DNA from: Paenibacillus azoreducens | GTDB taxonomy: Bacteria > Bacillota > Bacilli > Paenibacillales > Paenibacillaceae | Length of the DNA: 64,000 bases | Assembly: GCF_021654775.1 (NCBI RefSeq) | Contig: NZ_AP025343.1 | Location: forward strand, 3,749,501 to 3,813,500 | Direction: 5' to 3' | Shown here: positions 1 to 64,000 of the stretch, in pieces | How positions within the stretch are numbered: position 1 is the stretch's first letter | How the letters are laid out: the number at the start of each line of letters is the position of its first letter | Notes under the pieces: generated by a model | Databases searched by the model: none | What the model was told of the DNA's origin: nothing | The model's input: only the letters and a program-made list of their open reading frames with translations | Translations under genes and position numbers: made by a program

Positions 1-549
1 GATCTTCTGTCAGTTGTTTTCCATCAAGAACCCGATCAAGAGAATGAACGGACTTTATTTGTAGATAACGCAACGTGCTTAGAATTAAGACATCTATATT
101 TCAAAATAAAATCTAAGTTTGACCCAAACAATCCAAATTGGTGGGTACTAATTCCAGAGAATCCAGCAGGGAGTTTTAAAGATAAGGGGATTTCAATTCA
201 TTATTCAACAGAATCAGAAACTTTAATAATCCAGAAATTCAGTTTTGAATCTTTACCAGATCAGGTAGCTAATCTTTGCCGAGAGCGAATTCCTTTTACA
301 ATACATAAATCAACGATAACCTACGGGAACGATAATTACCAACACGATGAGGAACTTCCGTTATCATCCGAGAAAATCGCAGCCATATTTCATAGATACG
401 GGCATGAATTTGGAGACTATTTTTCCGAAAATGGATATACGGTATCTACTGTGAAGTTATATACTGACGATCTAGTAGTTATTGAGCAACGAGATTCAGT
501 TATAGTTCGTTTTTGGCCAGCCAATAAGAATATCGGTAAAAAGATATAA
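1..549 (+). CDS. Partial hypothetical protein (C-terminal 182 residues)
   Basis: The frame is open from the first base of the window and ends with TAA at 547-549, so the start lies outside. The visible protein is hydrophilic and mixed alpha/beta, with no signal peptide, membrane segment or motif I recognise; it ends in Gly-Lys-Lys-Ile. Codon use looks like a real gene and an intrinsic terminator follows 73 bases later. I cannot assign a function. Confidence 0.6.
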   Translation, partial: DLLSVVFHQEPDQENERTLFVDNATCLELRHLYFKIKSKFDPNNPNWWVLIPENPAGSFKDKGISIHYSTESETLIIQKFSFESLPDQVANLCRERIPFTIHKSTITYGNDNYQHDEELPLSSEKIAAIFHRYGHEFGDYFSENGYTVSTVKLYTDDLVVIEQRDSVIVRFWPANKNIGKKI

Positions 550-621
550 TGTGTTCACTTTTGTGTCAGCAGACATTTGTGTGGTATCAATACGATATAT
601 GTTCTTGTCGCCTCTAAAAGA

Positions 622-660
622 AAAGTCGGTTTTCCTGTGCTAAGGATTACCGACTTTTTG
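622..660 (+). terminator. Intrinsic terminator after the partial gene
   Basis: A 9-bp stem AAAGTCGGT (622-630) pairs with ACCGACTTT (649-657) and runs into a T tract. It separates the partial gene from the next one. Confidence 0.8.
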
Positions 661-771
661 GTTTTGGTATTCAGCTATTTACCTTTTTAGTAGAATGGGG
701 CATCCTGTCCGTATCATTTTATATCTCTTAATCATAGATTACAGTATCTCATATAAAGGAGTTGATAAAAA

Positions 772-1182
772 ATGGCACAAATTCTAGCTTATAACGTAAG
801 CGAGCCAACACGGGTTACCGATGGTGCTGCGATTCCGATTCCACTTACTCCGGCGGGTGTAGGAATTGCCGAATTCAACTTAGTAATTCCGAGCGTCCCC
901 AACTTTGTAGAGTTGAAAGCGATGGTAGGTATTCGCGGAGATTTTAACACAGGCAGTCTATTATTCCGGATTTTCCGTGATGGTCAAGTTATATTCTACG
1001 CACGGGAAGGCTTCGAATCCGCGGGCTCCGAACAATTTTATTTGGTTCCCATTCAAATGGTCGATCCTAATGTAACCCCGGGTGCTCACGCCTATACGCT
1101 GTCAGTTGAGAATTTAACGGCTGGTACCACCGCAACAGTTATTGGCCCGATTGTTTTCAGCGGATTGGCCGTATCTCCTTAA
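772..1182 (+). CDS. Small beta-rich protein, possibly exosporium ExsC-like
   Basis: A 136-residue protein starts at ATG 772 behind a good ribosome binding site (AAAGGAG, 8 nt away). It has no signal peptide or membrane helix and looks like a single beta-sandwich, with the segment LLFRIFRDGQVIF near residues 63-75 and TATVIGPIVFSGLA near the end. This pattern recalls the small exosporium protein ExsC of the Bacillus cereus group, a spore surface protein, and length agrees (about 137 residues). The similarity is from memory and the call is tentative. The gene stands alone between two terminators. Confidence 0.5.
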   Translation: MAQILAYNVSEPTRVTDGAAIPIPLTPAGVGIAEFNLVIPSVPNFVELKAMVGIRGDFNTGSLLFRIFRDGQVIFYAREGFESAGSEQFYLVPIQMVDPNVTPGAHAYTLSVENLTAGTTATVIGPIVFSGLAVSP

Positions 1183-1266
1183 TCTATCCACATCATCCGT
1201 CGAATCGATTGAAAAAAGAGAAAATGGCCTTTCATTGTTAACGAGTACGAAAGTTGAACGAAACGA

Positions 1267-1300
1267 GGAGCAGTTTTCGAAAGAGGCTGCTCCATTTTTT
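1267..1300 (+). terminator. Intrinsic terminator of the ExsC-like gene
   Basis: GGAGCAG (1267-1273) pairs with CTGCTCC (1287-1293), followed by ATTTTTT. Confidence 0.8.
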
Positions 1301-1400
1301 GATTTCCCTTGGTAACGTATGCTAGTCGCTATCGTGCATCCCCCTGGCCACAGCCGATGTCGCATATTTTCAATCGGTCAATTCTGAAAGACTCATTAGT

Positions 1401-1754
1401 TTATTTCGGTATTGATTCTCGGAGGCTCTTAGGAAGATTTTTGACAACCAAATCATAAGAGTGGTCAATCATATCAAAGACATCTGACTCTGCCAGAGAA
1501 CCGTCCACTATAATTGTATTCCAGTGTTCTTTGTTCATGTGGTAACCTGGTCGAACGGCCTCATGCTGTTCTCTCAAATTTTCGGCAATCACCGGGTCGC
1601 ATTTTAGGTTTAAGTATAAATAATTCCCTTTACTATCAAAAATAAGGGCGAACATTTTACCTGCAATTTTGAACACCAATGGATCGGGTCCGAAGGGATA
1701 ATCCTTAGTCGCCCCTTTCTTCTTTAAACAGTATTCAATGATATTATTCTTCAA
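1401..1754 (-). CDS. MmcQ/YjbR family protein
   Basis: The 117-residue product has the YjbR/MmcQ layout: an N-terminal helix with KKKGATKDYPFGPD, then KMFALIF, a middle strand with YLNLKCDP, and the C-terminal segment beginning YHMNKEHWNTI. The family adopts a CyaY-like fold and has been described as DNA-binding, but a physiological role is not established. The reading frame stays open further upstream to 1913; I chose TTG at 1754 because AAGGAG lies 9 nt before it and the family normally begins here (E. coli YjbR has 118 residues). The extra upstream codons are remnants of the ABC-F gene and a palindrome. Confidence 0.8.
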   Translation of the reverse strand: MKNNIIEYCLKKKGATKDYPFGPDPLVFKIAGKMFALIFDSKGNYLYLNLKCDPVIAENLREQHEAVRPGYHMNKEHWNTIIVDGSLAESDVFDMIDHSYDLVVKNLPKSLRESIPK

Positions 1755-1799
1755 ATCACTACATCTCCTTGGCCGATTAATAAAATTTGCCATGGTTAA

Positions 1800-1840
1800 G
1801 GATACATGTTTGTCCAAGGCTTGGACAAGAACATGTATCC
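1800..1840. repeat. Near-perfect palindrome between ABC-F remnant and yjbR
   Basis: GGATACATGTT (1800-1810) pairs with AACATGTATCC (1830-1840), and inside it TGTCCAAG (1811-1818) pairs with CTTGGACA (1820-1827); only two bases bulge. There is no T tract after it on either strand, so it is not an ordinary terminator. It sits exactly where similarity to ABC-F proteins ends. Confidence 0.7.
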
Positions 1841-1896
1841 CCAATATCCTATTTAAGCGAACCTTTCGATAACCATGATATTTTGCCAATCCTTCA

Positions 1897-2601
1897 TCAA
1901 TCATCGACTTCAATGATCAGATTAACGGTACGGTTCAGAAATTGCCTGTCATGGGAAGACATCAGAACCGTTCCGGGATATTCGCTCAGGTAGTTCTCCA
2001 ACCAGTTCAAAGCCTGTGCATCCAGATGATTAGTCGGTTCATCGAGCAGCAGCAGGTCAGGTGTTTCTATCAAGAGGGCGGCTAGACCTACTCTGGTTTG
2101 CTGTCCGCCCGAAAGGGTAGCGAGACGACGTTCCTCATGGAGATTGCCAATTCCGAGCCCTTCCATCACAAGGCGCGTCCGATATTCAATATCGTAGCCG
2201 CCGCGCTGCTCAAAACGACTCGACACCCTACTGTACTCGGCCAAAGACGCAGTCAATTCCGTGCCTTTAGCGGTTGTCATGATATCAGTCAGTTCGTCCA
2301 TTCGCCGCTGCAGAACATGCAGTTCCTTCTGCGCGTCATAAATATATTGGCGGATAGATATGGATTCACTGGTTTTCAGCGTTTGCGGCAAATAACCGAT
2401 CGTGATTCCGTTTATAAGAGAAACCTCCCCCTCATCAGGTTCCTCCAAATTCATGATTAATCTCAAAATGGTTGATTTACCGGCTCCGTTAGCGCCGACA
2501 AGCGCAGCCCGGTTGCCGGAATGAACAGCAAAAGATACCTGTTCCAATATTTGATGGTCGCCATAACTTTTACTCACACTATGAAAAGATAGGATCGTCA
2601 T
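1897..2601 (-). CDS. Truncated antibiotic-resistance-type ABC-F ATPase (first domain only)
   Basis: ABC-F proteins have two nucleotide-binding domains and act on the ribosome, in many Firmicutes dislodging antibiotics. This 234-residue product holds only the first: Walker A GANGAGKST near residue 38, signature LSGGQQ near 164, Walker B LLLLDEPTNHLD and the switch SSHDRQFLN near 215. Reading stops after IIEVDD because of a 7-bp imperfect tandem duplication (1894-1900 and 1901-1907). Removing one copy restores EVDEGLAK, and the other frame continues as DEGLAKYHGYRKVR, as expected for an ABC-F linker, before similarity is lost near 1856. The second half is therefore gone. The start has AGGAGG. 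A full attenuation leader lies upstream. The fragment is probably not functional. Confidence 0.85.
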   Translation of the reverse strand: MTILSFHSVSKSYGDHQILEQVSFAVHSGNRAALVGANGAGKSTILRLIMNLEEPDEGEVSLINGITIGYLPQTLKTSESISIRQYIYDAQKELHVLQRRMDELTDIMTTAKGTELTASLAEYSRVSSRFEQRGGYDIEYRTRLVMEGLGIGNLHEERRLATLSGGQQTRVGLAALLIETPDLLLLDEPTNHLDAQALNWLENYLSEYPGTVLMSSHDRQFLNRTVNLIIEVDD

Positions 2602-2650
2602 AAGGTTTACCTCCTCGTTGAACTGTACGATGGTTGCGGTAATCCCTATA

Positions 2651-2685
2651 CGAAAAAGGCTGCGAATGCAGACGCACTCACAGCC
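2651..2685 (-). terminator. Attenuator terminator in the ABC-F leader
   Basis: On the minus strand GGCTGTGAGTGC (2685-2674) pairs with GCATTCGCAGCC (2669-2658) around a 4-nt loop, followed by five T. The segment 2664-2675 is also exactly complementary to 2866-2877 upstream in the same leader, so pairing there would break this hairpin. A second, weaker hairpin with a later T tract lies before it (2773-2764 with 2742-2733, T tract near 2720). Confidence 0.8.
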
Positions 2686-2896
2686 GGATAGACCTTAAAA
2701 CACCACAGCTTAACATAACAAAAAAGCCTAGAATGAACTTGGACTTTACGATCAAATAAAAATCAAAGTTCATCGTGGTTTTCCAGTCTTGTGACTCCAA
2801 CATGAGTAATCTGATCAACCGGGAATGGACACACCATCCCCTACGACGTACCTCCTAAACGGGTAGCGTCTGCATTCCGTATCCTTTTGTTAGGGA

Positions 2897-2920
2897 TTAG
2901 GAAGCAATCAGATAGCGCAT
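2897..2920 (-). CDS. Candidate 7-residue leader peptide MRYLIAS
   Basis: ATG at 2920 opens seven codons ending in TAA at 2897, with an AGGTGG ribosome binding site at 2935-2940 (spacing 14, longer than ideal). It precedes the antiterminator element by about 20 nt, the place expected for a stalling peptide. No other gene product fits here. Assigned from position and layout only. Confidence 0.45.
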   Translation of the reverse strand: MRYLIAS

Positions 2921-2969
2921 GTTAGAACTGGATACCACCTTTCCTTGAGTTAAAATGTTGACATACATT

Positions 2970-2998
2970 ATTATATTGGCATTTTTTACGTTTGGCAA
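2970..2998 (-). promoter_or_regulatory. SigA-type promoter of the ABC-F leader
   Basis: On the minus strand TTGCCA (2998-2993), 17 nt, TATAAT (2975-2970). Confidence 0.75.
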
Positions 2999-3056
2999 CT
3001 TCAATTACCATGGAAGTGCAGCTTCTTCATAATGAAGAATATTTATCTGAAGATAG

Positions 3057-3830
3057 TCATGTGTTGAATTGGCTCACAAACTGTTTTATTCGTTCGTTCA
3101 ACGGTTGGGGAGCTTTCGTCGGTATCCGGTGATCGACTTCATGAATATAAACCAACTCGCTCATTGGCAATTGTTGATGTAACAATGTGGCGTAACGATG
3201 GAAGTGCTTGTCTTTTTCCCCATAAATAAGCAGGACGGGAAGTTCGATTTCCCGAAGTTTCGACGTACAATTATACTTCAAGCTGTACTTGTAATATTGC
3301 TCCGCATTACTGGCATTTCCTCTTTTCGCATCATGGAATAACTCACGGAACAATGTAATATTTTCAGCTTGTGTCCAGGCAGTGGATAAAGCGATCGTGC
3401 CTATGGCTCCGATTTTGGAGAAAACGACGCCCAAAGATATTTTATTTCTGAGACGCCATTCGTTCACTTCCGACATTCCGCCAATTACGATACCTCCCAA
3501 TGCCCGATCGGGATGAGACAAGAGAAACTCGAGCACAACCGAGCCACCAGCAGAATATCCGCACAAGAAAACCTTTTCGATGCTTAGCTGGTCCATCAAC
3601 TGCTTGATATCCTCTACAATTAAAGGATAAGTAACTGTTTGTTGGGAAGGTTGGCTCTTACCGTGTCCTCTGATGTCAAAAGCAATAGTTCGAAAATGAG
3701 GGGAAAGCCCTTGAATCTGATATAAAAAAGTCAAACTTGTAAGTACGGGCGGATGAATAAAAAGGATCGGGATTCCTTTTCCGCGATCAATAAAATTCAT
3801 CATGTAGCCATTTATCCAAGCTAAGGTCAT
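3057..3830 (-). CDS. Alpha/beta-fold hydrolase
   Basis: A 257-residue cytoplasmic alpha/beta hydrolase without signal peptide. The oxyanion segment HPP is at 26-28, the nucleophile elbow GYSAGG at 91-96 (Ser93), the acid is probably Asp207 in YGEKDKHF, and the base His234 in EVDHRIPTKAP. The family covers esterases, lactonases and C-C hydrolases, and the substrate cannot be read from sequence. ATG 3830 follows GGAGTGACGTAAA. The gene seems to be transcribed alone, upstream of the ABC-F leader promoter. Confidence 0.85.
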   Translation of the reverse strand: MTLAWINGYMMNFIDRGKGIPILFIHPPVLTSLTFLYQIQGLSPHFRTIAFDIRGHGKSQPSQQTVTYPLIVEDIKQLMDQLSIEKVFLCGYSAGGSVVLEFLLSHPDRALGGIVIGGMSEVNEWRLRNKISLGVVFSKIGAIGTIALSTAWTQAENITLFRELFHDAKRGNASNAEQYYKYSLKYNCTSKLREIELPVLLIYGEKDKHFHRYATLLHQQLPMSELVYIHEVDHRIPTKAPQPLNERIKQFVSQFNT

Positions 3831-3984
3831 TTTACGTCACTCCATATTCAATCATCGATGAGCTGTTTTTGCTCAATTATGATTTAGAATCTCCAGATAC
3901 AAGGAAAGTACTCCAAAAATAACGCTAAGCTGCCTTCCTCTGCTTATTGAATAAATGGAAGTGCCGCAAATATACAAATACGAA

Positions 3985-4012
3985 TTATTAAAGCTCCCTT
4001 CCGGGAGCCTTT
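3985..4012 (-). terminator. Terminator hairpin after helD
   Basis: GCTCCC (3993-3998) and GGGAGC (4003-4008) form a 6-bp GC stem extended by AAAG/CTTT; the T-rich stretch on the minus strand is interrupted. Confidence 0.55.
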
Positions 4013-4059
4013 GCCTTCATAGAAGTTTTATGTTGACGTGACCAACCGTCACCCCTATC

Positions 4060-6477
4060 TTATTGCTCTACCTCATACAAGGACGTATCCAATGCCTGAA
4101 TGAATGGAGTCCATTCTCCTGTTGCGTAGAGCAGAAGCCGATGCATGGCACGCGTGCATGCCGTATAAAACAGCTTTCGCTCGCTTTCCCGTTGATACGT
4201 CTGCGAAGAGGCGTCGTAGATTAGAACGGCGTCGAATTCAACGCCCTTGGCGAGATACACGGGGATTACCAATACCCCCTTTTCGAAGGTAGGCGTTTTC
4301 TTCGTTACAAGCTTTAACCCCTGGCATCCCAGGGACGTCAAGAGATCATAAGCCTCTTTGCTTTCCGCCGCGGTCTTCGTAATGACGCCGATAGAGACGA
4401 AGCCTTCCGCCTGAAGGGCCTCGAGGTGCTTGGTCATTCTCTCAACCCGTTGCTCGACGCTGCCATTCTCCGTGAGAAGCGGTTTCTTGCCGAAACGTTC
4501 AAAGGGGATGATCTCCTTGGCGTTCGGCAAAAGAGACTTCGTGAATTCCACAATCTCGCGAGTCGACCGGTAACTGCGAACCAGATGAAACAAGGTTGTT
4601 TCAGATTCGCCGTATAGCCGGATGAGCGGTGAATCCTCACCATACAATTCCGTTGACTGCGTATAGATGGCCTGACCAAAATCGCCGAGCACCGTCATGC
4701 GGGCACGGGGAAACATTTTTTTGATGAACTCATATTGAAACATCGAATAATCCTGGCCTTCGTCAACGAATACATGCCGTATCTCCGTGTTCGTCCGAAC
4801 GCCCTCGATGAGCTCTTTTAAATAAAGGTAAGGTGTCGCATCCTCATAAAACAATTCGAGCCGGCTGAGCTTATCCCTGGTCTGTTGGCAGATTTCCGGC
4901 CAGAGGGAAGGGATTTCGGCTTCATCCATCATCTTTTTAAAGGCAGCGCCATTTTCGAATAGCTGAACGTACAACCCAACCATATCTATGAATAACATCC
5001 GCTTCACGCTTCGCTTCAGCGGTTTGAATTGCTCTTTCACGATCATCCGGCGCAGCAGCTCCTCCTCCTGCTCGGCATAGTCGAAATCGCCCTCGTCCGG
5101 CCTGCGCTTGCTGTTCATCATTTCGCGGGCTTCTTCATATTGTTCGGCAAAGTCAAAAACGCCCCTCTCTTTGTGCAGTTTATGATACGCTTCGGCGTAT
5201 TGATCCTTGTCGAGATAATCGAGCTCTTCCTGCACCCAGAGCGCCTCACGTTCCTTGCTTTCCAGTAATGTCAGCTCATGCAGCAGCCACTCTTGCAGTA
5301 AAGCGATACGATTGGTCATGCGAATGGAGGGGTCATAGCTGTAAAACTTTGATTCCATTTGCTTGGCCGTGATCAAATCGCGATTCCGAAAACGAATGCT
5401 TTTGAATCGCATGCCCTCCAGCTCCAAACACTGCGCATAATTCCGGAGAGCTTGAAGAAAATGTACGGATGCCTTGTATCGGATCCCGTTCAACCGGGCC
5501 TTGTACCCTTGCGTTGATTTTTCTGTCAGCACGTATTCGATCTGATCGAATGGATCTTCAAGACGAAACGTCCCGCCGAGCCAATAGTCAAGATATTCCT
5601 GGAAGGTCGTCTGCTGCATGTTTTCTTCGCCCAGCTCGGGAAGAACGGTTGATACATAGCTGTTAAACATCGGATTAGGCGAGAAAAGAACGATTTGGTC
5701 AGCCCTGAGCCGCTCGCGGTGTTTATACAGTAAATACGCCACCCGCTGCAGCGCCGCGGAGGTTTTCCCGCTGCCGGCCGCTCCTTGCACGATGAGCATT
5801 CGGCTGTTGTCATCGCGGATAATGGAGTTTTGCTCCTTTTGGATGGTCGCGACGATGCTTTTCATCTGATTGTCCGCACCCTTACCGAGCGCCTGCTGCA
5901 GCAATTCATCGCCGATCGTTAAGCTCGTGTCGAACACGTTCTGCAGCTGCCCCTCACGGATCTGATACTGCCGTTTCAGCTTCATCGTTCCAGAGATGTT
6001 ACCGCCTGGAGTGTCATATCCGGCAGCTCCCGGGGAATAATCGTAGTACATGCTCGCGATCGGAGTACGCCAGTCATAAACCAGAAAACTCATGCCATCA
6101 GAATCGACGAAGGATGATACACCGATATAGACCTGCTCGCTAAAGCTCAAGCCGTCCTCGTGGAAATCGATGCGCCCAAAGTAGGGAGATGCAAGCAAGC
6201 GTTTCATGTTTTTCCATTGCTGCACGCGTTGTCGGTGGCTTCGTTCCCGTTCGGACAATAATGCTTCTTGCTGCCTGATGCTATAGAATGTTTCTTCAAA
6301 ATCTTCGTCCGTGCCCGTGTTTACGGTAACTTCCTGCCAAAATAGTTTGCGAATGTCCGCCACCTGCTCATACAGCCCGGTCACCTCAGGTTCCAGTTCG
6401 GTGATTCTCGCTTGCAGCTTCTCCATAACCAAATCCAGTCGGTCCTGTTCTTGCTTCCAGTCCTCTGCGTTGATCAT
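4060..6477 (-). CDS. helD: HelD-type RNA polymerase recycling ATPase
   Basis: An 805-residue UvrD/Rep superfamily protein. It starts with a coiled-coil arm (about 1-95), carries Walker A GAAGSGKT at 232-239, a long insertion domain, motif II VDEGQD near 590, and the C-terminal helicase half with YTACTRAMHRLLL. This arrangement and length match Bacillus subtilis HelD (774 residues), which binds core RNA polymerase and removes it from nucleic acid at the cost of ATP. It lacks the 4-Cys module and the standard helicase N-terminus of UvrD/PcrA. The start ATG 6477 is preceded by AAGGAG at a long spacing of 13 nt. Confidence 0.88.
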   Translation of the reverse strand: MINAEDWKQEQDRLDLVMEKLQARITELEPEVTGLYEQVADIRKLFWQEVTVNTGTDEDFEETFYSIRQQEALLSERERSHRQRVQQWKNMKRLLASPYFGRIDFHEDGLSFSEQVYIGVSSFVDSDGMSFLVYDWRTPIASMYYDYSPGAAGYDTPGGNISGTMKLKRQYQIREGQLQNVFDTSLTIGDELLQQALGKGADNQMKSIVATIQKEQNSIIRDDNSRMLIVQGAAGSGKTSAALQRVAYLLYKHRERLRADQIVLFSPNPMFNSYVSTVLPELGEENMQQTTFQEYLDYWLGGTFRLEDPFDQIEYVLTEKSTQGYKARLNGIRYKASVHFLQALRNYAQCLELEGMRFKSIRFRNRDLITAKQMESKFYSYDPSIRMTNRIALLQEWLLHELTLLESKEREALWVQEELDYLDKDQYAEAYHKLHKERGVFDFAEQYEEAREMMNSKRRPDEGDFDYAEQEEELLRRMIVKEQFKPLKRSVKRMLFIDMVGLYVQLFENGAAFKKMMDEAEIPSLWPEICQQTRDKLSRLELFYEDATPYLYLKELIEGVRTNTEIRHVFVDEGQDYSMFQYEFIKKMFPRARMTVLGDFGQAIYTQSTELYGEDSPLIRLYGESETTLFHLVRSYRSTREIVEFTKSLLPNAKEIIPFERFGKKPLLTENGSVEQRVERMTKHLEALQAEGFVSIGVITKTAAESKEAYDLLTSLGCQGLKLVTKKTPTFEKGVLVIPVYLAKGVEFDAVLIYDASSQTYQRESERKLFYTACTRAMHRLLLYATGEWTPFIQALDTSLYEVEQ

Positions 6478-6522
6478 ATTCCTGCATGCACTCCTTCATT
6501 CAAATTTGTAGGAAAAGAATGT

Positions 6523-6552
6523 TTGACAAACCGTAATGCCGTGTGGTAAGAT
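6523..6552 (+). promoter_or_regulatory. SigA-like promoter facing a short gene-free transcript
   Basis: TTGACA (6523-6528), 18 nt, TAAGAT (6547-6552). It points away from helD into a stretch that contains no convincing gene but ends in a strong terminator. Confidence 0.5.
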
Positions 6553-6559
6553 TAAATTG

Positions 6560-6681
6560 TAAATAAGATGGAACATTTATGACTTTTTATAAAATGAGTG
6601 GTTTTTAAATCATATCATAGTGCTTCTATGTGCGCAACTTATTTATACATATTTAAACCCGGCAGATTTGCCGGGTTTTTT
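6560..6681 (+). ncRNA. Candidate small RNA of about 120 nt
   Basis: Promoter 6523-6552 and terminator 6655-6681 bound a transcript with no ribosome binding site and no good ORF. The terminator could instead serve the SDR gene on the other strand, although its T tract is much better on the plus strand. Confidence 0.3.
6655..6681 (+). terminator. Strong intrinsic terminator
   Basis: AAACCCGGC (6655-6663) pairs with GCCGGGTTT (6670-6678), loop AGATTT, then T tract. It also ends the minus-strand SDR gene that stops at 6791. Confidence 0.85.
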
Positions 6682-6790
6682 AATTCGACTTATGCGCAAC
6701 TTCGTCAAATGCCTATCTATCTCCATCAACTATTTCTTAACGTTCTTCGTCGGTTCAATGCATCATTTTTAGCGGTCTTTTATTGATTAC

Positions 6791-7702
6791 CTATCGGTAA
6801 CCATCAGCATTCGCTGGTTTGCCTGCATCTTGTACCTCTACAAGATACCGCCAGCAGTCTGGCTGTGAGCCGTCAATATCATAAAAACCATACACTTGTG
6901 CGAGCTGACCGCTCGAAACGGAATGACCGTTCCACCGTGCAACTTCCGGATCTCCAGCTAACGCCGCAACGGCTCTCCCTACGAAACGGGGAGATTCTGA
7001 AATGATGAAATGAGGTTCTTTAGCAGCAGCATCCCGCCAATTTTCCTCCTTTACATCAAAGTGTTCAAGCATGATTTCCGAGCGCATCCAACCCGGAGTG
7101 ACGGCAACGGCGGTACATTGATATGGGGATAGTTCATGGGCTAAAGACTGGGCCATACGAATGACAGAAGTCTTGGCTAGATCGTAGAACAGTGATAAAC
7201 GGTAGTTTTTTGCGTTATATTCTGCGGTTCCGTCCGTTATCTCAACGACTAGTCCGTTATTACTTTCGATTAACAGGGGTAGTGCGTAGTGGCTTGTAAT
7301 GATATGCGTGTCAATGGCAAGACGAAGCATACGGAACCCTTTTTCAAGCGAATACTCCCACACAGGCACGTTCCACTCTGCCAAATTCTCAGCTCCCCAT
7401 ACATCGTTGACCAAGATATCGAGTCGTCCATGCTCGTCCTTGATGCGTGCAATAAGAGCTTGAACCTGATCGGGATCGAGGTGATCCACTTGAACCGCTA
7501 TACCTCTACCACCCGCGTCACAAACAAGTTCAGCGGTTTCTTCAATCGTCTCAGGCCGATTGTAATCGGACCGCTTCGTTCGTGTCGTACGTCCAGTCAC
7601 ATACACAGTGGCTCCAGCGGCTCCTAATTCAATAGCTATACCTCGCCCGGCTCCCCTTGTTGCACCTGCCACCAAAGCTACTTTTCCATTTAAAGGCTTC
7701 AT
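6791..7702 (-). CDS. Short-chain dehydrogenase/reductase
   Basis: A 303-residue classical-type SDR oxidoreductase. The Rossmann glycine motif GATRGAGR lies at 13-20, LDILVND near 94-100, and the catalytic YxxxK is Y173-DLA-K177. The usual catalytic serine region reads EITDGTAEY, so the active site is atypical. It is longer than the 250-residue norm because of a C-terminal extension after residue 250. ATG 7702 has AAAGGAG at 11 nt. The gene is monocistronic. Substrate unknown. Confidence 0.85.
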   Translation of the reverse strand: MKPLNGKVALVAGATRGAGRGIAIELGAAGATVYVTGRTTRTKRSDYNRPETIEETAELVCDAGGRGIAVQVDHLDPDQVQALIARIKDEHGRLDILVNDVWGAENLAEWNVPVWEYSLEKGFRMLRLAIDTHIITSHYALPLLIESNNGLVVEITDGTAEYNAKNYRLSLFYDLAKTSVIRMAQSLAHELSPYQCTAVAVTPGWMRSEIMLEHFDVKEENWRDAAAKEPHFIISESPRFVGRAVAALAGDPEVARWNGHSVSSGQLAQVYGFYDIDGSQPDCWRYLVEVQDAGKPANADGYR

Positions 7703-7860
7703 GAATCAGTCACTCCTTTTTTATGATCTCCCGCTCATTATAAACCTCATTTATGACAAATCATGTCATATATAGGCCAGAAGCGAAAGCTCACAATTGA
7801 ATCGGAAAAATTAAAGGTAACCCGTTTCGCATATGTTTAATCATAATTATATTATGTAAG

Positions 7861-7889
7861 TTGATAAGTTTAAGTAAGTCACATATACT
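7861..7889 (+). promoter_or_regulatory. SigA promoter of the 28-codon gene
   Basis: TTGATA (7861-7866), 17 nt, TATACT (7884-7889). Confidence 0.65.
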
Positions 7890-7932
7890 GATACTGTAAA
7901 AGTAAATTTTATGCAAAAGGAGATATTCATAT

Positions 7933-8019
7933 ATGAGCGACGTTCAAGCAATCGTCAATAAAGTGCCTAATAGCCGCCGCCCGCTGAATGAGCTTGTTTA
8001 TGAAGGGAAAATGGAGTAG
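7933..8019 (+). CDS. 28-residue micro-protein with its own transcription unit
   Basis: ATG 7933 follows AAAAGGAG at 9 nt and the frame runs to TAG at 8017-8019. It has its own SigA promoter and ends with a strong terminator, so it looks like a complete gene. The product is charged and soluble. Its second half, RRPLNELVYEGKME, resembles the N-terminus of GntR/FCD-type regulators, which often read RRPL-ELVYE before the first helix. So it may be a true small protein or the stub of a lost GntR gene. I do not recognise a known function. Confidence 0.5.
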   Translation: MSDVQAIVNKVPNSRRPLNELVYEGKME

Positions 8020-8066
8020 TCATTCCATCGTTTAAGCTTCAATAGAAAAACAAAGATAAACATTAA

Positions 8067-8093
8067 AAAGCTGGCCGCTTGGGCCAGCTTTTT
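8067..8093 (+). terminator. Intrinsic terminator of the micro-gene
   Basis: AAAAGCTGGCC (8067-8076 region) pairs with GGCCAGCTTTT (8082 onward), followed by T tract. Confidence 0.85.
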
Positions 8094-8226
8094 AATATTA
8101 CGATGTTCTTCCAGCATATGAAATTTTGATCTCCTAATAAAGTCAACTCTTCACTTTCAATACTACTAGAATCTGGCTGATAAAACATTTCCAAATCCTT
8201 GGATATAGAATTTAATGCCCTGGCAA

Positions 8227-11200
8227 TCATTTTACAACAAAATAAACCTTTGTCCCTGTGCCTAATGTACTTATGATATGAATTCCTGTTCCGAAGTGCC
8301 GCTTTAAACGCTGATCAGTATTTATCAATCCGACCCCTGAACTACGATCTGCTTTTCTTTCCAATATTCGCCGCAATTGAACTTCGTCCATTCCGATTCC
8401 ATCGTCTTCAACGGTTATCTCCGCATGCGTTTCATAGACAGAAATCCGAATAATGATCTTTCCTCCGCGAGCGCGCTTCATAATGCCGTGTCGTATCGCA
8501 TTTTCAACTAAAGGCTGGATCGATAAAAACGGGATTTTTAATTCCTTGTAGTCGTCATCCGTCTCCCAAACAACTTGAAGCCTTTCTTCAAACCGAACCT
8601 TTTCGATATATAGATAAGAGCGCACCAGACTTAGCTCCTCTTCGATCGGAACAAGTCCATCCATATTCTGAAAACTAAATTTATTCCTCAAAAAATTGCT
8701 GAACTCATTAAGCAAATCGCGCATTTTATCCAGATTAATATCACTTAAAGCTGTTACGGCATTTAATGCATTGAATAAAAAATGAGGCTGGATTTGGGCT
8801 TGCAGCCATGCCGCTTCTAATCGCAATTGTTCCCGGACGATTTGTTTAACCGTAGTTAACGCCTCTATCCGCGATTTTATTTCTAATGGTTCCACTGGCT
8901 TTGTCACATAATCGTTTGCCCCAGCTAAAAAACCGCTTTGGATATCTTTCGGTTGGCTTCTGGCGGTAAGGAGCAAAACCGGGAGCTCTGTGAGCGTAAA
9001 CCGCTCACGAATGATTCGTGTCAGCTCATAGCCAGACATCTGCGGCATCATAATATCTGAGATGATTAGATCCCATTCCTTTGCATCCAGAACAGCCAAC
9101 GCTTCTTTCCCGCTCGTTACCATCGTTATTTCATATTCGTCCGACGGGAGTATTGCTTCAAGCACTTGAAGGTTGACCGGATCGTCATCAACAATTAATA
9201 TGAGCGGACGATCGCGATTCATTTCTATTGGAGTAGTTGTTGGTTTCGCAGCCGGCGGGATTTCCGCTTTTTCCAAACTGACTGCGACTTCTTCCTGAAT
9301 CAGCATAGATTGCGATGCCAACGGTTCAAATGAGTTAGAAAAATCATTTTCTTCCTCTGCTCTAAGACCTGCTAGCTTTAACGAAAATGTGAACTTTGAA
9401 CCTTCCCCTAAAACAGAGGACACTTCTAACGTACCTCCATGAAGCTCAACCAGCTGTTTGCTTATACTTAAACCTAACCCAAAGCCACCCTCAATCATGG
9501 TCTCGCTAGTGCTCGCCTGCTCATAAGGACGGAATAGGCGCTTAAGCATGTCCTCATCCATTCCGATCCCGGTATCGGTAATCACAATATAAGCTCTTCC
9601 TTCCCGTGTATAAGCTTGGATCGAAATGACCCCTTCATTCGTATATTTCACAGCATTATGAAGCAAATTGAAAACGATTTGGATAACCCGGTTTTCGTCC
9701 GCGATTACTGAAGGGAAATCTTCGGGAATTTGATTTGTTATTTTGACGGACTTCACTTCCGCATTAAATTGCAGCATATCAAGCACCCCGGTCACGATTG
9801 GCTGAATCCATATGTCTTTTTGCTGAAGACGCGGATTGCCTTCCCGTAAACTCATCACATCAATCAAATCGTTTAATATCAAAGTCAGCCGACGTCCTAC
9901 GGATAAAACCGTTTCAAGCTCTTTGATGCTTCTCTCCTGTAACAAATGCCGTTCCCTTTTCAAAATTGATTGCGACAGGTTGAGGATGCTGTGGAGCGGA
10001 TTTTTAAATTCATGTGAAGTGTTCGCCAAAAATTGATCCTTATGGTCATTCATTCTTTGCAATGTTGCGGCAATCTCCTTGGTGTTCGCATGCATTTTAA
10101 AATAATCCTTAAACCATACAGAGGCTAAACACCCCATCGAAATAATCATATCAAACGGATAGTGGACAACACTCAATCCGCTTTCCCGCCAAATTAAGGA
10201 CCAAAGAAAATGATGAATCAGCGCAAGTATAGAAAAAAGCAGTAAAAGATGGCTTTTTATATCTGCAATAACTTTTTTAAAGATTGCAATCAACGTGACC
10301 ACAGCTGCAATACCACCCAAAAGAATATACACCGGGAAGAGCATAATCACCTGATAGGGGGCCAAAAGCAACGTAATGCCAGCGGTACCTAAATTCATTA
10401 CAGTATAAACAGGATATATCCTTCTCCAATAAGGGAGTTCACGATGATTCGTGCACTGGAGCAAAGCGTAGCATCCAATGATAAAAGCGGCGTTAGATAG
10501 CCGAAAATCCCAACGATAGCCAATATAAAACAATTGATGGAACAATTTCTCATCATTGCTTAATAGACTAGTAAGCGTTACACATAGTGTCAGTAAAGAA
10601 AAATAAAGCAGCTTCTTTTCCTTATTTCCTAACAAAAACAGAATAAACGCATAGACAGAATGCATAAGAAATATAATCGCTGCCAGAAGCTGCATAGAAA
10701 CGGAGATTTTCATATCTTTTGTAATTGCTTCTTCTGATCCAAATTTAATGGATCGAATGATGCCGCTGTTTCGACTATCCACATAGTTTGCGGCCTGAAT
10801 CACGAGTTCGATTACTCCGTTTTCATCAGCGGTAAAAGTTGTGGAATAAGGCAGGTTCTTCGCGATATAATCATCCTTCGTTTTCGCTACCCGCCCGGAT
10901 TTAGCAAGCAATCGCCCATTTATGTATAATTCTGATGAAGTGCGCACGCTGGGTACGCGAATGCTATAATTTATATCCTTTTCCGGGTTTACATTAAGAC
11001 GCAAGCGATAGGAAGCAAAACCATATGGAGTTGACTCACCAGCATGCAAAGCTTTATTCCATCCTCCCGGAACCTGAATTAGCCTTGGCTCACTTTCGCT
11101 TATTGCTTGTTGTCGACTGCCATCCATCAACCATTGTGAGGGGTAAAACTCCCATTCCCCATCAAGCAAAAGAACACCGCCATCTTCTGCATTCCAATCA

Positions 11201-11409
11201 CGCAAATCTAACTGCCCATTCTGTATTGACATCTGTTTGTGATCAGGAAACAATTCCATCCACAACATGCGCAAGCTGGATAAAATGATTATCAATAGTC
11301 CAAGTATTAAAAAAATATGGCTCTTTTTCATGGGGTAATTTGGCGAATCACTGCCAAGAAACATTCCTCTCATAATCATTTTTTGATAATACACATGCAA
11401 AGATTTCAA
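8227..11409 (-). CDS. 7TMR-DISM hybrid sensor kinase with two kinase modules
   Basis: A membrane signalling protein of up to 1,060 residues. In order: an N-terminal membrane helix, an extracytoplasmic jelly-roll domain (about 60-220), seven membrane helices of the 7TMR-DISM type (about 235-425), HisKA with FLANTSHEFKNPLHS, a first HATPase (NLLHNAVKYT, DTGIGMDE, GFGLGLSI), a receiver (LILIVDDD, phospho-acceptor in DLIISDIMMP, Lys in DYVTKP), then a LytS-type His_kinase domain (QIQPHFLFNALNAV) with a second HATPase (PLVENAIRHG, VEDDGIGMD). No partner regulator lies beside it. The start is unsure: TTG 11409 gives the longest form but has no Shine-Dalgarno, and ATG 11331, directly before the first membrane helix, is a good alternative. 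Confidence 0.9.
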   Translation of the reverse strand: MKSLHVYYQKMIMRGMFLGSDSPNYPMKKSHIFLILGLLIIILSSLRMLWMELFPDHKQMSIQNGQLDLRDWNAEDGGVLLLDGEWEFYPSQWLMDGSRQQAISESEPRLIQVPGGWNKALHAGESTPYGFASYRLRLNVNPEKDINYSIRVPSVRTSSELYINGRLLAKSGRVAKTKDDYIAKNLPYSTTFTADENGVIELVIQAANYVDSRNSGIIRSIKFGSEEAITKDMKISVSMQLLAAIIFLMHSVYAFILFLLGNKEKKLLYFSLLTLCVTLTSLLSNDEKLFHQLFYIGYRWDFRLSNAAFIIGCYALLQCTNHRELPYWRRIYPVYTVMNLGTAGITLLLAPYQVIMLFPVYILLGGIAAVVTLIAIFKKVIADIKSHLLLLFSILALIHHFLWSLIWRESGLSVVHYPFDMIISMGCLASVWFKDYFKMHANTKEIAATLQRMNDHKDQFLANTSHEFKNPLHSILNLSQSILKRERHLLQERSIKELETVLSVGRRLTLILNDLIDVMSLREGNPRLQQKDIWIQPIVTGVLDMLQFNAEVKSVKITNQIPEDFPSVIADENRVIQIVFNLLHNAVKYTNEGVISIQAYTREGRAYIVITDTGIGMDEDMLKRLFRPYEQASTSETMIEGGFGLGLSISKQLVELHGGTLEVSSVLGEGSKFTFSLKLAGLRAEEENDFSNSFEPLASQSMLIQEEVAVSLEKAEIPPAAKPTTTPIEMNRDRPLILIVDDDPVNLQVLEAILPSDEYEITMVTSGKEALAVLDAKEWDLIISDIMMPQMSGYELTRIIRERFTLTELPVLLLTARSQPKDIQSGFLAGANDYVTKPVEPLEIKSRIEALTTVKQIVREQLRLEAAWLQAQIQPHFLFNALNAVTALSDINLDKMRDLLNEFSNFLRNKFSFQNMDGLVPIEEELSLVRSYLYIEKVRFEERLQVVWETDDDYKELKIPFLSIQPLVENAIRHGIMKRARGGKIIIRISVYETHAEITVEDDGIGMDEVQLRRILERKADRSSGVGLINTDQRLKRHFGTGIHIISTLGTGTKVYFVVK

Positions 11410-11555
11410 AATTAGTCGTTACACATTATGACATTCACTGAGGTGCTTCCCATAATATACCACAGCAATCATAACAGAGAAATGACGATAGGGGTGTTCT
11501 TTTGTTTATTATACGGCCATGCTTCTTAGCGGATTTTAGTAGTTCAAATTCGGGA

Positions 11556-11679
11556 ATAAGAAAAACGTCTATCGACGTACTTTCCAAGAATAAAGACCGC
11601 ATTAGCGGATGTTTTTCTTGCGCTTAGATAATCACTTAAGCTCCATTTAAAACTTTTTTACTCTATAATCTAAAAAAAG
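11556..11679. repeat. Two-hairpin repeat, copy A (diverged)
   Basis: The first 62 bases (AAGAAAAAC 11558-11566 pairing with GTTTTTCTT 11611-11619, inner hairpins ACGTC/GACGT and CCGC/GCGG) closely match copies B and C. The second half is diverged but keeps the terminal CTATAATCT and A tract. It lies immediately 3' of the terminator of the minus-strand hydrolase gene, like the other copies. Confidence 0.7.
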
Positions 11680-11708
11680 AATGAACAAAGTCTATCCTTC
11701 GTCCATTC
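11672..11708 (-). terminator. Terminator of the anchored hydrolase gene
   Basis: On the minus strand GAATGGAC (11708-11701) pairs with GTTCATTC (11686-11679), then seven T that abut repeat copy A. Confidence 0.6.
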
Positions 11709-11776
11709 CCTTTTGATCTTGTATAATCTTCACTGCGCGTTTACGATGCAATTCCCTAGTTTGCGGGTAGAGACAA

Positions 11777-12817
11777 TTATCTAGGTGTTGTTATATCTTG
11801 CAAAAGATCAAGGATCACCTTCGTCACAAGCTCAGGCTGATCTTCCATGACCATATGGCCGCTTTTCTCCGCTACGATTAACTTGCTCTTGCTCGAAATG
11901 CCCAGCATATTCCGTTGACCGTTCTGCCATATTTCTTCCAATTTTTCGCCTCCCTCTTTGGAAAAACCGAATGCGGCGTAATCCTGCGGCAATCCTCGTG
12001 CAATGACCCGTACAGGAAGATTCCCCAAGTTTTGCCCACGGATGGCATCCTCCGACGTATATACTAACTTCCCTTCATTTTCGGCCTCTTCAAAATAACC
12101 AGGCGTCGCAACGATGTTCAAAAAACGGCTTCGTTCCTCCTTCGGAACCAAACCTTCCAGTAAAAAGTTCTGAAAAAGCCGAAGCACTCCCGATTGTTTC
12201 AGCAGCGTCAACTCTGCCGCCGGCGGCTTTTTCGTAAACTTCTCTCGAGCAGTAATCGGAGCGGCGTCCTTCTCGTCATTTTCCGGACGAGCGTCAACAA
12301 GCACCAACCCCGCTACTTCATCCCTATAAGTTTGGGCGAACAACCTTGAGTACGTTCCACCCAAGGAATGGCCCACGAAGAGGTATGGCCCACGAAGTCC
12401 CTCTTTGTGCAAAGCCGTGTGAAGCTCGCGGACAATGTTGGCGCCGGTTCTTTCTGTATCCGCCTTTTCGCTCCAGGCATAACCAGCACGGTCGTAGCTG
12501 ACGACTTTAGCATATGGAGCCAGCTGTTCCGGGATGTCCTTCCAGGACAGACTCGTCTCGCCGCTGCCCGCTTCAAGCACAATCGTGATGGAGCCCTTGC
12601 CCTGTTGATTGAGATGCAGCTTATATCCTCCCGCATCTACCAGCTTTCCCGGCATTGGATAATCCCGCTTTCCCGCCTCGGAAGCAATCGCTTCATAGGC
12701 AAACCCTGCCCCGATGAGTAGCAACACCAGAGCTAAAGCGATAAGAACAACTCTCTTCCATAAGCCCCTTTTTCTTTTTCTTGCTTGTACAGTTACTGTC
12801 GTCGTGTCCGTGTTCAT
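11777..12817 (-). CDS. Membrane-anchored alpha/beta hydrolase
   Basis: A 346-residue protein with a basic N-terminus and one membrane helix (about 23-43), then an alpha/beta-hydrolase domain expected outside the cell. The nucleophile is in VGHSLGGTYSR (about residue 150), an acid lies in LVLVDARPEND, and the base His in KSGHMVMEDQPE near the C-terminus. Similar anchored hydrolases are common in Bacilli; no substrate is known. The start ATG is preceded by GGAGAGGAAAAAGCTGT. A palindromic operator lies in the promoter spacer, so expression is probably repressor-controlled. Confidence 0.85.
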   Translation of the reverse strand: MNTDTTTVTVQARKRKRGLWKRVVLIALALVLLLIGAGFAYEAIASEAGKRDYPMPGKLVDAGGYKLHLNQQGKGSITIVLEAGSGETSLSWKDIPEQLAPYAKVVSYDRAGYAWSEKADTERTGANIVRELHTALHKEGLRGPYLFVGHSLGGTYSRLFAQTYRDEVAGLVLVDARPENDEKDAAPITAREKFTKKPPAAELTLLKQSGVLRLFQNFLLEGLVPKEERSRFLNIVATPGYFEEAENEGKLVYTSEDAIRGQNLGNLPVRVIARGLPQDYAAFGFSKEGGEKLEEIWQNGQRNMLGISSKSKLIVAEKSGHMVMEDQPELVTKVILDLLQDITTPR

Positions 12818-12865
12818 ACAGCTTTTTCCTCTCCTATGTTTTATTTAATACGAATGTACTATAAA

Positions 12866-12895
12866 ATAATATAATACAATTGTATTAAACGTCAA
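12866..12895 (-). promoter_or_regulatory. Promoter of the anchored hydrolase with internal operator
   Basis: On the minus strand TTGACG (12895-12890), 18 nt, TATTAT (12871-12866). The spacer contains the perfect palindrome AATACAATTGTATT (12873-12886), and a related sequence AATACGAATGTACT lies 26 bp downstream (12847-12860). The two together look like a repressor binding region of TetR or MarR type; the repressor is not identified. Confidence 0.6.
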
Positions 12896-13011
12896 CCAAC
12901 GGTCTCGGCTTAAAGGCTATTTCGGGTACGATACGGCATACGGCGCAGAAATGAGGCGAAAGTCGATTTCGTTTTTCCCCGCCTTGTTACGATCTTCAAA
13001 ATGAACTACAA

Positions 13012-13048
13012 AAAGAGCCGCAAGGAGATCTTTTTTCTCCCTCCGGCT
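13012..13048 (-). terminator. Terminator of the acyl-CoA operon
   Basis: On the minus strand AGCCGGAGGGAG and CTCCTTGCGGCT form a long stem over 13016-13048, followed by CTTTTTG. It ends the five-gene operon after the TetR gene. Confidence 0.75.
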
Positions 13049-13060
13049 TTACTCTTCTAT

Positions 13061-13651
13061 CTAGCACTTGTTTCCAATTGTGTTTATCCCATTTAGGAAC
13101 ATCTCTGTATAGACAGCCGCCACCTCGGTATCGGACAACGATCCGCCCTTCTTGAACCAGGTATAGCACCAGTTGCAGGCCCCTAGGACGCTGAATGCTA
13201 CCATTTCAGGCGGCAGATCATCCCGAAATTCACCGCTCTCTATTCCCTGTTCGATGACAGACTGTACATTTAACCGGAAACGGTCCCGCTTCTGTTTGAT
13301 CGCAGCAAGACTATCACCCGAAATATGAAGAAGTTCTCGGAAAAAGATGCGCGCGCTGCTTCCCCGGCCTTCGATTGCCTGAATGGTCATAAGGATGATC
13401 CCGGACAACTTTTCCTTCCAGGTTCGATCCGGCTGCTCGATGATGCGCTGCTGTTCCTCCAGCATGTAATCAATATACTGCAGTTGAATTTGCGTCAACA
13501 GTTCTTCTTTACTCGAAAAGTAATAATAGAAGGTCCCCTTGGTCACGCCCAGCGTGTTGACAATGTCCCGGATAGAGGCTTCGCTAAACCCTTTCGATTC
13601 AAATAGTGTTATGCTGTGCTTCATTATCTTCTCTTTCATGAACGGCTCCAA
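13061..13651 (-). CDS. TetR/AcrR regulator of the acyl-CoA operon
   Basis: A 196-residue TetR protein. The HTH covers about residues 20-45 (SIRDIVNTLGVTKGTFYYYFSSKEEL), followed by a helical ligand domain rich in aromatic residues. As the last gene of the operon, 50 bp after the acyl-CoA ligase, it most likely senses an acyl-CoA or fatty acid and represses the operon through the palindrome at 18675-18694. TTG 13651 is chosen because AAGGAG lies 9 nt upstream; ATG four codons later has no ribosome binding site. Confidence 0.85.
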   Translation of the reverse strand: MEPFMKEKIMKHSITLFESKGFSEASIRDIVNTLGVTKGTFYYYFSSKEELLTQIQLQYIDYMLEEQQRIIEQPDRTWKEKLSGIILMTIQAIEGRGSSARIFFRELLHISGDSLAAIKQKRDRFRLNVQSVIEQGIESGEFRDDLPPEMVAFSVLGACNWCYTWFKKGGSLSDTEVAAVYTEMFLNGINTIGNKC

Positions 13652-13701
13652 GTATAATCTCTCCTTCTAGCAATTCCGGGCACGATTCAAGGGCAAGCCC
13701 T

Positions 13702-15375
13702 CTAGTCTTCCCGGTTCGCTTGTTTCCTGGCCTCTTCCTGAAGCTTGCGCCATAATATTTTGCCGCTGCCGGTCATCGGGAGCGATGCGACGATTTCAAC
13801 CAAGCGCGGATATTTATAGGCAGCCATATGCTGCTGCGCCCAGCGAATAATGTCATCCGCCTCTACCGAGCCGCGCTTGTCTTCCTGCAGGACGACGTAT
13901 GCTTTGATTTCTTCGCCTTTCCTCTTGTCTGGCACCCCGATCACGCAGACTTCTTTAATCGCCGGATTCTTATACAAAATCGACTCCACTTCATTTGGCC
14001 ACACTTTGAATCCGGAAGCGTTAATCATGCGTTTCAGCCGCTCGACGTAAAAGAAGTAGCCTTCTTCGTCGCAATAGCCGATATCTCCGGAGCGAAAAAA
14101 TGGTTTGCCGTCTATCTCGACAAAGGCATTTTTTGTCTCTGACGGGTTGTTCCAGTAGCCTTGAAATAATTGCGGGCCGTTCACCATGATTTCCCCTTCT
14201 TCGCGGGGCCCCTTCTCTTCCAACGTTATCGGGTCAATAATACGTGCGTCTACGTCAAAGGACGGAACACCGAGACATTGCAGCTTCGGGCGATCGAGCG
14301 GATTAAAATGCGTCTGCGCCATCGTTTCCGACAAACCGTAACCTTCTACGAACCGGAGGCCGGTGGCCTGATAGAGCTTCTCACCGACCGCTTCCGGCAG
14401 ACCGGCCCCGCCTCCGTTAATGACGATAAGCGAACTCAGATCATATTGCGAAAGCTGGGGATTGGAGAGAAAATCAACAACCATCGTGCTGATTCCCGTC
14501 CAATGTGTACACTTGCGGGTTTCGATGAATCGAGCTGCTGTAAGGCGGTCCCACCGCGTCATCATGACGATGGCAGCTCCCATATAAATCGGCGCGTGCA
14601 TGCCGTGAACCATACCGGTCACATGAAACAAGGGAAGCGTGGACAGCACGATCGATTCCGTCGTCAGTTCTCCCCACAATGCCGCCGAAACCACATTCGC
14701 CTGCACCGACTTATGGGTATGCATGCAGCCTTTTGGTTCGCCGGTTGTCCCGGATGTATACGGGAGCACCGCGAGATCACTTCCTGCCGTCTCCGGGAAG
14801 GGCAGCGTTTCGGCGGCTGTCTGCATCGCTTCCATCCACGGGATGACTTGAGGAGAACCCGCTTCCAACCGTGGAGCCTTGACGAAGTCCGGGGCATCCA
14901 TGCCTGGATTAACGCAATAGTCAGAATAAGCGGCGAGGATGATGCGTTCAAGACAGCTCGTTGCCAGCAGCGGCTCGATGCGCGGATACAGTTCCTGGCT
15001 GACTAGGCCGATCCTGATGCTGCCGTCTTTGATATAGAAGAAAAGCTCTTCCGTCAGATTCATCGGATTGATCGGCACAACAATGCCGCCGCACCGCAAA
15101 ATGGCATAGTAGGATATGATGAATTGCGGACTGTTTTGCATATAGATAAGCACGCGGTCGCCTTTATTAACGCCCAGATGCATTAAATAAGCGGCCATAC
15201 GGTTCACTTCATCTATCAACATCCGGTAGGTGATGATCTGATCATAATAAATGATCGCCGTCCGGTCCGGGTACCGGCGGGCGGTTACCTCAAGATTGTC
15301 GCTCAGCGTCGTATCCGGCACCGTGAGCGTAACCGGCATGCGTGCAGGCCAAAACGCAAAATGGGAACGTGTCAA
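13702..15375 (-). CDS. Acyl-CoA synthetase (AMP-forming ligase)
   Basis: A 557-residue member of the ANL superfamily that activates a carboxylic acid with ATP and joins it to CoA. The P-loop is PYTSGTTGEPKGCMH (about 208), the A5 motif VEGYGLSE, the hinge and ATP motif FFRSGDIGYCDEEGY, and the catalytic lysine region MTGSGKILWRKL near the C-terminus. Length fits medium- or long-chain and related ligases. TTG 15375 is preceded by AGGAGGAGATTCAG. In the operon it would correspond to LvaE of the levulinate pathway, but chain specificity cannot be read. Confidence 0.88.
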   Translation of the reverse strand: MTRSHFAFWPARMPVTLTVPDTTLSDNLEVTARRYPDRTAIIYYDQIITYRMLIDEVNRMAAYLMHLGVNKGDRVLIYMQNSPQFIISYYAILRCGGIVVPINPMNLTEELFFYIKDGSIRIGLVSQELYPRIEPLLATSCLERIILAAYSDYCVNPGMDAPDFVKAPRLEAGSPQVIPWMEAMQTAAETLPFPETAGSDLAVLPYTSGTTGEPKGCMHTHKSVQANVVSAALWGELTTESIVLSTLPLFHVTGMVHGMHAPIYMGAAIVMMTRWDRLTAARFIETRKCTHWTGISTMVVDFLSNPQLSQYDLSSLIVINGGGAGLPEAVGEKLYQATGLRFVEGYGLSETMAQTHFNPLDRPKLQCLGVPSFDVDARIIDPITLEEKGPREEGEIMVNGPQLFQGYWNNPSETKNAFVEIDGKPFFRSGDIGYCDEEGYFFYVERLKRMINASGFKVWPNEVESILYKNPAIKEVCVIGVPDKRKGEEIKAYVVLQEDKRGSVEADDIIRWAQQHMAAYKYPRLVEIVASLPMTGSGKILWRKLQEEARKQANRED

Positions 15376-15433
15376 CTGAATCTCCTCCTCAAGGTTACGA
15401 ATGGTTAAAAGCTTGAAACTGTACAGTCAGCGC

Positions 15434-16519
15434 TTAGAACTGGCCTCGTTCCGTCTGCCGCCAAGCATGCGTAATCAGCGCCCGGACGGTGTCGTTGAAG
15501 CGGGCAAACCGCTCATCGTCCGTCTGTCCTTTTTTATAGCGGTAATAGATCTGCTGACATATAACGGCAAGCTTGAAATAAGCAAACGTCAAATAATACG
15601 AAATACCGGACATATCGCGTCCGCTCCTTGCCGCGTAAGCTTGCAGAAATTCCTCCCTCGTCATGAAGCCCGGCTTCACCGTCAATGGCGAATGCCCCAG
15701 TCCGCGCAGCAGCTCCGGCGGATCATCCGGTTCGAACCAATAGCTCAGCGCCGCGCCGACATCGGCCATCGGATCGCCGACCGTTGCCATCTCCCAGTCG
15801 AACACGCCGGTTACCTCGCTTGGATGGCTGCGGGAGAACATCACATTATTCAGCTTGAAATCATAATGGATGACGGTCGGGGCTGGCGAAACGGGCAGCG
15901 TATCGATCAACCACCTCTGAAGCCGTTCCGCTTCCGGAATCTCCTCCGTCTTCGCGCGTTCATAGCGTTCGACCCAGCCTTGGACCTGACGGCGCATAAA
16001 ACCTTCCGGTTGGCTGATCGACTGCAGGTTCGCCTCTTCATAGGGCACTTCATGAAGCTTGGCGAGTGTGGACACCATCGTGCCGGAAATCTCCCTGCCC
16101 AGCGCGGGCGTATATTCCACCTGCGGGGGGAAATCCCGGTCTAGAGTGATTCCATGCCGTCTCTCCATCACAAAAAACGGGCTGCCGATAACCGAAGGAT
16201 CCCCACAGTATAAATATGGACGTGGCGCAAGCGGGAATAATGGATGGAGCTGTTTAAGAAGCGTGTACTCGCGCTCCATATTATGCGCCTTCAGCGCCAC
16301 AGGACCAAGCGGTGGCCGTCGGACAACTGCCTCCCACTCTCCGGAGCGAATCAAGTAGGTCAAGTTTGAATGTCCTGCCGCGAACTGTTCGATCTGAATC
16401 GGACCACCGTCCGGAATATCGAGGTGATCCCGTATATATACATCAAGCGCGTTCAAATTCACCTCTTCGCCCTGACGCACGGGAATCGTATCCTTAAGAA
16501 CTGACTTTTGTTTGGACAT
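15434..16519 (-). CDS. APH-family kinase of acyl-CoA metabolism (ACAD10/11 N-domain-like)
   Basis: A 361-residue aminoglycoside-phosphotransferase-fold protein. H218-Y-D220 with N225 form the HxDxxxxN catalytic loop, and D241-W-E the metal-binding motif. It is much longer than true APH enzymes and matches the kinase domain fused to mammalian ACAD10/11 and the LvaA protein, which phosphorylates the 4-hydroxyl of 4-hydroxyacyl-CoA. The neighbouring dehydrogenase, SDR and ligase support this over drug resistance. I chose ATG 16519, with GGGGG 12 nt upstream, not the longer open frame to 16627, which overlaps the SDR gene. Confidence 0.85.
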   Translation of the reverse strand: MSKQKSVLKDTIPVRQGEEVNLNALDVYIRDHLDIPDGGPIQIEQFAAGHSNLTYLIRSGEWEAVVRRPPLGPVALKAHNMEREYTLLKQLHPLFPLAPRPYLYCGDPSVIGSPFFVMERRHGITLDRDFPPQVEYTPALGREISGTMVSTLAKLHEVPYEEANLQSISQPEGFMRRQVQGWVERYERAKTEEIPEAERLQRWLIDTLPVSPAPTVIHYDFKLNNVMFSRSHPSEVTGVFDWEMATVGDPMADVGAALSYWFEPDDPPELLRGLGHSPLTVKPGFMTREEFLQAYAARSGRDMSGISYYLTFAYFKLAVICQQIYYRYKKGQTDDERFARFNDTVRALITHAWRQTERGQF

Positions 16520-16604
16520 CGTTTTAAAATCCCCCTTTTTCCGTACCAATTCTATTCCCCTTTGATCCCGGCATAATGATTCTTTGTTGGCTTTGCCTTG
16601 GGCG

Positions 16605-17381
16605 CTACGTCGCTGACATACCTCCATCTACGGGCAGAATGACTCCGGTGATGTAATTCGAAGCGTCCGACGCCAGAAATACGGCACTTCCCTTGAGATC
16701 ACTTTCCGAACCGAGCCGACCAAGCGAAGTACGGCGGAGGATTTGCTCGCCCCCATGATGGATGACATCCCGGGTCATCTTAGTCGGGAAAAATCCGGGC
16801 GCAATTGCATTGACGCGAATCTGATGCTTGCCCCATTTGGCGGCCAGATCTTTGGTCAACGCAATGATCGCTCCTTTACTCGTGTTGTAGCCGACGGCAT
16901 CCAGCATATGCGGATCGGTTCCGCTGAGCCCCGCCACGGAAGCAATGTTGATGATCTTGCCTCCGCCCTGCTTGATCATCATCCGGCCGACCGCCTGCGA
17001 CATGAGAAAAGTACCCGTCACGTTAATATCGATGACTTTGTTCCATGCTTCGAAGGGCATCTCGACGGCGGGCGCTCCCCATGAGGCCCCGCTGTTATTG
17101 ACTAAAATATCGATGCGGCCATAGCTCTCCACGGATTCTTCAACCACCCGCCGTACATCATCCGGATTTCTGACATCGCAAGCCATCGCATGGCATGTTA
17201 CGCCCGTATCCTGCTCGATGCGGACGGCCGTCTCACGGCATGTTTCCACTTTCCTCGAACACAGGACCAGATTAGCCCCCGCCTCGGCCAGGCCTTGCGC
17301 GATTTGCGCCCCAAGCCCCCGCCCGCCGCCGGTGACGATTGCAGTCTTGCCCGTTAGGTCAAATAATTGCCTGACATTCAT
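16605..17381 (-). CDS. SDR-family oxidoreductase of the acyl-CoA operon
   Basis: A 258-residue classical SDR. The cofactor motif TGGGRGLG is near residue 18, NNSG near 95, catalytic Ser in NIASVAG near 145, and YNTSK near 163; the C-terminal VDGGMSAT is typical. It probably oxidises a 3-hydroxyacyl-CoA or related intermediate, in the position of LvaD. ATG 17381 follows GGGGGAGATAGGA, better than the upstream in-frame ATG at 17417. It lies 58 bp after the acyl-CoA dehydrogenase gene. Confidence 0.87.
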   Translation of the reverse strand: MNVRQLFDLTGKTAIVTGGGRGLGAQIAQGLAEAGANLVLCSRKVETCRETAVRIEQDTGVTCHAMACDVRNPDDVRRVVEESVESYGRIDILVNNSGASWGAPAVEMPFEAWNKVIDINVTGTFLMSQAVGRMMIKQGGGKIINIASVAGLSGTDPHMLDAVGYNTSKGAIIALTKDLAAKWGKHQIRVNAIAPGFFPTKMTRDVIHHGGEQILRRTSLGRLGSESDLKGSAVFLASDASNYITGVILPVDGGMSAT

Positions 17382-17439
17382 TCCTATCTCCCCCTTAATC
17401 GGATGGCAGAAATCCATTATATAAGGATCGCAATCGCTT

Positions 17440-18651
17440 TCATTTATCGTCGTATTTACGAAGCTCCAGCTTGGCGATGGCAGCTTGATGCACTTCGTCC
17501 GGTCCGTCCGCCAGGCGCAGCGTTCTTGCGTTGGCCCAATGTGCGGCTAGCGGAAAGTCTTCGCTCACGCCTGCGGCGCCAAATGCTTGAATGGCCCGAT
17601 CAAGCACCCGCAGCGCCATATTGGGAGCGACGACCTTAATCATCGCAATTTCCGCCTTGGCGGCCTTGTTCCCTACTGTGTCCATCATATAAGCCGCCTA
17701 CAGCGTCAGCAGCCGCGCTTGTTCGATCTCAATTCGCGACCCGGCGATCCAATCCTGAACGGCCCCTTGCTGGGCAAGTGTCTTGCCGAACGCCGTACGC
17801 TTTCTCACGCGCTTGCATAATTGCTCAAGCGCCCGCTCCGCCGCACCGATCAGGCGCATGCAATGATGAATACGCCCGGGGCCGAGCCGCCCTTGCGCAA
17901 TGGCGAAGCCTTTGCCCGCTTCCCATAGGATGGAGTCAGCCGGCAAGCGAACGTGGTCATATTCGATCTCCGCATGACCATGCGGCGCATGATCATAACC
18001 GAACACGGGAAGCATACGGCGGACCCGAACCCCGGGCGCGTCCAATGGAACCAGTATCATGGACTGCTGCTCATGGCGCGGCGCATCCGGATCCGTCTTC
18101 CCCATCACGATCGCCACCTTGCAGCGCGGATCGCCTGCACCCGAAGACCACCATTTGCGTCCTGTTACGACATACTCATCTCCCTCACGCTTGATCGTTG
18201 CCTCGATATTCGTCGCATCCGAGGAAGCGACATCCGGTTCGGTCATGGAGAAGCATGAACGGATGCTCCCCTCGAGCAGCGGCAGGAGCCACTGATCCTT
18301 CTGCTCTCGGGTTCCATATCGGACAAGCACCTCCATATTGCCCGTATCCGGCGCCGAACAATTAAACACCTCCGGCGCGATAAGCGAGCGCCCCATAATC
18401 TCGCATAGCGGAGCATATTCGAGATTCGTCAGCCCCGCTCCATACTCCCTGTCCGGCAAAAACAGATTCCAGAGCCCGGCCTGCTTGGCCTGCAGCTTCA
18501 TATCCTCCATAACCGGCGGCACCGTCCACCTGCTGTCGGCCTGTTGAAGCTGTTCTTCATACGTTTTCTCGTTTGGATACACTACCTCATCCATGAATTC
18601 CAGTAACGAGCGCTGCAGCGACTTCACCTTTGCCGAATAATCAAAATGCAC
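17440..18651 (-). pseudogene. Acyl-CoA dehydrogenase family gene interrupted by an amber codon
   Basis: The frame runs 404 codons from GTG 18651 (GAAGGGGG, 7 nt) to the stop at 17440, but codon 318 is TAG (17698-17700). Upstream are 317 residues with the N-terminal and middle domains ([28 protein letters not shown]). Downstream the same frame continues [18 protein letters not shown] and ends with the C-terminal helical domain ([24 protein letters not shown]). Related proteins have Lys here, so one A-to-T change of AAG would explain it. The family is ACAD10/11- and LvaC-like, working with the APH kinase on 4-hydroxyacyl-CoA. No pyrrolysine system is visible, so the protein is probably truncated and inactive unless this is a sequencing error. 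Confidence 0.88.
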
Positions 18652-18674
18652 TGATATTCCCCCTTCAACCGGAA

Positions 18675-18694
18675 CATACTGACCGGATAGTATG
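18675..18694. promoter_or_regulatory. Palindromic operator before the acyl-CoA operon
   Basis: CATACT (18675-18680) and AGTATG (18689-18694) flank GACCGGAT, 24 bp before the first gene. The position and TetR-like size suggest it is the site of the operon's own TetR protein. Confidence 0.55.
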
Positions 18695-18838
18695 CTGAAA
18701 TGTTATATACTTACTAAATCAAACCCCAAAATATTCCATATTCCCGTTGGGCTTTAGTGTGTGATTCTTTGGAGGGACGTGTTACTTGTGCAAATGCGAT
18801 TTATGGAAAGGATGGAGAATTGGAATGATGGTAATATG

Positions 18839-18865
18839 AAAAAAGCACTTCCTGTTGGGAAGTGC
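18839..18865 (-). terminator. Terminator after the T-box-linked acetyltransferase
   Basis: On the minus strand GCACTTCC (18865-18858) pairs with GGAAGTGC (18852-18845), followed by TTTTTT. Confidence 0.85.
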
Positions 18866-18928
18866 GGAGAATAAGCAAGCGATACGGTATCTATCTTCTA
18901 AACACAGTATAAAGCGAACGGCATAATG

Positions 18929-19474
18929 CTACACTTCAGTGTTCACGATTCCATAATAAATAAGGTCTTCAAATTTATTTTCCTTATAAATATGCTGTAG
19001 TAAAAGACCTTCCTTCACCATGCCGCATTTTTCCATTACTCGTCCGGAACCGGGATTTGAGGCAAAATATCTCGCATATACTTTGTGGTAGTGCTTTTCT
19101 GAAAAAGCAAACTCAATAACAGCTTTTGCTGCTTCTGTTGCAAATCCGTTACCCCAATATTCCTCACCGATCCAATATCCAAGTTCGCCATTTCTATGTA
19201 TTTTGTTATTTGTGAGTCCGATGGCTCCATACAGCTCATTTGTATATTTATCCGTTATGGCAAACTCATATGATTCATTATTGTTAAAATTATCTTCATG
19301 TGTTCGAATCCATGATATTGCAGATTCCAAAGGATATGGATAAGGCAGAGTTAACGTGCTTTTGTAGATATTATAGTTGTTGCAGAACTCACATACACGA
19401 TCCGCATCGGATAATTCAAAAGGTCTTAACGTCAGTCTTTCAGTCGTTATCGTTCTTTTTTCTGCATTGTACAT
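18929..19474 (-). CDS. RimJ/RimL-type GNAT N-acetyltransferase
   Basis: A 181-residue GNAT protein of the ribosomal-protein acetyltransferase type: TERLTLRPFELSDAD at the start, the acetyl-CoA loop in YWGNGFATEA near 110-120, and NPGSGRVMEKCGM near 140. It transfers acetyl from acetyl-CoA to an amine; such proteins modify protein N-termini or small molecules, including toxic aminoacyl nucleotides. ATG 19474 follows GGGGGT at 8 nt. The only transcription signals upstream are the T-box leader and repeat copy B, so this gene seems to be what the T-box controls. Confidence 0.88.
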   Translation of the reverse strand: MYNAEKRTITTERLTLRPFELSDADRVCEFCNNYNIYKSTLTLPYPYPLESAISWIRTHEDNFNNNESYEFAITDKYTNELYGAIGLTNNKIHRNGELGYWIGEEYWGNGFATEAAKAVIEFAFSEKHYHKVYARYFASNPGSGRVMEKCGMVKEGLLLQHIYKENKFEDLIYYGIVNTEV

Positions 19475-19500
19475 AACTTTACCCCCATTTAAATGAAAAT

Positions 19501-19613
19501 AAGAAAAACGTCTATCGACGTACTTTCTAGGAAGACAGACCGCATTTAGCGGATGTTTTTCTTGCGATTATAGAATTGTTCAGCTTCGCTGAAAATTTAT
19601 AAATTCTATAATC
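19501..19613. repeat. Two-hairpin repeat, copy B
   Basis: 113 bp identical, base for base, to the reverse complement of 52129-52241. AAGAAAAAC (19501-19509) pairs with GTTTTTCTT (19555-19563), enclosing ACGTC/GACGT and CCGC/GCGG hairpins; then GATTATAGAATT (19566-19577) pairs with AATTCTATAATC (19602-19613) around CAGC/GCTG. It lies between the T-box terminator and the acetyltransferase gene. Confidence 0.9.
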
Positions 19614-19622
19614 TTAAAAAAA

Positions 19623-19890
19623 TACAAAAAACTCCATCCCGTAAGGGACGGAGTTTGATCCGCGATACCACCCTAATTGGTGTTTAATAGCAACACCCGC
19701 TTAGTCGCCATCCAGCAATGACGCTCCACAATAACGGTTGGACTCCGTGTCTGCGTACATATTTCGACAGACCTGCTCAGAGGTGACCTCTCGAAATCCG
19801 ATGCCGACTGCTTCACACCAACCAGCAGTTCTCTGTACAGCATATCTGGATCTGAGTATCCTCTTCGCCGCATTTCCTTCCAAAAGTTTC
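19623..19890 (-). promoter_or_regulatory. T-box riboswitch, probably valine-responsive
   Basis: The minus strand carries the canonical T-box AGGGTGGTATCGCGG (19674-19660) followed by a terminator whose arms AAACTCCATCCC (19629-19640) and GGGACGGAGTTT (19645-19656) precede T6. Upstream, Stem I can be folded: AGAGG/CCTCT base, ATGCTG/CGGCAT, the AGAGA bulge and an ACTGC/GCAGT apical stem. The specifier-loop strand reads GAGAGGTCACCTCTGAGC; by alignment with GAA-NNN-ACC in known T-boxes the specifier is GUC (Val), less surely UCA (Ser). Uncharged tRNA binding would allow transcription into the acetyltransferase. No aminoacyl-tRNA synthetase or biosynthetic gene follows. Confidence 0.92.
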
Positions 19891-19896
19891 ATTAAT

Positions 19897-19924
19897 TCTA
19901 TATTCAAGCTGGAACCTCTGTCAA
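19897..19924 (-). promoter_or_regulatory. SigA promoter of the T-box leader
   Basis: On the minus strand TTGACA (19924-19919), 16 nt, TATAGA (19902-19897). Confidence 0.7.
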
Positions 19925-19990
19925 GCATGAATTCATGAACTACAGGAATTTTATTAATCGCGCTAACCCAACCTTTAAAATCAGCTGTTT

Positions 19991-20371
19991 TTAACTTAAT
20001 TGAATTACTCCCCACATGTTCCCATTCGGGTCAAGGAATTTTAGAACCCATCCAAATCCTTCATTTTGAAAAAAGGTAATTTCTACTCCAATTGATTTCA
20101 AGTGATCGTGTAATTTATGTACTTGCTTTGTGTTATAGAGCAAAACCGGCATTGTCTGCCCATTAAATATGAAATTTGCATTTGTATCTTCTTTGGTCTC
20201 CCATAACATCAACATTGGACCTTCTTCTAATGTTAAAAATGCATGATGATGTTCTTCTGACTTACCTGTTAATTGGAAACCGAGGTTCGATACGTACCAA
20301 TTGATTGATTCATTTAGATCTTGGACTGGAATCTGCATGTGTTCTAATTTTGTTAGAAAGTCATTATTCAT
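19991..20371 (-). CDS. VOC (glyoxalase/bleomycin-resistance fold) protein
   Basis: A 126-residue VOC-superfamily protein with two beta-alpha-beta-beta-beta units: HMQIPVQDLNESINWYVSNLGF at the start gives the first metal-site half, and the C-terminal FLDPNGNMWGVIQ the second. Members are metal-dependent lyases, dioxygenases or drug-binding proteins; substrate unknown. ATG 20371 is preceded by AGAAGGAG at 8 nt. It lies downstream of a second VOC gene on the same strand, with 47 bp between them, likely one transcript. Confidence 0.83.
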   Translation of the reverse strand: MNNDFLTKLEHMQIPVQDLNESINWYVSNLGFQLTGKSEEHHHAFLTLEEGPMLMLWETKEDTNANFIFNGQTMPVLLYNTKQVHKLHDHLKSIGVEITFFQNEGFGWVLKFLDPNGNMWGVIQLS

Positions 20372-20418
20372 TCTGCTCACTCCTTCTAGGTTATGAATTC
20401 AAACACTTCTTGTTTACC

Positions 20419-20880
20419 TTATCTGACAAGATTGAATAAATGAGCCTTTACTTTATGCACTTCCTCGGATGTTCGATGCACATTTACGCATTCGTTTACG
20501 TCAAATTTATTACCATCCGGATCGTAAAATACAAAGTTGATTCCACAACTATCGCGATCCTGAAGTTCTTCGATTCTCACATCATTTTTTTTCAGATGGT
20601 CATGCAATACCTCGATCTGCCTCACTTCAAAAGTTAGCCTGAACATTTCATAACCAGCTTTATTGGGGAATTGATTATCAATTGCCCCTACCGTTTCTAC
20701 CAAGTGCAGCCATTGGCCATCAGATAACTTCAATATAGCTTGATCCTCTGCTGCATTATATGGCACCGCGTACTCTAATCCAAAATTACGCTGCCACCAT
20801 TGCGCCGACTTCAACGGATTTCTAACCGGCACGTAAACCGAACAAACTGCCTTTAAAGCATTTCCTTGAATTCCCGACAT
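20419..20880 (-). CDS. VOC-family protein
   Basis: A 153-residue VOC protein: SVYVPVRNPLKSAQWWQRNF near the start and FVFYDPDGNKFDVNE near residue 120 are the two metal-site halves. ATG 20880 is preceded by AAAGG at 9 nt; an ATG nine bases upstream abuts the ribosome binding site. It forms a probable operon with the next VOC gene. Function unknown. Confidence 0.83.
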   Translation of the reverse strand: MSGIQGNALKAVCSVYVPVRNPLKSAQWWQRNFGLEYAVPYNAAEDQAILKLSDGQWLHLVETVGAIDNQFPNKAGYEMFRLTFEVRQIEVLHDHLKKNDVRIEELQDRDSCGINFVFYDPDGNKFDVNECVNVHRTSEEVHKVKAHLFNLVR

Positions 20881-21025
20881 CTCAATCATCCTTTCATTAA
20901 TTGTTTCCTTACATATTAAGAAACGATTATTTCAGCAAAAACCAAACATATTCAAAAAGATTTTTTTGAGACGACACTAAAATAGTTGGAATACCACCTA
21001 GGATACACGCAACACAGCCATCAGA

Positions 21026-21065
21026 ACAAAAAAAGAAGTTCCACCTGACTAGAATGAACTTCTTT
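21026..21065 (-). terminator. Terminator after a GNAT remnant
   Basis: AAAGAAGTTC (21032-21041) pairs with GAACTTCTTT (21056-21065); the minus strand continues in a T tract. Confidence 0.7.
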
Positions 21066-21166
21066 CATTTTAATCGCTTTCTATGAACCAGACGCCGCCG
21101 CTTTATTAAGCTGCTTTACTCTATTTATAACTGGAACGTTGTGTCGATTTTTTTTCTGTGTTCATT

Positions 21167-21372
21167 TTATAGTTCCAACTCCATAAACACATCTGCTCTT
21201 ACATACGGCATTGGCCCGATCTGCTCGACCGGAACGTGCTTGAACCCAACCGATTCGTATAGATAAACGGCGTTCGGCAGCTTGGTGCTACTGCCCAAAA
21301 AGAGCGATTTTGCGCCAAGCTCACGTGCGCGATCAATGGCGGCATGGATGAATGTCCGTCAAATCAGACTGC
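21167..21372 (-). pseudogene. C-terminal fragment of a GNAT acetyltransferase
   Basis: The minus strand encodes TFIHAAIDRARELGAKS followed by LFLGSSTKLPNAVYLYESVG and ends in FMELEL with TAA at 21167. This is the last third of a GNAT protein with the usual LYESVGFK motif. Just upstream is an in-frame TGA and no acetyl-CoA-binding domain, so the N-terminal half is missing. A terminator follows, as it would for a formerly intact gene. Confidence 0.75.
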
Positions 21373-21744
21373 CAGCGAACGGCGCTTTATTTTCCGTAGT
21401 TACTCGTAGTTAACATAACATATATTATGATGAGTTATTTTTATAGCATACGATTTAATTTAAGACACAAATTATGCCAAATGCGCACTTCCTCCACATC
21501 GATTGGATTGGGGGCATTGCGCCGGCATTGGTCAACATGAAGCGGATTCCGATTTTATAGATAAAAGCCTAATGAAATTTTTACTTGAAAGTTCAACTTT
21601 TTCAGTATCCTTCTAATGTGATTTTAATCTTACTATATTACTGTTGTTTTATTCTCACTAAAACGCTTAAAAAAACAGATATGTTTTATAGATTGGGAGA
21701 GAAATAAGGTTGTGGAAAACAACTGCAAAGAAAGGAAAATATGT
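21373..21744. other. Intergenic region without an assigned gene
   Basis: AT-rich DNA between the GNAT remnant and the DUF347 gene. A short plus-strand frame (about 21480-21560) encodes a tail that looks like a degraded protein end, but I cannot place it. It should contain the DUF347 promoter; no clear -35/-10 pair stands out. Confidence 0.4.
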
Positions 21745-22950
21745 ATGGAAGCGAACCAAGACAAATTGAAAATTTTACTTAGCAAAGTACCTGAAGTTAC
21801 TATTTTTTTCTGGATCATTAAGGTTTTATGCACAACTGTAGGAGAAACATTTGCCGATTTCCTCAATTTCAATCTCGGATTTGGTTTGACTCTCACGACA
21901 ATCATCATGGGAATTGCGTTTTTCCTTGTATTGTTTTTTCAGTTTAGAGCAAACAAATATGTTCCAGGCATCTATTGGCTAACGGTTGTGCTTATAAGCG
22001 TATTTGGGACGTTGGTAACTGATAATTTGACAGACAATGTCGGCATACCCCTTGAGACTAGTACAATAGTTTTCTCCGCGTTACTAGGATTAACTTTTCT
22101 TTTTTGGTATCTCAGTGAAAAAACACTCTCGATACACTCGATTTATACGAGAAAAAGAGAAGTTTTCTATTGGCTCACCATTCTTTTCACATTTGCGCTT
22201 GGAACAGCCGTCGGCGATTTATTTTCCGAACAACTCGGTCTAGGTTATCTTCTTACAGGAATAACAGTCGTTATTATAATAGCTTGCGTATTCTTGGCAT
22301 ATAAATTCTTGAAACTGGATGGGATATTAGCGTTTTGGATTGCTTACATTCTTACACGTCCGCTCGGAGCATCATTAGGGGATTACCTATCTCAACCAAC
22401 AAATAATGGCGCGTTAGGTTTGGGGACAACAGTAACGAGTGTCATCTTTCTTATAACTATTTTAGCGATCATTGTTTATCTTGCTGTTACAAAATTTGAT
22501 GCAACGGCGAAAAGCGAAACCGCGGAAACAAACCAGGCAAATGGAAGCAAGAAAAATGTTTTGATGCAAACCGTTGTTGCACTGTGTATTTTCTTAGTTA
22601 CTGGTATAGGCGGTTATGTTGGGCTAAACAATAATATCGCGGCACAGAGCGATTCAACGCAAGCTACATTAGCTGGTCATTTAACAGATTTCGTTAAAAT
22701 TGAAAGTGATATGCTAAACGACGTAAACTCAAATGATTTTGCTTCGGCCAAAAAAGGCGCTGACAATTTGGAACATCAATGGGACACATCTGAGCCTAAA
22801 CTTAGGAAAATAGACGGCAAAACATGGACCCAAATTGATGGAACGATTGACGTGGTATTAGCATCAATTCGTTCAGGAAACCCTGATGCTAACCAAAGTA
22901 AATCTGCACTTAACGATTCGCTCAGTATCTTAAACGGGTCGAATAAATAA
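21745..22950 (+). CDS. DUF347/COG4705 repeat membrane protein with a helical tail
   Basis: A 401-residue integral membrane protein. Its membrane part holds repeats of the DUF347 type, each with a Gly-Asp or Gly-Glu signature: IKVLCTTVGETFADFLN, TFALGTAVGDLFSEQLG and LTRPLGASLGDYLSQP, giving about eight helices. After a linker (about 265-280) one further helix anchors an outer domain of about 100 residues rich in Asp, Asn and Ser. DUF347 proteins are functionally uncharacterised; the tail is not part of the usual family. ATG 21745 follows AAAGGA at 8 nt; an upstream GTG at 21712 lacks one. It is monocistronic, closed by a terminator. Confidence 0.85.
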   Translation: MEANQDKLKILLSKVPEVTIFFWIIKVLCTTVGETFADFLNFNLGFGLTLTTIIMGIAFFLVLFFQFRANKYVPGIYWLTVVLISVFGTLVTDNLTDNVGIPLETSTIVFSALLGLTFLFWYLSEKTLSIHSIYTRKREVFYWLTILFTFALGTAVGDLFSEQLGLGYLLTGITVVIIIACVFLAYKFLKLDGILAFWIAYILTRPLGASLGDYLSQPTNNGALGLGTTVTSVIFLITILAIIVYLAVTKFDATAKSETAETNQANGSKKNVLMQTVVALCIFLVTGIGGYVGLNNNIAAQSDSTQATLAGHLTDFVKIESDMLNDVNSNDFASAKKGADNLEHQWDTSEPKLRKIDGKTWTQIDGTIDVVLASIRSGNPDANQSKSALNDSLSILNGSNK

Positions 22951-22964
22951 GAATGAAAACACAA

Positions 22965-23021
22965 AACCCGCAAGAAGTTCGCTTTTTTCAAAGTGTCCAT
23001 CTTGCGGGTTCATTTATTTTT
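22965..23021 (+). terminator. Terminator of the DUF347 gene
   Basis: AACCCGCAAGA (22965-22975) pairs with TCTTGCGGGTT (23000-23010), followed by a T-rich stretch. Confidence 0.75.
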
Positions 23022-23106
23022 GCAATCAAACGATTAAACTAACTTTTCCGTTACGGATCTCAATACCCTATCCAAACTGCTTATGAACCGCTCCCGTTAA
23101 ATCGCT

Positions 23107-23718
23107 CTATATGTGTGGAACAAGATTTTCAAATGCAAAACCCCATTTACCATCTTGATACTCAATTTTATGTATACTAGTATATGAAGCCGGAAATTTG
23201 ATGCTTTTATTTGTCCACATCAAACCTTTTAAGGTATGGTATATGACATTTATTACCCCACCATGAGTTACGACAATTACATTTTCAGCATGATGTGCAC
23301 TTTCCTGCTCTTTACATAATTTCGAAAACGTCTCACTTATTCGCGTGAAAAACTCAAGCGGGCTTTCTCCCCCAGGGTATCTTTCATCCATCTGTAAGGC
23401 CGAGAAATATAGACCTGGATAGCGTTCATTTACTATTTCGTGAGGCATCCCAGCTATTACGCCGTTGTTGGTTTCTCTCCAACAGTCGCTGCTTTCAACA
23501 GGCAAGTCAATCTCTCTGGCTATCTCGTTTGATGTATCTATAGCGCGTTGCAAATCGCTACTAATGATTCGAGTTATGTTAAAGTCGGTTTGGTTTTCCT
23601 TGAGATAACGGCCAAGCTTCTCCGATTGTCTAAAACCCTCAACTACAAGCCCCCGTTGACTCCAACCACCTCTAAAGCCTTCATCATCTATACCATGCCT
23701 AATAAAATAAATTGACAT
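23107..23718 (-). CDS. Histidine phosphatase family protein
   Basis: A 203-residue phosphoglycerate-mutase-like phosphatase. The catalytic RHG is at 7-9 (FIRHGIDD), the second Arg near 55, and the second His in VVTHGGVINV near 150; phosphate is transferred through the first His. Substrates in this superfamily range from sugar phosphates to phosphoproteins. ATG 23718 is preceded by GGAGG. A second member lies 4 kb away (27181-27789), but they are not close relatives. Confidence 0.85.
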   Translation of the reverse strand: MSIYFIRHGIDDEGFRGGWSQRGLVVEGFRQSEKLGRYLKENQTDFNITRIISSDLQRAIDTSNEIAREIDLPVESSDCWRETNNGVIAGMPHEIVNERYPGLYFSALQMDERYPGGESPLEFFTRISETFSKLCKEQESAHHAENVIVVTHGGVINVIYHTLKGLMWTNKSIKFPASYTSIHKIEYQDGKWGFAFENLVPHI

Positions 23719-23855
23719 TTATCTTCTACCTCCAGAAATATTTTGATTTATTACTTCCATATGCATAAAACAGAGTCGTATCCCCTTAAAATGAATTCTC
23801 CAAGTTATTCTCACGATCCTTCCTTTTTGGTGAGAAAGGGCCTCGTCTGCCTGCA

Positions 23856-23884
23856 AAAAAAGCCGCCAATTGGGCGACTTTTTA
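23856..23884 (-). terminator. Terminator after the sigma/anti-sigma operon
   Basis: AAAAAGCCGCC and GGGCGACTTTTT flank AATT; both strands end in T-rich sequence, so it may work in both directions. Confidence 0.75.
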
Positions 23885-23954
23885 TACATATATGCTCTTA
23901 CTCTATAACGTACCCCTTTTGTCGAATACGATTTGCCGGATTGCAGTATCCTCA

Positions 23955-25022
23955 TTATTGGTTGACTGGTACCGTAAAGATCAATTCTGGTATAATCGTT
24001 ATCTTATCGGTTTCACTAGAATAAAAGTATGGAATGATCTTGATTTTCTTCGGCATCCGCTCAAACGGGTCCATATCCATATTCATTGCAACCATTGTCG
24101 TACCGGGAATGCCGCGTCCAAATGCGCCCCTGGTGGAATCTACCTGATTGCCGTCCTGATCCTCAAGTATATACCACAGCCTGTCCCTCTGTTTAGTGAT
24201 ATCCCGCTTGCTGTAATCCTCATTCATGGTCAGCCGGGTCATGACGGGCGTGATTTCAATCCTTCCGAGAGAGATTTTGAAATCTTTCCATTCCTTTGGC
24301 GGATCGTCCGATGTCACGACCTTTGTCGCCGTTTCATTTTTCTTGACGGGGATATCAAAAACAAACGTATCTTTCTCCATCCCTACCAGGGTAATCTTAA
24401 GATTCAGCATAAATTCATTCGGGAAGCGGTAGGGAGTACCATCCTTGGAGCTATAATCGGAATGGCTGATTGTCACTACTGCTGCCGCAGGAGTGCCTGT
24501 ACGTCCCCAATTTTTCATCGTCCCCTGGGATATGGTCATATCGACACTCTCCCCGTTGACCTTACCTCCGACACTGTAGTTTCGATTGTTAAATTGATGG
24601 TCTATGGTATCCTGTTCCAGCACAAAATAAATGTTTGATCCTGAATAAACGAGCTTAGGTATCCGCAGCGTTACCCCATGATGAGTTACGCTCACATTGG
24701 GCTCATCCATCATGCCTTTCTCGTCGGCGGTTTGCAAACCGATGTAATGGGTTAGTTCAAACAGATCCTGGAAGAAAGGAATCCCCTTTAGCGATTTGGC
24801 CATTGCCGGCGAAACAAACGCTGAACCCAACAGAGCTAAGCAAAGCACTAAAACGGCGGCAGCCGAGCCATAAATATACATCCACTTGCTTTTCCTTTTA
24901 ACGGTTAAGGACGGCAATTCACGAAATGCCTCAGCCATCCGCTCATTTACAATCTCCGGTAGCTCGTCCGGAACTGATGCACGGCGATCCAACAACTTCA
25001 TTTCAATATCATTTAGATTCAT
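23955..25022 (-). CDS. DUF4179-type membrane anti-sigma factor
   Basis: A 355-residue single-pass protein: a cytoplasmic N-terminus of about 45 residues, a membrane helix (about 48-72), then an extracytoplasmic part with a DUF4179 domain near 90-200 and a second beta domain of DUF5643 type. Such proteins are encoded directly after ECF sigma factors and hold them inactive until a cell-envelope signal arrives. The gene overlaps the sigma gene by 14 bp, consistent with coupled translation. The anti-sigma role is inferred from context. Confidence 0.82.
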   Translation of the reverse strand: MNLNDIEMKLLDRRASVPDELPEIVNERMAEAFRELPSLTVKRKSKWMYIYGSAAAVLVLCLALLGSAFVSPAMAKSLKGIPFFQDLFELTHYIGLQTADEKGMMDEPNVSVTHHGVTLRIPKLVYSGSNIYFVLEQDTIDHQFNNRNYSVGGKVNGESVDMTISQGTMKNWGRTGTPAAAVVTISHSDYSSKDGTPYRFPNEFMLNLKITLVGMEKDTFVFDIPVKKNETATKVVTSDDPPKEWKDFKISLGRIEITPVMTRLTMNEDYSKRDITKQRDRLWYILEDQDGNQVDSTRGAFGRGIPGTTMVAMNMDMDPFERMPKKIKIIPYFYSSETDKITIIPELIFTVPVNQ

Positions 25023-25548
25023 GCGCTACCTTCCTTTCCGGGGTATCGCCCAGTATTTGAAGCAGCTGCCGGCGTGCCCTGAACAGTCGCCCTTTGACTG
25101 CATTTTCCGTTATTCCGAGCAGTTCAGCTACAGCCAGCAATGGCATATCCTGAAAATAAAATAGCTGAATGACAATTTGCTGCTGCTCCTCAAGCTGCTC
25201 AACAGCATCCCGTATATCGACTGCATCGTAATCGGTTGGTGGTCTCGGTTTATCTATTTCATCCAAATTGTCCACTGGGACCAATCGTTTTTTATTTCTT
25301 AACACCTGATGACATTCGTTTATTAAAATACGGAATATCCAGGTATTAAAAAACTCCGGCTTTCTCAGCGTATGCAGCGATTTGTACGCCTTGAGAATCG
25401 TCTCCTGTATGGCATCCGCACAATCTTCGTCTCTGCCGAGAATCGAAAAAGCCAGCCCGTACATCTTCAGCTTGATCTCAAGTACAAGCCGGATAAATGC
25501 TTCATGATCCCCCTTCTTTGCTTTTTTCACCTCTTGTTTTACATTCAC
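25009..25548 (-). CDS. ECF RNA polymerase sigma factor
   Basis: A 179-residue ECF sigma factor. Region 2 spans about 20-90 (DADQET-like segment reads EDCADAIQETILKAYKS, then FFNTWIFRILINEC), and region 4 about 115-170 (LEEQQQIVIQLFYFQDMPLL, then the HTH VAELLGITENAVKGRLFRARRQL). It redirects RNA polymerase to its own promoters, most likely including the sequence at 25602-25628. The start lies behind GGAGCAGAGAAGA. Confidence 0.9.
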   Translation of the reverse strand: MNVKQEVKKAKKGDHEAFIRLVLEIKLKMYGLAFSILGRDEDCADAIQETILKAYKSLHTLRKPEFFNTWIFRILINECHQVLRNKKRLVPVDNLDEIDKPRPPTDYDAVDIRDAVEQLEEQQQIVIQLFYFQDMPLLAVAELLGITENAVKGRLFRARRQLLQILGDTPERKVAHESK

Positions 25549-25601
25549 TCTTCTCTGCTCCTTTAACCGTATTCAGGTGTCATAGTAAATCAGCCGCTTT
25601 T

Positions 25602-25628
25602 TAGATACATGAGGGGGCCCAAAGGTTT
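25602..25628 (-). promoter_or_regulatory. Candidate autoregulatory ECF promoter
   Basis: On the minus strand AAACCTTT (25628-25621) and GTATCTA (25608-25602), with 16 nt between AAC and GTA, resembles ECF promoters (AAC motif and a GTA/GTC -10). It lies 54 bp before the sigma gene. Confidence 0.4.
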
Positions 25629-25672
25629 TAAACGAATTTAAAAATTTTCTGAAACTCAATTTGTCACCCGAA

Positions 25673-25693
25673 AAAAGCCGCCAATCAGGCGAC
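25673..25693 (-). terminator. Terminator of the HD/CHAP gene
   Basis: On the minus strand AAGTCGCC pairs with GGCGGCTT around TGATT, then TTTTTT. Confidence 0.75.
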
Positions 25694-25775
25694 TTCTCAT
25701 GTATATCCGTTCTTGTCCTCGGACATATTTAGTGCCATACGTTATACGCATTGGCCCTTTGTTTTTTAAGCGGCT

Positions 25776-26873
25776 TCACTCAACTAAAAAATCGGATTGT
25801 AAGTAACCATTAAAGTTAAATTGGTAATCATTGTCTATGCGGATATATCCAAGAATGCAATGATACCGCTTTCTGCGAAACACACTAGAGTAGTTCATAT
25901 TGTCTCGGTTACCTTCTGCAACTAAAATTTCCTTTTCATCACAAGCTAGTATAATCCCGATATGATCATGAGAGTTTTCGGATAAAAGCTTTTCATAGAT
26001 GACGATGTCACCTCGCTGCGGCGAAAAGCCTTCCTGCCCATCAATATGGAAAAATCCCGTTTCAGGTAGCCGGGCCCACTCTAACCATGCGCCAACTCCA
26101 GCAAATCGATAGATGCCATTCGGATATCGAATTGGCAATAAAATTCCGGCTTGTCTGCAACAGTGGTAGACAAATGCTGCGCACCAGCTGCCTCTGAGTA
26201 TTTTATATATACCGGTATCTGGCCAATACATGCAGATTTCCCGATACTGCTCGTCTCCCGGTATACCGATAATGTTTTTCCCCGCGAGCGCTTCCGATAT
26301 ATCGGCCAATTTACGACGTCTATCGCCAGTATCTTCGGGTATCGATGCTTTATCTATTCTTGACACTTCAAATTCACATGGAATTGCCAATTCGTCTAAC
26401 ACATTTTGAAGTCTGTGTGCATCTAAATGGTATGTTTGACTGCCAGTAGTCTGAAAGAACATCTGAAGCACAATGGCATCCTTAATGATTTCTTCATACG
26501 GTCCATGAATTTGCTTTCTGTCATCCTGATAAAATATTGCCTGAAGGATGATCATCCGCTCTTCATTCGAAAAAATCTTGATATCTCTTATTAATGGCCT
26601 CACCGCCTCTGAACTGTTGGGACCAGGAAATTCAGCAATTCCGGTTTTATAGAAATAATAATGGTGAAGCAATCCCGCGATTGCAGCGAGTTCTGAATTT
26701 TGTCCTCTCTTCATAGCAAGCATCGATGCAAAAGTTGATACCCCGTAAAGATAAACACAGGCATTTGATTTTTCAACTGAGCTGTCCATTGTTTGTAGCA
26801 TTTCATTAACAAGTACTCGAATACTTTCGATCCGTGAAGTCACACAATACTCCATATTTCTAAAACAAATCAT
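25776..26873 (-). CDS. Fusion of a degenerate HD domain and a CHAP-type amidase domain
   Basis: A 365-residue protein without signal peptide. Residues 35-140 match HD-domain proteins of Bacilli, but the metal ligands are altered: LLHH at 68-71 where LLHD is usual, YQDD at 115-118 for YHSD, and KDAI at 131-134 for KDAD. Residues 205-345 form a CHAP/NlpC-P60-like cysteine peptidase with C231 (GSWCAAFVYHCC), H304 (HDHIGIIL) and GDIVIYEK. CHAP domains cut peptidoglycan cross-bridges or glutathionylspermidine. With no export signal a cell-wall role is doubtful. ATG 26873 follows GGGGAGG at 7 nt. Function unknown. Confidence 0.75.
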   Translation of the reverse strand: MICFRNMEYCVTSRIESIRVLVNEMLQTMDSSVEKSNACVYLYGVSTFASMLAMKRGQNSELAAIAGLLHHYYFYKTGIAEFPGPNSSEAVRPLIRDIKIFSNEERMIILQAIFYQDDRKQIHGPYEEIIKDAIVLQMFFQTTGSQTYHLDAHRLQNVLDELAIPCEFEVSRIDKASIPEDTGDRRRKLADISEALAGKNIIGIPGDEQYREICMYWPDTGIYKILRGSWCAAFVYHCCRQAGILLPIRYPNGIYRFAGVGAWLEWARLPETGFFHIDGQEGFSPQRGDIVIYEKLLSENSHDHIGIILACDEKEILVAEGNRDNMNYSSVFRRKRYHCILGYIRIDNDYQFNFNGYLQSDFLVE

Positions 26874-26938
26874 GACTTACCTCCCCTGTGATTCCAAGTT
26901 TATTGGTTTGACATACATAGACGTTAGATACCCAATAA

Positions 26939-26967
26939 TTTACGGAAAATACTGGAGAAAATATAGA
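26939..26967 (+). promoter_or_regulatory. SigA-like promoter of a short transcript
   Basis: TTTACG (26939-26944), 17 nt, TATAGA (26962-26967). It points to the short ORF and terminator at 26999-27092. Confidence 0.4.
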
Positions 26968-26998
26968 CTTATAATTTTCTAGCGATTATAATAATATT

Positions 26999-27061
26999 AT
27001 GGATGACGAGGACACCCTAGTTGTATTAAGATATGATGAAAATGTACATACAAACAAATAA
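26999..27061 (+). CDS. Candidate 20-residue ORF in a short transcript
   Basis: ATG 26999 opens 20 codons, acidic at the start (MDDEDTLVVL), ending at TAA 27059-27061 directly at a terminator. There is a promoter upstream but no Shine-Dalgarno, so this may equally be a non-coding RNA. Confidence 0.25.
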   Translation: MDDEDTLVVLRYDENVHTNK

Positions 27062-27092
27062 AACTGCAATGCTCTAGGCATTGCAGTTTTTT
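27059..27092 (+). terminator. Bidirectional terminator
   Basis: AAACTGCAATGC pairs with GCATTGCAGTTT and runs into T6 on the plus strand; the minus strand also has a T tract and would end the phosphatase gene at 27181. Confidence 0.8.
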
Positions 27093-27180
27093 AATTTCAA
27101 AAAGATTAATGCTATTTGACTTGTGGCAATCAATGATCAGATTAAAATATCCGAGTTGTTTTAGTTCAATTTAGTTCAAT

Positions 27181-27789
27181 TTAAAATTCATCAAATTCCA
27201 AACAATACCTTTGTATATTTTGACCGCTCAATTTAAAGAAAGTGTTCTGAGATACTTCTAACTTCAATGCTTGATCTTTTTCTAAATTTTTGTAGACTCC
27301 CCTTAATACCCGCCCTGTAAGTCCGTGAGACACAGCAATGACCTTTTCTTTATTTTTAATACTCTCTAGCCAATCTGATACTCTTTCTACTACAGAGTCA
27401 TAACTCTCTCCGTTTGGAGAATTGAAATACCAGTTATAGTTATCTGTATTTTTAATAAGTTCTGGCCAAGAATCTCCAATTTCCTTTATCGTTAAACCCG
27501 CCCAGTCACCCACGGAAACTTCTCTTAATCGATCATCAGTAGTCACCTTTTTCCAATCATATCCAATTGCTTCGCATATTATTTTCGCGCTTTGCTCTGC
27601 CCTGCCTAATGGACTTGAAATAATCTCCCACTCATTGGGATCATTAATTAACAGCTTTAACAACCTTGAATTATTTTTAACTTGTTCAATTCCTTCTGCG
27701 GTTAACGATGAGTCAAGTTCTCCTTGATATCTTCCCTGGGTATTCAATTCTGTTTCCCCATGCCTTAGTAAATATATTACCTGTTCCAA
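27181..27789 (-). CDS. Histidine phosphatase family protein
   Basis: A PhoE/CobC-type phosphatase with LRHGETELN at the very start of the domain, RAEQSAKII near 65, EVSVGDWAG, and the second catalytic His in VSHGLTGR. The family removes phosphate from small molecules. I chose TTG 27789, because the domain starts two residues later and a G-rich ribosome binding site lies before it; the frame stays open to ATG 27867, which would add 26 unrelated residues behind a poor ribosome binding site. Confidence 0.8.
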   Translation of the reverse strand: MEQVIYLLRHGETELNTQGRYQGELDSSLTAEGIEQVKNNSRLLKLLINDPNEWEIISSPLGRAEQSAKIICEAIGYDWKKVTTDDRLREVSVGDWAGLTIKEIGDSWPELIKNTDNYNWYFNSPNGESYDSVVERVSDWLESIKNKEKVIAVSHGLTGRVLRGVYKNLEKDQALKLEVSQNTFFKLSGQNIQRYCLEFDEF

Positions 27790-27977
27790 GTTAGTACCCC
27801 CGCCCCAAAATAAATATAACTGCCTAAATTCTTGCTTGGTGAGCCATCCTAAATCTTTTAAATACATCTTATCCCAAATCAGTATTCAATTCATCTCAAT
27901 GACCTCTATTACTCGTTACAGTCCCGAATGAGCGGAAGTGTACATTCCGAAATAATATTTCAGAATTTTAAATTTTA

Positions 27978-28006
27978 TTGGAATTTATATTTTAAAATAA
28001 TATAAT
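27978..28006 (+). promoter_or_regulatory. SigA promoter of the amidase gene
   Basis: TTGGAA (27978-27983), 17 nt, TATAAT (28001-28006). It lies in the AT-rich gap between the divergent phosphatase and amidase genes and leaves a leader of about 115 nt. Confidence 0.6.
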
Positions 28007-28127
28007 AGAGATGCAGGACCATTTTATGGAAAGTGTGGTGATTGAGGGGATAGTCTAAAACAGCAGAAGACCGTTAGTCATTTGAAGTTAATCGGAGTCT
28101 TCATATTATTTCCGGGGAGGGAATTTA

Positions 28128-30065
28128 TTGAAATTACTGCGAACAATCCAATGGAAGAAGCTGTCGCTCGCGCTCACAGTCGCCTCATTGGCGGTTGCTG
28201 GGTTCACACCCGGACTGCCTGCTTCATTCAAGGTCTCACCTTCTGTCTATGCAGAGCAAGTCAAGACGAATTCGCTGCAAGAAGCCTTCGAATCCGCTGC
28301 TCAGGAGTTTGGGGTACCTGTGAGCATTCTGATGTCCGTTTCCTACAATCTTTCCAGATGGGAACATCATAATGGCCAACCCAGTACTTCAGGCGGATAC
28401 GGTATCATGCATTTGACTGAATTGCCGCAGCAGGATAACGAAGACCATAAGGGAACCGACGACGAAGATTACACATCGGCTTTGTCGAATGATCCGAGCC
28501 TTCATACACTGTCTGAGGCAGCGCAGCTATTGGATGTCGATCTGGACATACTGAAGCGGGATCCTGTGAGCAATATTCGGGGCGGAGCCGCATTGCTGGC
28601 GAAATACGCGCAGGAAACCCTCGGCAAAGTGCCGGAATCGGAATCCGATTGGTATGGTGCCGTAGCCAAATACAGCGGTTCTCAAGATTCGGGGGCCGCC
28701 CTGAAGTTTGCCAATAATGTATTTGATACGATTCAGCAGGGAATGTCGCGGCAAACTACGGATGGACAGACGCTCAATCTTCCATCCAAGGAGGTAAAGC
28801 CTAACCTTGATACCGTTCAAACGCTTCATCTCCGTCCAACGAAACCCGATACCGCCGAGTGCCCTCGCAATCTCCATTGCAATTTTGTTCCAGCAGCCTA
28901 TCAGCAGAACGGGGATGACCCGTCGGATTATTCCAATTATGATCTTGCCGACCGTCCCAAATTTGGTCCTGCTATCCGCTATATCGTCATTCATGATACC
29001 GAAGAAACTTATCAGGATACGCTTAATATATTTACCAATCCAAATTCGAATGTCAGCGCGCACTATGTTATCCGTTCGTCCGACGGCCAGATCACGCAAA
29101 TGGTCAAAAATAAGGATGTACCATGGCATGCAGGCAACTGGTATTTCAATATGCATTCCATTGGCGTAGAGCATGAGGGCTTTGCTATGGAGGGAGCGAC
29201 TTGGTTTACCGAGAGACTTTACCGCTCTTCTGCTGCATTAGTTCGATATTTAGGGGAGAAATACGATATTCCGCTCGATCGGGCCCATATTATCGGTCAT
29301 AATGAAGTACCGGGTTTAACTCCTGCACGTCAAAGTGTTATGCATCAGGATCCCGGCCCTTTCTGGGATTGGGAGCACTACATGGATTTGGTTGGATCGC
29401 CGATCCGCTCCAAGCATGGTATCAAAGGCATTGTGACAATCAAACCTGATTTTAAGACCAATCAGCCGGAAATCAATGATGCGCCTTCTCAGCCGTCTAA
29501 CTTCCTTTACTTATATAAAGAGCCCGACTTTAACGCTGAGCTGATTGATGATCCCGCCCTTGTCTCACAGAACAAGAAAGACGGGTTCAGCGTAGGAGCC
29601 AAGGCTACCGTAGGGCAAACCTTCTCGCTTGCCGACAAGCAGGGGGATTGGACTGCGATCTGGTTCGGAGGACAGAAAGTTTGGTTCTATAACCCGAAAG
29701 GAAAAAATACGGTTGCAGGCAAGGGAACCTTGATCACTCCGAAAGCCGGCGCAGCTTCCATTCCGGTTTATGGGGCAGCTTATCCGGAAGCCGCCGCATA
29801 TCCTGCCGAAATCACGCCTAATGTGCTGGTTCCACTGCAGTACACCATCTCGCAAGGACAGTCGTACGTTGCCGTGGACAAAGACAAAAGCGATTATTAT
29901 TATGCTCCGGTATTCACGAATGACCCTTATGCGACCAATAAGCTGGTCAAGGGCAAAGAAGAGTTCTACCGAATATATTTCAATCACCGTTTTGCCTTTG
30001 TGAAAGCCTCTGATGTCGAGAAGGTACGAAAGCCGTCGGTGAATGCAGAAGAAAATGATGACTGA
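28128..30065 (+). CDS. Secreted N-acetylmuramoyl-L-alanine amidase (Amidase_2)
   Basis: A 645-residue exported cell-wall hydrolase. A signal peptide covers about 1-42. Residues 45-205 form a helical region resembling a lysozyme/transglycosylase-like fold without an obvious catalytic Glu. The Amidase_2 (T7 lysozyme/PGRP-type) zinc domain spans about 275-425: H289 in YIVIHDTEE, AHYVI, WHAG at 333-336, SIGVEHEG, GHNE at 390-393, and DPGPFWDW. Beyond 450 lie beta-rich, SH3-like segments likely to bind wall polymer. It cleaves the bond between MurNAc and the stem peptide. TTG 28128 is preceded by GGGGAGGG at 6 nt. Confidence 0.9.
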   Translation: MKLLRTIQWKKLSLALTVASLAVAGFTPGLPASFKVSPSVYAEQVKTNSLQEAFESAAQEFGVPVSILMSVSYNLSRWEHHNGQPSTSGGYGIMHLTELPQQDNEDHKGTDDEDYTSALSNDPSLHTLSEAAQLLDVDLDILKRDPVSNIRGGAALLAKYAQETLGKVPESESDWYGAVAKYSGSQDSGAALKFANNVFDTIQQGMSRQTTDGQTLNLPSKEVKPNLDTVQTLHLRPTKPDTAECPRNLHCNFVPAAYQQNGDDPSDYSNYDLADRPKFGPAIRYIVIHDTEETYQDTLNIFTNPNSNVSAHYVIRSSDGQITQMVKNKDVPWHAGNWYFNMHSIGVEHEGFAMEGATWFTERLYRSSAALVRYLGEKYDIPLDRAHIIGHNEVPGLTPARQSVMHQDPGPFWDWEHYMDLVGSPIRSKHGIKGIVTIKPDFKTNQPEINDAPSQPSNFLYLYKEPDFNAELIDDPALVSQNKKDGFSVGAKATVGQTFSLADKQGDWTAIWFGGQKVWFYNPKGKNTVAGKGTLITPKAGAASIPVYGAAYPEAAAYPAEITPNVLVPLQYTISQGQSYVAVDKDKSDYYYAPVFTNDPYATNKLVKGKEEFYRIYFNHRFAFVKASDVEKVRKPSVNAEENDD

Positions 30066-30094
30066 ACTACGTATCAGGCTATCCCATAACGTGC

Positions 30095-30128
30095 AGAGGC
30101 TGTCCCTTTTGGGATAGCCTCTTTTTTC
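30095..30128 (+). terminator. Terminator of the amidase gene
   Basis: AGAGGCTGTCCC (30095-30106) pairs with GGGATAGCCTCT (30111-30122) around TTTT, then T6. AGGCTATCCC at 30077-30086 can compete for the right arm. Confidence 0.85.
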
Positions 30129-30226
30129 GCTGATCCGATTCCAACTCTCTGTTCGTGCCAAGATGTATCCTTTATCCTTTATGTTGGCGGAAGCTTGAGA
30201 GCAGTTCCTTCAGCCGGCAGGATGAC

Positions 30227-30357
30227 TTAGAAAACGGAGCCGACTCCTTTGCGGCTTTCTACCTCGATCGACCCGCCATGGACTTCGATGATCGGACTGG
30301 CAATCGACAGCCCGGGCCCCACGCCGCCGTGTTTGCGGGTTCGCGATAACGTTTTAT
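30227..30357 (-). pseudogene. C-terminal remnant of a sensor histidine kinase
   Basis: The minus-strand frame ending at TAA 30227-30229 encodes YKTLSRTRKHGGVGPGLSIA followed by SPIIEVHGGSIEVESRKGVG, the G2 box and end of a HATPase domain. The G box reads GVGPGLS where GTGLGLS is expected, and no kinase core remains upstream. It lies downstream of drrB, so the DrrAB exporter probably once had a two-component system. Confidence 0.7.
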
Positions 30358-30430
30358 AAACCTTCCCTGGCTCTGTTCTTTAACACCCATTATCTCAACA
30401 GGTTGTTTATCTGCATCTGCCGATGATTCA

Positions 30431-31246
30431 TTATGTCCGGCGCATATATGCACGCACGGTGATAGGTGCAAACACTGCCACAATCACAGCGGCCCCGATT
30501 AGGGAGATTCCTAAATCCCAACCTGCGGTGCCGGAGTTGGCGAGATCCCTGACGGCAGTAACGAGATGCGAAATCGGATTGATTTTCGAAAACCATTGGA
30601 GCCAGTTAGGCAGGGTCTCCGCCGGTACAAAAGCATTGGAGAGGAACGTGAGCGGGAACAGCACGATCATCGAAATGCCCTGTACGCTTGAAGCCGTACG
30701 CGCAATGACGCCAAAGAAGGCGAAGATCCAGCTCATTGCCCACGAGCACGCAATAACTAGCAGTGCGGCAAGGGCGACGTAGCCCAGCCCCCCCTCAGGC
30801 CGATAACCCATAACGTATCCCATCGTAAAAGTCAGGACCGTCGCAATCGTATACCGGATCGTATCTGCCAACAAAGCTCCCGCAAGCGGAGCAATGCGAG
30901 CGATTGGCAGTGATTTGAACCGGTCGAATACTCCTTTATCCATATCCTCGCGAAGCTGAACGCCGGTAACAATGGAGGTTGTAATGACCGTCTGGACAAG
31001 AATCCCCGGAATGATGATCGGCAAATAATTTTGCACGTTTCCGGAAATCGCCCCGCCGAAAATATAGGTAAACATTAAAGTGAAAATGATCGGCTGAAGC
31101 GTAACGTCAAACAGCTGTTCAGGTGTGCGCCGAATTTTCAGCAGGCCGCGGTAAGCCATCGTTAAAGAGTTGCGGACCGATTGGCTGAAGCTCGTTCTGC
31201 TGCGGAGTTTACGATTGGCAATCTTCGTCATGGTATTGGTGTTCAT
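30431..31246 (-). CDS. ABC-2 type permease, DrrB family
   Basis: A 271-residue permease with six membrane helices of the ABC2_membrane type, including PIIFTLMFTYIFGG and the C-terminal AFVPAETLPNWLQWFSKINP motif typical of DrrB/NodJ proteins. With the ATPase it would export a hydrophobic compound such as an antibiotic. It overlaps the ATPase gene by 4 bp (ATGA), a coupled pair. Confidence 0.88.
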   Translation of the reverse strand: MNTNTMTKIANRKLRSRTSFSQSVRNSLTMAYRGLLKIRRTPEQLFDVTLQPIIFTLMFTYIFGGAISGNVQNYLPIIIPGILVQTVITTSIVTGVQLREDMDKGVFDRFKSLPIARIAPLAGALLADTIRYTIATVLTFTMGYVMGYRPEGGLGYVALAALLVIACSWAMSWIFAFFGVIARTASSVQGISMIVLFPLTFLSNAFVPAETLPNWLQWFSKINPISHLVTAVRDLANSGTAGWDLGISLIGAAVIVAVFAPITVRAYMRRT

Positions 31247-32268
31247 ACTCTTACCTCCTTCGCTTCATGGAAGTGAGCTTTGGATTCGTCCCCTTGAACC
31301 CCATGACCGGTAATGGTCAGGAAGACCTCGTCAAGGGTCGGTTTTTGTACGCTCATCTCAGCCAGCGGGATTCCCGCCTCGCGAAGAGCGATAAGCAGAT
31401 CCGTAACCCGGTCGGCATCTGCCATCGGAGCGGTAATCCGACCGCCTTCCGGCGATACCGCAGATTGGACTTGGAGCACCCGCTCGACCGTCCGGCGGGC
31501 ATCTTGAATGTCTTGCGGATTTTGGATGCTCAAGTGCAGGGAAGATGTGCCCACGGACGCTTTAAGTTCATTCACGGTTCCCTCCGCGACTACCCGGCCG
31601 CGGTCGATTACCGCGATCCGGTCCGCCAGTTCATCCGCCTCCTGCAGGTACTGCGTCGTTAGCAGCACGGTCGATCCCGTCTTAACCAAGCGCCGGATCG
31701 TATCCCACATTTGGTTACGGGTCCGTGGATCCAGTCCGGTGGTAGGTTCGTCCAAGAAGATCAGCGGCGGCTGCGCAATGAGGCTTGCCGCCAAATCCAG
31801 CCGGCGGCGCATACCGCCGGAGAAGTTTTTGAGCGGGCGCTTCGCGGCTTCCGTCAAGCTGAATTCCTCCAGCAATTCTTCTGCTTTGCGCTTCGCTTCT
31901 GCACGGCTGAGGCCCAGGAGACGGGAGAAAATAACCAGATTCTCGGTAGCGCTAAGCGACTCATCCACCGAAGCGTATTGACCGGTCACTCCGATCAGCT
32001 GGCGTACGATATTGGGCTCCTTCGCCGCATCATACCCGAAAATGCGCGTCGTACCTGCATCCGCCCGCAGTAAGGTTGCCAACATGCGAATCGTGGTCGT
32101 TTTGCCTGCCCCATTCGGACCAAGCACGCCGTAAATCGTGCCTGCACGCACGTTCAAATCCACGCCATCCACCGCACGATTATCCCCAAAATTTTTGACG
32201 AGCCCCCGCGCTTCAACTGCCCATTCAGCACTCGCCGTATTCATTTCAATTCCGTTCATATTTTTCAT
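31243..32268 (-). CDS. ABC transporter ATPase, DrrA family
   Basis: A 341-residue ATPase. Walker A GPNGAGKTT is near residue 54, the signature FSGGMRRRLDLAASL near 153, Walker B LIFLDEPTTGLDP, and the switch His is replaced by Gln in LLTTQYLQEAD, which is characteristic of DrrA-type proteins. The C-terminal DUF4162-like part ends in PTLDEVFLTITGHG, also a DrrA hallmark. It pairs with DrrB for export. The start follows GGAGGGTTTTCA. Confidence 0.9.
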   Translation of the reverse strand: MKNMNGIEMNTASAEWAVEARGLVKNFGDNRAVDGVDLNVRAGTIYGVLGPNGAGKTTTIRMLATLLRADAGTTRIFGYDAAKEPNIVRQLIGVTGQYASVDESLSATENLVIFSRLLGLSRAEAKRKAEELLEEFSLTEAAKRPLKNFSGGMRRRLDLAASLIAQPPLIFLDEPTTGLDPRTRNQMWDTIRRLVKTGSTVLLTTQYLQEADELADRIAVIDRGRVVAEGTVNELKASVGTSSLHLSIQNPQDIQDARRTVERVLQVQSAVSPEGGRITAPMADADRVTDLLIALREAGIPLAEMSVQKPTLDEVFLTITGHGVQGDESKAHFHEAKEVRV

Positions 32269-32451
32269 TGAAAACCCTCCCTCTCCGTATTACTGTAATG
32301 GTCATTCGCTATTTCTAACATGGGCCCGCGCCGGAAAATGTTCTCCGTCTTGGGACTGATTTATCCATGTCACCTCTCTGCAGACCACAACAATCGCCCC
32401 TGCATGCTTCTCTTTTGTTAACTGTTTACGTAGAGGATGATAAAACACTTT

Positions 32452-32469
32452 TATGAACTGAATATGAAC
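32452..32469. promoter_or_regulatory. 11-bp-period direct repeat before drrA
   Basis: TATGAAC occurs at 32452-32458 and again at 32463-32469, an 11-bp period typical of OmpR-family response regulator sites. It lies about 185 bp before drrA, in a 300-bp region with no gene. Confidence 0.4.
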
Positions 32470-32569
32470 GGGATTGACAGCCTTCATCTGTCGATTTTGT
32501 GTAAATCTCCGTTAGTTGAGTTTCTCAAACGGCATTTTGTTCCTATGTCATCGATTCATCGATTCTTCT

Positions 32570-33136
32570 TCATCTCCAGTCGCCTCTTCGATTTGTGTCA
32601 TGTATTATCTGTTTGATTCGCTGATGAACAAAACCCTTGATATCGGGATATTTCTTATATAAAGTAGCGGTATATATGATGGAAGACGCAAGGATTGCTG
32701 ACCATACCAGCCAATCTCCCGCTTGAGATAAAATACGAATGATCTCATTAATAAACTGTTCGTTCCCCTCATGAAACGCCGCAGTTAACCCAGCAAAATG
32801 AAATCCAAACAATATGATCACTCTTCCCAAAAGCATAACAACCCAACCGACAATGTAGGCATACCCACCAACCGAACATAATTGATTGTCTCGCTCACGA
32901 CGGAAAACCCTCGTTTTTCTAGCCTGAAAATATCCGACCGCCGTTCCCAAAGCCAGCAAACAAATGAATTCCAGCGCTACAACAGTATCAAATCCATCTG
33001 GAAGCCCTATCCATGTTCTGATTAAGGCCATTATAGGCATTCCAAGAAGATCGAAACTATCGATTTTCTTAGGGATTAGCTGTCGGATGATCAATATAAT
33101 AACGATCCCAAGAACAATAATAGCGATTTTAGGCAT
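32570..33136 (-). CDS. Multi-pass membrane protein of unknown function
   Basis: A 188-residue protein with four predicted membrane helices (about 3-20, 50-68, 93-115 and 140-165) and a basic C-terminus. The layout, with PIMALIRTWIGLP after the first helix, is like CcdC/DUF1453-type proteins, but I am not certain. Its start overlaps the TetR gene by 8 bp, so the two are co-translated and the TetR probably controls it. Confidence 0.7.
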   Translation of the reverse strand: MPKIAIIVLGIVIILIIRQLIPKKIDSFDLLGMPIMALIRTWIGLPDGFDTVVALEFICLLALGTAVGYFQARKTRVFRRERDNQLCSVGGYAYIVGWVVMLLGRVIILFGFHFAGLTAAFHEGNEQFINEIIRILSQAGDWLVWSAILASSIIYTATLYKKYPDIKGFVHQRIKQIIHDTNRRGDWR

Positions 33137-33740
33137 GCGATCCCGCCCCTTTTTTTGTCGCTAAATAATAATCAATAAGTTGATCCACCCTGTCTTCAGA
33201 ATAGTGTTCTGGCGACTGAAGAACGTGAATGACCAATCCATCAAGGAAGCCGTAGAGAAGCTCTAATTCAAATTCCCTATTGCTTTCCGCTGTCAGATAA
33301 CCTAGCTCCTCCATTAGAGATAGAATCATCCCCATCAAATGCCTTGTATAGTTATCCATCTCCTGTTGCAATGTATGGAGTTCAGGATTACTGAAAGATT
33401 TGCCCAGGAAAGAGAGCCAAACCTTCGCCTCCATTACTTCTTCATTGTTCATCGGGATAATGAACCTCATTAGCCTTCTCACTGCTTCTTCATTCGAACC
33501 TGTGAAAGCGCTCGTACGAGCCCTGGCTCGTTCCCCCATCCGGTCCAATACTAATTTCATCGCATAATAAATCAATTCATCCTTTGCCACGAAATGATGT
33601 TGTACAAGTCCGACCGAGATGTTCGCTTCCTCGGCAATTTGCTGGATGGATGTTTTATCGATTCCGTGTTTTAATATAACGCGCCAGACCGCAGCTGCGA
33701 TCTGTTCCTTCCTCTCTGTGTGGTCCACTTTCTTTGGCAT
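33129..33740 (-). CDS. TetR/AcrR (BetI-like) regulator
   Basis: A 203-residue TetR protein with the HTH at about 25-50 (SIQQIAEEANISVGLVQHHFVAKDELIYY) and the BetI-type GLVQHHF signature, then a helical sensor domain. ATG 33740 has AAAGGAGGGGG 5 nt upstream; the longer frame to 33953 lacks one. Two palindromes in its own promoter suggest autorepression together with the overlapping membrane-protein gene. Confidence 0.87.
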   Translation of the reverse strand: MPKKVDHTERKEQIAAAVWRVILKHGIDKTSIQQIAEEANISVGLVQHHFVAKDELIYYAMKLVLDRMGERARARTSAFTGSNEEAVRRLMRFIIPMNNEEVMEAKVWLSFLGKSFSNPELHTLQQEMDNYTRHLMGMILSLMEELGYLTAESNREFELELLYGFLDGLVIHVLQSPEHYSEDRVDQLIDYYLATKKGAGSHA

Positions 33741-33758
33741 ATTCCCCCTCCTTTTTAT

Positions 33759-33808
33759 AATATGATCATATTGTAAAAAGGAGATTTTTGCAATACGTTT
33801 ATATTGTA
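33759..33808 (-). promoter_or_regulatory. Promoter and tandem operators of the TetR gene
   Basis: On the minus strand TTGCAA (33793-33788), 17 nt, TATGAT (33770-33765). The perfect palindrome AATATGATCATATT (33759-33772) covers the -10, and a related imperfect one, CAATACGTTTATATTG (33791-33806), covers the -35. The common half-site is CAATAT. Confidence 0.65.
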
Positions 33809-34011
33809 AAAAAAATTCGGTCTCCTCCCTGCTCGCTCTAGGTGCACAAACGACGTGACTTCGAGGACGTATTGCAGCGGCAGATGCCCGGCCCATTTTG
33901 GCGATGACCGAAACTTCAGTTTTGTCACATCGCGGAAATGATGTTGCTGCCACTATAATTCGAATCTGAGAACTGCCGTCCCATCGATAGAACTTATATC
34001 CACAAAATATA

Positions 34012-34038
34012 AAAAGCCCACTATTTAAGCGGACTTTT
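34012..34038. terminator. Terminator-like hairpin
   Basis: AAAAGCCCACT (34012-34022) pairs with AGCGGACTTTT (34028-34038) using two wobble pairs; both sides are T-rich. No gene ends directly beside it. Confidence 0.5.
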
Positions 34039-34090
34039 AATCACCTATGTCCTTCTCCCTCAGGCAGCATATGATTTATAGTACCAGATA

Positions 34091-34122
34091 GAAGACAGCC
34101 TGGAATGTTCCAGGCTGTCTTC
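34091..34122. repeat. Perfect 15-bp inverted repeat with a 2-nt loop
   Basis: GAAGACAGCCTGGAA (34091-34105) and TTCCAGGCTGTCTTC (34108-34122) are exactly complementary. There is no T tract, and no gene within 150 bp. The surrounding 33.8-34.3 kb shows no other gene. Confidence 0.8.
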
Positions 34123-34296
34123 TCGACTTGTAAAAGACTAACGGCTTAACTTATACAATAAAAGTATCGATCGCATAAAAGAGCCATTCCCTAATAATTC
34201 TGCCGTTTACTGCAATCAGGTCATTTTTTCCGTGACTCGGGTCTTATTTTCCATTAAGATGGTAATTATCAACATTAATCTAAGGCGGAAAAAGAA

Positions 34297-34764
34297 ATGT
34301 TACTCTTGCTGCAATTATTGAATATGGCCGTAAACCTGATTCTTTCCTTCTCCATGGGAGTATTCATTGTCGTCGGTTTTGTCTTCTTTCTGATCGGTTT
34401 TCACGATGCTAAGTTTTCTGAACTTATAAAAGGCAAAGATGCCCGCCGAGATCTGATTAAGATTTTCTCGACCCTTGGTATTTTACTCGTTATACTCCTT
34501 ATTTCCTTTGAAAGCGCTCGTACGACTGGAATTTTGGCATTTACATCCGAGCTGGCACCGGAATCGGCCCGGCAAAACGGCATGAAGCTCTTGATCCTTG
34601 GCATCTTCCAAGCCGTCTGGCTCCTCATCTCGCTGAAATGGCTGCTTCCGCTTGTATTTAATCCTGTTGAGCTTAACAAAAAACAAACATTAGTTGTCAT
34701 AAGCGCCCCGCTGCTTAATTTGCTTTGCGGCTTGTTAACCCTTCAGCGTTTCGAATTATTTTAG
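34297..34764 (+). CDS. Small multi-pass membrane protein, unknown
   Basis: A 155-residue protein with four predicted membrane helices (about 5-35, 55-72, 95-115 and 128-145). No family is recognised. The ribosome binding site GGCGGAAAAAGAA is only moderate. Hydropathy is strong and regular and no better frame exists on the other strand, so I accept it as a gene. It converges on the sugar-transport operon. Confidence 0.6.
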   Translation: MLLLLQLLNMAVNLILSFSMGVFIVVGFVFFLIGFHDAKFSELIKGKDARRDLIKIFSTLGILLVILLISFESARTTGILAFTSELAPESARQNGMKLLILGIFQAVWLLISLKWLLPLVFNPVELNKKQTLVVISAPLLNLLCGLLTLQRFELF

Positions 34765-34888
34765 GGCCATTCCAGGTCATGAGCCGTCGACATCAAATAT
34801 CGAACGAAGGTACGCCGACACTATACCTATGTTTCAAAGGATACAGAAATAAGTTGAAAGACGGAAAATCCATTTTATGCTCATCGTC

Positions 34889-36361
34889 CTAACGATTGGC
34901 GTACCAATCATTAGCCGCCTTCACCATATCCGCTCCCCCTTGTGCGCGCCATTCTGCAAGAAACTGGTCATAATTGTCGAGCGGCTCCGTTCCGCTGATG
35001 AAGTTGATGAATGTGTCTTCTTCGTATTTGTTCAGCTTTTGCACATTTTTCGATATCTCCGGCAAAGGAGGTGCGGAGCCAAGTGGATCTGTTTCAATGA
35101 GACCCTCCGCATTTTTCTGGAATGTGTTGAAGTAGCTCTCCACGAACGGGTTCTTCTTTAGTCTCGCCTGCCAGTATGTCGGATAGTTCTTCTCGTCCAC
35201 GCCCGTTAAGAAGGCACTTGCATTTGTACGCTCATCAGCGAATTTCGGCATGATTGGCGTGTAGGCACCATTTTCGAACTTATGATGCACGCCTTCCTCA
35301 CCGATGGAAATACCCTTGAAAATATCCTTGTCGAACTTCATGTCGAGCCACTTCATTGCCTCTTCCTTGTTCTTCGAGAACTTCGGAATCGCAATGTAAT
35401 AATTGATGGTATTGCCAGGCGAGCCAACGCGCGCCTTACCCGATTTGTCCTTCAGCACCGGCACGATCGCAAGCTTTGCGTCCGGGAAGTTCTTCGCAAG
35501 CGCATTCTCCAAATTGGGAGCTATCCACCATCCCGGACTGTACATGGCGGCCTTGCCGCTGGCCATCTTTTCGATCGATTTGTCTGCCGTATTAATGCCC
35601 CATTCCGAATCAATGAGACCTTCTTTGTATAGTGTATTCATGAATGTCAGGTATTCCTTCATTTCCGGGGCCTCAACGGAGTGAATGATCTTCCCGTCCC
35701 GCTCCAGCCAAGGCGTCGTCAAGCCAAAGACACTGGCGATGTCCGAGTGTACCGGAACTTTGCCTCCCGTCAGCGGAATGACATTTTTCTTCTCTTTGAA
35801 TGCCCGCAGCACCGTGACCAGCTCATCCAGATTCGTCGGCATCTTAAGGCCCAGTTCATCCAGCCAATCCTGACGAACCACAAGGGCATTTGATGACGTT
35901 GCGCCGCTTCCGGTTTCCGGAATCGCATAGATTTTGCCTTCATATCGGGCGCCATTCCAGGAATCCGGGCTAATAACCTGCTTCATGTTGGTTCCGTACT
36001 TCTCGATCAGATCATCAAGCGGTTCCAGCGCGCCGGATGATACAAGCTGATAATACTGCGCAGAACCTAGTTTCATGACATCATATGGCTCCTTGTTGGC
36101 CATGAGCAGATTTAACTTTTCGTCCGCATTTTCCGCTGGGAGCATCTCATATTTGACCGAATACCCCGTCTTCTCCTTCAAGTACAAAGCGACCGGATCG
36201 CCATTCGGTTCGAAGCGGTCGAACTGCATCAGCTGGCGCAGCTGCTTGCCGCCCCCCTCGCTGCCATTCGCGCCTTGTTCCGACTTCGTGTTATTACAGC
36301 CAAGAAGCGATAAAACCAGCGTCATTGCAATGATCGTAACCCAGACCTTTTTCCGTTGCAT
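34889..36361 (-). CDS. Sugar-binding lipoprotein of a CUT1 ABC importer
   Basis: A 490-residue extracellular solute-binding protein (family 1, LplA-like) with a signal peptide and lipobox LSLLGC near residue 22, so it is a lipoprotein on the outer face of the membrane. It captures oligosaccharides and passes them to the two permeases encoded just upstream. I chose ATG 36361, with GGAGG 7 nt before it, over the more distant ATG at 36391. No ATPase gene is present; as in Bacillus and Paenibacillus, a shared MsmX-type ATPase is expected elsewhere. Confidence 0.9.
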   Translation of the reverse strand: MQRKKVWVTIIAMTLVLSLLGCNNTKSEQGANGSEGGGKQLRQLMQFDRFEPNGDPVALYLKEKTGYSVKYEMLPAENADEKLNLLMANKEPYDVMKLGSAQYYQLVSSGALEPLDDLIEKYGTNMKQVISPDSWNGARYEGKIYAIPETGSGATSSNALVVRQDWLDELGLKMPTNLDELVTVLRAFKEKKNVIPLTGGKVPVHSDIASVFGLTTPWLERDGKIIHSVEAPEMKEYLTFMNTLYKEGLIDSEWGINTADKSIEKMASGKAAMYSPGWWIAPNLENALAKNFPDAKLAIVPVLKDKSGKARVGSPGNTINYYIAIPKFSKNKEEAMKWLDMKFDKDIFKGISIGEEGVHHKFENGAYTPIMPKFADERTNASAFLTGVDEKNYPTYWQARLKKNPFVESYFNTFQKNAEGLIETDPLGSAPPLPEISKNVQKLNKYEEDTFINFISGTEPLDNYDQFLAEWRAQGGADMVKAANDWYANR

Positions 36362-36409
36362 GAACATTCCTCCGCTCTTTTTTTGTCCCACACCATTGCA
36401 TCACAGTAC

Positions 36410-37333
36410 CTAACCTTTTACGGAACCGATCAGCACCCCTTTCACGAAATACTTTTGCAGGAATGGATATACGAGTAATATAGGCAAAGTAGCAACGAGA
36501 ATCGAAGCAGCCTGAATGGCCTGAGGCGTCGTGTTCATGACCGCATCGACGTTCGTCACGTGGCCCCCGTCCTGATACGTAATATTGGAATGGACGAGCA
36601 GCTCCTTTAAGTACAATTGAAGCGGTTTCAATTCTGACGTGTTGATATAGATCATGGAGGCAAAATAATCGTTCCAGAATCCAACCGCATAGAAGAGCGC
36701 GATCGTAGCGAATACCGGCAAGGACAGCGGAACTGTAATGCGGAACAGAATCGTTAGATTGGACGCTCCGTCCATTTTCGCCGATTCCTCCAGTTCTTCC
36801 GGCAATGATTCGAAGTAATTTTTTATAATCAGCATGTTGAACACGCTTATCATGCTCGGCAGAAAGAGCACCCATAACGTATCGACCAGGTTCAGCCGCT
36901 GCATCAGCAAATACGTCGGAATAAGGCCGCCGCTGAATAGCATGGTGAATACATACATCAGGATAAAAAACTTGCGGCCGCGCAGCCTAGGTTTAGACAA
37001 GGGATAAGCGGCAAGCGCAGTCATGAGCAGACCGAGCGCCGTTCCCGCCAGCGCGATCGTCACCGAGACGAGAAAGGCCCTCATGAATTGGGAATCGCTT
37101 AATACATACAGGTATGTACCAAACTGAATGTCGACCGGGAACAAGGATACGCTTCCTGACATGACAGCTTCCTCACTGCTAAGCGACTTGGCAAGCAAAT
37201 TGAGGAACGGGAACAATGTCGTCCATGATACCAAGGCAAAAAAGAGATAGTTGAACACATGAAATATCCGTTCCCCGACCGACATTCGAATGGCGGATCT
37301 CGTTCTCCGCGCAGTAATCCATTGACGTTCCAT
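36410..37333 (-). CDS. Carbohydrate ABC permease (LplC/YtcP-like)
   Basis: A 307-residue inner-membrane permease with six helices. The EAA loop, which docks the ATPase, is ELEESAKMDGASNLTILFRI near residue 180. This and the neighbouring permease form the heterodimeric channel. GGAGG lies 12 nt before the start. Confidence 0.9.
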   Translation of the reverse strand: MERQWITARRTRSAIRMSVGERIFHVFNYLFFALVSWTTLFPFLNLLAKSLSSEEAVMSGSVSLFPVDIQFGTYLYVLSDSQFMRAFLVSVTIALAGTALGLLMTALAAYPLSKPRLRGRKFFILMYVFTMLFSGGLIPTYLLMQRLNLVDTLWVLFLPSMISVFNMLIIKNYFESLPEELEESAKMDGASNLTILFRITVPLSLPVFATIALFYAVGFWNDYFASMIYINTSELKPLQLYLKELLVHSNITYQDGGHVTNVDAVMNTTPQAIQAASILVATLPILLVYPFLQKYFVKGVLIGSVKG

Positions 37334-37473
37334 CCTTACGCCGAACCTCCTTTCTTCTTAAGTTTCTGTTTAAACAGACCCGTTTTCAGCACTGAGAAGA
37401 CTGAGGAACATGAAGCGTATGCTCTCTGCGAGGAGTGCAAGTTACAATTTCCAGATTCCTGTCAAATGTCAAA

Positions 37474-38430
37474 CTACCAAATGCCTCGATTCAGAAAACG
37501 CCGGCTGATATAATTTCCGCCCACGATAAGGACAAATCCAACAACGGATTCGAACAGCCCAACAGCAGACGCGAAACTGTAATTCTGCTCGCCAAGGCCG
37601 GTACGATACACATACGTTCCGATAACATCCGACACGTTGTAGACGACAGGATTATACATGACGAGAATTTGCTCTGTTCCGGCCTCCAAAATACTACCGA
37701 GACGAAGAATAAACATGAGCAGAATGACTGGCACAAGCCCCGGAAGCGTAATGTGCAGAATTTGCTTGAATTTGTTCGCCCCATCAATCTTTGCCGCTTC
37801 ATACAGCTGCGGGTCGATAGAGCTTAAGGCAGCCAAATATACGATTGTCCCCCATCCCGCTTCCTTCCAACCCGCTGTGCTCACAAGCAGCCATCGGAAG
37901 AAGCTGTTGTCGAGAAAGAACTTGATCGGTTCTCCTCCCATCCATTCGATGATCCGATTCACCAGCCCGCCATTGACAGAGAGCAGATCCATGAACAGCC
38001 CGCTGACGATAACCCAAGACAGGAAGTGAGGCATGTATATAATCGTTTGCACCGGGCGCTTGAACCACATTTTTGTGAGCTCGTTCAGCAGAATCGCAAG
38101 CACGATCGGCAGCGGGAAGAGGAGCACGATTTTAAGTACGGAAATCATAAAGGTATTCCAGAACACCTGTGCAAACTTCGGCGATTGAAACAACCGTTCG
38201 AAATGTTCGAACCCTACCCAAGGACTGTCCCCGATTCCGCTGAAAATATTGAAGTCCTGAAACGCAATGACGATGCCATACATTGGTGTGTACTTGAACA
38301 GAAGAAGAAAGGCAATCCCGGGCAAAAGCGCGATGTACAAGTCCCAATCCTTCCGAATGTCGCCCCGCAGCTTTCGCCAATATGACGGCGAAGGCAAGCG
38401 AGGAGCATTGTCCAATTTCAGCCTAGCCAT
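37474..38430 (-). CDS. Carbohydrate ABC permease (LplB-like)
   Basis: A 318-residue permease with six helices starting at LYIALLPGIAFLLLFKYTP; the EAA loop reads QLYEAAKIDGANKFKQILHI near residue 222. I chose ATG 38430, which follows GGGTGGGAG, over the open frame extending to 38589. It is the first transport gene of the operon and lies 193 bp after the regulator gene. Confidence 0.9.
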   Translation of the reverse strand: MARLKLDNAPRLPSPSYWRKLRGDIRKDWDLYIALLPGIAFLLLFKYTPMYGIVIAFQDFNIFSGIGDSPWVGFEHFERLFQSPKFAQVFWNTFMISVLKIVLLFPLPIVLAILLNELTKMWFKRPVQTIIYMPHFLSWVIVSGLFMDLLSVNGGLVNRIIEWMGGEPIKFFLDNSFFRWLLVSTAGWKEAGWGTIVYLAALSSIDPQLYEAAKIDGANKFKQILHITLPGLVPVILLMFILRLGSILEAGTEQILVMYNPVVYNVSDVIGTYVYRTGLGEQNYSFASAVGLFESVVGFVLIVGGNYISRRFLNRGIW

Positions 38431-38623
38431 AGCTCCCACCCTTTCTTTGGTATAAGCAAGCACCCATCCTATATTCGTGATCACCTTGACTTGCCTTGCA
38501 TTGCCTCTGCCTGCTTCTAGCGTACGGCATCCATCCGAATTCGAACACGGGAAAGCCATGACTTCTTCTGGTAAAATGATATCTAACATATGGAAGTAAA
38601 AGCTGGGCGATACCCTGCTACAT

Positions 38624-40312
38624 TCATCTCCGCTTCCAATCGCTCGGCGTAACGCCCCAATGTTTGCGAAATACCTTCGTAAAATAGCTTACATCGCGAA
38701 ATCCCACCGCTTGCGCTGCTTGATATACCCGTTCCCCTCGAAAGAGCGCCTCCTTAGCCCGTTCCATGCGTCGCGCAAGTAGGTAGGATGAGAAAGGCTG
38801 ATTCATCTCCTGCTTGAACAGCCTGCTCAAATATGAAGCATTGATGAACAGCCGATCCGCAACGTCCTGAAGCGTCAGCTCTGTATGAAGCTCACATTCG
38901 ATCAGTTCCTTCACTTCTGCCACCAAGCGGTTGCCGCCGCGGCGACGCACCATACATGCTTCCTCGCTAATCCGACGCATGACACTATGCATCCATTCGC
39001 TCCATTCCTGATTCGTTCGCAGTTCTGCTGTATTGAGGAACCATCTAGCATCTTCCCCTAAGACCCCTGATGGGGACCATCCCTGCTTGCGCATCCAGGT
39101 AATAATCCACGACTGCAGGATCATCATCTGCTCCTTGAACACTTCCGCCTCCGGAATGCTGCACACCGCACTGATCCAGGCCACGGCCACCTCCATTGCC
39201 AGCTGTTCATCGGCAGTATTCCAAGCGATATCCAATTCCCGTTCCCATTGCTCGCTGCATATGAAGACAGCGGAAGGCTTTCCCGTTTCCGCAAGAACAT
39301 TATTGCGATATGGAATAACAATATCCCCTCCGTGCACGAGACGCTGACTGAGGGCGAATTCCGCTTCCTTATACAGGCGCGCTACATCGGCAAGTCCCCC
39401 GCAGGTTGAACTGATGCCTGCGCTGGCAGTAAGCTTCAATGATGCCTTGATGTATTCAAGCATCTTACCCGCCAGGGCATGAAGGCCGATCATGACATCG
39501 CCGTCGGACATTTTGCAATGTCCATCACCTTCCGCAGCATCACTCGGCATCAACGCCGTTCGCCCTTGACTATTTTCCTCTGGCGGATAGCGGAATAAGA
39601 TCACAAGCGGTCTATCCACCTCATGGCAGACAAGCACGGAGCCATATTCCATCCCGGTCATCGTTTCTTCCACGACTTGGCCGACCGAGAAATGCATCAG
39701 GCCGCGATCTCCCCCGAATGCTTTCACACGCTCCTGCGGATAAGGATCGGGGTCGATCACCATAACCGCATAACGTTCATCCTCGTTCAGGACGATGCCC
39801 AGCTCTGCCATTCGCTCCGTCAAGGCCTTCACCGATAAGGTTCCGTCCAGCCCCTGACGCAATATGCGCTGGCGCAGCACGGGCAAGTGGCTGTGCCACT
39901 GCTGACGAAGCATATCATAATCATGCTTGCGCTGAATTTCCCGGCGACGCTCAGTGACGGCGTCTGTAACCGCCTGCAGAATCGCATCCTGTCCGGCAGG
40001 TTTCAACAAATACTGCCTCACTCCAATAGACAGCGCTTCTTGCGCATAAGGGAAATGATCGTGACCGCTAAGCACCACCGCCTTCACCTCGGGATTCCAT
40101 TCTATCGCATGCCTCAACAAGGCCAAGCCGTCTCCATCTGGCAGCTGGATATCCACGAGCAGAATATCAGGCCTCTTCAACTGCATCCACCGCTTTCCTT
40201 CCTCTACGGTTGCCGCCGCGGTTACTCCCGTGATGCCTGCCTGCTCCCAAGGCATCATTTCCGTCAAACTTTGCCGCAGCCGCAGCTCGTCCTCCACAAT
40301 TAACAGGTTCAT
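38624..40312 (-). CDS. YesN-type response regulator (receiver plus AraC DNA-binding domain)
   Basis: A 562-residue regulator. The receiver (1-125) has the acidic pair in IVEDE, phospho-acceptor Asp in ILLVDIQLPDG (about residue 55) and Lys in LLKPAG. A long middle region is followed by an AraC-type double HTH (about 460-560: LTLQDVADRLFINASYLSRL, then AAQAVGFRDVSYFTKVFRKH). It probably activates the permease/SBP genes downstream. GAAGGAGGGGCCAG precedes ATG 40312. Confidence 0.92.
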   Translation of the reverse strand: MNLLIVEDELRLRQSLTEMMPWEQAGITGVTAAATVEEGKRWMQLKRPDILLVDIQLPDGDGLALLRHAIEWNPEVKAVVLSGHDHFPYAQEALSIGVRQYLLKPAGQDAILQAVTDAVTERRREIQRKHDYDMLRQQWHSHLPVLRQRILRQGLDGTLSVKALTERMAELGIVLNEDERYAVMVIDPDPYPQERVKAFGGDRGLMHFSVGQVVEETMTGMEYGSVLVCHEVDRPLVILFRYPPEENSQGRTALMPSDAAEGDGHCKMSDGDVMIGLHALAGKMLEYIKASLKLTASAGISSTCGGLADVARLYKEAEFALSQRLVHGGDIVIPYRNNVLAETGKPSAVFICSEQWERELDIAWNTADEQLAMEVAVAWISAVCSIPEAEVFKEQMMILQSWIITWMRKQGWSPSGVLGEDARWFLNTAELRTNQEWSEWMHSVMRRISEEACMVRRRGGNRLVAEVKELIECELHTELTLQDVADRLFINASYLSRLFKQEMNQPFSSYLLARRMERAKEALFRGERVYQAAQAVGFRDVSYFTKVFRKHWGVTPSDWKRR

Positions 40313-40440
40313 CTGGCCCCTCCTTCAGAAGCTGACATAAATTTCGGGTGTAGATTGGATAACATCAATGACATCTACAACATCATCTGCAAATTAACCG
40401 CTTGAGCTAAAATCACGGCAAAAGAACTCCGGATCAAGGC

Positions 40441-42264
40441 CTAGCTTGCCTGGTGCCTTACCGAATACGGTTCAGACAAGGGAAGAACGAGCGTTACCGT
40501 GGTCCCCTTCCTCCATATGCTGTCAATTTGAATTTTCGCGCGCGGTCCGTAATTTAGGCGCATTCTCGCGGCGACATTGCGAAGCCCATAACCGGCTCCC
40601 GTATCTCCGCTTGCCGTTACGCTATGTTCCGCCGGCTGCCGTAATACGGCGGAGAGTTCCGCCTGCAATCGCGCACGCGTCTCCTCGGTCATCCCCGTGC
40701 CGGTATCATTAACTGCAATGATGAGACTTTCTCCTCCTTCACTTACCTCCAGCCGTATTGTAATGCGCAGCAGCATCTCCTGATCCTGTGAAGATTTCTC
40801 TAAGCCATGGATAATCGCATTCTCCACAATTGGCTGCACAAGCAGCTTGACAAGCGTGAGCTTCTCTGCGCGCGGCTCGATATCGTATTCAACACGAAAT
40901 AGGTCCATAAAACGGATTTGTTGAATGCGGATATAAGCATGCAAGTGCTCCACACACTCCTTTACGGTAAGTACATCCTTGCCTTTGCTTAGGCTTAGAC
41001 GGAAAAACTGCGACAGATGAAGCACCATCTCGGAAATATCCTCCGCTTCCGAATGCTTGGCCATCCAATAGATCGAATCAAGCGTGTTGTACAGAAAATG
41101 GGGATGAATTTGGGATTGAAGCAGCTTCAACTCCGTATTGGCAAGCCGCAGACTCTGTTCATAGTGATCATGAATGAGATGCTGCTGCTGAGATGCCATA
41201 TGGTTGAATAAATGTGTGACTAGACCGAATTCATCCTGTCTTGTCGAATTAAGCCGCACATCCAGCTTGCCGCCCGTTATCGCTCTTAATCCGACAGCCA
41301 GCATCCGCATTGGCGCCGCGATGCTCTTGTAGATGCTGTACGCCATAACGAGCGCAAGCACGACGCTAAGCACGATCATGAATACCGCGTAATATTCCAA
41401 TTGACGCGACTGAGCGAACAACTCCTTCTTCGGCTGGGATAAGGTCAGTGTCCAGCCATAATATGGCGATACTGCTTGAATCAGCACTTGATTGCTTGCT
41501 TCCGCTCTGGCCATATAATCCTGATAGGAGTCGGGACGCTGAGCCGTGCCTGCTACCCACTTGCCGTCAGCCGTATACAAATGCAGTTCGGCCTGTTCCG
41601 AAGGCTTGACGGAACGTATGTATTGCTGCAAGCGTTCCATATTCAAGCTAATAATCAATGCGTGCCGTTCACGGTTCGGGTTGTATATGTCCATCGCCCG
41701 AACGACTGCCAGGCTGTCAGCACCGAACGCTTGACCAAATGGCTTCCCTGCGCCTATTCGTTCATCCGGTTGAATGAACATCATGCCTGTTCCCAGACCG
41801 TTCAGCAGTTGGCGCAACCAAATGCGCTCATCCGCGCGTTCAACGGGAAGAACCCCGTGAAGTGTCGAAATAACCGAATTGGAATGGTCATGATATATAG
41901 CAATTTGAGAGAACATCGGATGGATCGACAGAAAATTAGCCAGTTTGCGCTTCATCTTCGCCAGCGCCATGACATTCTTTGCCTCCAGCTTCCGCTTGGC
42001 GTTCGACAGTACATCATTCATCTCTGAATCGGTCGACAACATCGCGGACAGCTCTTCTACGTTCTGCAGCGTCAGCTCAATATTGTCCATAAGTGCATGC
42101 ATCGCACTTTCGGTACGTGCGGTTGTCTCTGACAACAGCAGCTCCTGCGAGCGTTTGTTGAGGAACCATCCCGATAACACCAAAGGAATGAGGATCAGCA
42201 CGAAATAAATGGTCAGCCGCCACTGGATCCGCTGGCGAATTCGATTGTATACATATTTCAGCAT
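40441..42264 (-). CDS. YesM-type sensor histidine kinase
   Basis: A 607-residue kinase. Helix 1 is at about 18-38; an extracellular Cache-like sensor domain follows, helix 2 is near 295, then HAMP, the His_kinase domain with QIHPHFLYNTLDSI, and HATPase (PIVENAIIHGLE, NDTGTGMT, GYGLRNVAARM). It senses sugar or a sugar-bound lipoprotein and phosphorylates the YesN partner. ATG 42264 follows GGAGGGTGAGTGCGTG. It begins 8 bp after the second solute-binding gene. Confidence 0.92.
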   Translation of the reverse strand: MLKYVYNRIRQRIQWRLTIYFVLILIPLVLSGWFLNKRSQELLLSETTARTESAMHALMDNIELTLQNVEELSAMLSTDSEMNDVLSNAKRKLEAKNVMALAKMKRKLANFLSIHPMFSQIAIYHDHSNSVISTLHGVLPVERADERIWLRQLLNGLGTGMMFIQPDERIGAGKPFGQAFGADSLAVVRAMDIYNPNRERHALIISLNMERLQQYIRSVKPSEQAELHLYTADGKWVAGTAQRPDSYQDYMARAEASNQVLIQAVSPYYGWTLTLSQPKKELFAQSRQLEYYAVFMIVLSVVLALVMAYSIYKSIAAPMRMLAVGLRAITGGKLDVRLNSTRQDEFGLVTHLFNHMASQQQHLIHDHYEQSLRLANTELKLLQSQIHPHFLYNTLDSIYWMAKHSEAEDISEMVLHLSQFFRLSLSKGKDVLTVKECVEHLHAYIRIQQIRFMDLFRVEYDIEPRAEKLTLVKLLVQPIVENAIIHGLEKSSQDQEMLLRITIRLEVSEGGESLIIAVNDTGTGMTEETRARLQAELSAVLRQPAEHSVTASGDTGAGYGLRNVAARMRLNYGPRAKIQIDSIWRKGTTVTLVLPLSEPYSVRHQAS

Positions 42265-42271
42265 CACGCAC

Positions 42272-43801
42272 TCACCCTCCGTTCTTTTGTCCATTAACAG
42301 ACTGACGCTGCTGCTGATCACCAGGCTGATTGCGCCCCAAGTGATACCAGTCATTGACCTCCTTCGTCATTTCACGTCCGCCCTCATTCATCCATTCAGA
42401 CACGTACGTCTCGAAGTCGTCCAGCGGCCGGTTGCCAAGTACAATATCAATGAGCATATCGTTCTTCTTCAACAGAAGAGGGGCGTATCTTGTCATGGCT
42501 GGTGTCGGCAGGGAACGGTAAGAGCTTTGGCGAGCATGCTGGGAAGCAAACCGGAGATTATCGTATAAATGGTATTCTTGGCCTATTGAATCAAGCCGGG
42601 AACGGGTATAGGATTCATCCGGGATATCTGCAAGATTGGCATAAAGCCCGCGATAATGATCCTGATTATGACGTTCCATATCCGTTACCCGCTCCCCACT
42701 CTCCCATGTCCATACTTCTCCTTCGAATCCTAGCTTGAGCGTATCGCGTCCCTCTCCCGCAATATAGTTCAGCAGCTTCAGCACCTCCACGGCATGGGCG
42801 CTAGAAGCGGGAATCACCTGATAAGTCCGGACTGGCGGCAAAGCATAGGTTCCACTCCCGTGAGGGCCCTTCGGGAAAGGGATGGAGACCCATTCCGCAT
42901 GTGAATCGTGGGCTTTACTCTTCTCCAGCACGCCGCGGGTATCATACCATGTGCCCGTGAACAGCCCCAGCTTCCCTTCGATAACTTGTCTTTCCAATCC
43001 TTGCTGCGTTTGAATAGGGAAAAGCGGATCAATGAGCCCCTCTTGTACCATCGTTCGTAAAAAGGCAAGCGCTTCTTTCATCTCTGGCTGAACATTGGAA
43101 TATACGAGCTGGCCGTCCTTATCCATCCATTGGTTAAGCTGCACCCCAAACGCGCCGAACCATGGCGAGGAACGCCCCAGCTCTTCAATGAAGCTGGTTC
43201 CGTATGTATCCCGTATGCCATTGCCGTCCGGATCAAGCGATGAAAAGGCGCGCATGACGTTCACCATTTCCGAAAGCGTAGTCGGGGACTTGAGGCCGAC
43301 GCGATCCAGCCAATCCTTGCGGATATACATCATCTCCAGCCCTATTCCTTCGTTCAGACTTGGGAGAGCATACACTTGTCCGTTAAATGATACCTGCTCC
43401 CATATTTCAGGCGGAATACGCTCTTTCAGCTTCGGTGCATATCGGGCAAGCAGCTGATCGAGCGGCGTCAGCATCTGCTTGCGCGCGTAGAAGGATACCC
43501 AATTTGCATCTGCAATACTGATCAGATCCGGCGTATGGTTCGACATCATCATGACGCCGACGCGATCCTCATACCGATGCGATGGGGGAATAATGACTTC
43601 CACCCGCAAGCCCGTCTTCGCCTCGATATCGAATAAGTATGGATTGTCATTTTCCGTCAGCGGATCGGGGAAGCCAATGCCCAGACTATTCAATACGACA
43701 GTAATCTTCGGTATATCTGACTTCTGGTCCGCAACTTCCATTTTCCCTGTATTTCCGCTGCATCCAAGCAGCATCAATAAACATGCAAGCCCTGTTCTCA
43801 T
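42272..43801 (-). CDS. Second solute-binding lipoprotein, next to the kinase
   Basis: A 509-residue family 1 solute-binding protein with lipobox LLMLLGC near residue 13-19 and the usual two-lobed pattern (RKDWLDRVGLKSPTTLSEMV, DPDGNGIRDTYG). It shares its transcript with the kinase, not with the permeases, so it may present ligand to the sensor. The start is unsure: ATG 43801 follows GAGGGG at 8 nt and puts the signal peptide at the N-terminus; an in-frame TTG near 43936 follows AAAGGAG but would add 45 residues before the signal peptide. Confidence 0.87.
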   Translation of the reverse strand: MRTGLACLLMLLGCSGNTGKMEVADQKSDIPKITVVLNSLGIGFPDPLTENDNPYLFDIEAKTGLRVEVIIPPSHRYEDRVGVMMMSNHTPDLISIADANWVSFYARKQMLTPLDQLLARYAPKLKERIPPEIWEQVSFNGQVYALPSLNEGIGLEMMYIRKDWLDRVGLKSPTTLSEMVNVMRAFSSLDPDGNGIRDTYGTSFIEELGRSSPWFGAFGVQLNQWMDKDGQLVYSNVQPEMKEALAFLRTMVQEGLIDPLFPIQTQQGLERQVIEGKLGLFTGTWYDTRGVLEKSKAHDSHAEWVSIPFPKGPHGSGTYALPPVRTYQVIPASSAHAVEVLKLLNYIAGEGRDTLKLGFEGEVWTWESGERVTDMERHNQDHYRGLYANLADIPDESYTRSRLDSIGQEYHLYDNLRFASQHARQSSYRSLPTPAMTRYAPLLLKKNDMLIDIVLGNRPLDDFETYVSEWMNEGGREMTKEVNDWYHLGRNQPGDQQQRQSVNGQKNGG

Positions 43802-44301
43802 CCCGATTCCCCTCAATGAAATCATTCGCTGGATTCTGGTTGTCCTGCCCTCTGGTGAAAGCGTATACAAAGGAGATCGCATGGCTCTCCTATTTCCTAC
43901 CCCACTTACTTTTCTTTCTTCTGTTTGCTGCTCCAACCTGTCCCTCTCCTTTCGTTTATACATTTTTAAGACTTTTTAACTCCTGCTTGGGACAATGACC
44001 ATGCATTCTTTCCATTATCATACAAAATGAGCCGATCAAATTGTACTTGATCGGCACCCTGATGGCCCTTTTGCCTGTTATGAGACGCTGCGGAACGAAG
44101 CATTCCTCTAATCGCTGTTGCCCCCGAATATCCCGAATTCATCTTAAAGGAAGATATATCGGGGACAAGCTTATGCTTTCAATGTGAGCTTTTCGTCGAA
44201 AAGCTCTTAGGCGACCGCTACCGCTTTTTACGGATTGGCTTCGTTCTCCCCGCTGCTTCGTTGCGTCTCAATGTTGAACTTTCACTTTCACAGTGTTTGG
44301 G
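43802..44301. other. Gene-poor region before the sugar-sensing operon
   Basis: It contains two inverted repeats: GCCGATCAA (44031-44039) with TTGATCGGC (44047-44055), possibly an operator for the operon that starts at 43801, and GAGCTTTTCG (44186-44195) with CGAAAAGCTC (44197-44206), which has no T tract. No gene is apparent. Confidence 0.4.
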
Positions 44302-44613
44302 TTATTTTTTAGTAGTCTTTATATTCCTTCTTAATCTGGTTCGAACAAACACCAATGTTCTTGGCGTTCTTTCCTGTATAATAAAACCACTTAACAGCAG
44401 ACAATGTCTGGCTTCACTAACCCTTCTTCCTACAGCGATTAACGGAGTGCATGGTTCCGCGCTTCCCGTTATCGAGAAGTCGGTGATCGTTGCCGCTACA
44501 TCAATGAATCTTAGAATGACAATATCTCTACTTATTCGGCGGCGTCTGCGACCGCTATTAGACGATTTGGAGCCCTTCTTTTGAGAGTTATTGCTTCCAC
44601 ATGAACATGACAT
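44302..44613 (-). CDS. Small Cys/Ser- and Arg-rich protein, unknown
   Basis: ATG 44613 follows GAGGTGATGAAAC and the frame codes 103 residues, beginning MSCSCGSNN, with a short Ser/Lys stretch and five consecutive Arg near residue 22, then a hydrophobic middle and a basic end. No family is recognised; Cys-rich starts of this kind occur in small spore or coat proteins of Bacilli. The second half might be out of frame. Kept as a possible gene because of its ribosome binding site. Confidence 0.35.
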   Translation of the reverse strand: MSCSCGSNNSQKKGSKSSNSGRRRRRISRDIVILRFIDVAATITDFSITGSAEPCTPLIAVGRRVSEARHCLLLSGFIIQERTPRTLVFVRTRLRRNIKTTKK

Positions 44614-44820
44614 GTTTCATCACCTCACTTTCTGATATTCTATTAAATGCCGGTAAGTTGTATTTTGTAATAGATAAGTAACGCTTCGTTTGAAAAATCC
44701 ACTTGTAACATAGTTACACCACTCAAATGAGGAATGAGTTGGTACTTGAAGGTTGAAATGACAGAGCCATTCTCATAACCACAAGAAAATAGCGACGATC
44801 ATATAACGGTCTTTTCAAGA

Positions 44821-44853
44821 AAAAAATCAGCCCTATAAAAGGACTGATTTTTT
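44821..44853 (-). terminator. Terminator of the methyltransferase gene
   Basis: AAAATCAG and CTGATTTT arms enclose CCC/GG pairs around TATAAAA; T-rich on both strands, right after the stop codon. Confidence 0.8.
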
Positions 44854-44856
44854 AGT

Positions 44857-45465
44857 TTACATGCTTTTTCTTTTCATCAGATGAATATACCACTTCAAGC
44901 CTGCATTGTGATTGAATAGACTAACCTTGTCCACAACGTCAAAATATCCAGACTGCTCTATTTCTTCGATTTTACGTTCAATCATCGCAAAGTCCGGGTC
45001 CTGTGTATTTTTATGGGAATATAGTGATGAGATGATAACGCCGTTTGGAGTAAGAAATCGGGAATATTCAAGTAACTTGTCAGAAGTATGGGGCACATAC
45101 TGCAAAGACTCGTTAAACACGATTACATCATATAGCTTTTCGGGTACATACTGGTTAATATCACCGCAACGGAAAATATTCCTGGACGTCTTAGCCGCAG
45201 CTATTTGGACTGCTTCCTGCGAAAGATCCACGCCAAGATAACCTTCCTTTTCCTCGCCAAGAAGCATATCGAACAATATGCCTGTACCGCATCCCATGTC
45301 GAGAATGCCTTCTTTGGCAAGGAATTTACGGATGTAGCCGTACACGATGGAGTATCTGGCATACTCCGTGATATCGGCCAAATAGTCCCATACTCTGGAG
45401 CGGTACTCCTCATCCCATTGTTGTTGAGTGCTCTCAATATAATCTGGTATTTTCATGCTTTTCAT
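44857..45465 (-). CDS. Class I SAM-dependent methyltransferase
   Basis: A 202-residue methyltransferase. Motif I is ILDMGCGTGILFDMLLG (about 55-71), motif II YLGVDLSQEAV, then CGDINQYVPEKLYDVIVFNE and LLEYSRFLTPNGVIISS for motifs III and IV. The fold transfers methyl from SAM; the target cannot be inferred. ATG 45465 lies behind GGGAGGAATCGGA. Monocistronic. Confidence 0.87.
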   Translation of the reverse strand: MKSMKIPDYIESTQQQWDEEYRSRVWDYLADITEYARYSIVYGYIRKFLAKEGILDMGCGTGILFDMLLGEEKEGYLGVDLSQEAVQIAAAKTSRNIFRCGDINQYVPEKLYDVIVFNESLQYVPHTSDKLLEYSRFLTPNGVIISSLYSHKNTQDPDFAMIERKIEEIEQSGYFDVVDKVSLFNHNAGLKWYIHLMKRKSM

Positions 45466-45691
45466 TCCGATTCCTCCCGAATGCTTATTTAACTTTCATG
45501 TTACCAATCAGCAATAGAGAAACAATGATTTGAAGCAGCCAGATCTGATAATCAAAAATAGTAATACTAGTAATTATTACCATATTATATAATAACACTG
45601 AATTTCTATTATGTAAAATAATGGTTTTCGAGCGAGTTGTTATGCACAAAGGAAGTCAATTTTCTACCAATCTCGCAGTCGCAATGTAGAC

Positions 45692-45720
45692 GAAAAAGTG
45701 ACCCCCTCATCGAAGTCACT
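45692..45720 (-). terminator. Terminator of the two-component operon
   Basis: AGTGAC (45698-45703) pairs with GTCACT (45715-45720); the minus strand continues in TTTTTC. Confidence 0.65.
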
Positions 45721-45928
45721 CTCTCTTTCCTTGCCGTCGTTTGAACTGAACGATTCGATAAATTGTATAGATGACCACCCCAATTACCGCCATCCAAATG
45801 CAAACGGATTTGAAAACGCTCCATCCACCCGAAGAAGAATTGTTTGGATAGTATAAAGCAGACACGGTTAAACACATCAACCCGATGACGATAAAGCACG
45901 CGGCAATTAGCCAGTCAACTTTTCTCAT
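45716..45928 (-). CDS. Small two-helix membrane protein in the kinase operon
   Basis: A 70-residue protein beginning MRKVDWLIAACFIVIGLMCL, with two membrane helices (about 5-25 and 37-58) and a basic C-terminal tail. ATG 45928 follows GGAGGAAAAAG and overlaps the end of the kinase gene by 14 bp, so it is co-translated. Small membrane proteins of this kind can modulate a sensor kinase; here that is only a guess. Confidence 0.75.
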   Translation of the reverse strand: MRKVDWLIAACFIVIGLMCLTVSALYYPNNSSSGGWSVFKSVCIWMAVIGVVIYTIYRIVQFKRRQGKRE

Positions 45929-47330
45929 CTTTTTCCTCCTGCATGGTCGGGAGTGTGAATGTAACCGTAAAGCGCGTACCAATCTCCCTCTTGCTGCTTA
46001 CTTGAATCGTCCCTCCTTGCAGCTCCACCAATTTCTTCACGATGGATAACCCTAGGCCTGTACCACCCGTTTTCCGCGATCTTGACTTCTCTACCCGATA
46101 GAAGCGATCAAAAATATATGGCAGCTCATCCTCAGGGATCCCAATCCCCGTGTCCTCTATCGAAAATAAGAGTGAGTCAGGAGTGCTCCGGAGATGGATT
46201 TCAATCCTTCCGTCTTCGGTATAACGAACCGCATTCTCCAACAGGTTGAGTACAATTTGTTCCATGCGCATCCTATCGCCACGGATTAATGGTACAGATG
46301 CGACAGGATGGACGATGAGTTCGATTCCTTTCTCCTTTGCTTTTAACGAAACCATTCTTACAGCTTGCTTTATCACATCCTTCAAGTCCACCCGCTCCAT
46401 GGATAGACTGATTTGTCCCTCCTCCATCTTCGCAAGTTCAAATAGATCATCGACCAGGTGTTGGATCCGTACACCTTCTTGATAAATAATATCCAGATAG
46501 TGCTCCTTTTCTTCCTCCGTTTCATATAAACGGTTTTTCAAGACCTTTGCATAACCTTCCAAGTAAGTGATTGGAGTTCTCAGCTCATGGGAGATATGAG
46601 CGAAAAATTCCTGCCTCGTATCTCGAAATCTTTGCAGATCGGAAGCCAAGTTATTAATGGCCGCTGCCAGATCACCAATCTCGTCTTTGGTATGGATATC
46701 TAATCGAGTTTCCAGTTCCCCGATAGCGATTTTCTTCGTCGCTTTTTGCACCATAATGAGAGGTCGCGAAAATACCAGTGCCATAATCCATGTGATTCCA
46801 ATAGCGAGTAAGAAAGCCCCGACACCTGAAAGGAGTATAAGATTTCGCACTGTAATAAGAGACTTATCCATGCTTTGCATGGAGGCCATCACATAAATAG
46901 CAGAAGAAATCCGACTATCTTGATAGATCGGTTGGCCAATGACCATATAACGATTGCCTAACGGATCTTCGTGTTCCAAATGGATGGACTTCCCGGAAAA
47001 AATTTGCTGTATATCCTCTGTCCGAATAAAAGACCGATCCGCTGCGTTATGTCCGCCTGAATGAAAGGTGATCTCACCTGATGCGTTAATATAGAACATA
47101 CTTACATTCGAAAAATCCGCAAATGTCAGTATCATTTCTTCCATCGACGACTCCGTTGTCTCCGCCATTGCCCTGAAATGAGAGGTCATCTCGGTGACCT
47201 CCTTTCTCATCTCGGCATGATAGAAGTTGGAAAACATTTGATACAAGCTCAAGCCCAGAAAAAGGAGAACGATAAAAACGATCGAAGCAATGACGAGTCC
47301 GAGTCTCATCCCAATCCTATTCCGGCTCAT
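45915..47330 (-). CDS. Sensor histidine kinase (OmpR-type partner)
   Basis: A 471-residue kinase: membrane helices near 10-32 and 167-187 flank an extracellular sensor, then HAMP (about 190-240), HisKA with FFAHISHELRTPITYLEG, and HATPase (NLLENAVRYT, DTGIGIPED, GTGLGLSIV). It overlaps the regulator gene by 4 bp. The kinase itself looks complete, but its cognate regulator lacks its N-terminus and the operon may be disabled. Confidence 0.9.
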   Translation of the reverse strand: MSRNRIGMRLGLVIASIVFIVLLFLGLSLYQMFSNFYHAEMRKEVTEMTSHFRAMAETTESSMEEMILTFADFSNVSMFYINASGEITFHSGGHNAADRSFIRTEDIQQIFSGKSIHLEHEDPLGNRYMVIGQPIYQDSRISSAIYVMASMQSMDKSLITVRNLILLSGVGAFLLAIGITWIMALVFSRPLIMVQKATKKIAIGELETRLDIHTKDEIGDLAAAINNLASDLQRFRDTRQEFFAHISHELRTPITYLEGYAKVLKNRLYETEEEKEHYLDIIYQEGVRIQHLVDDLFELAKMEEGQISLSMERVDLKDVIKQAVRMVSLKAKEKGIELIVHPVASVPLIRGDRMRMEQIVLNLLENAVRYTEDGRIEIHLRSTPDSLLFSIEDTGIGIPEDELPYIFDRFYRVEKSRSRKTGGTGLGLSIVKKLVELQGGTIQVSSKREIGTRFTVTFTLPTMQEEKDEKS

Positions 47331-47911
47331 CGATCTCCTCCGTCTGGCGAGAATTTATAACCCACACCCCATACCGTTTGTATCGGATCATAACCTAGTC
47401 CAGCGCGTTGTAACTTTTCTCGAATATTTTTGATATGGGTATCCACGACACGGGCATCGCCCATATATTCATACCCCCATAATCTTTCAATCAGTTCTTC
47501 CCGCGAAAAAGTGCGTTGACTATGCTTACCCAGATAGAGCAGTAAATCAAACTCTTTAGGCGTGAAATCAACGACCTCCCCGTGAATGTGAATTTCACGA
47601 GCTTCTGCATTTATTTGGAGATTATGCAATGTTATTGTCGATCCTTGAACCGTGTGCGCTTGATTAAGCATAGAGCGTCTCAATAACGAAAAGACACGTG
47701 CCAATAACTCTTCAGGTTCAAATGGTTTCGTTAAATAATCATCGGCTCCGATCCCCAGTCCATGGACTTTATCTTTGGTTTCAGATCGAGCCGTAAGCAT
47801 CAAAATCGGTATCATTTCCGTTTCTCGAATGGCTTTGCAAACCTGCCAACCATCCATGCCTGGCATCATCACATCCAATATCAGAAGATCAAACGAATGA
47901 CATCCATTCAT
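47327..47911 (-). CDS. OmpR-family response regulator lacking its N-terminus
   Basis: A 194-residue product that begins inside the receiver, just before the phospho-acceptor (LLILDVMMPG, Asp13). The first 40-45 residues, which hold beta-1 and the conserved acidic pair, are absent. The remaining receiver (TKPFEPEELLA) and the winged-helix domain (FSREELIERLWGYEYMGDA, VVDTHIKNIREKL) are intact. The start ATG 47911 lies inside the end of a truncated multicopper oxidase gene and has no Shine-Dalgarno, so any expression would depend on coupling. Without the acidic pair, phosphorylation should fail. Confidence 0.85.
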   Translation of the reverse strand: MNGCHSFDLLILDVMMPGMDGWQVCKAIRETEMIPILMLTARSETKDKVHGLGIGADDYLTKPFEPEELLARVFSLLRRSMLNQAHTVQGSTITLHNLQINAEAREIHIHGEVVDFTPKEFDLLLYLGKHSQRTFSREELIERLWGYEYMGDARVVDTHIKNIREKLQRAGLGYDPIQTVWGVGYKFSPDGGDR

Positions 47912-48509
47912 CTAATACAAGGGTGTAATCACGATCGTAGCTATCATTCGGATCTTCCACAATCAGAGCACCGTAGAGGCCTTTATCAAGTTGATTGACA
48001 CTATCTTGGTGCGAATGGTACCAATAGGTACCTGGAATGCTGGCTTTAAACTCATACGTGAAAGTTTTGCCCGGAACAACAGCATCTTGTGTAACGCCCG
48101 GAATCCCATCCATCTCATTCGGTACAGGGTAACCGTGCCAATGAATGGAAACGGGTTCTTCGAGCTCATTTTTTAGTTTGATCTTAACCGTTTCTCCAAC
48201 TTTAACGCGAATCTCTGGACCTGGAACAGAATTATTGAATGTCCATACAGGCAGAGTCTTATCCTTGGATACCTTCAAATTGCTCGCTTGTGCGGTAATG
48301 GTATATTCCTTGCCATCTACCCTTGTTGTTTCATCCGTGAAGATGCTGCCCGTATTATTCGAACTCTGTGTCTGGATGCTATCCACGTTCATTTTGGAAT
48401 GATCCATTCCCTTCATCATATCTAAATCATTAGAATTAGCACAGCCAGCTATTATGATGCTAACTATACCAATTGCAAGGAATATTTTTAATTTGCTCTT
48501 ACTCTTCAT
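47889..48509 (-). CDS. Truncated multicopper oxidase lipoprotein
   Basis: A 206-residue fragment of a multicopper oxidase that usually has about 500 residues. It has a signal peptide with lipobox IIAGC (Cys23), a Met/His-rich stretch (MMKGMDHSKM), and the first cupredoxin domain with two of the copper motifs: HWHGYPVP (123-130) and WYHSHQD (163-169). It ends six residues after LVLDE, just as the second domain should begin, so the type 1 copper site and two of four copper motifs are missing. Its last 23 bp are shared with the start of the response regulator gene. ATG 48509 follows GGAGG at 7 nt. Not expected to oxidise copper. Confidence 0.87.
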   Translation of the reverse strand: MKSKSKLKIFLAIGIVSIIIAGCANSNDLDMMKGMDHSKMNVDSIQTQSSNNTGSIFTDETTRVDGKEYTITAQASNLKVSKDKTLPVWTFNNSVPGPEIRVKVGETVKIKLKNELEEPVSIHWHGYPVPNEMDGIPGVTQDAVVPGKTFTYEFKASIPGTYWYHSHQDSVNQLDKGLYGALIVEDPNDSYDRDYTLVLDEWMSFV

Positions 48510-48611
48510 CACACAACCTCCACTTCATATTCTGATATTTCATACTGTAACCAGAAATTATGTGGAAACGATGGAGAAATTGAAATTTTAAATATCGGAA
48601 TTCTATGCAAA

Positions 48612-48654
48612 TAAAAATCTCATCCCCAAGACTTTTGTCTTAGGGACGAGATTT
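48612..48654 (-). terminator. Terminator of the GNAT gene
   Basis: AAATCTCATCCCCAAGAC pairs with GTCTTAGGGACGAGATTT (48637-48654) in an 18-bp stem, with T5 on the minus strand. Confidence 0.8.
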
Positions 48655-48792
48655 ATGCTCGTGATAACTTGGAAACATCCAGATGCGCCGATGTCACCAA
48701 ATCGACGCTACATATCATCTAAAAGGGCACCGCCCAAAAAAAGTAAGGATGCGCTGTCTAAAGTCATCCTCCACCGGTTATAATGCTGCCCG

Positions 48793-49350
48793 TCATTTCG
48801 ATAGACGATATACCAGTTCCATGCTGGCGAAGGAGTCTTCACTATGCTCCCGGTCGCCGCTGACCTTCATAGCCTCCTTGAATCCGCAGCCGATCCAGAA
48901 ACGGAGAGCTCCCCAATTTTTGAGATCGACCGCCGCTCTTACGGTTTCATAAGAAAGCTTGGCGGCAAGCGAGATAATTCCGTTAACGAGTTCCTTTCCG
49001 TACCCTTGGCCGCGCCAAGATGGATCGACGGCGAACAGCCCGATGTACAGATCGCGTTCTCCAGGGTAGCCTTGGTAAAGCTCGAAAAAAGCGGAAGGGT
49101 CGGCATCCGACCCGCTTGCCCGATGAGCGGCGTGCTGAAACACTACCCGATCCGGGCTTCCGCCCGGAGGAAGCCCAGGGGTACCGTTTAAAATATTGGA
49201 AATATAGAGCGGGTTGAGAGACTGTCCGGTCCATTTGGGCAGCGGGGCGGATCTTTCATACAGGTCCTGAAGGGTCTTTTCCTCCGCATACTGCAGCATT
49301 CGAATAACGCATCGATCTGTCTCCCAGTTCATAGGCCATTGCGGCATCAT
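48793..49350 (-). CDS. GNAT N-acetyltransferase
   Basis: A 185-residue GNAT protein: LFAVDPSWRGQGYGKELV near residue 105-122 is the acetyl-CoA loop, then GALRFWIGCGFKEAMKV. Substrate unknown. ATG 49350 follows AAAGGAG at 9 nt; an upstream in-frame ATG is before the ribosome binding site. A remarkable 19-bp inverted repeat lies 24 bp upstream and probably controls it. Confidence 0.82.
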   Translation of the reverse strand: MMPQWPMNWETDRCVIRMLQYAEEKTLQDLYERSAPLPKWTGQSLNPLYISNILNGTPGLPPGGSPDRVVFQHAAHRASGSDADPSAFFELYQGYPGERDLYIGLFAVDPSWRGQGYGKELVNGIISLAAKLSYETVRAAVDLKNWGALRFWIGCGFKEAMKVSGDREHSEDSFASMELVYRLSK

Positions 49351-49373
49351 ATTCTCTTTCTCCTTTAGCATCA

Positions 49374-49417
49374 AAACTACAATCTAATTAGACATATATC
49401 TAATTAGATTGTAGTTT
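49374..49417. promoter_or_regulatory. 19-bp perfect inverted repeat, likely double operator
   Basis: The arms 49374-49392 and 49399-49417 are exactly complementary around CATATA. Each arm contains the self-complementary TCTAATTAGA (49383-49392 and 49399-49408), so two 10-bp palindromes lie 16 bp apart, centre to centre. The location directly before the GNAT ribosome binding site suggests repressor control. Confidence 0.65.
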
Positions 49418-49556
49418 AATCAGTTAAATTTGGCAAGGAGGATCAATCAGTTTAAGAATACGATTCTGAAAGTAACTCCATTTCAAGAAATTGACTTTCC
49501 ACCACTCAAACCCTCCATGGACCCTTAATATCCATAATTAAAATACAAGAAGCATA

Positions 49557-50042
49557 TCACTTCTTGTTTACGGCATGCCTGCAATCTTTGGAAGCCGCAT
49601 CCAACACCGACTGGATCGTATGCTCCCTCAAGTATTGATACAAATGCTGTTCGGCACCATCCATTACTCTTTTAACCAAACATTCGCTTTGTCCGTGACA
49701 ATCCCGATCCGTTTGCGAAGCTTTTTCTTCAGCCAACATCCGATGCTGCTGCGAATTCAAATTCGAGCATTCGAACAGCTGCTGCCTGCCTTCGATCACC
49801 TGAATTACATCAAGAAATGTAATCTGCTCGGCTGGCCAAGCAAGCTCATAACCGCCATTCACTCCTGGTACTGCGCGTACGATTCCATCCTGTCTCAGCT
49901 TGGACATAATTTTGGATAAGTAGCTTTCTGAAACGCCAAGTGCTGCAGCTAGTTCCTTGATACCAACATTTTGACGATGCTCCGAGTGAGCCAAATGAAT
50001 TAAGGCGTGCAGGGCGTAATCGGTGCTTTTGGAGAACTGCAT
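49557..50042 (-). CDS. Rrf2-family regulator with three Fe-S-type cysteines
   Basis: A 161-residue Rrf2 protein with a winged helix at about 1-75 (GIKELAAALGVSESYLSKIM, GVNGGYELA) and Cys92, Cys115 and Cys121, arranged like the [2Fe-2S] ligands of NsrR and IscR, with wider spacing between the first two. It probably senses nitric oxide, iron-sulphur status or redox state. The start follows AAGAAGGAAGCAAAC. A palindrome near its promoter suggests autoregulation. No clear target operon is adjacent. Confidence 0.85.
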   Translation of the reverse strand: MQFSKSTDYALHALIHLAHSEHRQNVGIKELAAALGVSESYLSKIMSKLRQDGIVRAVPGVNGGYELAWPAEQITFLDVIQVIEGRQQLFECSNLNSQQHRMLAEEKASQTDRDCHGQSECLVKRVMDGAEQHLYQYLREHTIQSVLDAASKDCRHAVNKK

Positions 50043-50078
50043 GTTTGCTTCCTTCTTTCATAAAAGTTTGTTTACATC

Positions 50079-50103
50079 GTAGATCTGTGAAGTCTACATT
50101 ATA
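50079..50103 (-). promoter_or_regulatory. Promoter region and operator of the Rrf2 gene
   Basis: On the minus strand the -10 TATAAT (50103-50098) is followed directly by the palindrome GTAGA-N9-TCTAC (50079-50097). The -35 is weak. Confidence 0.5.
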
Positions 50104-50178
50104 ACCGATCTGCTTCACTTTTCATAATTCAATAATTCCCTGGGCATCTTTGTTTTCGTTATTGTGCTTTGATGTTCG

Positions 50179-50649
50179 TTATAAAGTTTTAATATACCAT
50201 GCATCGCAAGCAAAATGTTCCGTTGCATTTAAAGGTTTTTCTAATGGCATGAATCCGTTCTTTTTATAGAACTTGTTCGCCGCGACCATATTATTAAAAG
50301 TTTCCAGGTAACATTTTTTATAATGTTTTTTGGCAAAATCCAGGGCTAACCTAAGTAACTCGCTTGAAATTCCTGTGCCGCGCGCTTCTTTTAAAGCATA
50401 CATCTTTTGCAGTTCACAAATATCCGGTATGCCCTCTACGGGTCCGATACCACAACCAGCGACTATTTTTGCATTTTCCTCAACAACCCAATATTTAGAG
50501 CCCTCGGATTTATACAGATTATAGAAATCTCCTAAGTTCGGATCAGTCCACGCGGTTCCCGGCTTATTCGCCCCAAATTCTATCAAACAGGTTCTAATCA
50601 GATCCTCAACTTGCTTATTATCCTTTTCTTCTATCTCTCTTATTAGCAT
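50179..50649 (-). CDS. GNAT N-acetyltransferase
   Basis: A 156-residue GNAT protein: LIREIEEKDNKQVEDLIR at the start, then LQKMYALKEARGTGISSELL near 90-110 for the acetyl-CoA loop and NKFYKKNGFMPL. Similar proteins acetylate small amines. ATG 50649 follows GGAGGG at 7 nt; the frame continues 10 codons further upstream without a ribosome binding site. Confidence 0.83.
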   Translation of the reverse strand: MLIREIEEKDNKQVEDLIRTCLIEFGANKPGTAWTDPNLGDFYNLYKSEGSKYWVVEENAKIVAGCGIGPVEGIPDICELQKMYALKEARGTGISSELLRLALDFAKKHYKKCYLETFNNMVAANKFYKKNGFMPLEKPLNATEHFACDAWYIKTL

Positions 50650-50971
50650 GTAGTAACCCTCCACATACGCAATCTTCAAAGAGTGCTTTTTTCGAAGTTT
50701 TTTCTTCTATCTCCCGAAAATAGGCATTCTGTTCTCTCGAAAACGGATATCCGCCTATAATATGCAACACATATGAAAATACAGTAGAACCATAGACACG
50801 TCAATAAAACTGATAAATGAGATACCGGGTTGTCTTTAAGAAATGAGCCTTTCGCCGCAGAACGAAAATAAAGGAATATGCGAAATGCCAGCGAAAGAAT
50901 AACCATCCGTATATGACATCTCATGATCGCCACCTGGAAGGATGCCACAATAAATTCAGGAGGGAATGAGC
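50650..50971. other. Region without a supported gene
   Basis: Between divergent genes. A minus-strand open frame exists (50676-50948) but has no ribosome binding site or recognisable domain. It should hold the promoters of the GNAT and secreted-protein genes. Confidence 0.35.
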
Positions 50972-52054
50972 ATGAAAAAATCGAAATCGCTGCTTCACAT
51001 TGGGCTGATGGGCGCCCTGCTTCTTACCGGATCGGCCACGGCGCTTGCTGACGAAGCGGAACTTGTACCGATCGAATCGCTGAAACCCGCTGTTCCGATG
51101 GTCAAGCCGATACTGACAGGAACCGGCGGGTCCCTGATTCTGAGCGATTCCCCGGAATCTCCGAAAACGGAAGGTGCATATTACCGGGATTCGGTAACGG
51201 GATCGTTCCGGGTGTTCTGGCATCATCAAAATATGACTGGCGAGCCCCTGACCGTCGCGGTTGCCGTGACCAATGAATCCGACGAGCCCGTCATGCTGTT
51301 CTCTAATGGAATCGGACTGGCGACCGACTACTATCCGGATATCGCCGGACAGGTGGCGCTGGCCGATTTCATGAGCAATCATGCGGCCCAGAAGAAGGAA
51401 GCAATTCTGCAGCCTGGCGAAAGTTATTACCTGACCGCACTCACGGAAAATACGTATACCGCAAGCGGCATCGCGAATTTTACAGCTTATACGCAAAAAG
51501 GACATCGGGACGCCATGGTGACGGTAACGACGCTCGGCTACAAAGAGCAACCTGCCAATCCGCTCGACGTGCCGGTTCTGACGAAAGATATGCACGTACG
51601 CGGTACCTTCCCGCATGCAGACCGGACGGGTACGCTTGAGTACAATACGTCCAGCGGCAACTCGCTGATCCGCATTTCCTCTGCTGCCGCCGGCCCATGG
51701 AGCGACAGCATGCCGGGCGAATATGAGGAAGGTTGGAACGCGGTTGACGGCGGTGCCGTTATCAACAACGGGAACTATGGCGTAATGTACCACCTGAACG
51801 TGACCATTAATAACGAAGAGAACGTGAAGCGAGTCATTTCGGTGTACGACAACCCTTCCGGCGGCGCGGGCCACTATGTGATCCGCTGGGGCAAGGATCT
51901 GTTCCGGTCTCCGTTCGTGAATTACCAGATGGCTTGGAAATTTACACAGTTTACGGTCAACAAGAAAGGCAAAACCGTAGCGGCCGAGCTGAGCTTGACC
52001 GGCGGTGCCGCTGGACCGCAGACGCTTTATTTTACCAACAGTGATGTGAAATAG
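50972..52054 (+). CDS. Secreted beta-rich protein, unknown
   Basis: A 360-residue exported protein with a signal peptide (about 1-27, cleavage near ALA-DEAEL), followed by beta-strand-rich sequence with no membrane helix. A hydrophobic, Gly/Ser-rich sandwich pattern repeats in the first and second halves (VAVAVTNESDEPVMLF, YHLNVTINNEENVKRVI), suggesting two immunoglobulin-like domains. No catalytic motif or family is recognised. ATG 50972 has AGGAGGGA 7 nt upstream. Monocistronic; the terminator is followed at once by repeat copy C. Confidence 0.75.
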   Translation: MKKSKSLLHIGLMGALLLTGSATALADEAELVPIESLKPAVPMVKPILTGTGGSLILSDSPESPKTEGAYYRDSVTGSFRVFWHHQNMTGEPLTVAVAVTNESDEPVMLFSNGIGLATDYYPDIAGQVALADFMSNHAAQKKEAILQPGESYYLTALTENTYTASGIANFTAYTQKGHRDAMVTVTTLGYKEQPANPLDVPVLTKDMHVRGTFPHADRTGTLEYNTSSGNSLIRISSAAAGPWSDSMPGEYEEGWNAVDGGAVINNGNYGVMYHLNVTINNEENVKRVISVYDNPSGGAGHYVIRWGKDLFRSPFVNYQMAWKFTQFTVNKKGKTVAAELSLTGGAAGPQTLYFTNSDVK

Positions 52055-52080
52055 TACGATATATGATCTATACGATATTA

Positions 52081-52126
52081 AAAACTGTTCTTTCCAGGTC
52101 TGAGCGCGGAACTAGGACAGTTTTTT
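52081..52126 (+). terminator. Terminator of the secreted-protein gene
   Basis: AAAACTGTTCT (52081-52091) pairs with AGGACAGTTTT (52114-52124) with one wobble pair, then T tract that abuts repeat copy C. Confidence 0.75.
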
Positions 52127-52128
52127 AA

Positions 52129-52241
52129 GATTATAGAATTTATAAATTTTCAGCGAAGCTGAACAATTCTATAATCGCAAGAAAAACATCCGCTAAATGC
52201 GGTCTGTCTTCCTAGAAAGTACGTCGATAGACGTTTTTCTT
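52129..52241. repeat. Two-hairpin repeat, copy C (inverted)
   Basis: 113 bp identical to the reverse complement of 19501-19613. It begins two bases after the terminator T tract of the plus-strand gene. A further hairpin, TCAAGGGGGCT with AGCCCCCTTTGA (52264-52305), lies next to it and probably belongs to the DUF4272 gene. Confidence 0.9.
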
Positions 52242-52391
52242 ATCGATAACCGGTCAAGAGTGATCAAGGGGGCTAGCGGCGTAAACAACTGTAAGCCCCC
52301 TTTGACCCGTCTTTCGCCATTGATTTATAACTTGGAGCCTGGAATATAATGAGGTCATCATCGCTGCTGATCCTGACCGGGTACAGCGAAG

Positions 52392-53567
52392 TTATGTATC
52401 CATCGATATATCGTCCCATGCTTCATCGAAGCGGCCGATCATCCAGAACAGCCCTCTTCGTCTTTCGACGACGATACTCTCGTTCATGCCGGCCGGCGCT
52501 TCCTGCCCATTGATCCTGTTATTCACGCACGCCCAATGAAGACGGTAGATTTTGTCGGCTTCGTCCATGATTTCCTCCCGGCTGCGCATAGCGGTCTTCC
52601 GATAAAACTCTTCGAATGAATCGCATTCGGAGACGACCTGAATCGCATAGTCGCAGTCGCATATCCGGTCGGGAAAATCAAGAGATTCCACTAGACCGAG
52701 CGCCCAGATAAGCGCCCAATAAGCTTCGTACTGCCAAGCTATATTAACAGCTGCCTGACCTGCCGGATTTTCGTCCTGCAAAAGCTCGCGTTCGTTGTCG
52801 GTCAGGTGACGTTCCACGCCGAATTTCCGCAGCATCTCTGTCACGAAATCTTTTGATGCCGCAAGATCCCCGCCCTGGGCCACATCGCAAGCGTACTGGA
52901 TCACGATCAGCAGTGCAACGGCCCTTCTGGCAATATCCTCTTCCGACTTCCACAAACAATCCGCCGCGGGCGGAAGCTCTGGCAACGTCTCGAGATGCGG
53001 GATATTGCGTTCCCGTATATAGGCGATGGACGCTCGCTTTCTCCGCTCGCCTTCCTCGGACTTCACTTCCGGCCCCATGACTTTATTGGTGCAGGCCCGA
53101 GGGCTGAAGTCGGCAGGACCCGAGGTTCCGTCCGGATAAACAATGACTTGTCCGTCGCTGTCGAGCAACGTTCCGTCCTGCAAGAAACCGATTCCCTCCA
53201 TTCCGGACAGCAATGCCATGCACAGTTGGATCTGTCCTGCGTCCAACTCCTTGTCCGCTTCCAGCGCAACCACCGTATTGAATACGGAAATTTGCGTTAG
53301 CACCAATCCCTTGCGGTTTTCGTCAGCAAAAGCAATGCGATCGTAAAACCCCATCATCCCGGGGATATTGCTCGCAAAATAATCGGGATTCGTATCCTCG
53401 GTCAAGACTCGTATCGCCATCTTGCGTTTCTTGAATAGCGAATTGGTTTGCACGATATAATCGCTGCCGTTTTTCTCGATTTTATGGTCACCCGCGAACA
53501 CATTCGCTATCCTTTCGCCTAGATCGTCAATATTATTCCTGGAAGCAAATATAGTAAAATATTTCAA
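52392..53567 (-). CDS. DUF4272 domain protein
   Basis: A 391-residue cytoplasmic protein. The C-terminal half carries the DUF4272 signature: YIRERNIPHLETLPELPP near 187-205 and LHWACVNNRINGQEAPAGMN near 345-365, ending WDDISMDT. The N-terminal half is an alpha/beta region of unknown type. DUF4272 has no known function, although such proteins often neighbour immunity or secreted-toxin loci. TTG 53567 is chosen, with AGGAGG 8 nt before it. Confidence 0.83.
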   Translation of the reverse strand: MKYFTIFASRNNIDDLGERIANVFAGDHKIEKNGSDYIVQTNSLFKKRKMAIRVLTEDTNPDYFASNIPGMMGFYDRIAFADENRKGLVLTQISVFNTVVALEADKELDAGQIQLCMALLSGMEGIGFLQDGTLLDSDGQVIVYPDGTSGPADFSPRACTNKVMGPEVKSEEGERRKRASIAYIRERNIPHLETLPELPPAADCLWKSEEDIARRAVALLIVIQYACDVAQGGDLAASKDFVTEMLRKFGVERHLTDNERELLQDENPAGQAAVNIAWQYEAYWALIWALGLVESLDFPDRICDCDYAIQVVSECDSFEEFYRKTAMRSREEIMDEADKIYRLHWACVNNRINGQEAPAGMNESIVVERRRGLFWMIGRFDEAWDDISMDT

Positions 53568-53810
53568 ACCCAATACCTCCTTGGAGTTCTCTATAGCTAG
53601 ACTACTCGACTCCCGAAAAGGCTGTCAAATGCGCGATGCATCCGGATCATTGCGGAACACGCGCTCCAGATAGACGTTTCGACGCCACTTTTTAAAAAAA
53701 TGCAGCGAGCATGTGGTTCGGCTGCATATTTTCCCTTGATTTAAGTCAATGAACGTTCATAACCTCCCGATTACAATAAAATCAATTACAGAACTCTAGG
53801 AGGTTACTTG

Positions 53811-54524
53811 ATGATTACCGAAAGAAAACAACAAAAGGATCAGCGAAAAACTGCTTTGACTGCAGGCATATCGCTGATCATGATGACACTTGCTTCATTT
53901 TTTTCGTATGGATTTGTCCACGCAAGCCTTGTGGTACAGGGAGATGCCAGTTCCACATTTCATAACATCATTTCATCAAGTTCACTTTTCAAAGCCGAAA
54001 TCTTTGGATGGGTCATCATCCTGCTTTGTGACATCGTGGTCGCCTGGGCTTTCTATATTTTCCTGAAGCCAATTCATCAAAGCCTTTCGCTGCTCGCTGC
54101 ATGGTTCCGTCTTATCTATGCGGCTATGTTGGGAATAGCCATATTGAATTTATTATTTGTGCTGCTGCTTTCGAATAGTATGGATCAATTGTCTTTATCC
54201 GATCAGCTTCAAGCACAAGCTCTGCTGTATTTGGGAGCTTTTGAGTCCATGTGGTCTATTGGTTTAATAATATTTGGCGGGCATCTGCTGATTATCGGTT
54301 GTATAACTTTCAAAGCAGACATAATACCTAAAATTATTAGCATTTTATTGGTGATTGCCGGTATAGGCTATGTTCTCATTCATTTATGTAACGTGTTTCT
54401 TCCGCAATTCGACGGGATCATTACAACACTGAAATTTATATTCACGGTGCCAATGATTGCAGGAGAATTGGGTTTTGGTTTATGGATGTTGTTCAAAGGC
54501 GGGAAAGCCCCTATAACGACCTGA
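53811..54524 (+). CDS. DUF4386 membrane protein
   Basis: A 237-residue protein with six predicted membrane helices and the DUF4386 pattern: AWFRLIYAAMLGIAILNLLF near 100-120 and IFGGHLLIIGCITFKADIIPK near 165. Function unknown. ATG 53811 follows TAGGAGG at 6 nt. The gene ends inside the convergent Crp/Fnr gene (14-bp overlap), so the two may interfere. A palindrome TGAACGTTCA lies at 53750-53759, before the start. Confidence 0.85.
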   Translation: MITERKQQKDQRKTALTAGISLIMMTLASFFSYGFVHASLVVQGDASSTFHNIISSSSLFKAEIFGWVIILLCDIVVAWAFYIFLKPIHQSLSLLAAWFRLIYAAMLGIAILNLLFVLLLSNSMDQLSLSDQLQAQALLYLGAFESMWSIGLIIFGGHLLIIGCITFKADIIPKIISILLVIAGIGYVLIHLCNVFLPQFDGIITTLKFIFTVPMIAGELGFGLWMLFKGGKAPITT

Positions 54525-55116
54525 TATCTGCTTCACCATTTTCTTTATGAATCCGCTTCTTGATTCGGCTTAATGACTCTGGCGTAATTCCGAGATAACT
54601 TGCCAATTGGTGCTGGGGCACGCGATCGATTAAATCAGGGCGGTTCTGTAATAGCGACTTGAAGCGTTCTTCAGGTGTTGAAGCGATAAAAGCGGCATAT
54701 TCATCTTGGACCTGGCCGAACATTTCCTCGATCATCTTGCGTGTCATCGATTCCAATTGCTCATATTTGTTATACATGTTCTTTTCAATCGCAAGGTCGC
54801 CAACGACCAATACGGAGTCTTCAAGACAAGTAAAGGTATATTCGGATGACTTATCTTGTTTATGGGAATTGAAAATCGAGATGGCTTGCTCTTCGGTGTA
54901 GAAATTGGATGTGACCTCTTTTCCCGTTTCATTAATCGAATGCTGTCTTACGCATCCCTTTAACACAAAATAGCATTTAGTGGGAACATCTCCTTGTCTA
55001 AGGAGAACTGTTCCTTTTTTATATTCCTCAATAACGATATCCTCAAGAATAGCCTGTTGTTCTTCTTCGCTAAGGGATGTAAATTTAGTCATGTACTTGA
55101 ACAATATTTCCTTCAT
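54511..55116 (-). CDS. Crp/Fnr-family transcription regulator
   Basis: A 201-residue Crp/Fnr protein: cyclic-nucleotide-binding fold (about 15-115; LLRQGDVPTKCYFVLKGCVR) and a C-terminal winged helix (PQHQLASYLGITPESLSRIK). It has no Cys cluster at the N-terminus, so it is not an FNR oxygen sensor, and the cAMP-binding residues are not conserved. It probably controls the convergent DUF4386 gene, a pairing common in these genera. ATG 55116 follows AAAGGAAAGAAAA. Confidence 0.87.
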   Translation of the reverse strand: MKEILFKYMTKFTSLSEEEQQAILEDIVIEEYKKGTVLLRQGDVPTKCYFVLKGCVRQHSINETGKEVTSNFYTEEQAISIFNSHKQDKSSEYTFTCLEDSVLVVGDLAIEKNMYNKYEQLESMTRKMIEEMFGQVQDEYAAFIASTPEERFKSLLQNRPDLIDRVPQHQLASYLGITPESLSRIKKRIHKENGEADIRSL

Positions 55117-55140
55117 TTTTCTTTCCTTTCATATTATTCA

Positions 55141-56307
55141 TCATTTTCTTACGGCGAACAGGGGAAGTCCGCGAAGACGCTGACGCTCGTCAATCATCAG
55201 CAGCGTATCTTCAACGATTTGCTTAGCCGCCTCTCCTCTATCCATGGAAGCCATCTTGTTTCTGATTCGTTCCGAAGCAGCTGGATCATGAAGAAAATGG
55301 ATCATTTTTTCTCCCAGCTCCCGGGTATCGTAAGCGATATCCGCCAGGCCGTTCTGTTGGAAAAACTGTGCATTCTCACGCTCCTGTCCGCCATACGGCT
55401 TTAAAATAAAGACGGGAACCTTCAAAACGAGAGCTTCGGATAATGTAACTCCGCCTGCTTTGGTCACGATACATGATGACGCCGCCATCAGCTCATGCAT
55501 CTGCTCTACATAACCTAATACGTTCACATCCAAACGATCCGGGAACAGCGAACGCAGCTTCATAACCATTTTATCATGCCGCCCGCATACGAGATCAATG
55601 TCGCAGTTCCCCTTCTCCAACAGCATTTGCACAAGCTCCACAATATGATGAAATACGGCAAAAGATCCCGCCATGATCAGGACTCTATTGCGAGCCATGC
55701 GGGGTTCAACTGGGCTGGACATCGTCGCCGCGGTCGCAGTATGGTAAAAAGCGGCACGTACCGGAATTCCGGTCACGCAAATACGATCCGGAGCCGTCCC
55801 GTGGTCCTTTATCAGCTCACTCTCAAGCGCTTCGGTGGCGACATAATATTTGTCGGTATCCGGATGGATCCACCGTGAATGCAAGGTATAATCGGTAATG
55901 ACAGTAGAGGTAGGAATGGAGAAGTTCCTGCTTGTTTCCGTGACTGCGCCGAATGGGAACGTATTAATAATGGCATCCGGCCGCGCGTTTTCAATCATTT
56001 CCAGTATTTTTCTTTTTCCAATGGCGTTTAAGTACCGATTAACGGACCCAATTGGATTGGTATCCCGCGTCATGTAATAACTCCATCCGTAATAATCCAA
56101 ACCGAATTGGGATGAGTAGGTGCTCATTTGGTACAGTTTGGAAGATACCGAGTTTAAGATCGGATGCGCTTCCTTCATGAGGTCAACAATGTGCAGACTG
56201 TAGATCTCTTTAGACAGGAAACCTTGTTTCAGGGCGTGGGATACTTGTAAATGACCTTCTCCATAGCCGGCTGTCATAATCAGAATTCGAGGATGGCGGA
56301 TGTTCAC
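55141..56307 (-). CDS. Processive diacylglycerol glucosyltransferase-like protein
   Basis: A 388-residue GT28-family transferase of the MGDG synthase/UgtP type. The start ILIMTAGYGEGHLQVSHALK is the N-terminal lipid-side motif; the C-terminal lobe has LGYVEQMHELMAASSCIVTK with AGGVTLSEALVLKVPVFILK for nucleotide-sugar binding. It should glycosylate diacylglycerol on the inner face of the membrane, making glycolipid and lipoteichoic acid anchors. GTG 56307 follows GGAGGGATCATT; the frame is open to 56406 without a ribosome binding site. Confidence 0.87.
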   Translation of the reverse strand: MNIRHPRILIMTAGYGEGHLQVSHALKQGFLSKEIYSLHIVDLMKEAHPILNSVSSKLYQMSTYSSQFGLDYYGWSYYMTRDTNPIGSVNRYLNAIGKRKILEMIENARPDAIINTFPFGAVTETSRNFSIPTSTVITDYTLHSRWIHPDTDKYYVATEALESELIKDHGTAPDRICVTGIPVRAAFYHTATAATMSSPVEPRMARNRVLIMAGSFAVFHHIVELVQMLLEKGNCDIDLVCGRHDKMVMKLRSLFPDRLDVNVLGYVEQMHELMAASSCIVTKAGGVTLSEALVLKVPVFILKPYGGQERENAQFFQQNGLADIAYDTRELGEKMIHFLHDPAASERIRNKMASMDRGEAAKQIVEDTLLMIDERQRLRGLPLFAVRK

Positions 56308-56580
56308 AATGATCCCTCCTGTAAGCTTATCGGTCTGAAAAGATTTCGACTTGTACTTAGTATAGAATTGGTATGTGAGAATTTCATTAAAAATAAACAT
56401 TCTCATTGTTTTCTAATGAAATTTTGCCCGGATTTGCGTTTATGATGAGTATGACTGCAGGAGCTTATCTATCTTCGCGTTCACCCCATTTTTTTACTTT
56501 TCAATTCTGTTGGCATCCCAGTTTCTTTTCCTAAAGTTTATTGCTCATCTCAATTTGTATCACCGCTAAGCCTGCCACGG

Positions 56581-57381
56581 TTATGTATTAGCCCAATCAT
56601 CGAAATGCAAAGTTAAAAATTTTATTTCATTCTGATAATGCGCTAAGTGACCATCTTCAACCATTTTCACAAACGCCTCTACCTTATCGGCAGCACCTTG
56701 CGAGAGGGTTACACATAAAGCTTCAAGGCGCTTAATAATCCATTGCTTAAGTTGATCCGAAATTTCCATGCCATAATTCTCCAAAAACAATGCGATTCTC
56801 CGGCGCCGATTTTCAGCATGAAGATCAGTACTATAGGGAATCGTCGATGAGTCGATGAGAGCTGGCTCGAAGCTGGCGAGCGGAACGGTAGTATAGAGTG
56901 TATACGCAATATCCCAAATACGAGGGCCAGGGCTTGCCATGTCAAAATCGATCAAGGCCACAGGACGCCGGTCTCTAAAGACGATATTGTACGGCGCGGC
57001 ATCGTTATGACAGACGACCTCATTTATCGTTGGATCCGGATAAGCATTTTGGGGCAAAGCTTCGGAAGCAAAACCTCTTGTTGCATCGTGAAATTGCCGC
57101 AGCAATTTCGCTATTTCTATCAGCGATGCATCCGACCACATGTAAGGATCTAGATCAGGATAATCATTTCCGGGAACTTCACCCGGGATAAAAGTAAGTA
57201 TTTCTCGCCCCTGCTGATCCATGCCGAGAAAACGAGGCGTCTTATCGAACCCGTTTTTTTCCAAGAAAATCAAAAGATCATTCACATATGGATTATTCTT
57301 GTCACTTCGGCGTACAGTATCGCCAATTCGTACAACTTCACTGACATTCCCGCCATGCAGCACTTCTTCTTTTTCAGTCAA
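56581..57381 (-). CDS. Aminoglycoside phosphotransferase-family kinase
   Basis: A 266-residue APH-fold kinase. The catalytic loop is VVCHNDAAPYNIVF (about 120-133, Asp in HND) and the metal motif LIDFDMASPG. It transfers phosphate from ATP to a hydroxyl of a small molecule; whether it confers drug resistance is unknown. TTG 57381 has GTGGAGGG 5 nt upstream. Monocistronic. It is unrelated in sequence to the acyl-CoA kinase at 15.4 kb. Confidence 0.83.
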   Translation of the reverse strand: MTEKEEVLHGGNVSEVVRIGDTVRRSDKNNPYVNDLLIFLEKNGFDKTPRFLGMDQQGREILTFIPGEVPGNDYPDLDPYMWSDASLIEIAKLLRQFHDATRGFASEALPQNAYPDPTINEVVCHNDAAPYNIVFRDRRPVALIDFDMASPGPRIWDIAYTLYTTVPLASFEPALIDSSTIPYSTDLHAENRRRRIALFLENYGMEISDQLKQWIIKRLEALCVTLSQGAADKVEAFVKMVEDGHLAHYQNEIKFLTLHFDDWANT

Positions 57382-57475
57382 AATATCCCTCCACCTCTTT
57401 CACTTCAGCAATGACTTGATCATTAATCCCTAGTTCTTTCAAAGATAAGCACCTGATGTATCAATAAATGTAACA

Positions 57476-57511
57476 CAAAAAGCCGATCCCCTGTGAAGGA
57501 AGAAACGGCTT
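57476..57511 (-). terminator. Terminator of the reductase/TetR pair
   Basis: AAGCCG (57480-57485) pairs with CGGCTT (57506-57511); the minus strand continues TTTTTG. Confidence 0.65.
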
Positions 57512-57547
57512 ATCATTATGTTTCAGCAAATAAATAAGTAGAAGATA

Positions 57548-58474
57548 TTAAATCAATTTATCAAGTATCTGCATATTAGGCATAGTCATCTTCATTTCAT
57601 TTCCTGACTGGAGCATTTTTTTAAAGTTATCTTTCATTTCATCAATTGCTAATAATGCATGAGCTGTAAAACGTTGAACAATCGGATTTTCTTCTAAATT
57701 ATTTTTAAACATGGGATATATTACGGAAAATGGCATGTTATACATTTCAGCTTCAGGATATTCGCTTAGATTAACTCCTCTTTTTTCGCATAGGCTATAG
57801 CATTCGCTCATTGCTTTAAAGCAAGTTTCCACTAGTTTTTCATCTTTCAAAAATCTATCAATATCATTATATTTCGAAAGACCAACCCCTAAAGGACTCG
57901 CTCCTACATTATGCATCCATAATGCATGCAATATGTTTGCAGGAGTTTCAGGAACAATAGAACACTCTTCAAACATCTTGATCGTTTTGCCCAGTAAAGG
58001 TTTTTGTTCTTCATATACTGCGCCTAATTTCACATCCTGCCCTATATTTCCCCAAAGCAAGTTACCTTTAAAGGTACCTCCACCTCCTGGGTATCCCATA
58101 ATATACTGTTCTTTTTTCAATATACTATCGATTTCTCTTGTTCCATCCCAGTTTAAGGTAAATAATAAATAATTTGCATTAGGCGCTTGTTTTATAAGCG
58201 TTTCAATAACCTCATTTAATTGAAATGAATTGACAGGTACAATGATTAAATCATAATTACCCTCTGCATGAAGTGCGCATTTATAAGTATATTCTCCGAT
58301 TGTATACATATTTTCTTTATCTTCACGTTCATCTATGATGTCATATGATATTGTTCTTTCGTTCATAATGTTAAACTTGCTCTCACGAACCAAATGAGTA
58401 ATTTCATGATGCTCTGAAAGTGCATGGGCATAAAGCGTCCCGATTACACCTGTACCAACGATTAATATCTTCAT
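57548..58474 (-). CDS. Ketopantoate reductase (PanE/ApbA) family protein
   Basis: A 308-residue NAD(P)-binding protein starting KILIVGTGVIGTLYAHAL, the Rossmann motif, with an ApbA-type C-terminal helical domain. The central part (MGYPGGGGTFKGNLL, PANILHALWMHNVG) differs from true PanE, in which the catalytic lysine sits in a KxxxN context, so a related substrate is possible. ATG 58474 has GAGGTG 6 nt upstream. It begins 5 bp after the TetR gene on the same transcript; that pair is visibly more AT-rich than its neighbours and may be acquired. Confidence 0.82.
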   Translation of the reverse strand: MKILIVGTGVIGTLYAHALSEHHEITHLVRESKFNIMNERTISYDIIDEREDKENMYTIGEYTYKCALHAEGNYDLIIVPVNSFQLNEVIETLIKQAPNANYLLFTLNWDGTREIDSILKKEQYIMGYPGGGGTFKGNLLWGNIGQDVKLGAVYEEQKPLLGKTIKMFEECSIVPETPANILHALWMHNVGASPLGVGLSKYNDIDRFLKDEKLVETCFKAMSECYSLCEKRGVNLSEYPEAEMYNMPFSVIYPMFKNNLEENPIVQRFTAHALLAIDEMKDNFKKMLQSGNEMKMTMPNMQILDKLI

Positions 58475-58479
58475 TATTT

Positions 58480-59109
58480 TCACCTCAACCCAAAGAATTC
58501 ACTTACAAAACTAAATGTATTATTTTCAGCACCCAAACTACGCGTGAGCAATTCCTCAAATGCAGTAACTTTTGAAATTATTGTTTCTTCACTCCATTTG
58601 AATAAATCAATATCCAAATAAAAATTAGAAAGCGTTAAAATCATTTCGGCTGTCTCAAGCGGATAAGTTACATTAAAAATCCCCTCTTCAACCCCTTGCG
58701 ATATGATTTCTGCATAAAAAGGCGCAAATTGTTTAACAATGCTAACTATCAGTTTCTGATGAAATATTGCATTCGATGGAGAATTAATTTTTTCGTTCTG
58801 CTCACTATTATTACTGGCAGTTTGTATCCCCATTAAAATAATTTGTTTAAGTCTTTCATCAGATTTCAATTCTTTTACATCCTGCTCCGTTATTTCCTTA
58901 AACCAGCGTTTAACATACATTTCTACAGCTGCATCCGCACACTCTTCTTTAGAAGAAAAATAATGATAAAATGCGCCCTTCGAAATATTTAATGTCCTAA
59001 TAATAAATGAGAGCGTTGTATCTTCATAACCGTTTGTAATAAATATGTTCCATATTTTTTCTAGCAACTCATTTCTTTTGTTATTGAAATCTTTATTTGT
59101 TCTAGCCAT
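58480..59109 (-). CDS. TetR/AcrR regulator
   Basis: A 209-residue TetR protein with HTH at about 27-50 (LSFIIRTLNISKGAFYHYFSSKEE) and a helical sensor domain. It is cotranscribed with the reductase gene, so likely controls it. It follows its own promoter with palindrome TAAACC-N7-GGTTTA (59129-59147). Confidence 0.87.
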   Translation of the reverse strand: MARTNKDFNNKRNELLEKIWNIFITNGYEDTTLSFIIRTLNISKGAFYHYFSSKEECADAAVEMYVKRWFKEITEQDVKELKSDERLKQIILMGIQTASNNSEQNEKINSPSNAIFHQKLIVSIVKQFAPFYAEIISQGVEEGIFNVTYPLETAEMILTLSNFYLDIDLFKWSEETIISKVTAFEELLTRSLGAENNTFSFVSEFFGLR

Positions 59110-59128
59110 TTATCCTCCCTCCTATAAA

Positions 59129-59176
59129 TAAACCGACTGCTGGTTTAATTATAATTTGGAACGAATCATTTGTAAA
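59129..59176 (-). promoter_or_regulatory. Promoter and operator of the TetR/reductase operon
   Basis: On the minus strand TTTACA (59176-59171), 17 nt, TATAAT (59153-59148). The palindrome TAAACC (59129-59134) / GGTTTA (59142-59147) follows the -10 directly, so bound TetR would block transcription. Confidence 0.65.
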
Positions 59177-59319
59177 TACGATTTAGAAAATTGCATTCAT
59201 GGGCTGAAGTTGACTTTGTAATCCCAATCATATGGCATGATTTTAGTCAGTCTAGATCAACTTGCAGCAATCCAGCCGGATCGCAGCGCTTTACAGGCTC
59301 ACCGTCATTTTTTGTTCTA

Positions 59320-59442
59320 ATGAAACGGTCAATGGAATATAAATTACAGCCATCCGTGCTGATTGGATCCGTATCGATTTTTCTCGGAATTTTGGTGCTG
59401 CTTTATTTATGTAAAATTAAACATGCAAAGGAGGGTTCATAA
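59320..59442 (+). CDS. Small membrane peptide before the sugar dehydrogenase
   Basis: A 40-residue product (MKRSMEYKLQPSVLIG, then a membrane helix and a basic tail) whose stop codon overlaps the next start in TAATG, which suggests co-translation. It has no good ribosome binding site. The same frame is open further upstream to 59191 without similarity to anything I know. It may be the end of a lost membrane protein. Confidence 0.35.
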   Translation: MKRSMEYKLQPSVLIGSVSIFLGILVLLYLCKIKHAKEGS

Positions 59443-59498
59443 TGAACGAGTACATTCCTAATGGGATGATACAACAACAATTTCGACCTCATAAATAG
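59442..59498 (+). other. N-terminal fragment of the sugar dehydrogenase, out of frame
   Basis: ATG 59442 has a strong ribosome binding site (AAGGAGG) but the frame ends after 18 codons. The first seven, MNEYIPN, would continue as GYNNNFDLINSQLSQ in the frame of the following gene if four bases near 59463-59470 were removed. This marks a frameshift. Confidence 0.6.
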
Positions 59499-59511
59499 TC
59501 AGCTCTCTCAA

Positions 59512-60894
59512 GTGAATACATTAGTTGGTTTAAAACAAGCCCTTTCCACCCCTGTAAAAGAAGAAAACAACACCGAAAAACCAGATTACTTAATAGAGCA
59601 AGGATATCGATTAGAGCGTTTTGTATCTGGTTTAACTTTTCCCACTGTAATGACCTTTGATTTGCAAGGGAACATCTATGTGGCAGAAGCTGGTTTCGCG
59701 TACGGAACCAAACCGGGAAAAGGACGTGTGGTACGAATTGAGCCGAACGGTTCCTTTACAGAAATTGCGGGTGGTTTTGGCGGACCCGTGACAGGAATTG
59801 CCTGGCATGATGGATACCTCTATGTGGCTGCCGGGGATATTGGAGAAGAACATGGGGCAGGATGTGGTCAGATTATTCGATTAGCGTTGGACGGAACAAA
59901 GGAAACGATCGTTACCGGACTTAAAACTTGCGGAGACCATTTTACAGGGGATGTGCTCTTCGGACCAGACGGAAAGATATATTTCTCGGTTGGAACCGCT
60001 ACGAATTCTGCAGTTGTGGGTACCGATGATATGCTGATATTGAAATATCATCCACAATTTCATGATACGCCGGCCAGAGATATCGAGTTAGTCGGGACCA
60101 ACTTCGTCTCTAGGAATCCATTATCGGAACAACAGGACGTAGCGGTTACGGGGGCATATAAACCTTTTGGCGAATCCAGCTACGAAGGTGAAATGATTAG
60201 CGGTCGACTGTTAGCCAACGGGGTCATCTATTGTTGCAATCCCGATGGCACCAATTTGCAAATTGTCGCAGATGGGTTTCGGAATACGTTTGGATTAAAA
60301 TTCTCCCCGTTTAGCGGGAAATTGATTGCCATAGATCATGGCGCTGACCCGCGGGGCAGCCGTCAAATTCGGTTGGATTGGGATAAAGTCTGGGAGGTAG
60401 TTCCGTATGGTTGGCATGGTTTTCCGGATTTTTTCAGTGGCCTGCCTGCTACCCTCCCCCATTTTCATGCCGATGAGCAAGCAAAACCAACCTTTTTGTT
60501 GAAGGGGCATCCTCATCTTTCTTCTCAACCGCTTGCCAGACTCCAATCACACAGCGCTTCGATGAAATTCGATTTCTGTACAAATACGGATTTCGGCCGT
60601 CCAGGGGAAATTTTTGTTGCCCAATTTGGCGAGTCGGGTTTTGAAAAAACGGAGGAATTGCCTGGATTTAAAGTTGTTAGAGTGGATTTGGATACAGGGC
60701 AAATATCGGATTTCTTCACGAATCCCAAGGGTGACTCCGCTACGAGAGGGCCTGTACGTCCGATTGATGTCAAATTTAATCCTGCAGGGAATGAACTTTA
60801 CCTTGTCGATTTTGGAATCATGGGAACCTTGCAAACCGGGAGGAATCCGAAGCCCAAAACGGGAAGCCTATGGAGGATTGTGAAAACAAAATGA
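59512..60894 (+). CDS. Glucose/sorbosone dehydrogenase-type beta-propeller protein (frameshifted start)
   Basis: A 460-residue six-bladed beta-propeller of the PQQ-dependent sugar dehydrogenase family: LTFPTVMTFDLQGNIYVAE, then ITGIAW-like PVTGIAWHDGYLYVA, DVLFGPDGKIYFSVGT, DGFRNTFGLKFSPFSGKLIA, DHGADPRGSRQ and LVDFGIMG. No signal peptide is visible. The frame begins at GTG 59512, but there is no ribosome binding site here. The true start is ATG 59442, separated by a 4-nt insertion. The enzyme domain itself is intact. Confidence 0.8.
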   Translation: MNTLVGLKQALSTPVKEENNTEKPDYLIEQGYRLERFVSGLTFPTVMTFDLQGNIYVAEAGFAYGTKPGKGRVVRIEPNGSFTEIAGGFGGPVTGIAWHDGYLYVAAGDIGEEHGAGCGQIIRLALDGTKETIVTGLKTCGDHFTGDVLFGPDGKIYFSVGTATNSAVVGTDDMLILKYHPQFHDTPARDIELVGTNFVSRNPLSEQQDVAVTGAYKPFGESSYEGEMISGRLLANGVIYCCNPDGTNLQIVADGFRNTFGLKFSPFSGKLIAIDHGADPRGSRQIRLDWDKVWEVVPYGWHGFPDFFSGLPATLPHFHADEQAKPTFLLKGHPHLSSQPLARLQSHSASMKFDFCTNTDFGRPGEIFVAQFGESGFEKTEELPGFKVVRVDLDTGQISDFFTNPKGDSATRGPVRPIDVKFNPAGNELYLVDFGIMGTLQTGRNPKPKTGSLWRIVKTK

Positions 60895-60901
60895 TATCAG
60901 C

Positions 60902-60945
60902 ATATAAACCAGTCATCGGCAATTGTCCGGCGACTGGTTTATATG
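60902..60945 (+). terminator. Terminator-like hairpin after the dehydrogenase
   Basis: ATATAAACCAGTC (60902-60914) pairs exactly with GACTGGTTTATAT (60932-60944). The T tract is weak. Confidence 0.55.
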
Positions 60946-60991
60946 ATTTGGCGAGATTCGCAATTAATGATCGTATCGTTATTTTTCCCTT

Positions 60992-61678
60992 TTAATATCT
61001 ATTCATCTTATTCATCTTTAAAAGCAAATTCTGTTGTACCCAATCCTGAGTTGACATGTTTTCCTTGGAATAAAAATTCAAAGAACTTATCGTTTGAGCA
61101 GGCAATATGTCCATGAAATGTAGCGGAAGCGAGGATGTATATTCAGCATCCAATAATGCTTGATGTTGTTCTTGTTGCGCCTTTTCTTTTTGTTTCTCGG
61201 CCTCGATTTTTTTGCCCTTCTCTACTTCTTCTGGAGACGTTATACAGGCCGACCATATGGTATAGGTACCGTCTTCATGAATAATCAATCTGCGGCCAAC
61301 TGTGGTTACACCACGCGTTTGCTCCATTTGCATAAACGCTCTTTGATCCTCATTTGTGTAATAGTTAATATACCCGTATACTTTCTCTTTCAAGGCGGGA
61401 TCCGTCTTCATTTTCTGCAGGATACCTGGTGCGATAGTCACATCCTGCAAGCTTCCGCTTCTGCCGCGTCTGACGATCTCTTTTTCATTCTTCGGAATGT
61501 TCTCAATCCCAACCGTAAGGCCGTATTTTTCTGAAATGGCTTGCGCCTCATTTTCGGTGGCGGCAGACAAGGCTTTGTCGAAACCAACCAAAGGAGTATC
61601 AGTGGTTATCTTGTTTTTTTGTTGTTCTGAACGTGTTGTTAAGGAAACATTGTTCATAGCAGGTGACGTTATATTCAT
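60992..61678 (-). CDS. Soluble protein of unknown function, possibly DUF6033-like
   Basis: A 228-residue hydrophilic protein starting MNITSPAMNNVSLTTRSEQQ, with a central domain near 75-150 (LQDVTIAPGILQKMKTDPAL, VYGYINYYTNEDQRAF, RRLIIHEDGTYTIWSAC) and a coiled-coil rich in Lys, Glu and Gln near 155-180. The layout resembles the uncharacterised DUF6033 family, from memory only. ATG 61678 follows GGGAGG at 8 nt. Upstream is a possible SigD-like promoter. Confidence 0.65.
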   Translation of the reverse strand: MNITSPAMNNVSLTTRSEQQKNKITTDTPLVGFDKALSAATENEAQAISEKYGLTVGIENIPKNEKEIVRRGRSGSLQDVTIAPGILQKMKTDPALKEKVYGYINYYTNEDQRAFMQMEQTRGVTTVGRRLIIHEDGTYTIWSACITSPEEVEKGKKIEAEKQKEKAQQEQHQALLDAEYTSSLPLHFMDILPAQTISSLNFYSKENMSTQDWVQQNLLLKMNKMNRY

Positions 61679-61710
61679 TGAACATACCTCCCACATTCTT
61701 ATTACTATAA

Positions 61711-61738
61711 TTATCGGTAATGCTGGAAAAATTATTTA
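61711..61738 (-). promoter_or_regulatory. Possible SigD (flagellar)-type promoter
   Basis: On the minus strand TAAA (61738-61735) and CCGATAA (61717-61711) with 17 nt between; the consensus is TAAA, about 16 nt, CCGATAT. Confidence 0.3.
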
Positions 61739-61868
61739 GTTGGCCAACATGCAGCAAAGCAAATTTCATGCCCGTGCGGAAAAATGCAAAGAGCTGCTGA
61801 CAATCCCCCATCCGTTCATAATCACTGGTTCAACTTATATAGCAGGCTGCTATGAAGATCAATTTCTG

Positions 61869-63200
61869 TCAGTCAGGATCAGCTGCAGGCATCCATCCTG
61901 TTAGCAGCGCACCACCCCCCGAATGGTTGTCTGCGGCGAGTTCGCCTCCGTGCCGTCTAATGATTCTTTGTGAAATGGTCAAACCTAATCCGCTGCCTCC
62001 AGTTGAACGATTTCTGGATGCTTCGCCTCGATATAGAGGTTCAAAAACCCGTTCCAACTCTTCCGAATTGAAGCCTGGACCTGTATCGCGTACCGCAAAC
62101 TTTACTTTGTGACCATCTTGACAGCATTGAACAATGATTTCCCCATGGGATGGCGTATGTCTGACGGCATTATCCAAAAGATTGTTCATGGCACGCTCCA
62201 ATAAATGCGTATCGCCTTTAACGATGCAATTGCCAGCCGAATGATTCGAGATCAAAATGTCTTTTTGCCGGGCAGGCGGATTTAGGCTGTCTATCGACTT
62301 CTGGAGTATGAGTTTAAGATCAACAGTCTTGTCGTTAAGCTGCGTTTCCAAATACTCCATCTTTGTAAATGTGAACAGGTCTTCTACCAATCGATCCAAT
62401 TGAACCGATTTTTCCTTGCAAACCGCCACATATTTTGCTATTTTCTCCGGTGTTTGTGCAATTCCTTGCTCCAGGCCGTCCAAATAACCTCGCAAGGCGA
62501 ACAACGGCGTCCGTAAATCATGCGCGACCGCAGCAATTACAAAACGGCGTTCTTTTTCCAGTTCCGCTTGTTTTTGATAAGATTGCTGAAGCCCGTTCAC
62601 CATCGTTTCAAATCCGTCACGCACTTCGGCGATTTCCGTGATCCTGGACGAAGGCAGCTTCGCATCCCAATCTCCTGCCGCAATTTGTCTGGCTGCAAAG
62701 CTCATCTTCTCCAGCGGTTTAAGAAGGAATCTCCGCATTTCTACTCCGATGATAAAAATAGCCAGCGATAGTCCGGCAATCGTGGAAATCATTTGAGTCG
62801 CATTTGACTTCGGCAAGTAAATGATGACCCTTCCAAGCAAATGACCGTCTTCTATGACGGAGAAGCGTTCGGTTGACGATAGGGAGCCGCCTCGATCCGG
62901 ATTGGACTGGAATATTTCCTGACCGGACGATGATAGAATTACCGCATCCATCTTCGCTTGCCGCAATTGGGTATGCAATTGGTTCTGCCAATTTGCATCC
63001 CTCCATTGGGCCGCCCCCTCTTCGATCAGATGAATCGTCTCGGTCAATTTCCCTTGCAGAATCTCATTTTGCGGCTGGTTTTTTGCTAAGCTAAGCGTTT
63101 TTGTTTCTATGAAATGGGCTGTAACAAAAAAGATCCACGGAACTAAAGTGATGAAGAAGAAACAAAGCATAATAAACGTGCGAATTCGAAGTGTTCTCAT
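61869..63200 (-). CDS. Sensor histidine kinase (PhoR-like)
   Basis: A 443-residue kinase: helices near 7-27 and 150-170 flank an extracellular region with no recognised sensor domain, then HAMP, HisKA (AAVAHDLRTPLFALRGYLDG), HATPase (NLLDNAVRHT, DTGPGF, GSGLGLTIS). ATG 63200 has GAGGGAG 7 nt before it and lies 3 bp after the regulator gene. The kinase faces an OmpR-type partner and probably shares its transcript. Confidence 0.9.
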   Translation of the reverse strand: MRTLRIRTFIMLCFFFITLVPWIFFVTAHFIETKTLSLAKNQPQNEILQGKLTETIHLIEEGAAQWRDANWQNQLHTQLRQAKMDAVILSSSGQEIFQSNPDRGGSLSSTERFSVIEDGHLLGRVIIYLPKSNATQMISTIAGLSLAIFIIGVEMRRFLLKPLEKMSFAARQIAAGDWDAKLPSSRITEIAEVRDGFETMVNGLQQSYQKQAELEKERRFVIAAVAHDLRTPLFALRGYLDGLEQGIAQTPEKIAKYVAVCKEKSVQLDRLVEDLFTFTKMEYLETQLNDKTVDLKLILQKSIDSLNPPARQKDILISNHSAGNCIVKGDTHLLERAMNNLLDNAVRHTPSHGEIIVQCCQDGHKVKFAVRDTGPGFNSEELERVFEPLYRGEASRNRSTGGSGLGLTISQRIIRRHGGELAADNHSGGGALLTGWMPAADPD

Positions 63201-63202
63201 TT

Positions 63203-63889
63203 TTATTCTCCCTCGAAGCGATACCCTACTCCCCATACGTTGACAAGGCATTGCGGTTGATTCGGATCGGATTCGATTTTCTCGCGTAGCCGGCTGAGAT
63301 GGACCCGAATGGTATGCCTGTCGCCCACCCCATCCCAGAATTTTGCAAGTAATTGTTCATATGAAAAAACATGTCTTGGATTTTCGGCAAATAACCGCAG
63401 CAACTCATATTCCTTTGGTGTAAGAATGATGTTCCTTCCATCCACTGTCACTTCTCTTGCGGAAAGGTTTATTTTGATACGGCCATAATCCAAAATCCTT
63501 CCCTCGATATGCTGCTGGGAAGCGGAACGCCGCAATACGGCTTTTACTCTGGCAACAATTTCTCCAGGCGAAGCTGTTTTGACGATATAATCATCGCCAC
63601 CGAGCGTCAGCCCCCGTATCTTGTCCACATCATCGCTGCGAGCGCTCAAGAAAAGAATCGGAACGTTGCTCTCCGCCCGAATCCTGCGACACAACTCAAA
63701 ACCGTTTTGACCCGGCATCATAATGTCCAAAACAATGCAATGAATTGTACTCGCCTGAAACAAGGCCCATGCTTGAGTAGTGTCGCATGCGGTAATCACG
63801 CTGAAATGTTCGTTCTCTAAAAAATCTCTTAACAGTTCGACGATGCTTTGGTCATCGTCTACAACCAATATCGTATTTACTGCGCTCAT
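63203..63889 (-). CDS. OmpR-family response regulator
   Basis: A 228-residue regulator: receiver with VVDDD, phospho-acceptor in CIVLDIMMPGQ (about residue 54), Lys in DDYIVKTASP (Lys where TKP or VKP is usual), and a winged helix (FSYEQLLAKFWDGVGDRHTI, RVHLSRLREKI). ATG 63889 has AAAGGTGGG upstream. Three direct repeats before its promoter are likely its own binding sites. Confidence 0.92.
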   Translation of the reverse strand: MSAVNTILVVDDDQSIVELLRDFLENEHFSVITACDTTQAWALFQASTIHCIVLDIMMPGQNGFELCRRIRAESNVPILFLSARSDDVDKIRGLTLGGDDYIVKTASPGEIVARVKAVLRRSASQQHIEGRILDYGRIKINLSAREVTVDGRNIILTPKEYELLRLFAENPRHVFSYEQLLAKFWDGVGDRHTIRVHLSRLREKIESDPNQPQCLVNVWGVGYRFEGE

Positions 63890-63950
63890 AAAGATCCCAC
63901 CTTTGCACCCTAGTTTATCATTTTTTCTGCATGAACTGACGCATTCAAAT

Positions 63951-63980
63951 GTTTTGTGATATTTCGTGATTGTTTTGTGA
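63951..63980. promoter_or_regulatory. Three TCACAAAAC-type direct repeats
   Basis: On the minus strand TCACAAAAC (63980-63972), TCACGAAAT (63969-63961) and TCACAAAAC (63959-63951) recur every 10-11 bp, as PhoP-type regulator boxes do. They lie 62-91 bp before the regulator start. Confidence 0.5.
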
Positions 63981-64000
63981 CCTTTTTATAGCTTTATTTG

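Follow-up and report, generated by a model that had tools for sequence, protein, structure and literature searches.

What is the short non-coding repeat that lies behind three terminators in one stretch of the Paenibacillus azoreducens genome (64,000 nucleotides, hereafter the window), and does it move or act as RNA? An earlier note on this DNA had described a 113-bp repeat identical in two copies 32 kb apart. We found that copies B and C are 100% identical across the whole element, which is bounded by AGATTATAG...TTTTTCTTA and measures 115 bp in both, one to two bases off the length claimed; with the adjoining T-tract the identity extends over 123 positions (E 8.2e-59). Copy A, in which the note had seen close agreement over the first 62 bp and looser agreement beyond, is 82.4% identical to B across 124 positions and is the older copy. 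There is no relation between the flanks of B and C, so a larger duplicated block, the alternative that the note itself had named, is not the explanation. The T-tracts of A, B and C are each preceded by a hairpin (-17.9, -20.8 and -13.7 kcal/mol, respectively), and the element lies on the T-tract strand each time, in the constant orientation that had been reported. As the note had also stated, no transposase lies nearby: none was seen by eye among the listed ORFs of 100 aa or longer in the 1-2 kb or so around each of the three copies. Copy B sits between a T-box terminator and the start codon of a GNAT acetyltransferase gene (Table 1), so at this locus the element is part of a leader instead of a 3' end. 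The T-box was the sole match in an Rfam scan of the window, and further Rfam scans of element loci gave weak, unrelated matches only.

Table 1. Positions in the window of the three repeat copies, their parts and their neighbours.
Feature	Position	Strand	Remark
Copy A of the element	11557..11671	-	Older, 82% like B
T-tract and terminator-like hairpin before copy A	11672..11711	-	-17.9 kcal/mol; behind 346-aa ORF
346-aa ORF, the earlier note's hydrolase	11777-12817	-	Same strand as copy A
GNAT acetyltransferase gene, immediately downstream of copy B	18929..19474	-	ATG at 19474
Copy B of the element	19500..19614	-	Identical to C
Right end TTTTCTTA of copy B (TTTTTCTTA with the preceding T)	19500..19507	-	Mimics target
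Hairpin 3 of copy B (ACGTC-GATA-GACGT)	19508..19521	-	Predicted fold
Hairpin 2 of copy B (CCGC-TAAAT-GCGG)	19540..19552	-	Predicted fold
Proposed guide AAGAAAAAC of copy B	19555..19563	-	Complementary to right end and T-tracts
Hairpin 1 of copy B (GATTATAGAATT...AATTCTATAATC)	19566..19613	-	Arms covary across the family
Target T-tract remaining in flank of copy B	19615..19623	-	
T-box leader, its terminator hairpin precedes copy B	19641..19877	-	Rfam RF00230, 120.7 bits
362-aa ORF upstream of copy C	50966-52054	+	Same strand as copy C
Terminator-like hairpin and T-tract before copy C	52081..52127	+	-13.7 kcal/mol; behind 362-aa ORF
Copy C of the element	52128..52242	+	Identical to B

The predicted folds of the element are stable. 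RNAalifold on a MAFFT alignment returned just 8 pairs because the arms of hairpin 1 were misaligned, and this hairpin was therefore tested separately on 97 distinct arm pairs from 246 distinct sequences, those with no recognisable guide being left out. Its arms covary (7.3/8 observed versus 5.7 shuffled). Hairpins 2 and 3 are dissimilar in sequence, unlike typical IS200/IS605 ends. The element has no terminal inverted repeats, and the family consensus has no GT[AG]G tetranucleotide at a hairpin foot. The right end TTTTTCTTA is able to pair with the internal AAGAAAAAC; this pairing was kept in 13 of 15 variant cores versus 3.8 expected, and in the main family it was not above shuffles (p 0.097).

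Sampling 1.2 Mb of the 7.3 Mb home genome at even spacing gave 51 copies, which extrapolates to about 310 in the whole genome. The 45 full copies comprise 28 distinct sequences, the commonest of which occurs 9 times. Of 296 genomes sampled from the order, 153 had matches to the family, and copies in P. cellulositrophicus (G051) are up to 99.1% alike. Some copies occupy the same site in different species, and others form head-to-tail arrays with the right end joined exactly to the left end. A single plasmid record was matched, a P. cellulositrophicus megaplasmid, in 10 places. Carriage by phages was rejected, as the element pattern was absent from viral contigs and no phage matched either. We did not find the family described in the open-licence papers searched.

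Comparison with related genomes revealed empty sites. At seven of eight P. cellulositrophicus sites the element is missing from P. rhizosphaerae (G005), so that P. cellulositrophicus gained insertions after the two species split. The empty-site junctions matched letter for letter at two sites (L204, L212) and agreed in length at two others (L203, L205), and none of these four clear junctions has a target duplication or a deletion; at 3 further empty sites the junctions have diverged. Outgroups are also uninterrupted, G042 and G045 at the L203 site and G047 at the L206 site. The joined flanks rebuild Pfam domains across the junction (AraC-type HTH, EamA and DUF5360). Three examined insertions lie inside genes that they split, and the one in the AraC-type gene is antisense. 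The repeat is real and mobile, and the copy density, the 28 distinct sequences among 45 and the empty sites uphold the note's proposal of recent spread as a non-autonomous mobile element.

A matrix of 40 flanks gave the target T(T/A)TTT(T/G)A^, and the +1 base was T in 31 of 38 flanks; the flank counts here and below exclude partial copies and most tandem ones. These data show that insertion is seamless and takes place 3' of a T-tract whose last base is A, the following base being preferably T, and that the right end mimics the target. The T-tract targeting that the note had suggested is thereby borne out. Its suggestion that terminators are targeted stands in part. In the home genome a hairpin stood in front at 19 of the 39 own insertions and at 103 of the 381 control T-tracts (18 of 38, p 0.014, without one tandem copy, 2881653, in the own set), and elsewhere at 69 of 100 insertions versus 66 of 212 controls. 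This shows that terminators are enriched about two-fold but are not required, as about half of the tested own insertions have no detectable hairpin and the three copies just mentioned are inside genes. The constant orientation of the element follows because the T-tract lies on one strand.

The orientation of the element also relates to replication. In the home genome 97 of 117 events point with replication versus 697 of 1022 called genes (p 0.0009); the events come from 150 scored out of 2600 candidates, plus copy A. Genes, here and in the stratified test below, were those given by a simple ORF rule, and GC skew judged by eye placed the origin at 7.19 Mb and the terminus at 3.41 Mb. Hairpin-free own insertions point with replication in 18 of 20 cases versus 133 of 278 control T-sites (p 0.0003; p 0.0005 when stratified by gene context). 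This shows a strong bias at hairpin-free own sites, with the T-tract on the lagging-strand template. Behind hairpins there was no extra replication bias, either in the home genome (15/19 versus 80/103, p 1.0) or in other species (56/69 versus 57/66). Judged by local GC skew, 56 of 75 and 30 of 36 copies in other species point with replication, in sets that partly overlap (P. lautus loci), as do 10 of 10 in G145. The hairpin-free bias in other species was weak and cut-dependent (p 0.27, 0.05 and 0.016 at -6, -8 and -10). Loci with absolute GC skew <0.03 or <6 kb and apparent tandem copies (by pattern) were left out of the other-species set, and some sites common to several species remain in it.

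We then have to ask what moves the element. The note had advised looking for a transposase sharing its ends, and no such gene came to light in the loci examined: none of 64 Y1 loci has the ends of the element. Y1_Tnp had no match in 7 of the 9 main carriers of the genus draw (genomes with at least 15 listed matches to the element), nor in 5 of 15 further carriers, and Y1-rich genomes such as G027, G033 and G007 had no match to the element. For these reasons, 0 of 64 loci and 7 of 9 carriers, we do not class the element as a member of IS200/IS605. As judged by eye, thirteen IS200-type Y1 loci of the family lie behind hairpin-plus-T-tract sites and have an A-rich stretch before a hairpin. No autonomous parent was found by local profile search of the window and 1.2 Mb of the home genome, nor among left-end-only or right-end-only loci in relatives or the 64 Y1 loci; these searches returned truncated copies, other-core variants and IS110-carrying copies, with no gene-bearing parent. 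Y2_Tnp was absent from all 9 main carriers, RVT_1 from 2 of 9 (and from G005, G045 and G006), and Transposase_20 had no match in 5 of 9. Y2, reverse transcriptase and IS110 were rejected as movers, their presence in carriers being inconsistent.

We consider it probable that the repeat is a miniature element without a transposase of its own and travels as single-stranded DNA, as IS200/IS605 elements do. Cuts in the folded strand would fall just behind the T-tract and behind the right end. The A-rich guide AAGAAAAAC may pair with both, so choosing cut and target, and a single-stranded circle would then be pasted behind another T-tract exposed at forks or terminator hairpins. Since the right end would also serve as a target, new copies would land behind old ones. 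The enzyme would most likely be a Y1-type transposase acting in trans and intermittently present, although the Y1 comparisons above speak against this. On this explanation the terminator association is a target preference and not a sign of RNA function.

A single-strand element of the same anatomy could instead be moved by a non-Y1 enzyme, such as a host protein that all carriers share, which we regard as unlikely. The missing Y1_Tnp matches favor it, as do the G051 insertions absent from both G005 and outgroups with copies so alike. However, no candidate enzyme emerged from the Y2_Tnp, RVT_1 and Transposase_20 comparisons, and inserting seamlessly behind a T-tract, with a preferred +1 base, is typical of Y1 elements. 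It is similarly doubtful that these are order-wide protein-free single-strand elements with their own nine-base guide, moved by a host or unrecognised non-Y1 enzyme.

It is improbable that the repeat is a structured RNA element under selection in transcript 3' ends or leaders, its spread being incidental. The stable folds, the covariation of hairpin 1, the position behind terminators and the same-site copies in different species would suit such a role. Against it are the recent seamless insertions, some in genes and one antisense, the lack of any Rfam match besides the neighboring T-box, and the location of copies downstream of a terminator, where transcription should mostly have ended. A role in transcript 3' ends would not be needed to explain the data.

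Group II (IIC-like) introns insert behind terminators, and the T-tract and terminator preference, seamless insertion and lagging-strand bias would fit a relic or satellite of such introns. We hold this very unlikely, as the element is just 115 bp, the scanned loci gave no Rfam match beyond the weak, unrelated ones and RVT_1 is missing in three genomes. A satellite of IS110-type elements, with an RNA guide picking the T-tract, seems equally remote. In the home genome all six near-identical copies of one IS110 type occupy an identical position within hairpin 1 of the repeat, but its ends differ from those of the repeat and Transposase_20 is unmatched in five main carriers. Because of these ends, it appears more likely that IS110 uses the repeat as a target; IS621 occurs in REPs. 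A classical MITE with a DDE transposase as its mover (MITE-like was one of the readings offered in the note) or duplication of a larger block would fit the small size and high copy number but is refuted by the empty sites, with clear junctions free of target duplication, no terminal inverted repeats and unrelated flanks.

EFAR repeats of Enterococcus faecalis are two-hairpin miniature elements of about 170 bp at stem-loop targets, and we know of no mover for them. Their insertion removes part of the target stem-loop, whereas the present element leaves its target intact. Also among the closest known systems are the PATEs of Haloquadratum walsbyi, which are IS605-related and transposase-free, with strain-specific insertions where IS200-type transposase genes are broken (PMC3119063). 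Both are short, without inverted repeats or target duplication, and have near-terminal palindromes, which in PATEs serve other elements as targets, as hairpin 1 does for IS110 (PMC3119063). PATE ends resemble IS605-type transposons (PMC3119063), and no such parent was found for the present element, which, unlike PATEs, targets a T-tract ending in A with terminators enriched.

IS608 and ISDra2 are cut 3' of a short target that stays at the left, and have a guide beside a hairpin, a target-like right end and use of the lagging-strand template (PMC6006769, PMC5934647). The single-strand logic proposed for the present element is the same, and its +1 preference is comparable to theirs (PMC5934647). 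Unlike them, the present element has no gene or matching transposase, its proposed guide has nine bases, not four, and its hairpins 2 and 3 are dissimilar (PMC6006769, PMC5934647). REP/REPIN sequences with RAYTs (see also PMC3116915) are likewise palindromic repeats between genes that occur in many copies and are tied to Y1 enzymes, and REPs are defined by the tetranucleotide GT[AG]G at the foot of the hairpin (PMC6006769). The canonical REP/RAYT features were not seen in our element, which is 115 bp, has a single orientation to the T-tract and no GT[AG]G foot, and has no linked RAYT gene that we found.

The family is large (153 of the 296 genomes sampled from the order) and inserts where genes end; copy B lies within a T-box leader. 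It is a natural test case for the spread of miniature single-strand elements in genomes that have no recognisable Y1 gene, and Haloquadratum had already posed this puzzle (PMC3119063). The proposed pairing of guide to target would be testable through simple swaps.

The repeat is a 115-bp gene-free element with three hairpins. Read with its T-tract upstream, the flank TTTTTTTA is followed by the left end AGATTATAG..CTATAATC, which forms hairpin 1, and then by GC, AAGAAAAAC, AT and hairpin 2 (CCGC-TAAAT-GCGG). Next come TCTGTCTTCCTAGAAAGT, hairpin 3 (ACGTC-GATA-GACGT) and the right end TTTTCTTA, after which a flanking T is found. Folded as DNA, each strand is more stable than any of 200 shuffled versions (z -4.8 and -5.3). 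The identity of window copies B and C reported in the earlier note was borne out. Copy B sits within the leader of a GNAT gene under T-box control, with the terminator upstream and the start codon downstream, and its last hairpin with T-run could serve as a second terminator.

Locations of the element and of associated features
Feature	Location	Strand	Remark
Copy A	window 11557-11671	minus	82.4% alike to B/C
Copy B	window 19500-19614	minus	identical to C
Copy C	window 52128-52242	plus	identical to B
T-box/GNAT leader around copy B	window 19474-19641	minus	
Array of seven copies	home genome 6234857-6235664		
Array of five copies	home genome near 2545816		
IS110-type copies in hairpin 1	home genome near 166115, 647268, 797411, 855755, 2495602, 4924148		
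IS110-type copies, loci	L116:14818-16374, L160:5907-7463, L273, L308, L310, L311		
Composite element	L125, L135, L140, L156, L157, L161 (e.g. L157:8440-8750)		both ends in 6/7 places listed
Sister core	L067, L068, L063, L302		
Apparently common sites, genus g2	L329, L331, L332, L335, L341		first set
Apparently common sites, genus g2	L323, L324, L327, L336, L339		second set
IS200-type elements behind terminator hairpin and T-tract (genus, family)	L049, L050, L186, L189, L195, L197, L356, L357, L361, L365, L373, L377, L378		
Single Y1 gene, L355	G145:C1:1768377-1768733		

The earlier note had proposed a search for empty sites. We joined the flanks of eight copies from P. cellulositrophicus (G051) and searched for them in P. 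rhizosphaerae (G005) and other carriers. We found that G005 lacked the element at seven of the eight sites, while one was common to both. At L204 and L212 the empty junction was identical letter by letter (e.g. ...GCTGTTTA joined to TGCCCGG), at L203 and L205 it was of equal length with some substitutions, and at L206, L208 and L211 the element was absent and the junctions had diverged. G042 and G045 also have an uninterrupted L203 site, as G047 has an uninterrupted L206 site, so the G051 line acquired the element at both places. At another site, two tandem copies in G051 stood against one in G005. Once the flanks were joined, three genes regained Pfam domains that span the junction: an AraC-type and a DUF5360 gene of the home genome and an EamA gene of G051.

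In 40 flanks the positions before the element were, in order, T (39), T (31) or A (7), T (38), T (34), T (40), and lastly T (29) or G (11) and A (37); the base after it was T at 31/38 sites. This target pattern recurs in the right end TTTTTCTTA. Copies in arrays abut exactly at the right end, and some arrays combine different hairpin-1 types.

Targeting of terminators had also been suggested. Using a hairpin cut of -8 kcal/mol, and intergenic T-sites chosen with the same target matrix as controls, we observed a hairpin upstream of 19/39 own insertions versus 103/381 controls (p = 0.009; 18/38, p = 0.014, without one tandem copy) and, in other species, 69/100 versus 66/212 (p = 5e-10). The enrichment thus held, but 20 of the 39 own insertions had no hairpin at this cut: terminators are preferred as insertion sites, yet not required.

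In the home genome the GC skew reverses within 3.34-3.46 Mb and again within 7.12-7.24 Mb. The T-tract was on the lagging-strand template in 97/117 insertion events, compared with 697/1022 called genes (p = 0.0009) and 213/381 intergenic T-sites. For hairpin-free own insertions the counts were 18/20 versus 133/278 controls (p = 0.0003), made up of 11/11 versus 59/105 at sites 3' of a same-strand gene (p = 0.003) and 7/9 versus 74/173 in other gene contexts (p = 0.08); stratified by gene context, p was 0.0005, or 0.0002 with other species added. Behind hairpins there was no orientation difference (15/19 own insertions versus 80/103 controls, p = 1.0). Hairpin-free sites of other species gave 16/24 versus 69/128 at a cut of -6 (p = 0.27), 22/31 versus 75/146 at -8 (p = 0.05) and 28/37 versus 82/155 at -10 (p = 0.016). 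Agreement with local GC skew was seen for 32/42 own events, 56/75 in other species, 30/36 in a further set partly overlapping the latter, and 10/10 in genome G145. We read this pattern as single-strand targeting at forks together with a second route, which we infer, at terminator hairpins.

The internal stretch AAGAAAAAC is complementary to the right end and nearly complementary to T-tracts. Within the main family, where six pairs were doubly changed, its pairing with the right end did not rise above the shuffled level (p = 0.097), and 20/137 of the main class are not complementary. Among stretches with a core outside the main-family pattern, 13/15 were complementary at the two variable positions versus 3.8 expected. 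Of these 13, five belong to a single lineage (CC/GG) and another five carry the usual AC/GT, which leaves CC/GG, GC/GC (two), AT/AT and one main-class CA/TG as independent support. This is suggestive, though not proof, that AAGAAAAAC may be a guide matching the right end.

BLAST gave at least 63 matches in the home genome (7,316,152 bp, single contig; best 40 of 343 candidates scored), and 45 full copies comprised 28 distinct sequences, the commonest occurring nine times. With a profile model built from 45 diverse copies, every one of the best 150 of 2600 home-genome candidates reached E 2.3e-14 or better, and 60 evenly spaced 20-kb stretches (1.2 Mb) held 51 copies (E 0.01 or better), an extrapolated total of about 310 for the genome. 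Variant copies keep the 3' part and differ in hairpin 1 (GATATAAG/CTTATATC, GATATCAG/CTGATATC and others); across 97 distinct arm pairs a mean of 7.3 of 8 positions pair, versus 5.7 when shuffled (2000 shuffles, maximum 6.06). A sister core, CTAATGA-GGATTCGACGACATC-TCGA, stands in place of the main core, with hairpin 1, the putative guide and the right end around it unchanged.

Matches were present in 23/61 genomes of the genus draw (BLAST) and, with the model, in 153/296 genomes and 22/48 genera of the order draw and 16/200 genomes of the class draw, four of the latter outside the order. Carriers include P. cellulositrophicus KACC 16577, P. rhizosphaerae CECT 5831, P. chibensis, P. dokdonensis and P. 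lautus. In genus g2, two sets of apparently common sites with matching flanks occur in several species, which suggests long-kept insertions. A larger composite element, bounded by GTTCAAAAAG..CTTTTTGAAC, contains a repeat variant at its 3' part; one place scanned against Rfam gave no match. An IS110-type element (PF01548 and PF02371, ~1.56 kb) occupies the same spot in hairpin 1 in 6/6 copies, with borders ATAAG/ACTTCC and CAGGGC/AGAAAGTATAA (each copy viewed from at least one side).

Most of the element's behaviour is common with the PATEs of Haloquadratum; PATEs, too, have inserted anew in strains with broken IS200-type genes, and their palindromes serve other elements as targets (PMC3119063). 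The mechanism proposed for our element is drawn from IS608 and ISDra2 (PMC6006769 and PMC5934647). The element works like an IS200/IS605 miniature element, yet we do not file it as one because the tests for a resident Y1 gene, for ends in common with a Y1-encoding IS and for likeness between its end hairpins were negative.

Of the five Y1_Tnp genes in the home genome, two are IS200-like and the other three belong to a different type. A transposase sharing the element's ends, which the earlier note had thought worth seeking, did not emerge: these ends were absent from all 64 Y1 loci examined, one IS200 copy merely having the element inserted behind it. Among the nine main carriers (at least 15 matches in the genus draw: G000, G004, G005, G010, G019, G042, G045, G047 and G051), Y1_Tnp was absent from seven, Y2_Tnp from all nine, RVT_1 from two and Transposase_20 from five. 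The absence of Y1_Tnp from seven of these carriers speaks for an enzyme of another kind, which we consider rather unlikely. By eye, 13/18 Y1 loci were IS200-type copies (four of them one IS in one genome), and all 13 were preceded by a hairpin with a T-tract and had an A-rich stretch before a hairpin. The Y1 proteins of G000 and G145, both with very uniform element copies, are 79% identical to each other. At locus L355, G145 has a single intact Y1 gene that lacks visible IS ends; it is 79% identical to the IS200 transposase of the home genome and is a candidate domesticated mover. From the 13 IS200-type sites and the G000 and G145 proteins, we favour movement of the element by a Y1 transposase in trans as the most likely explanation.
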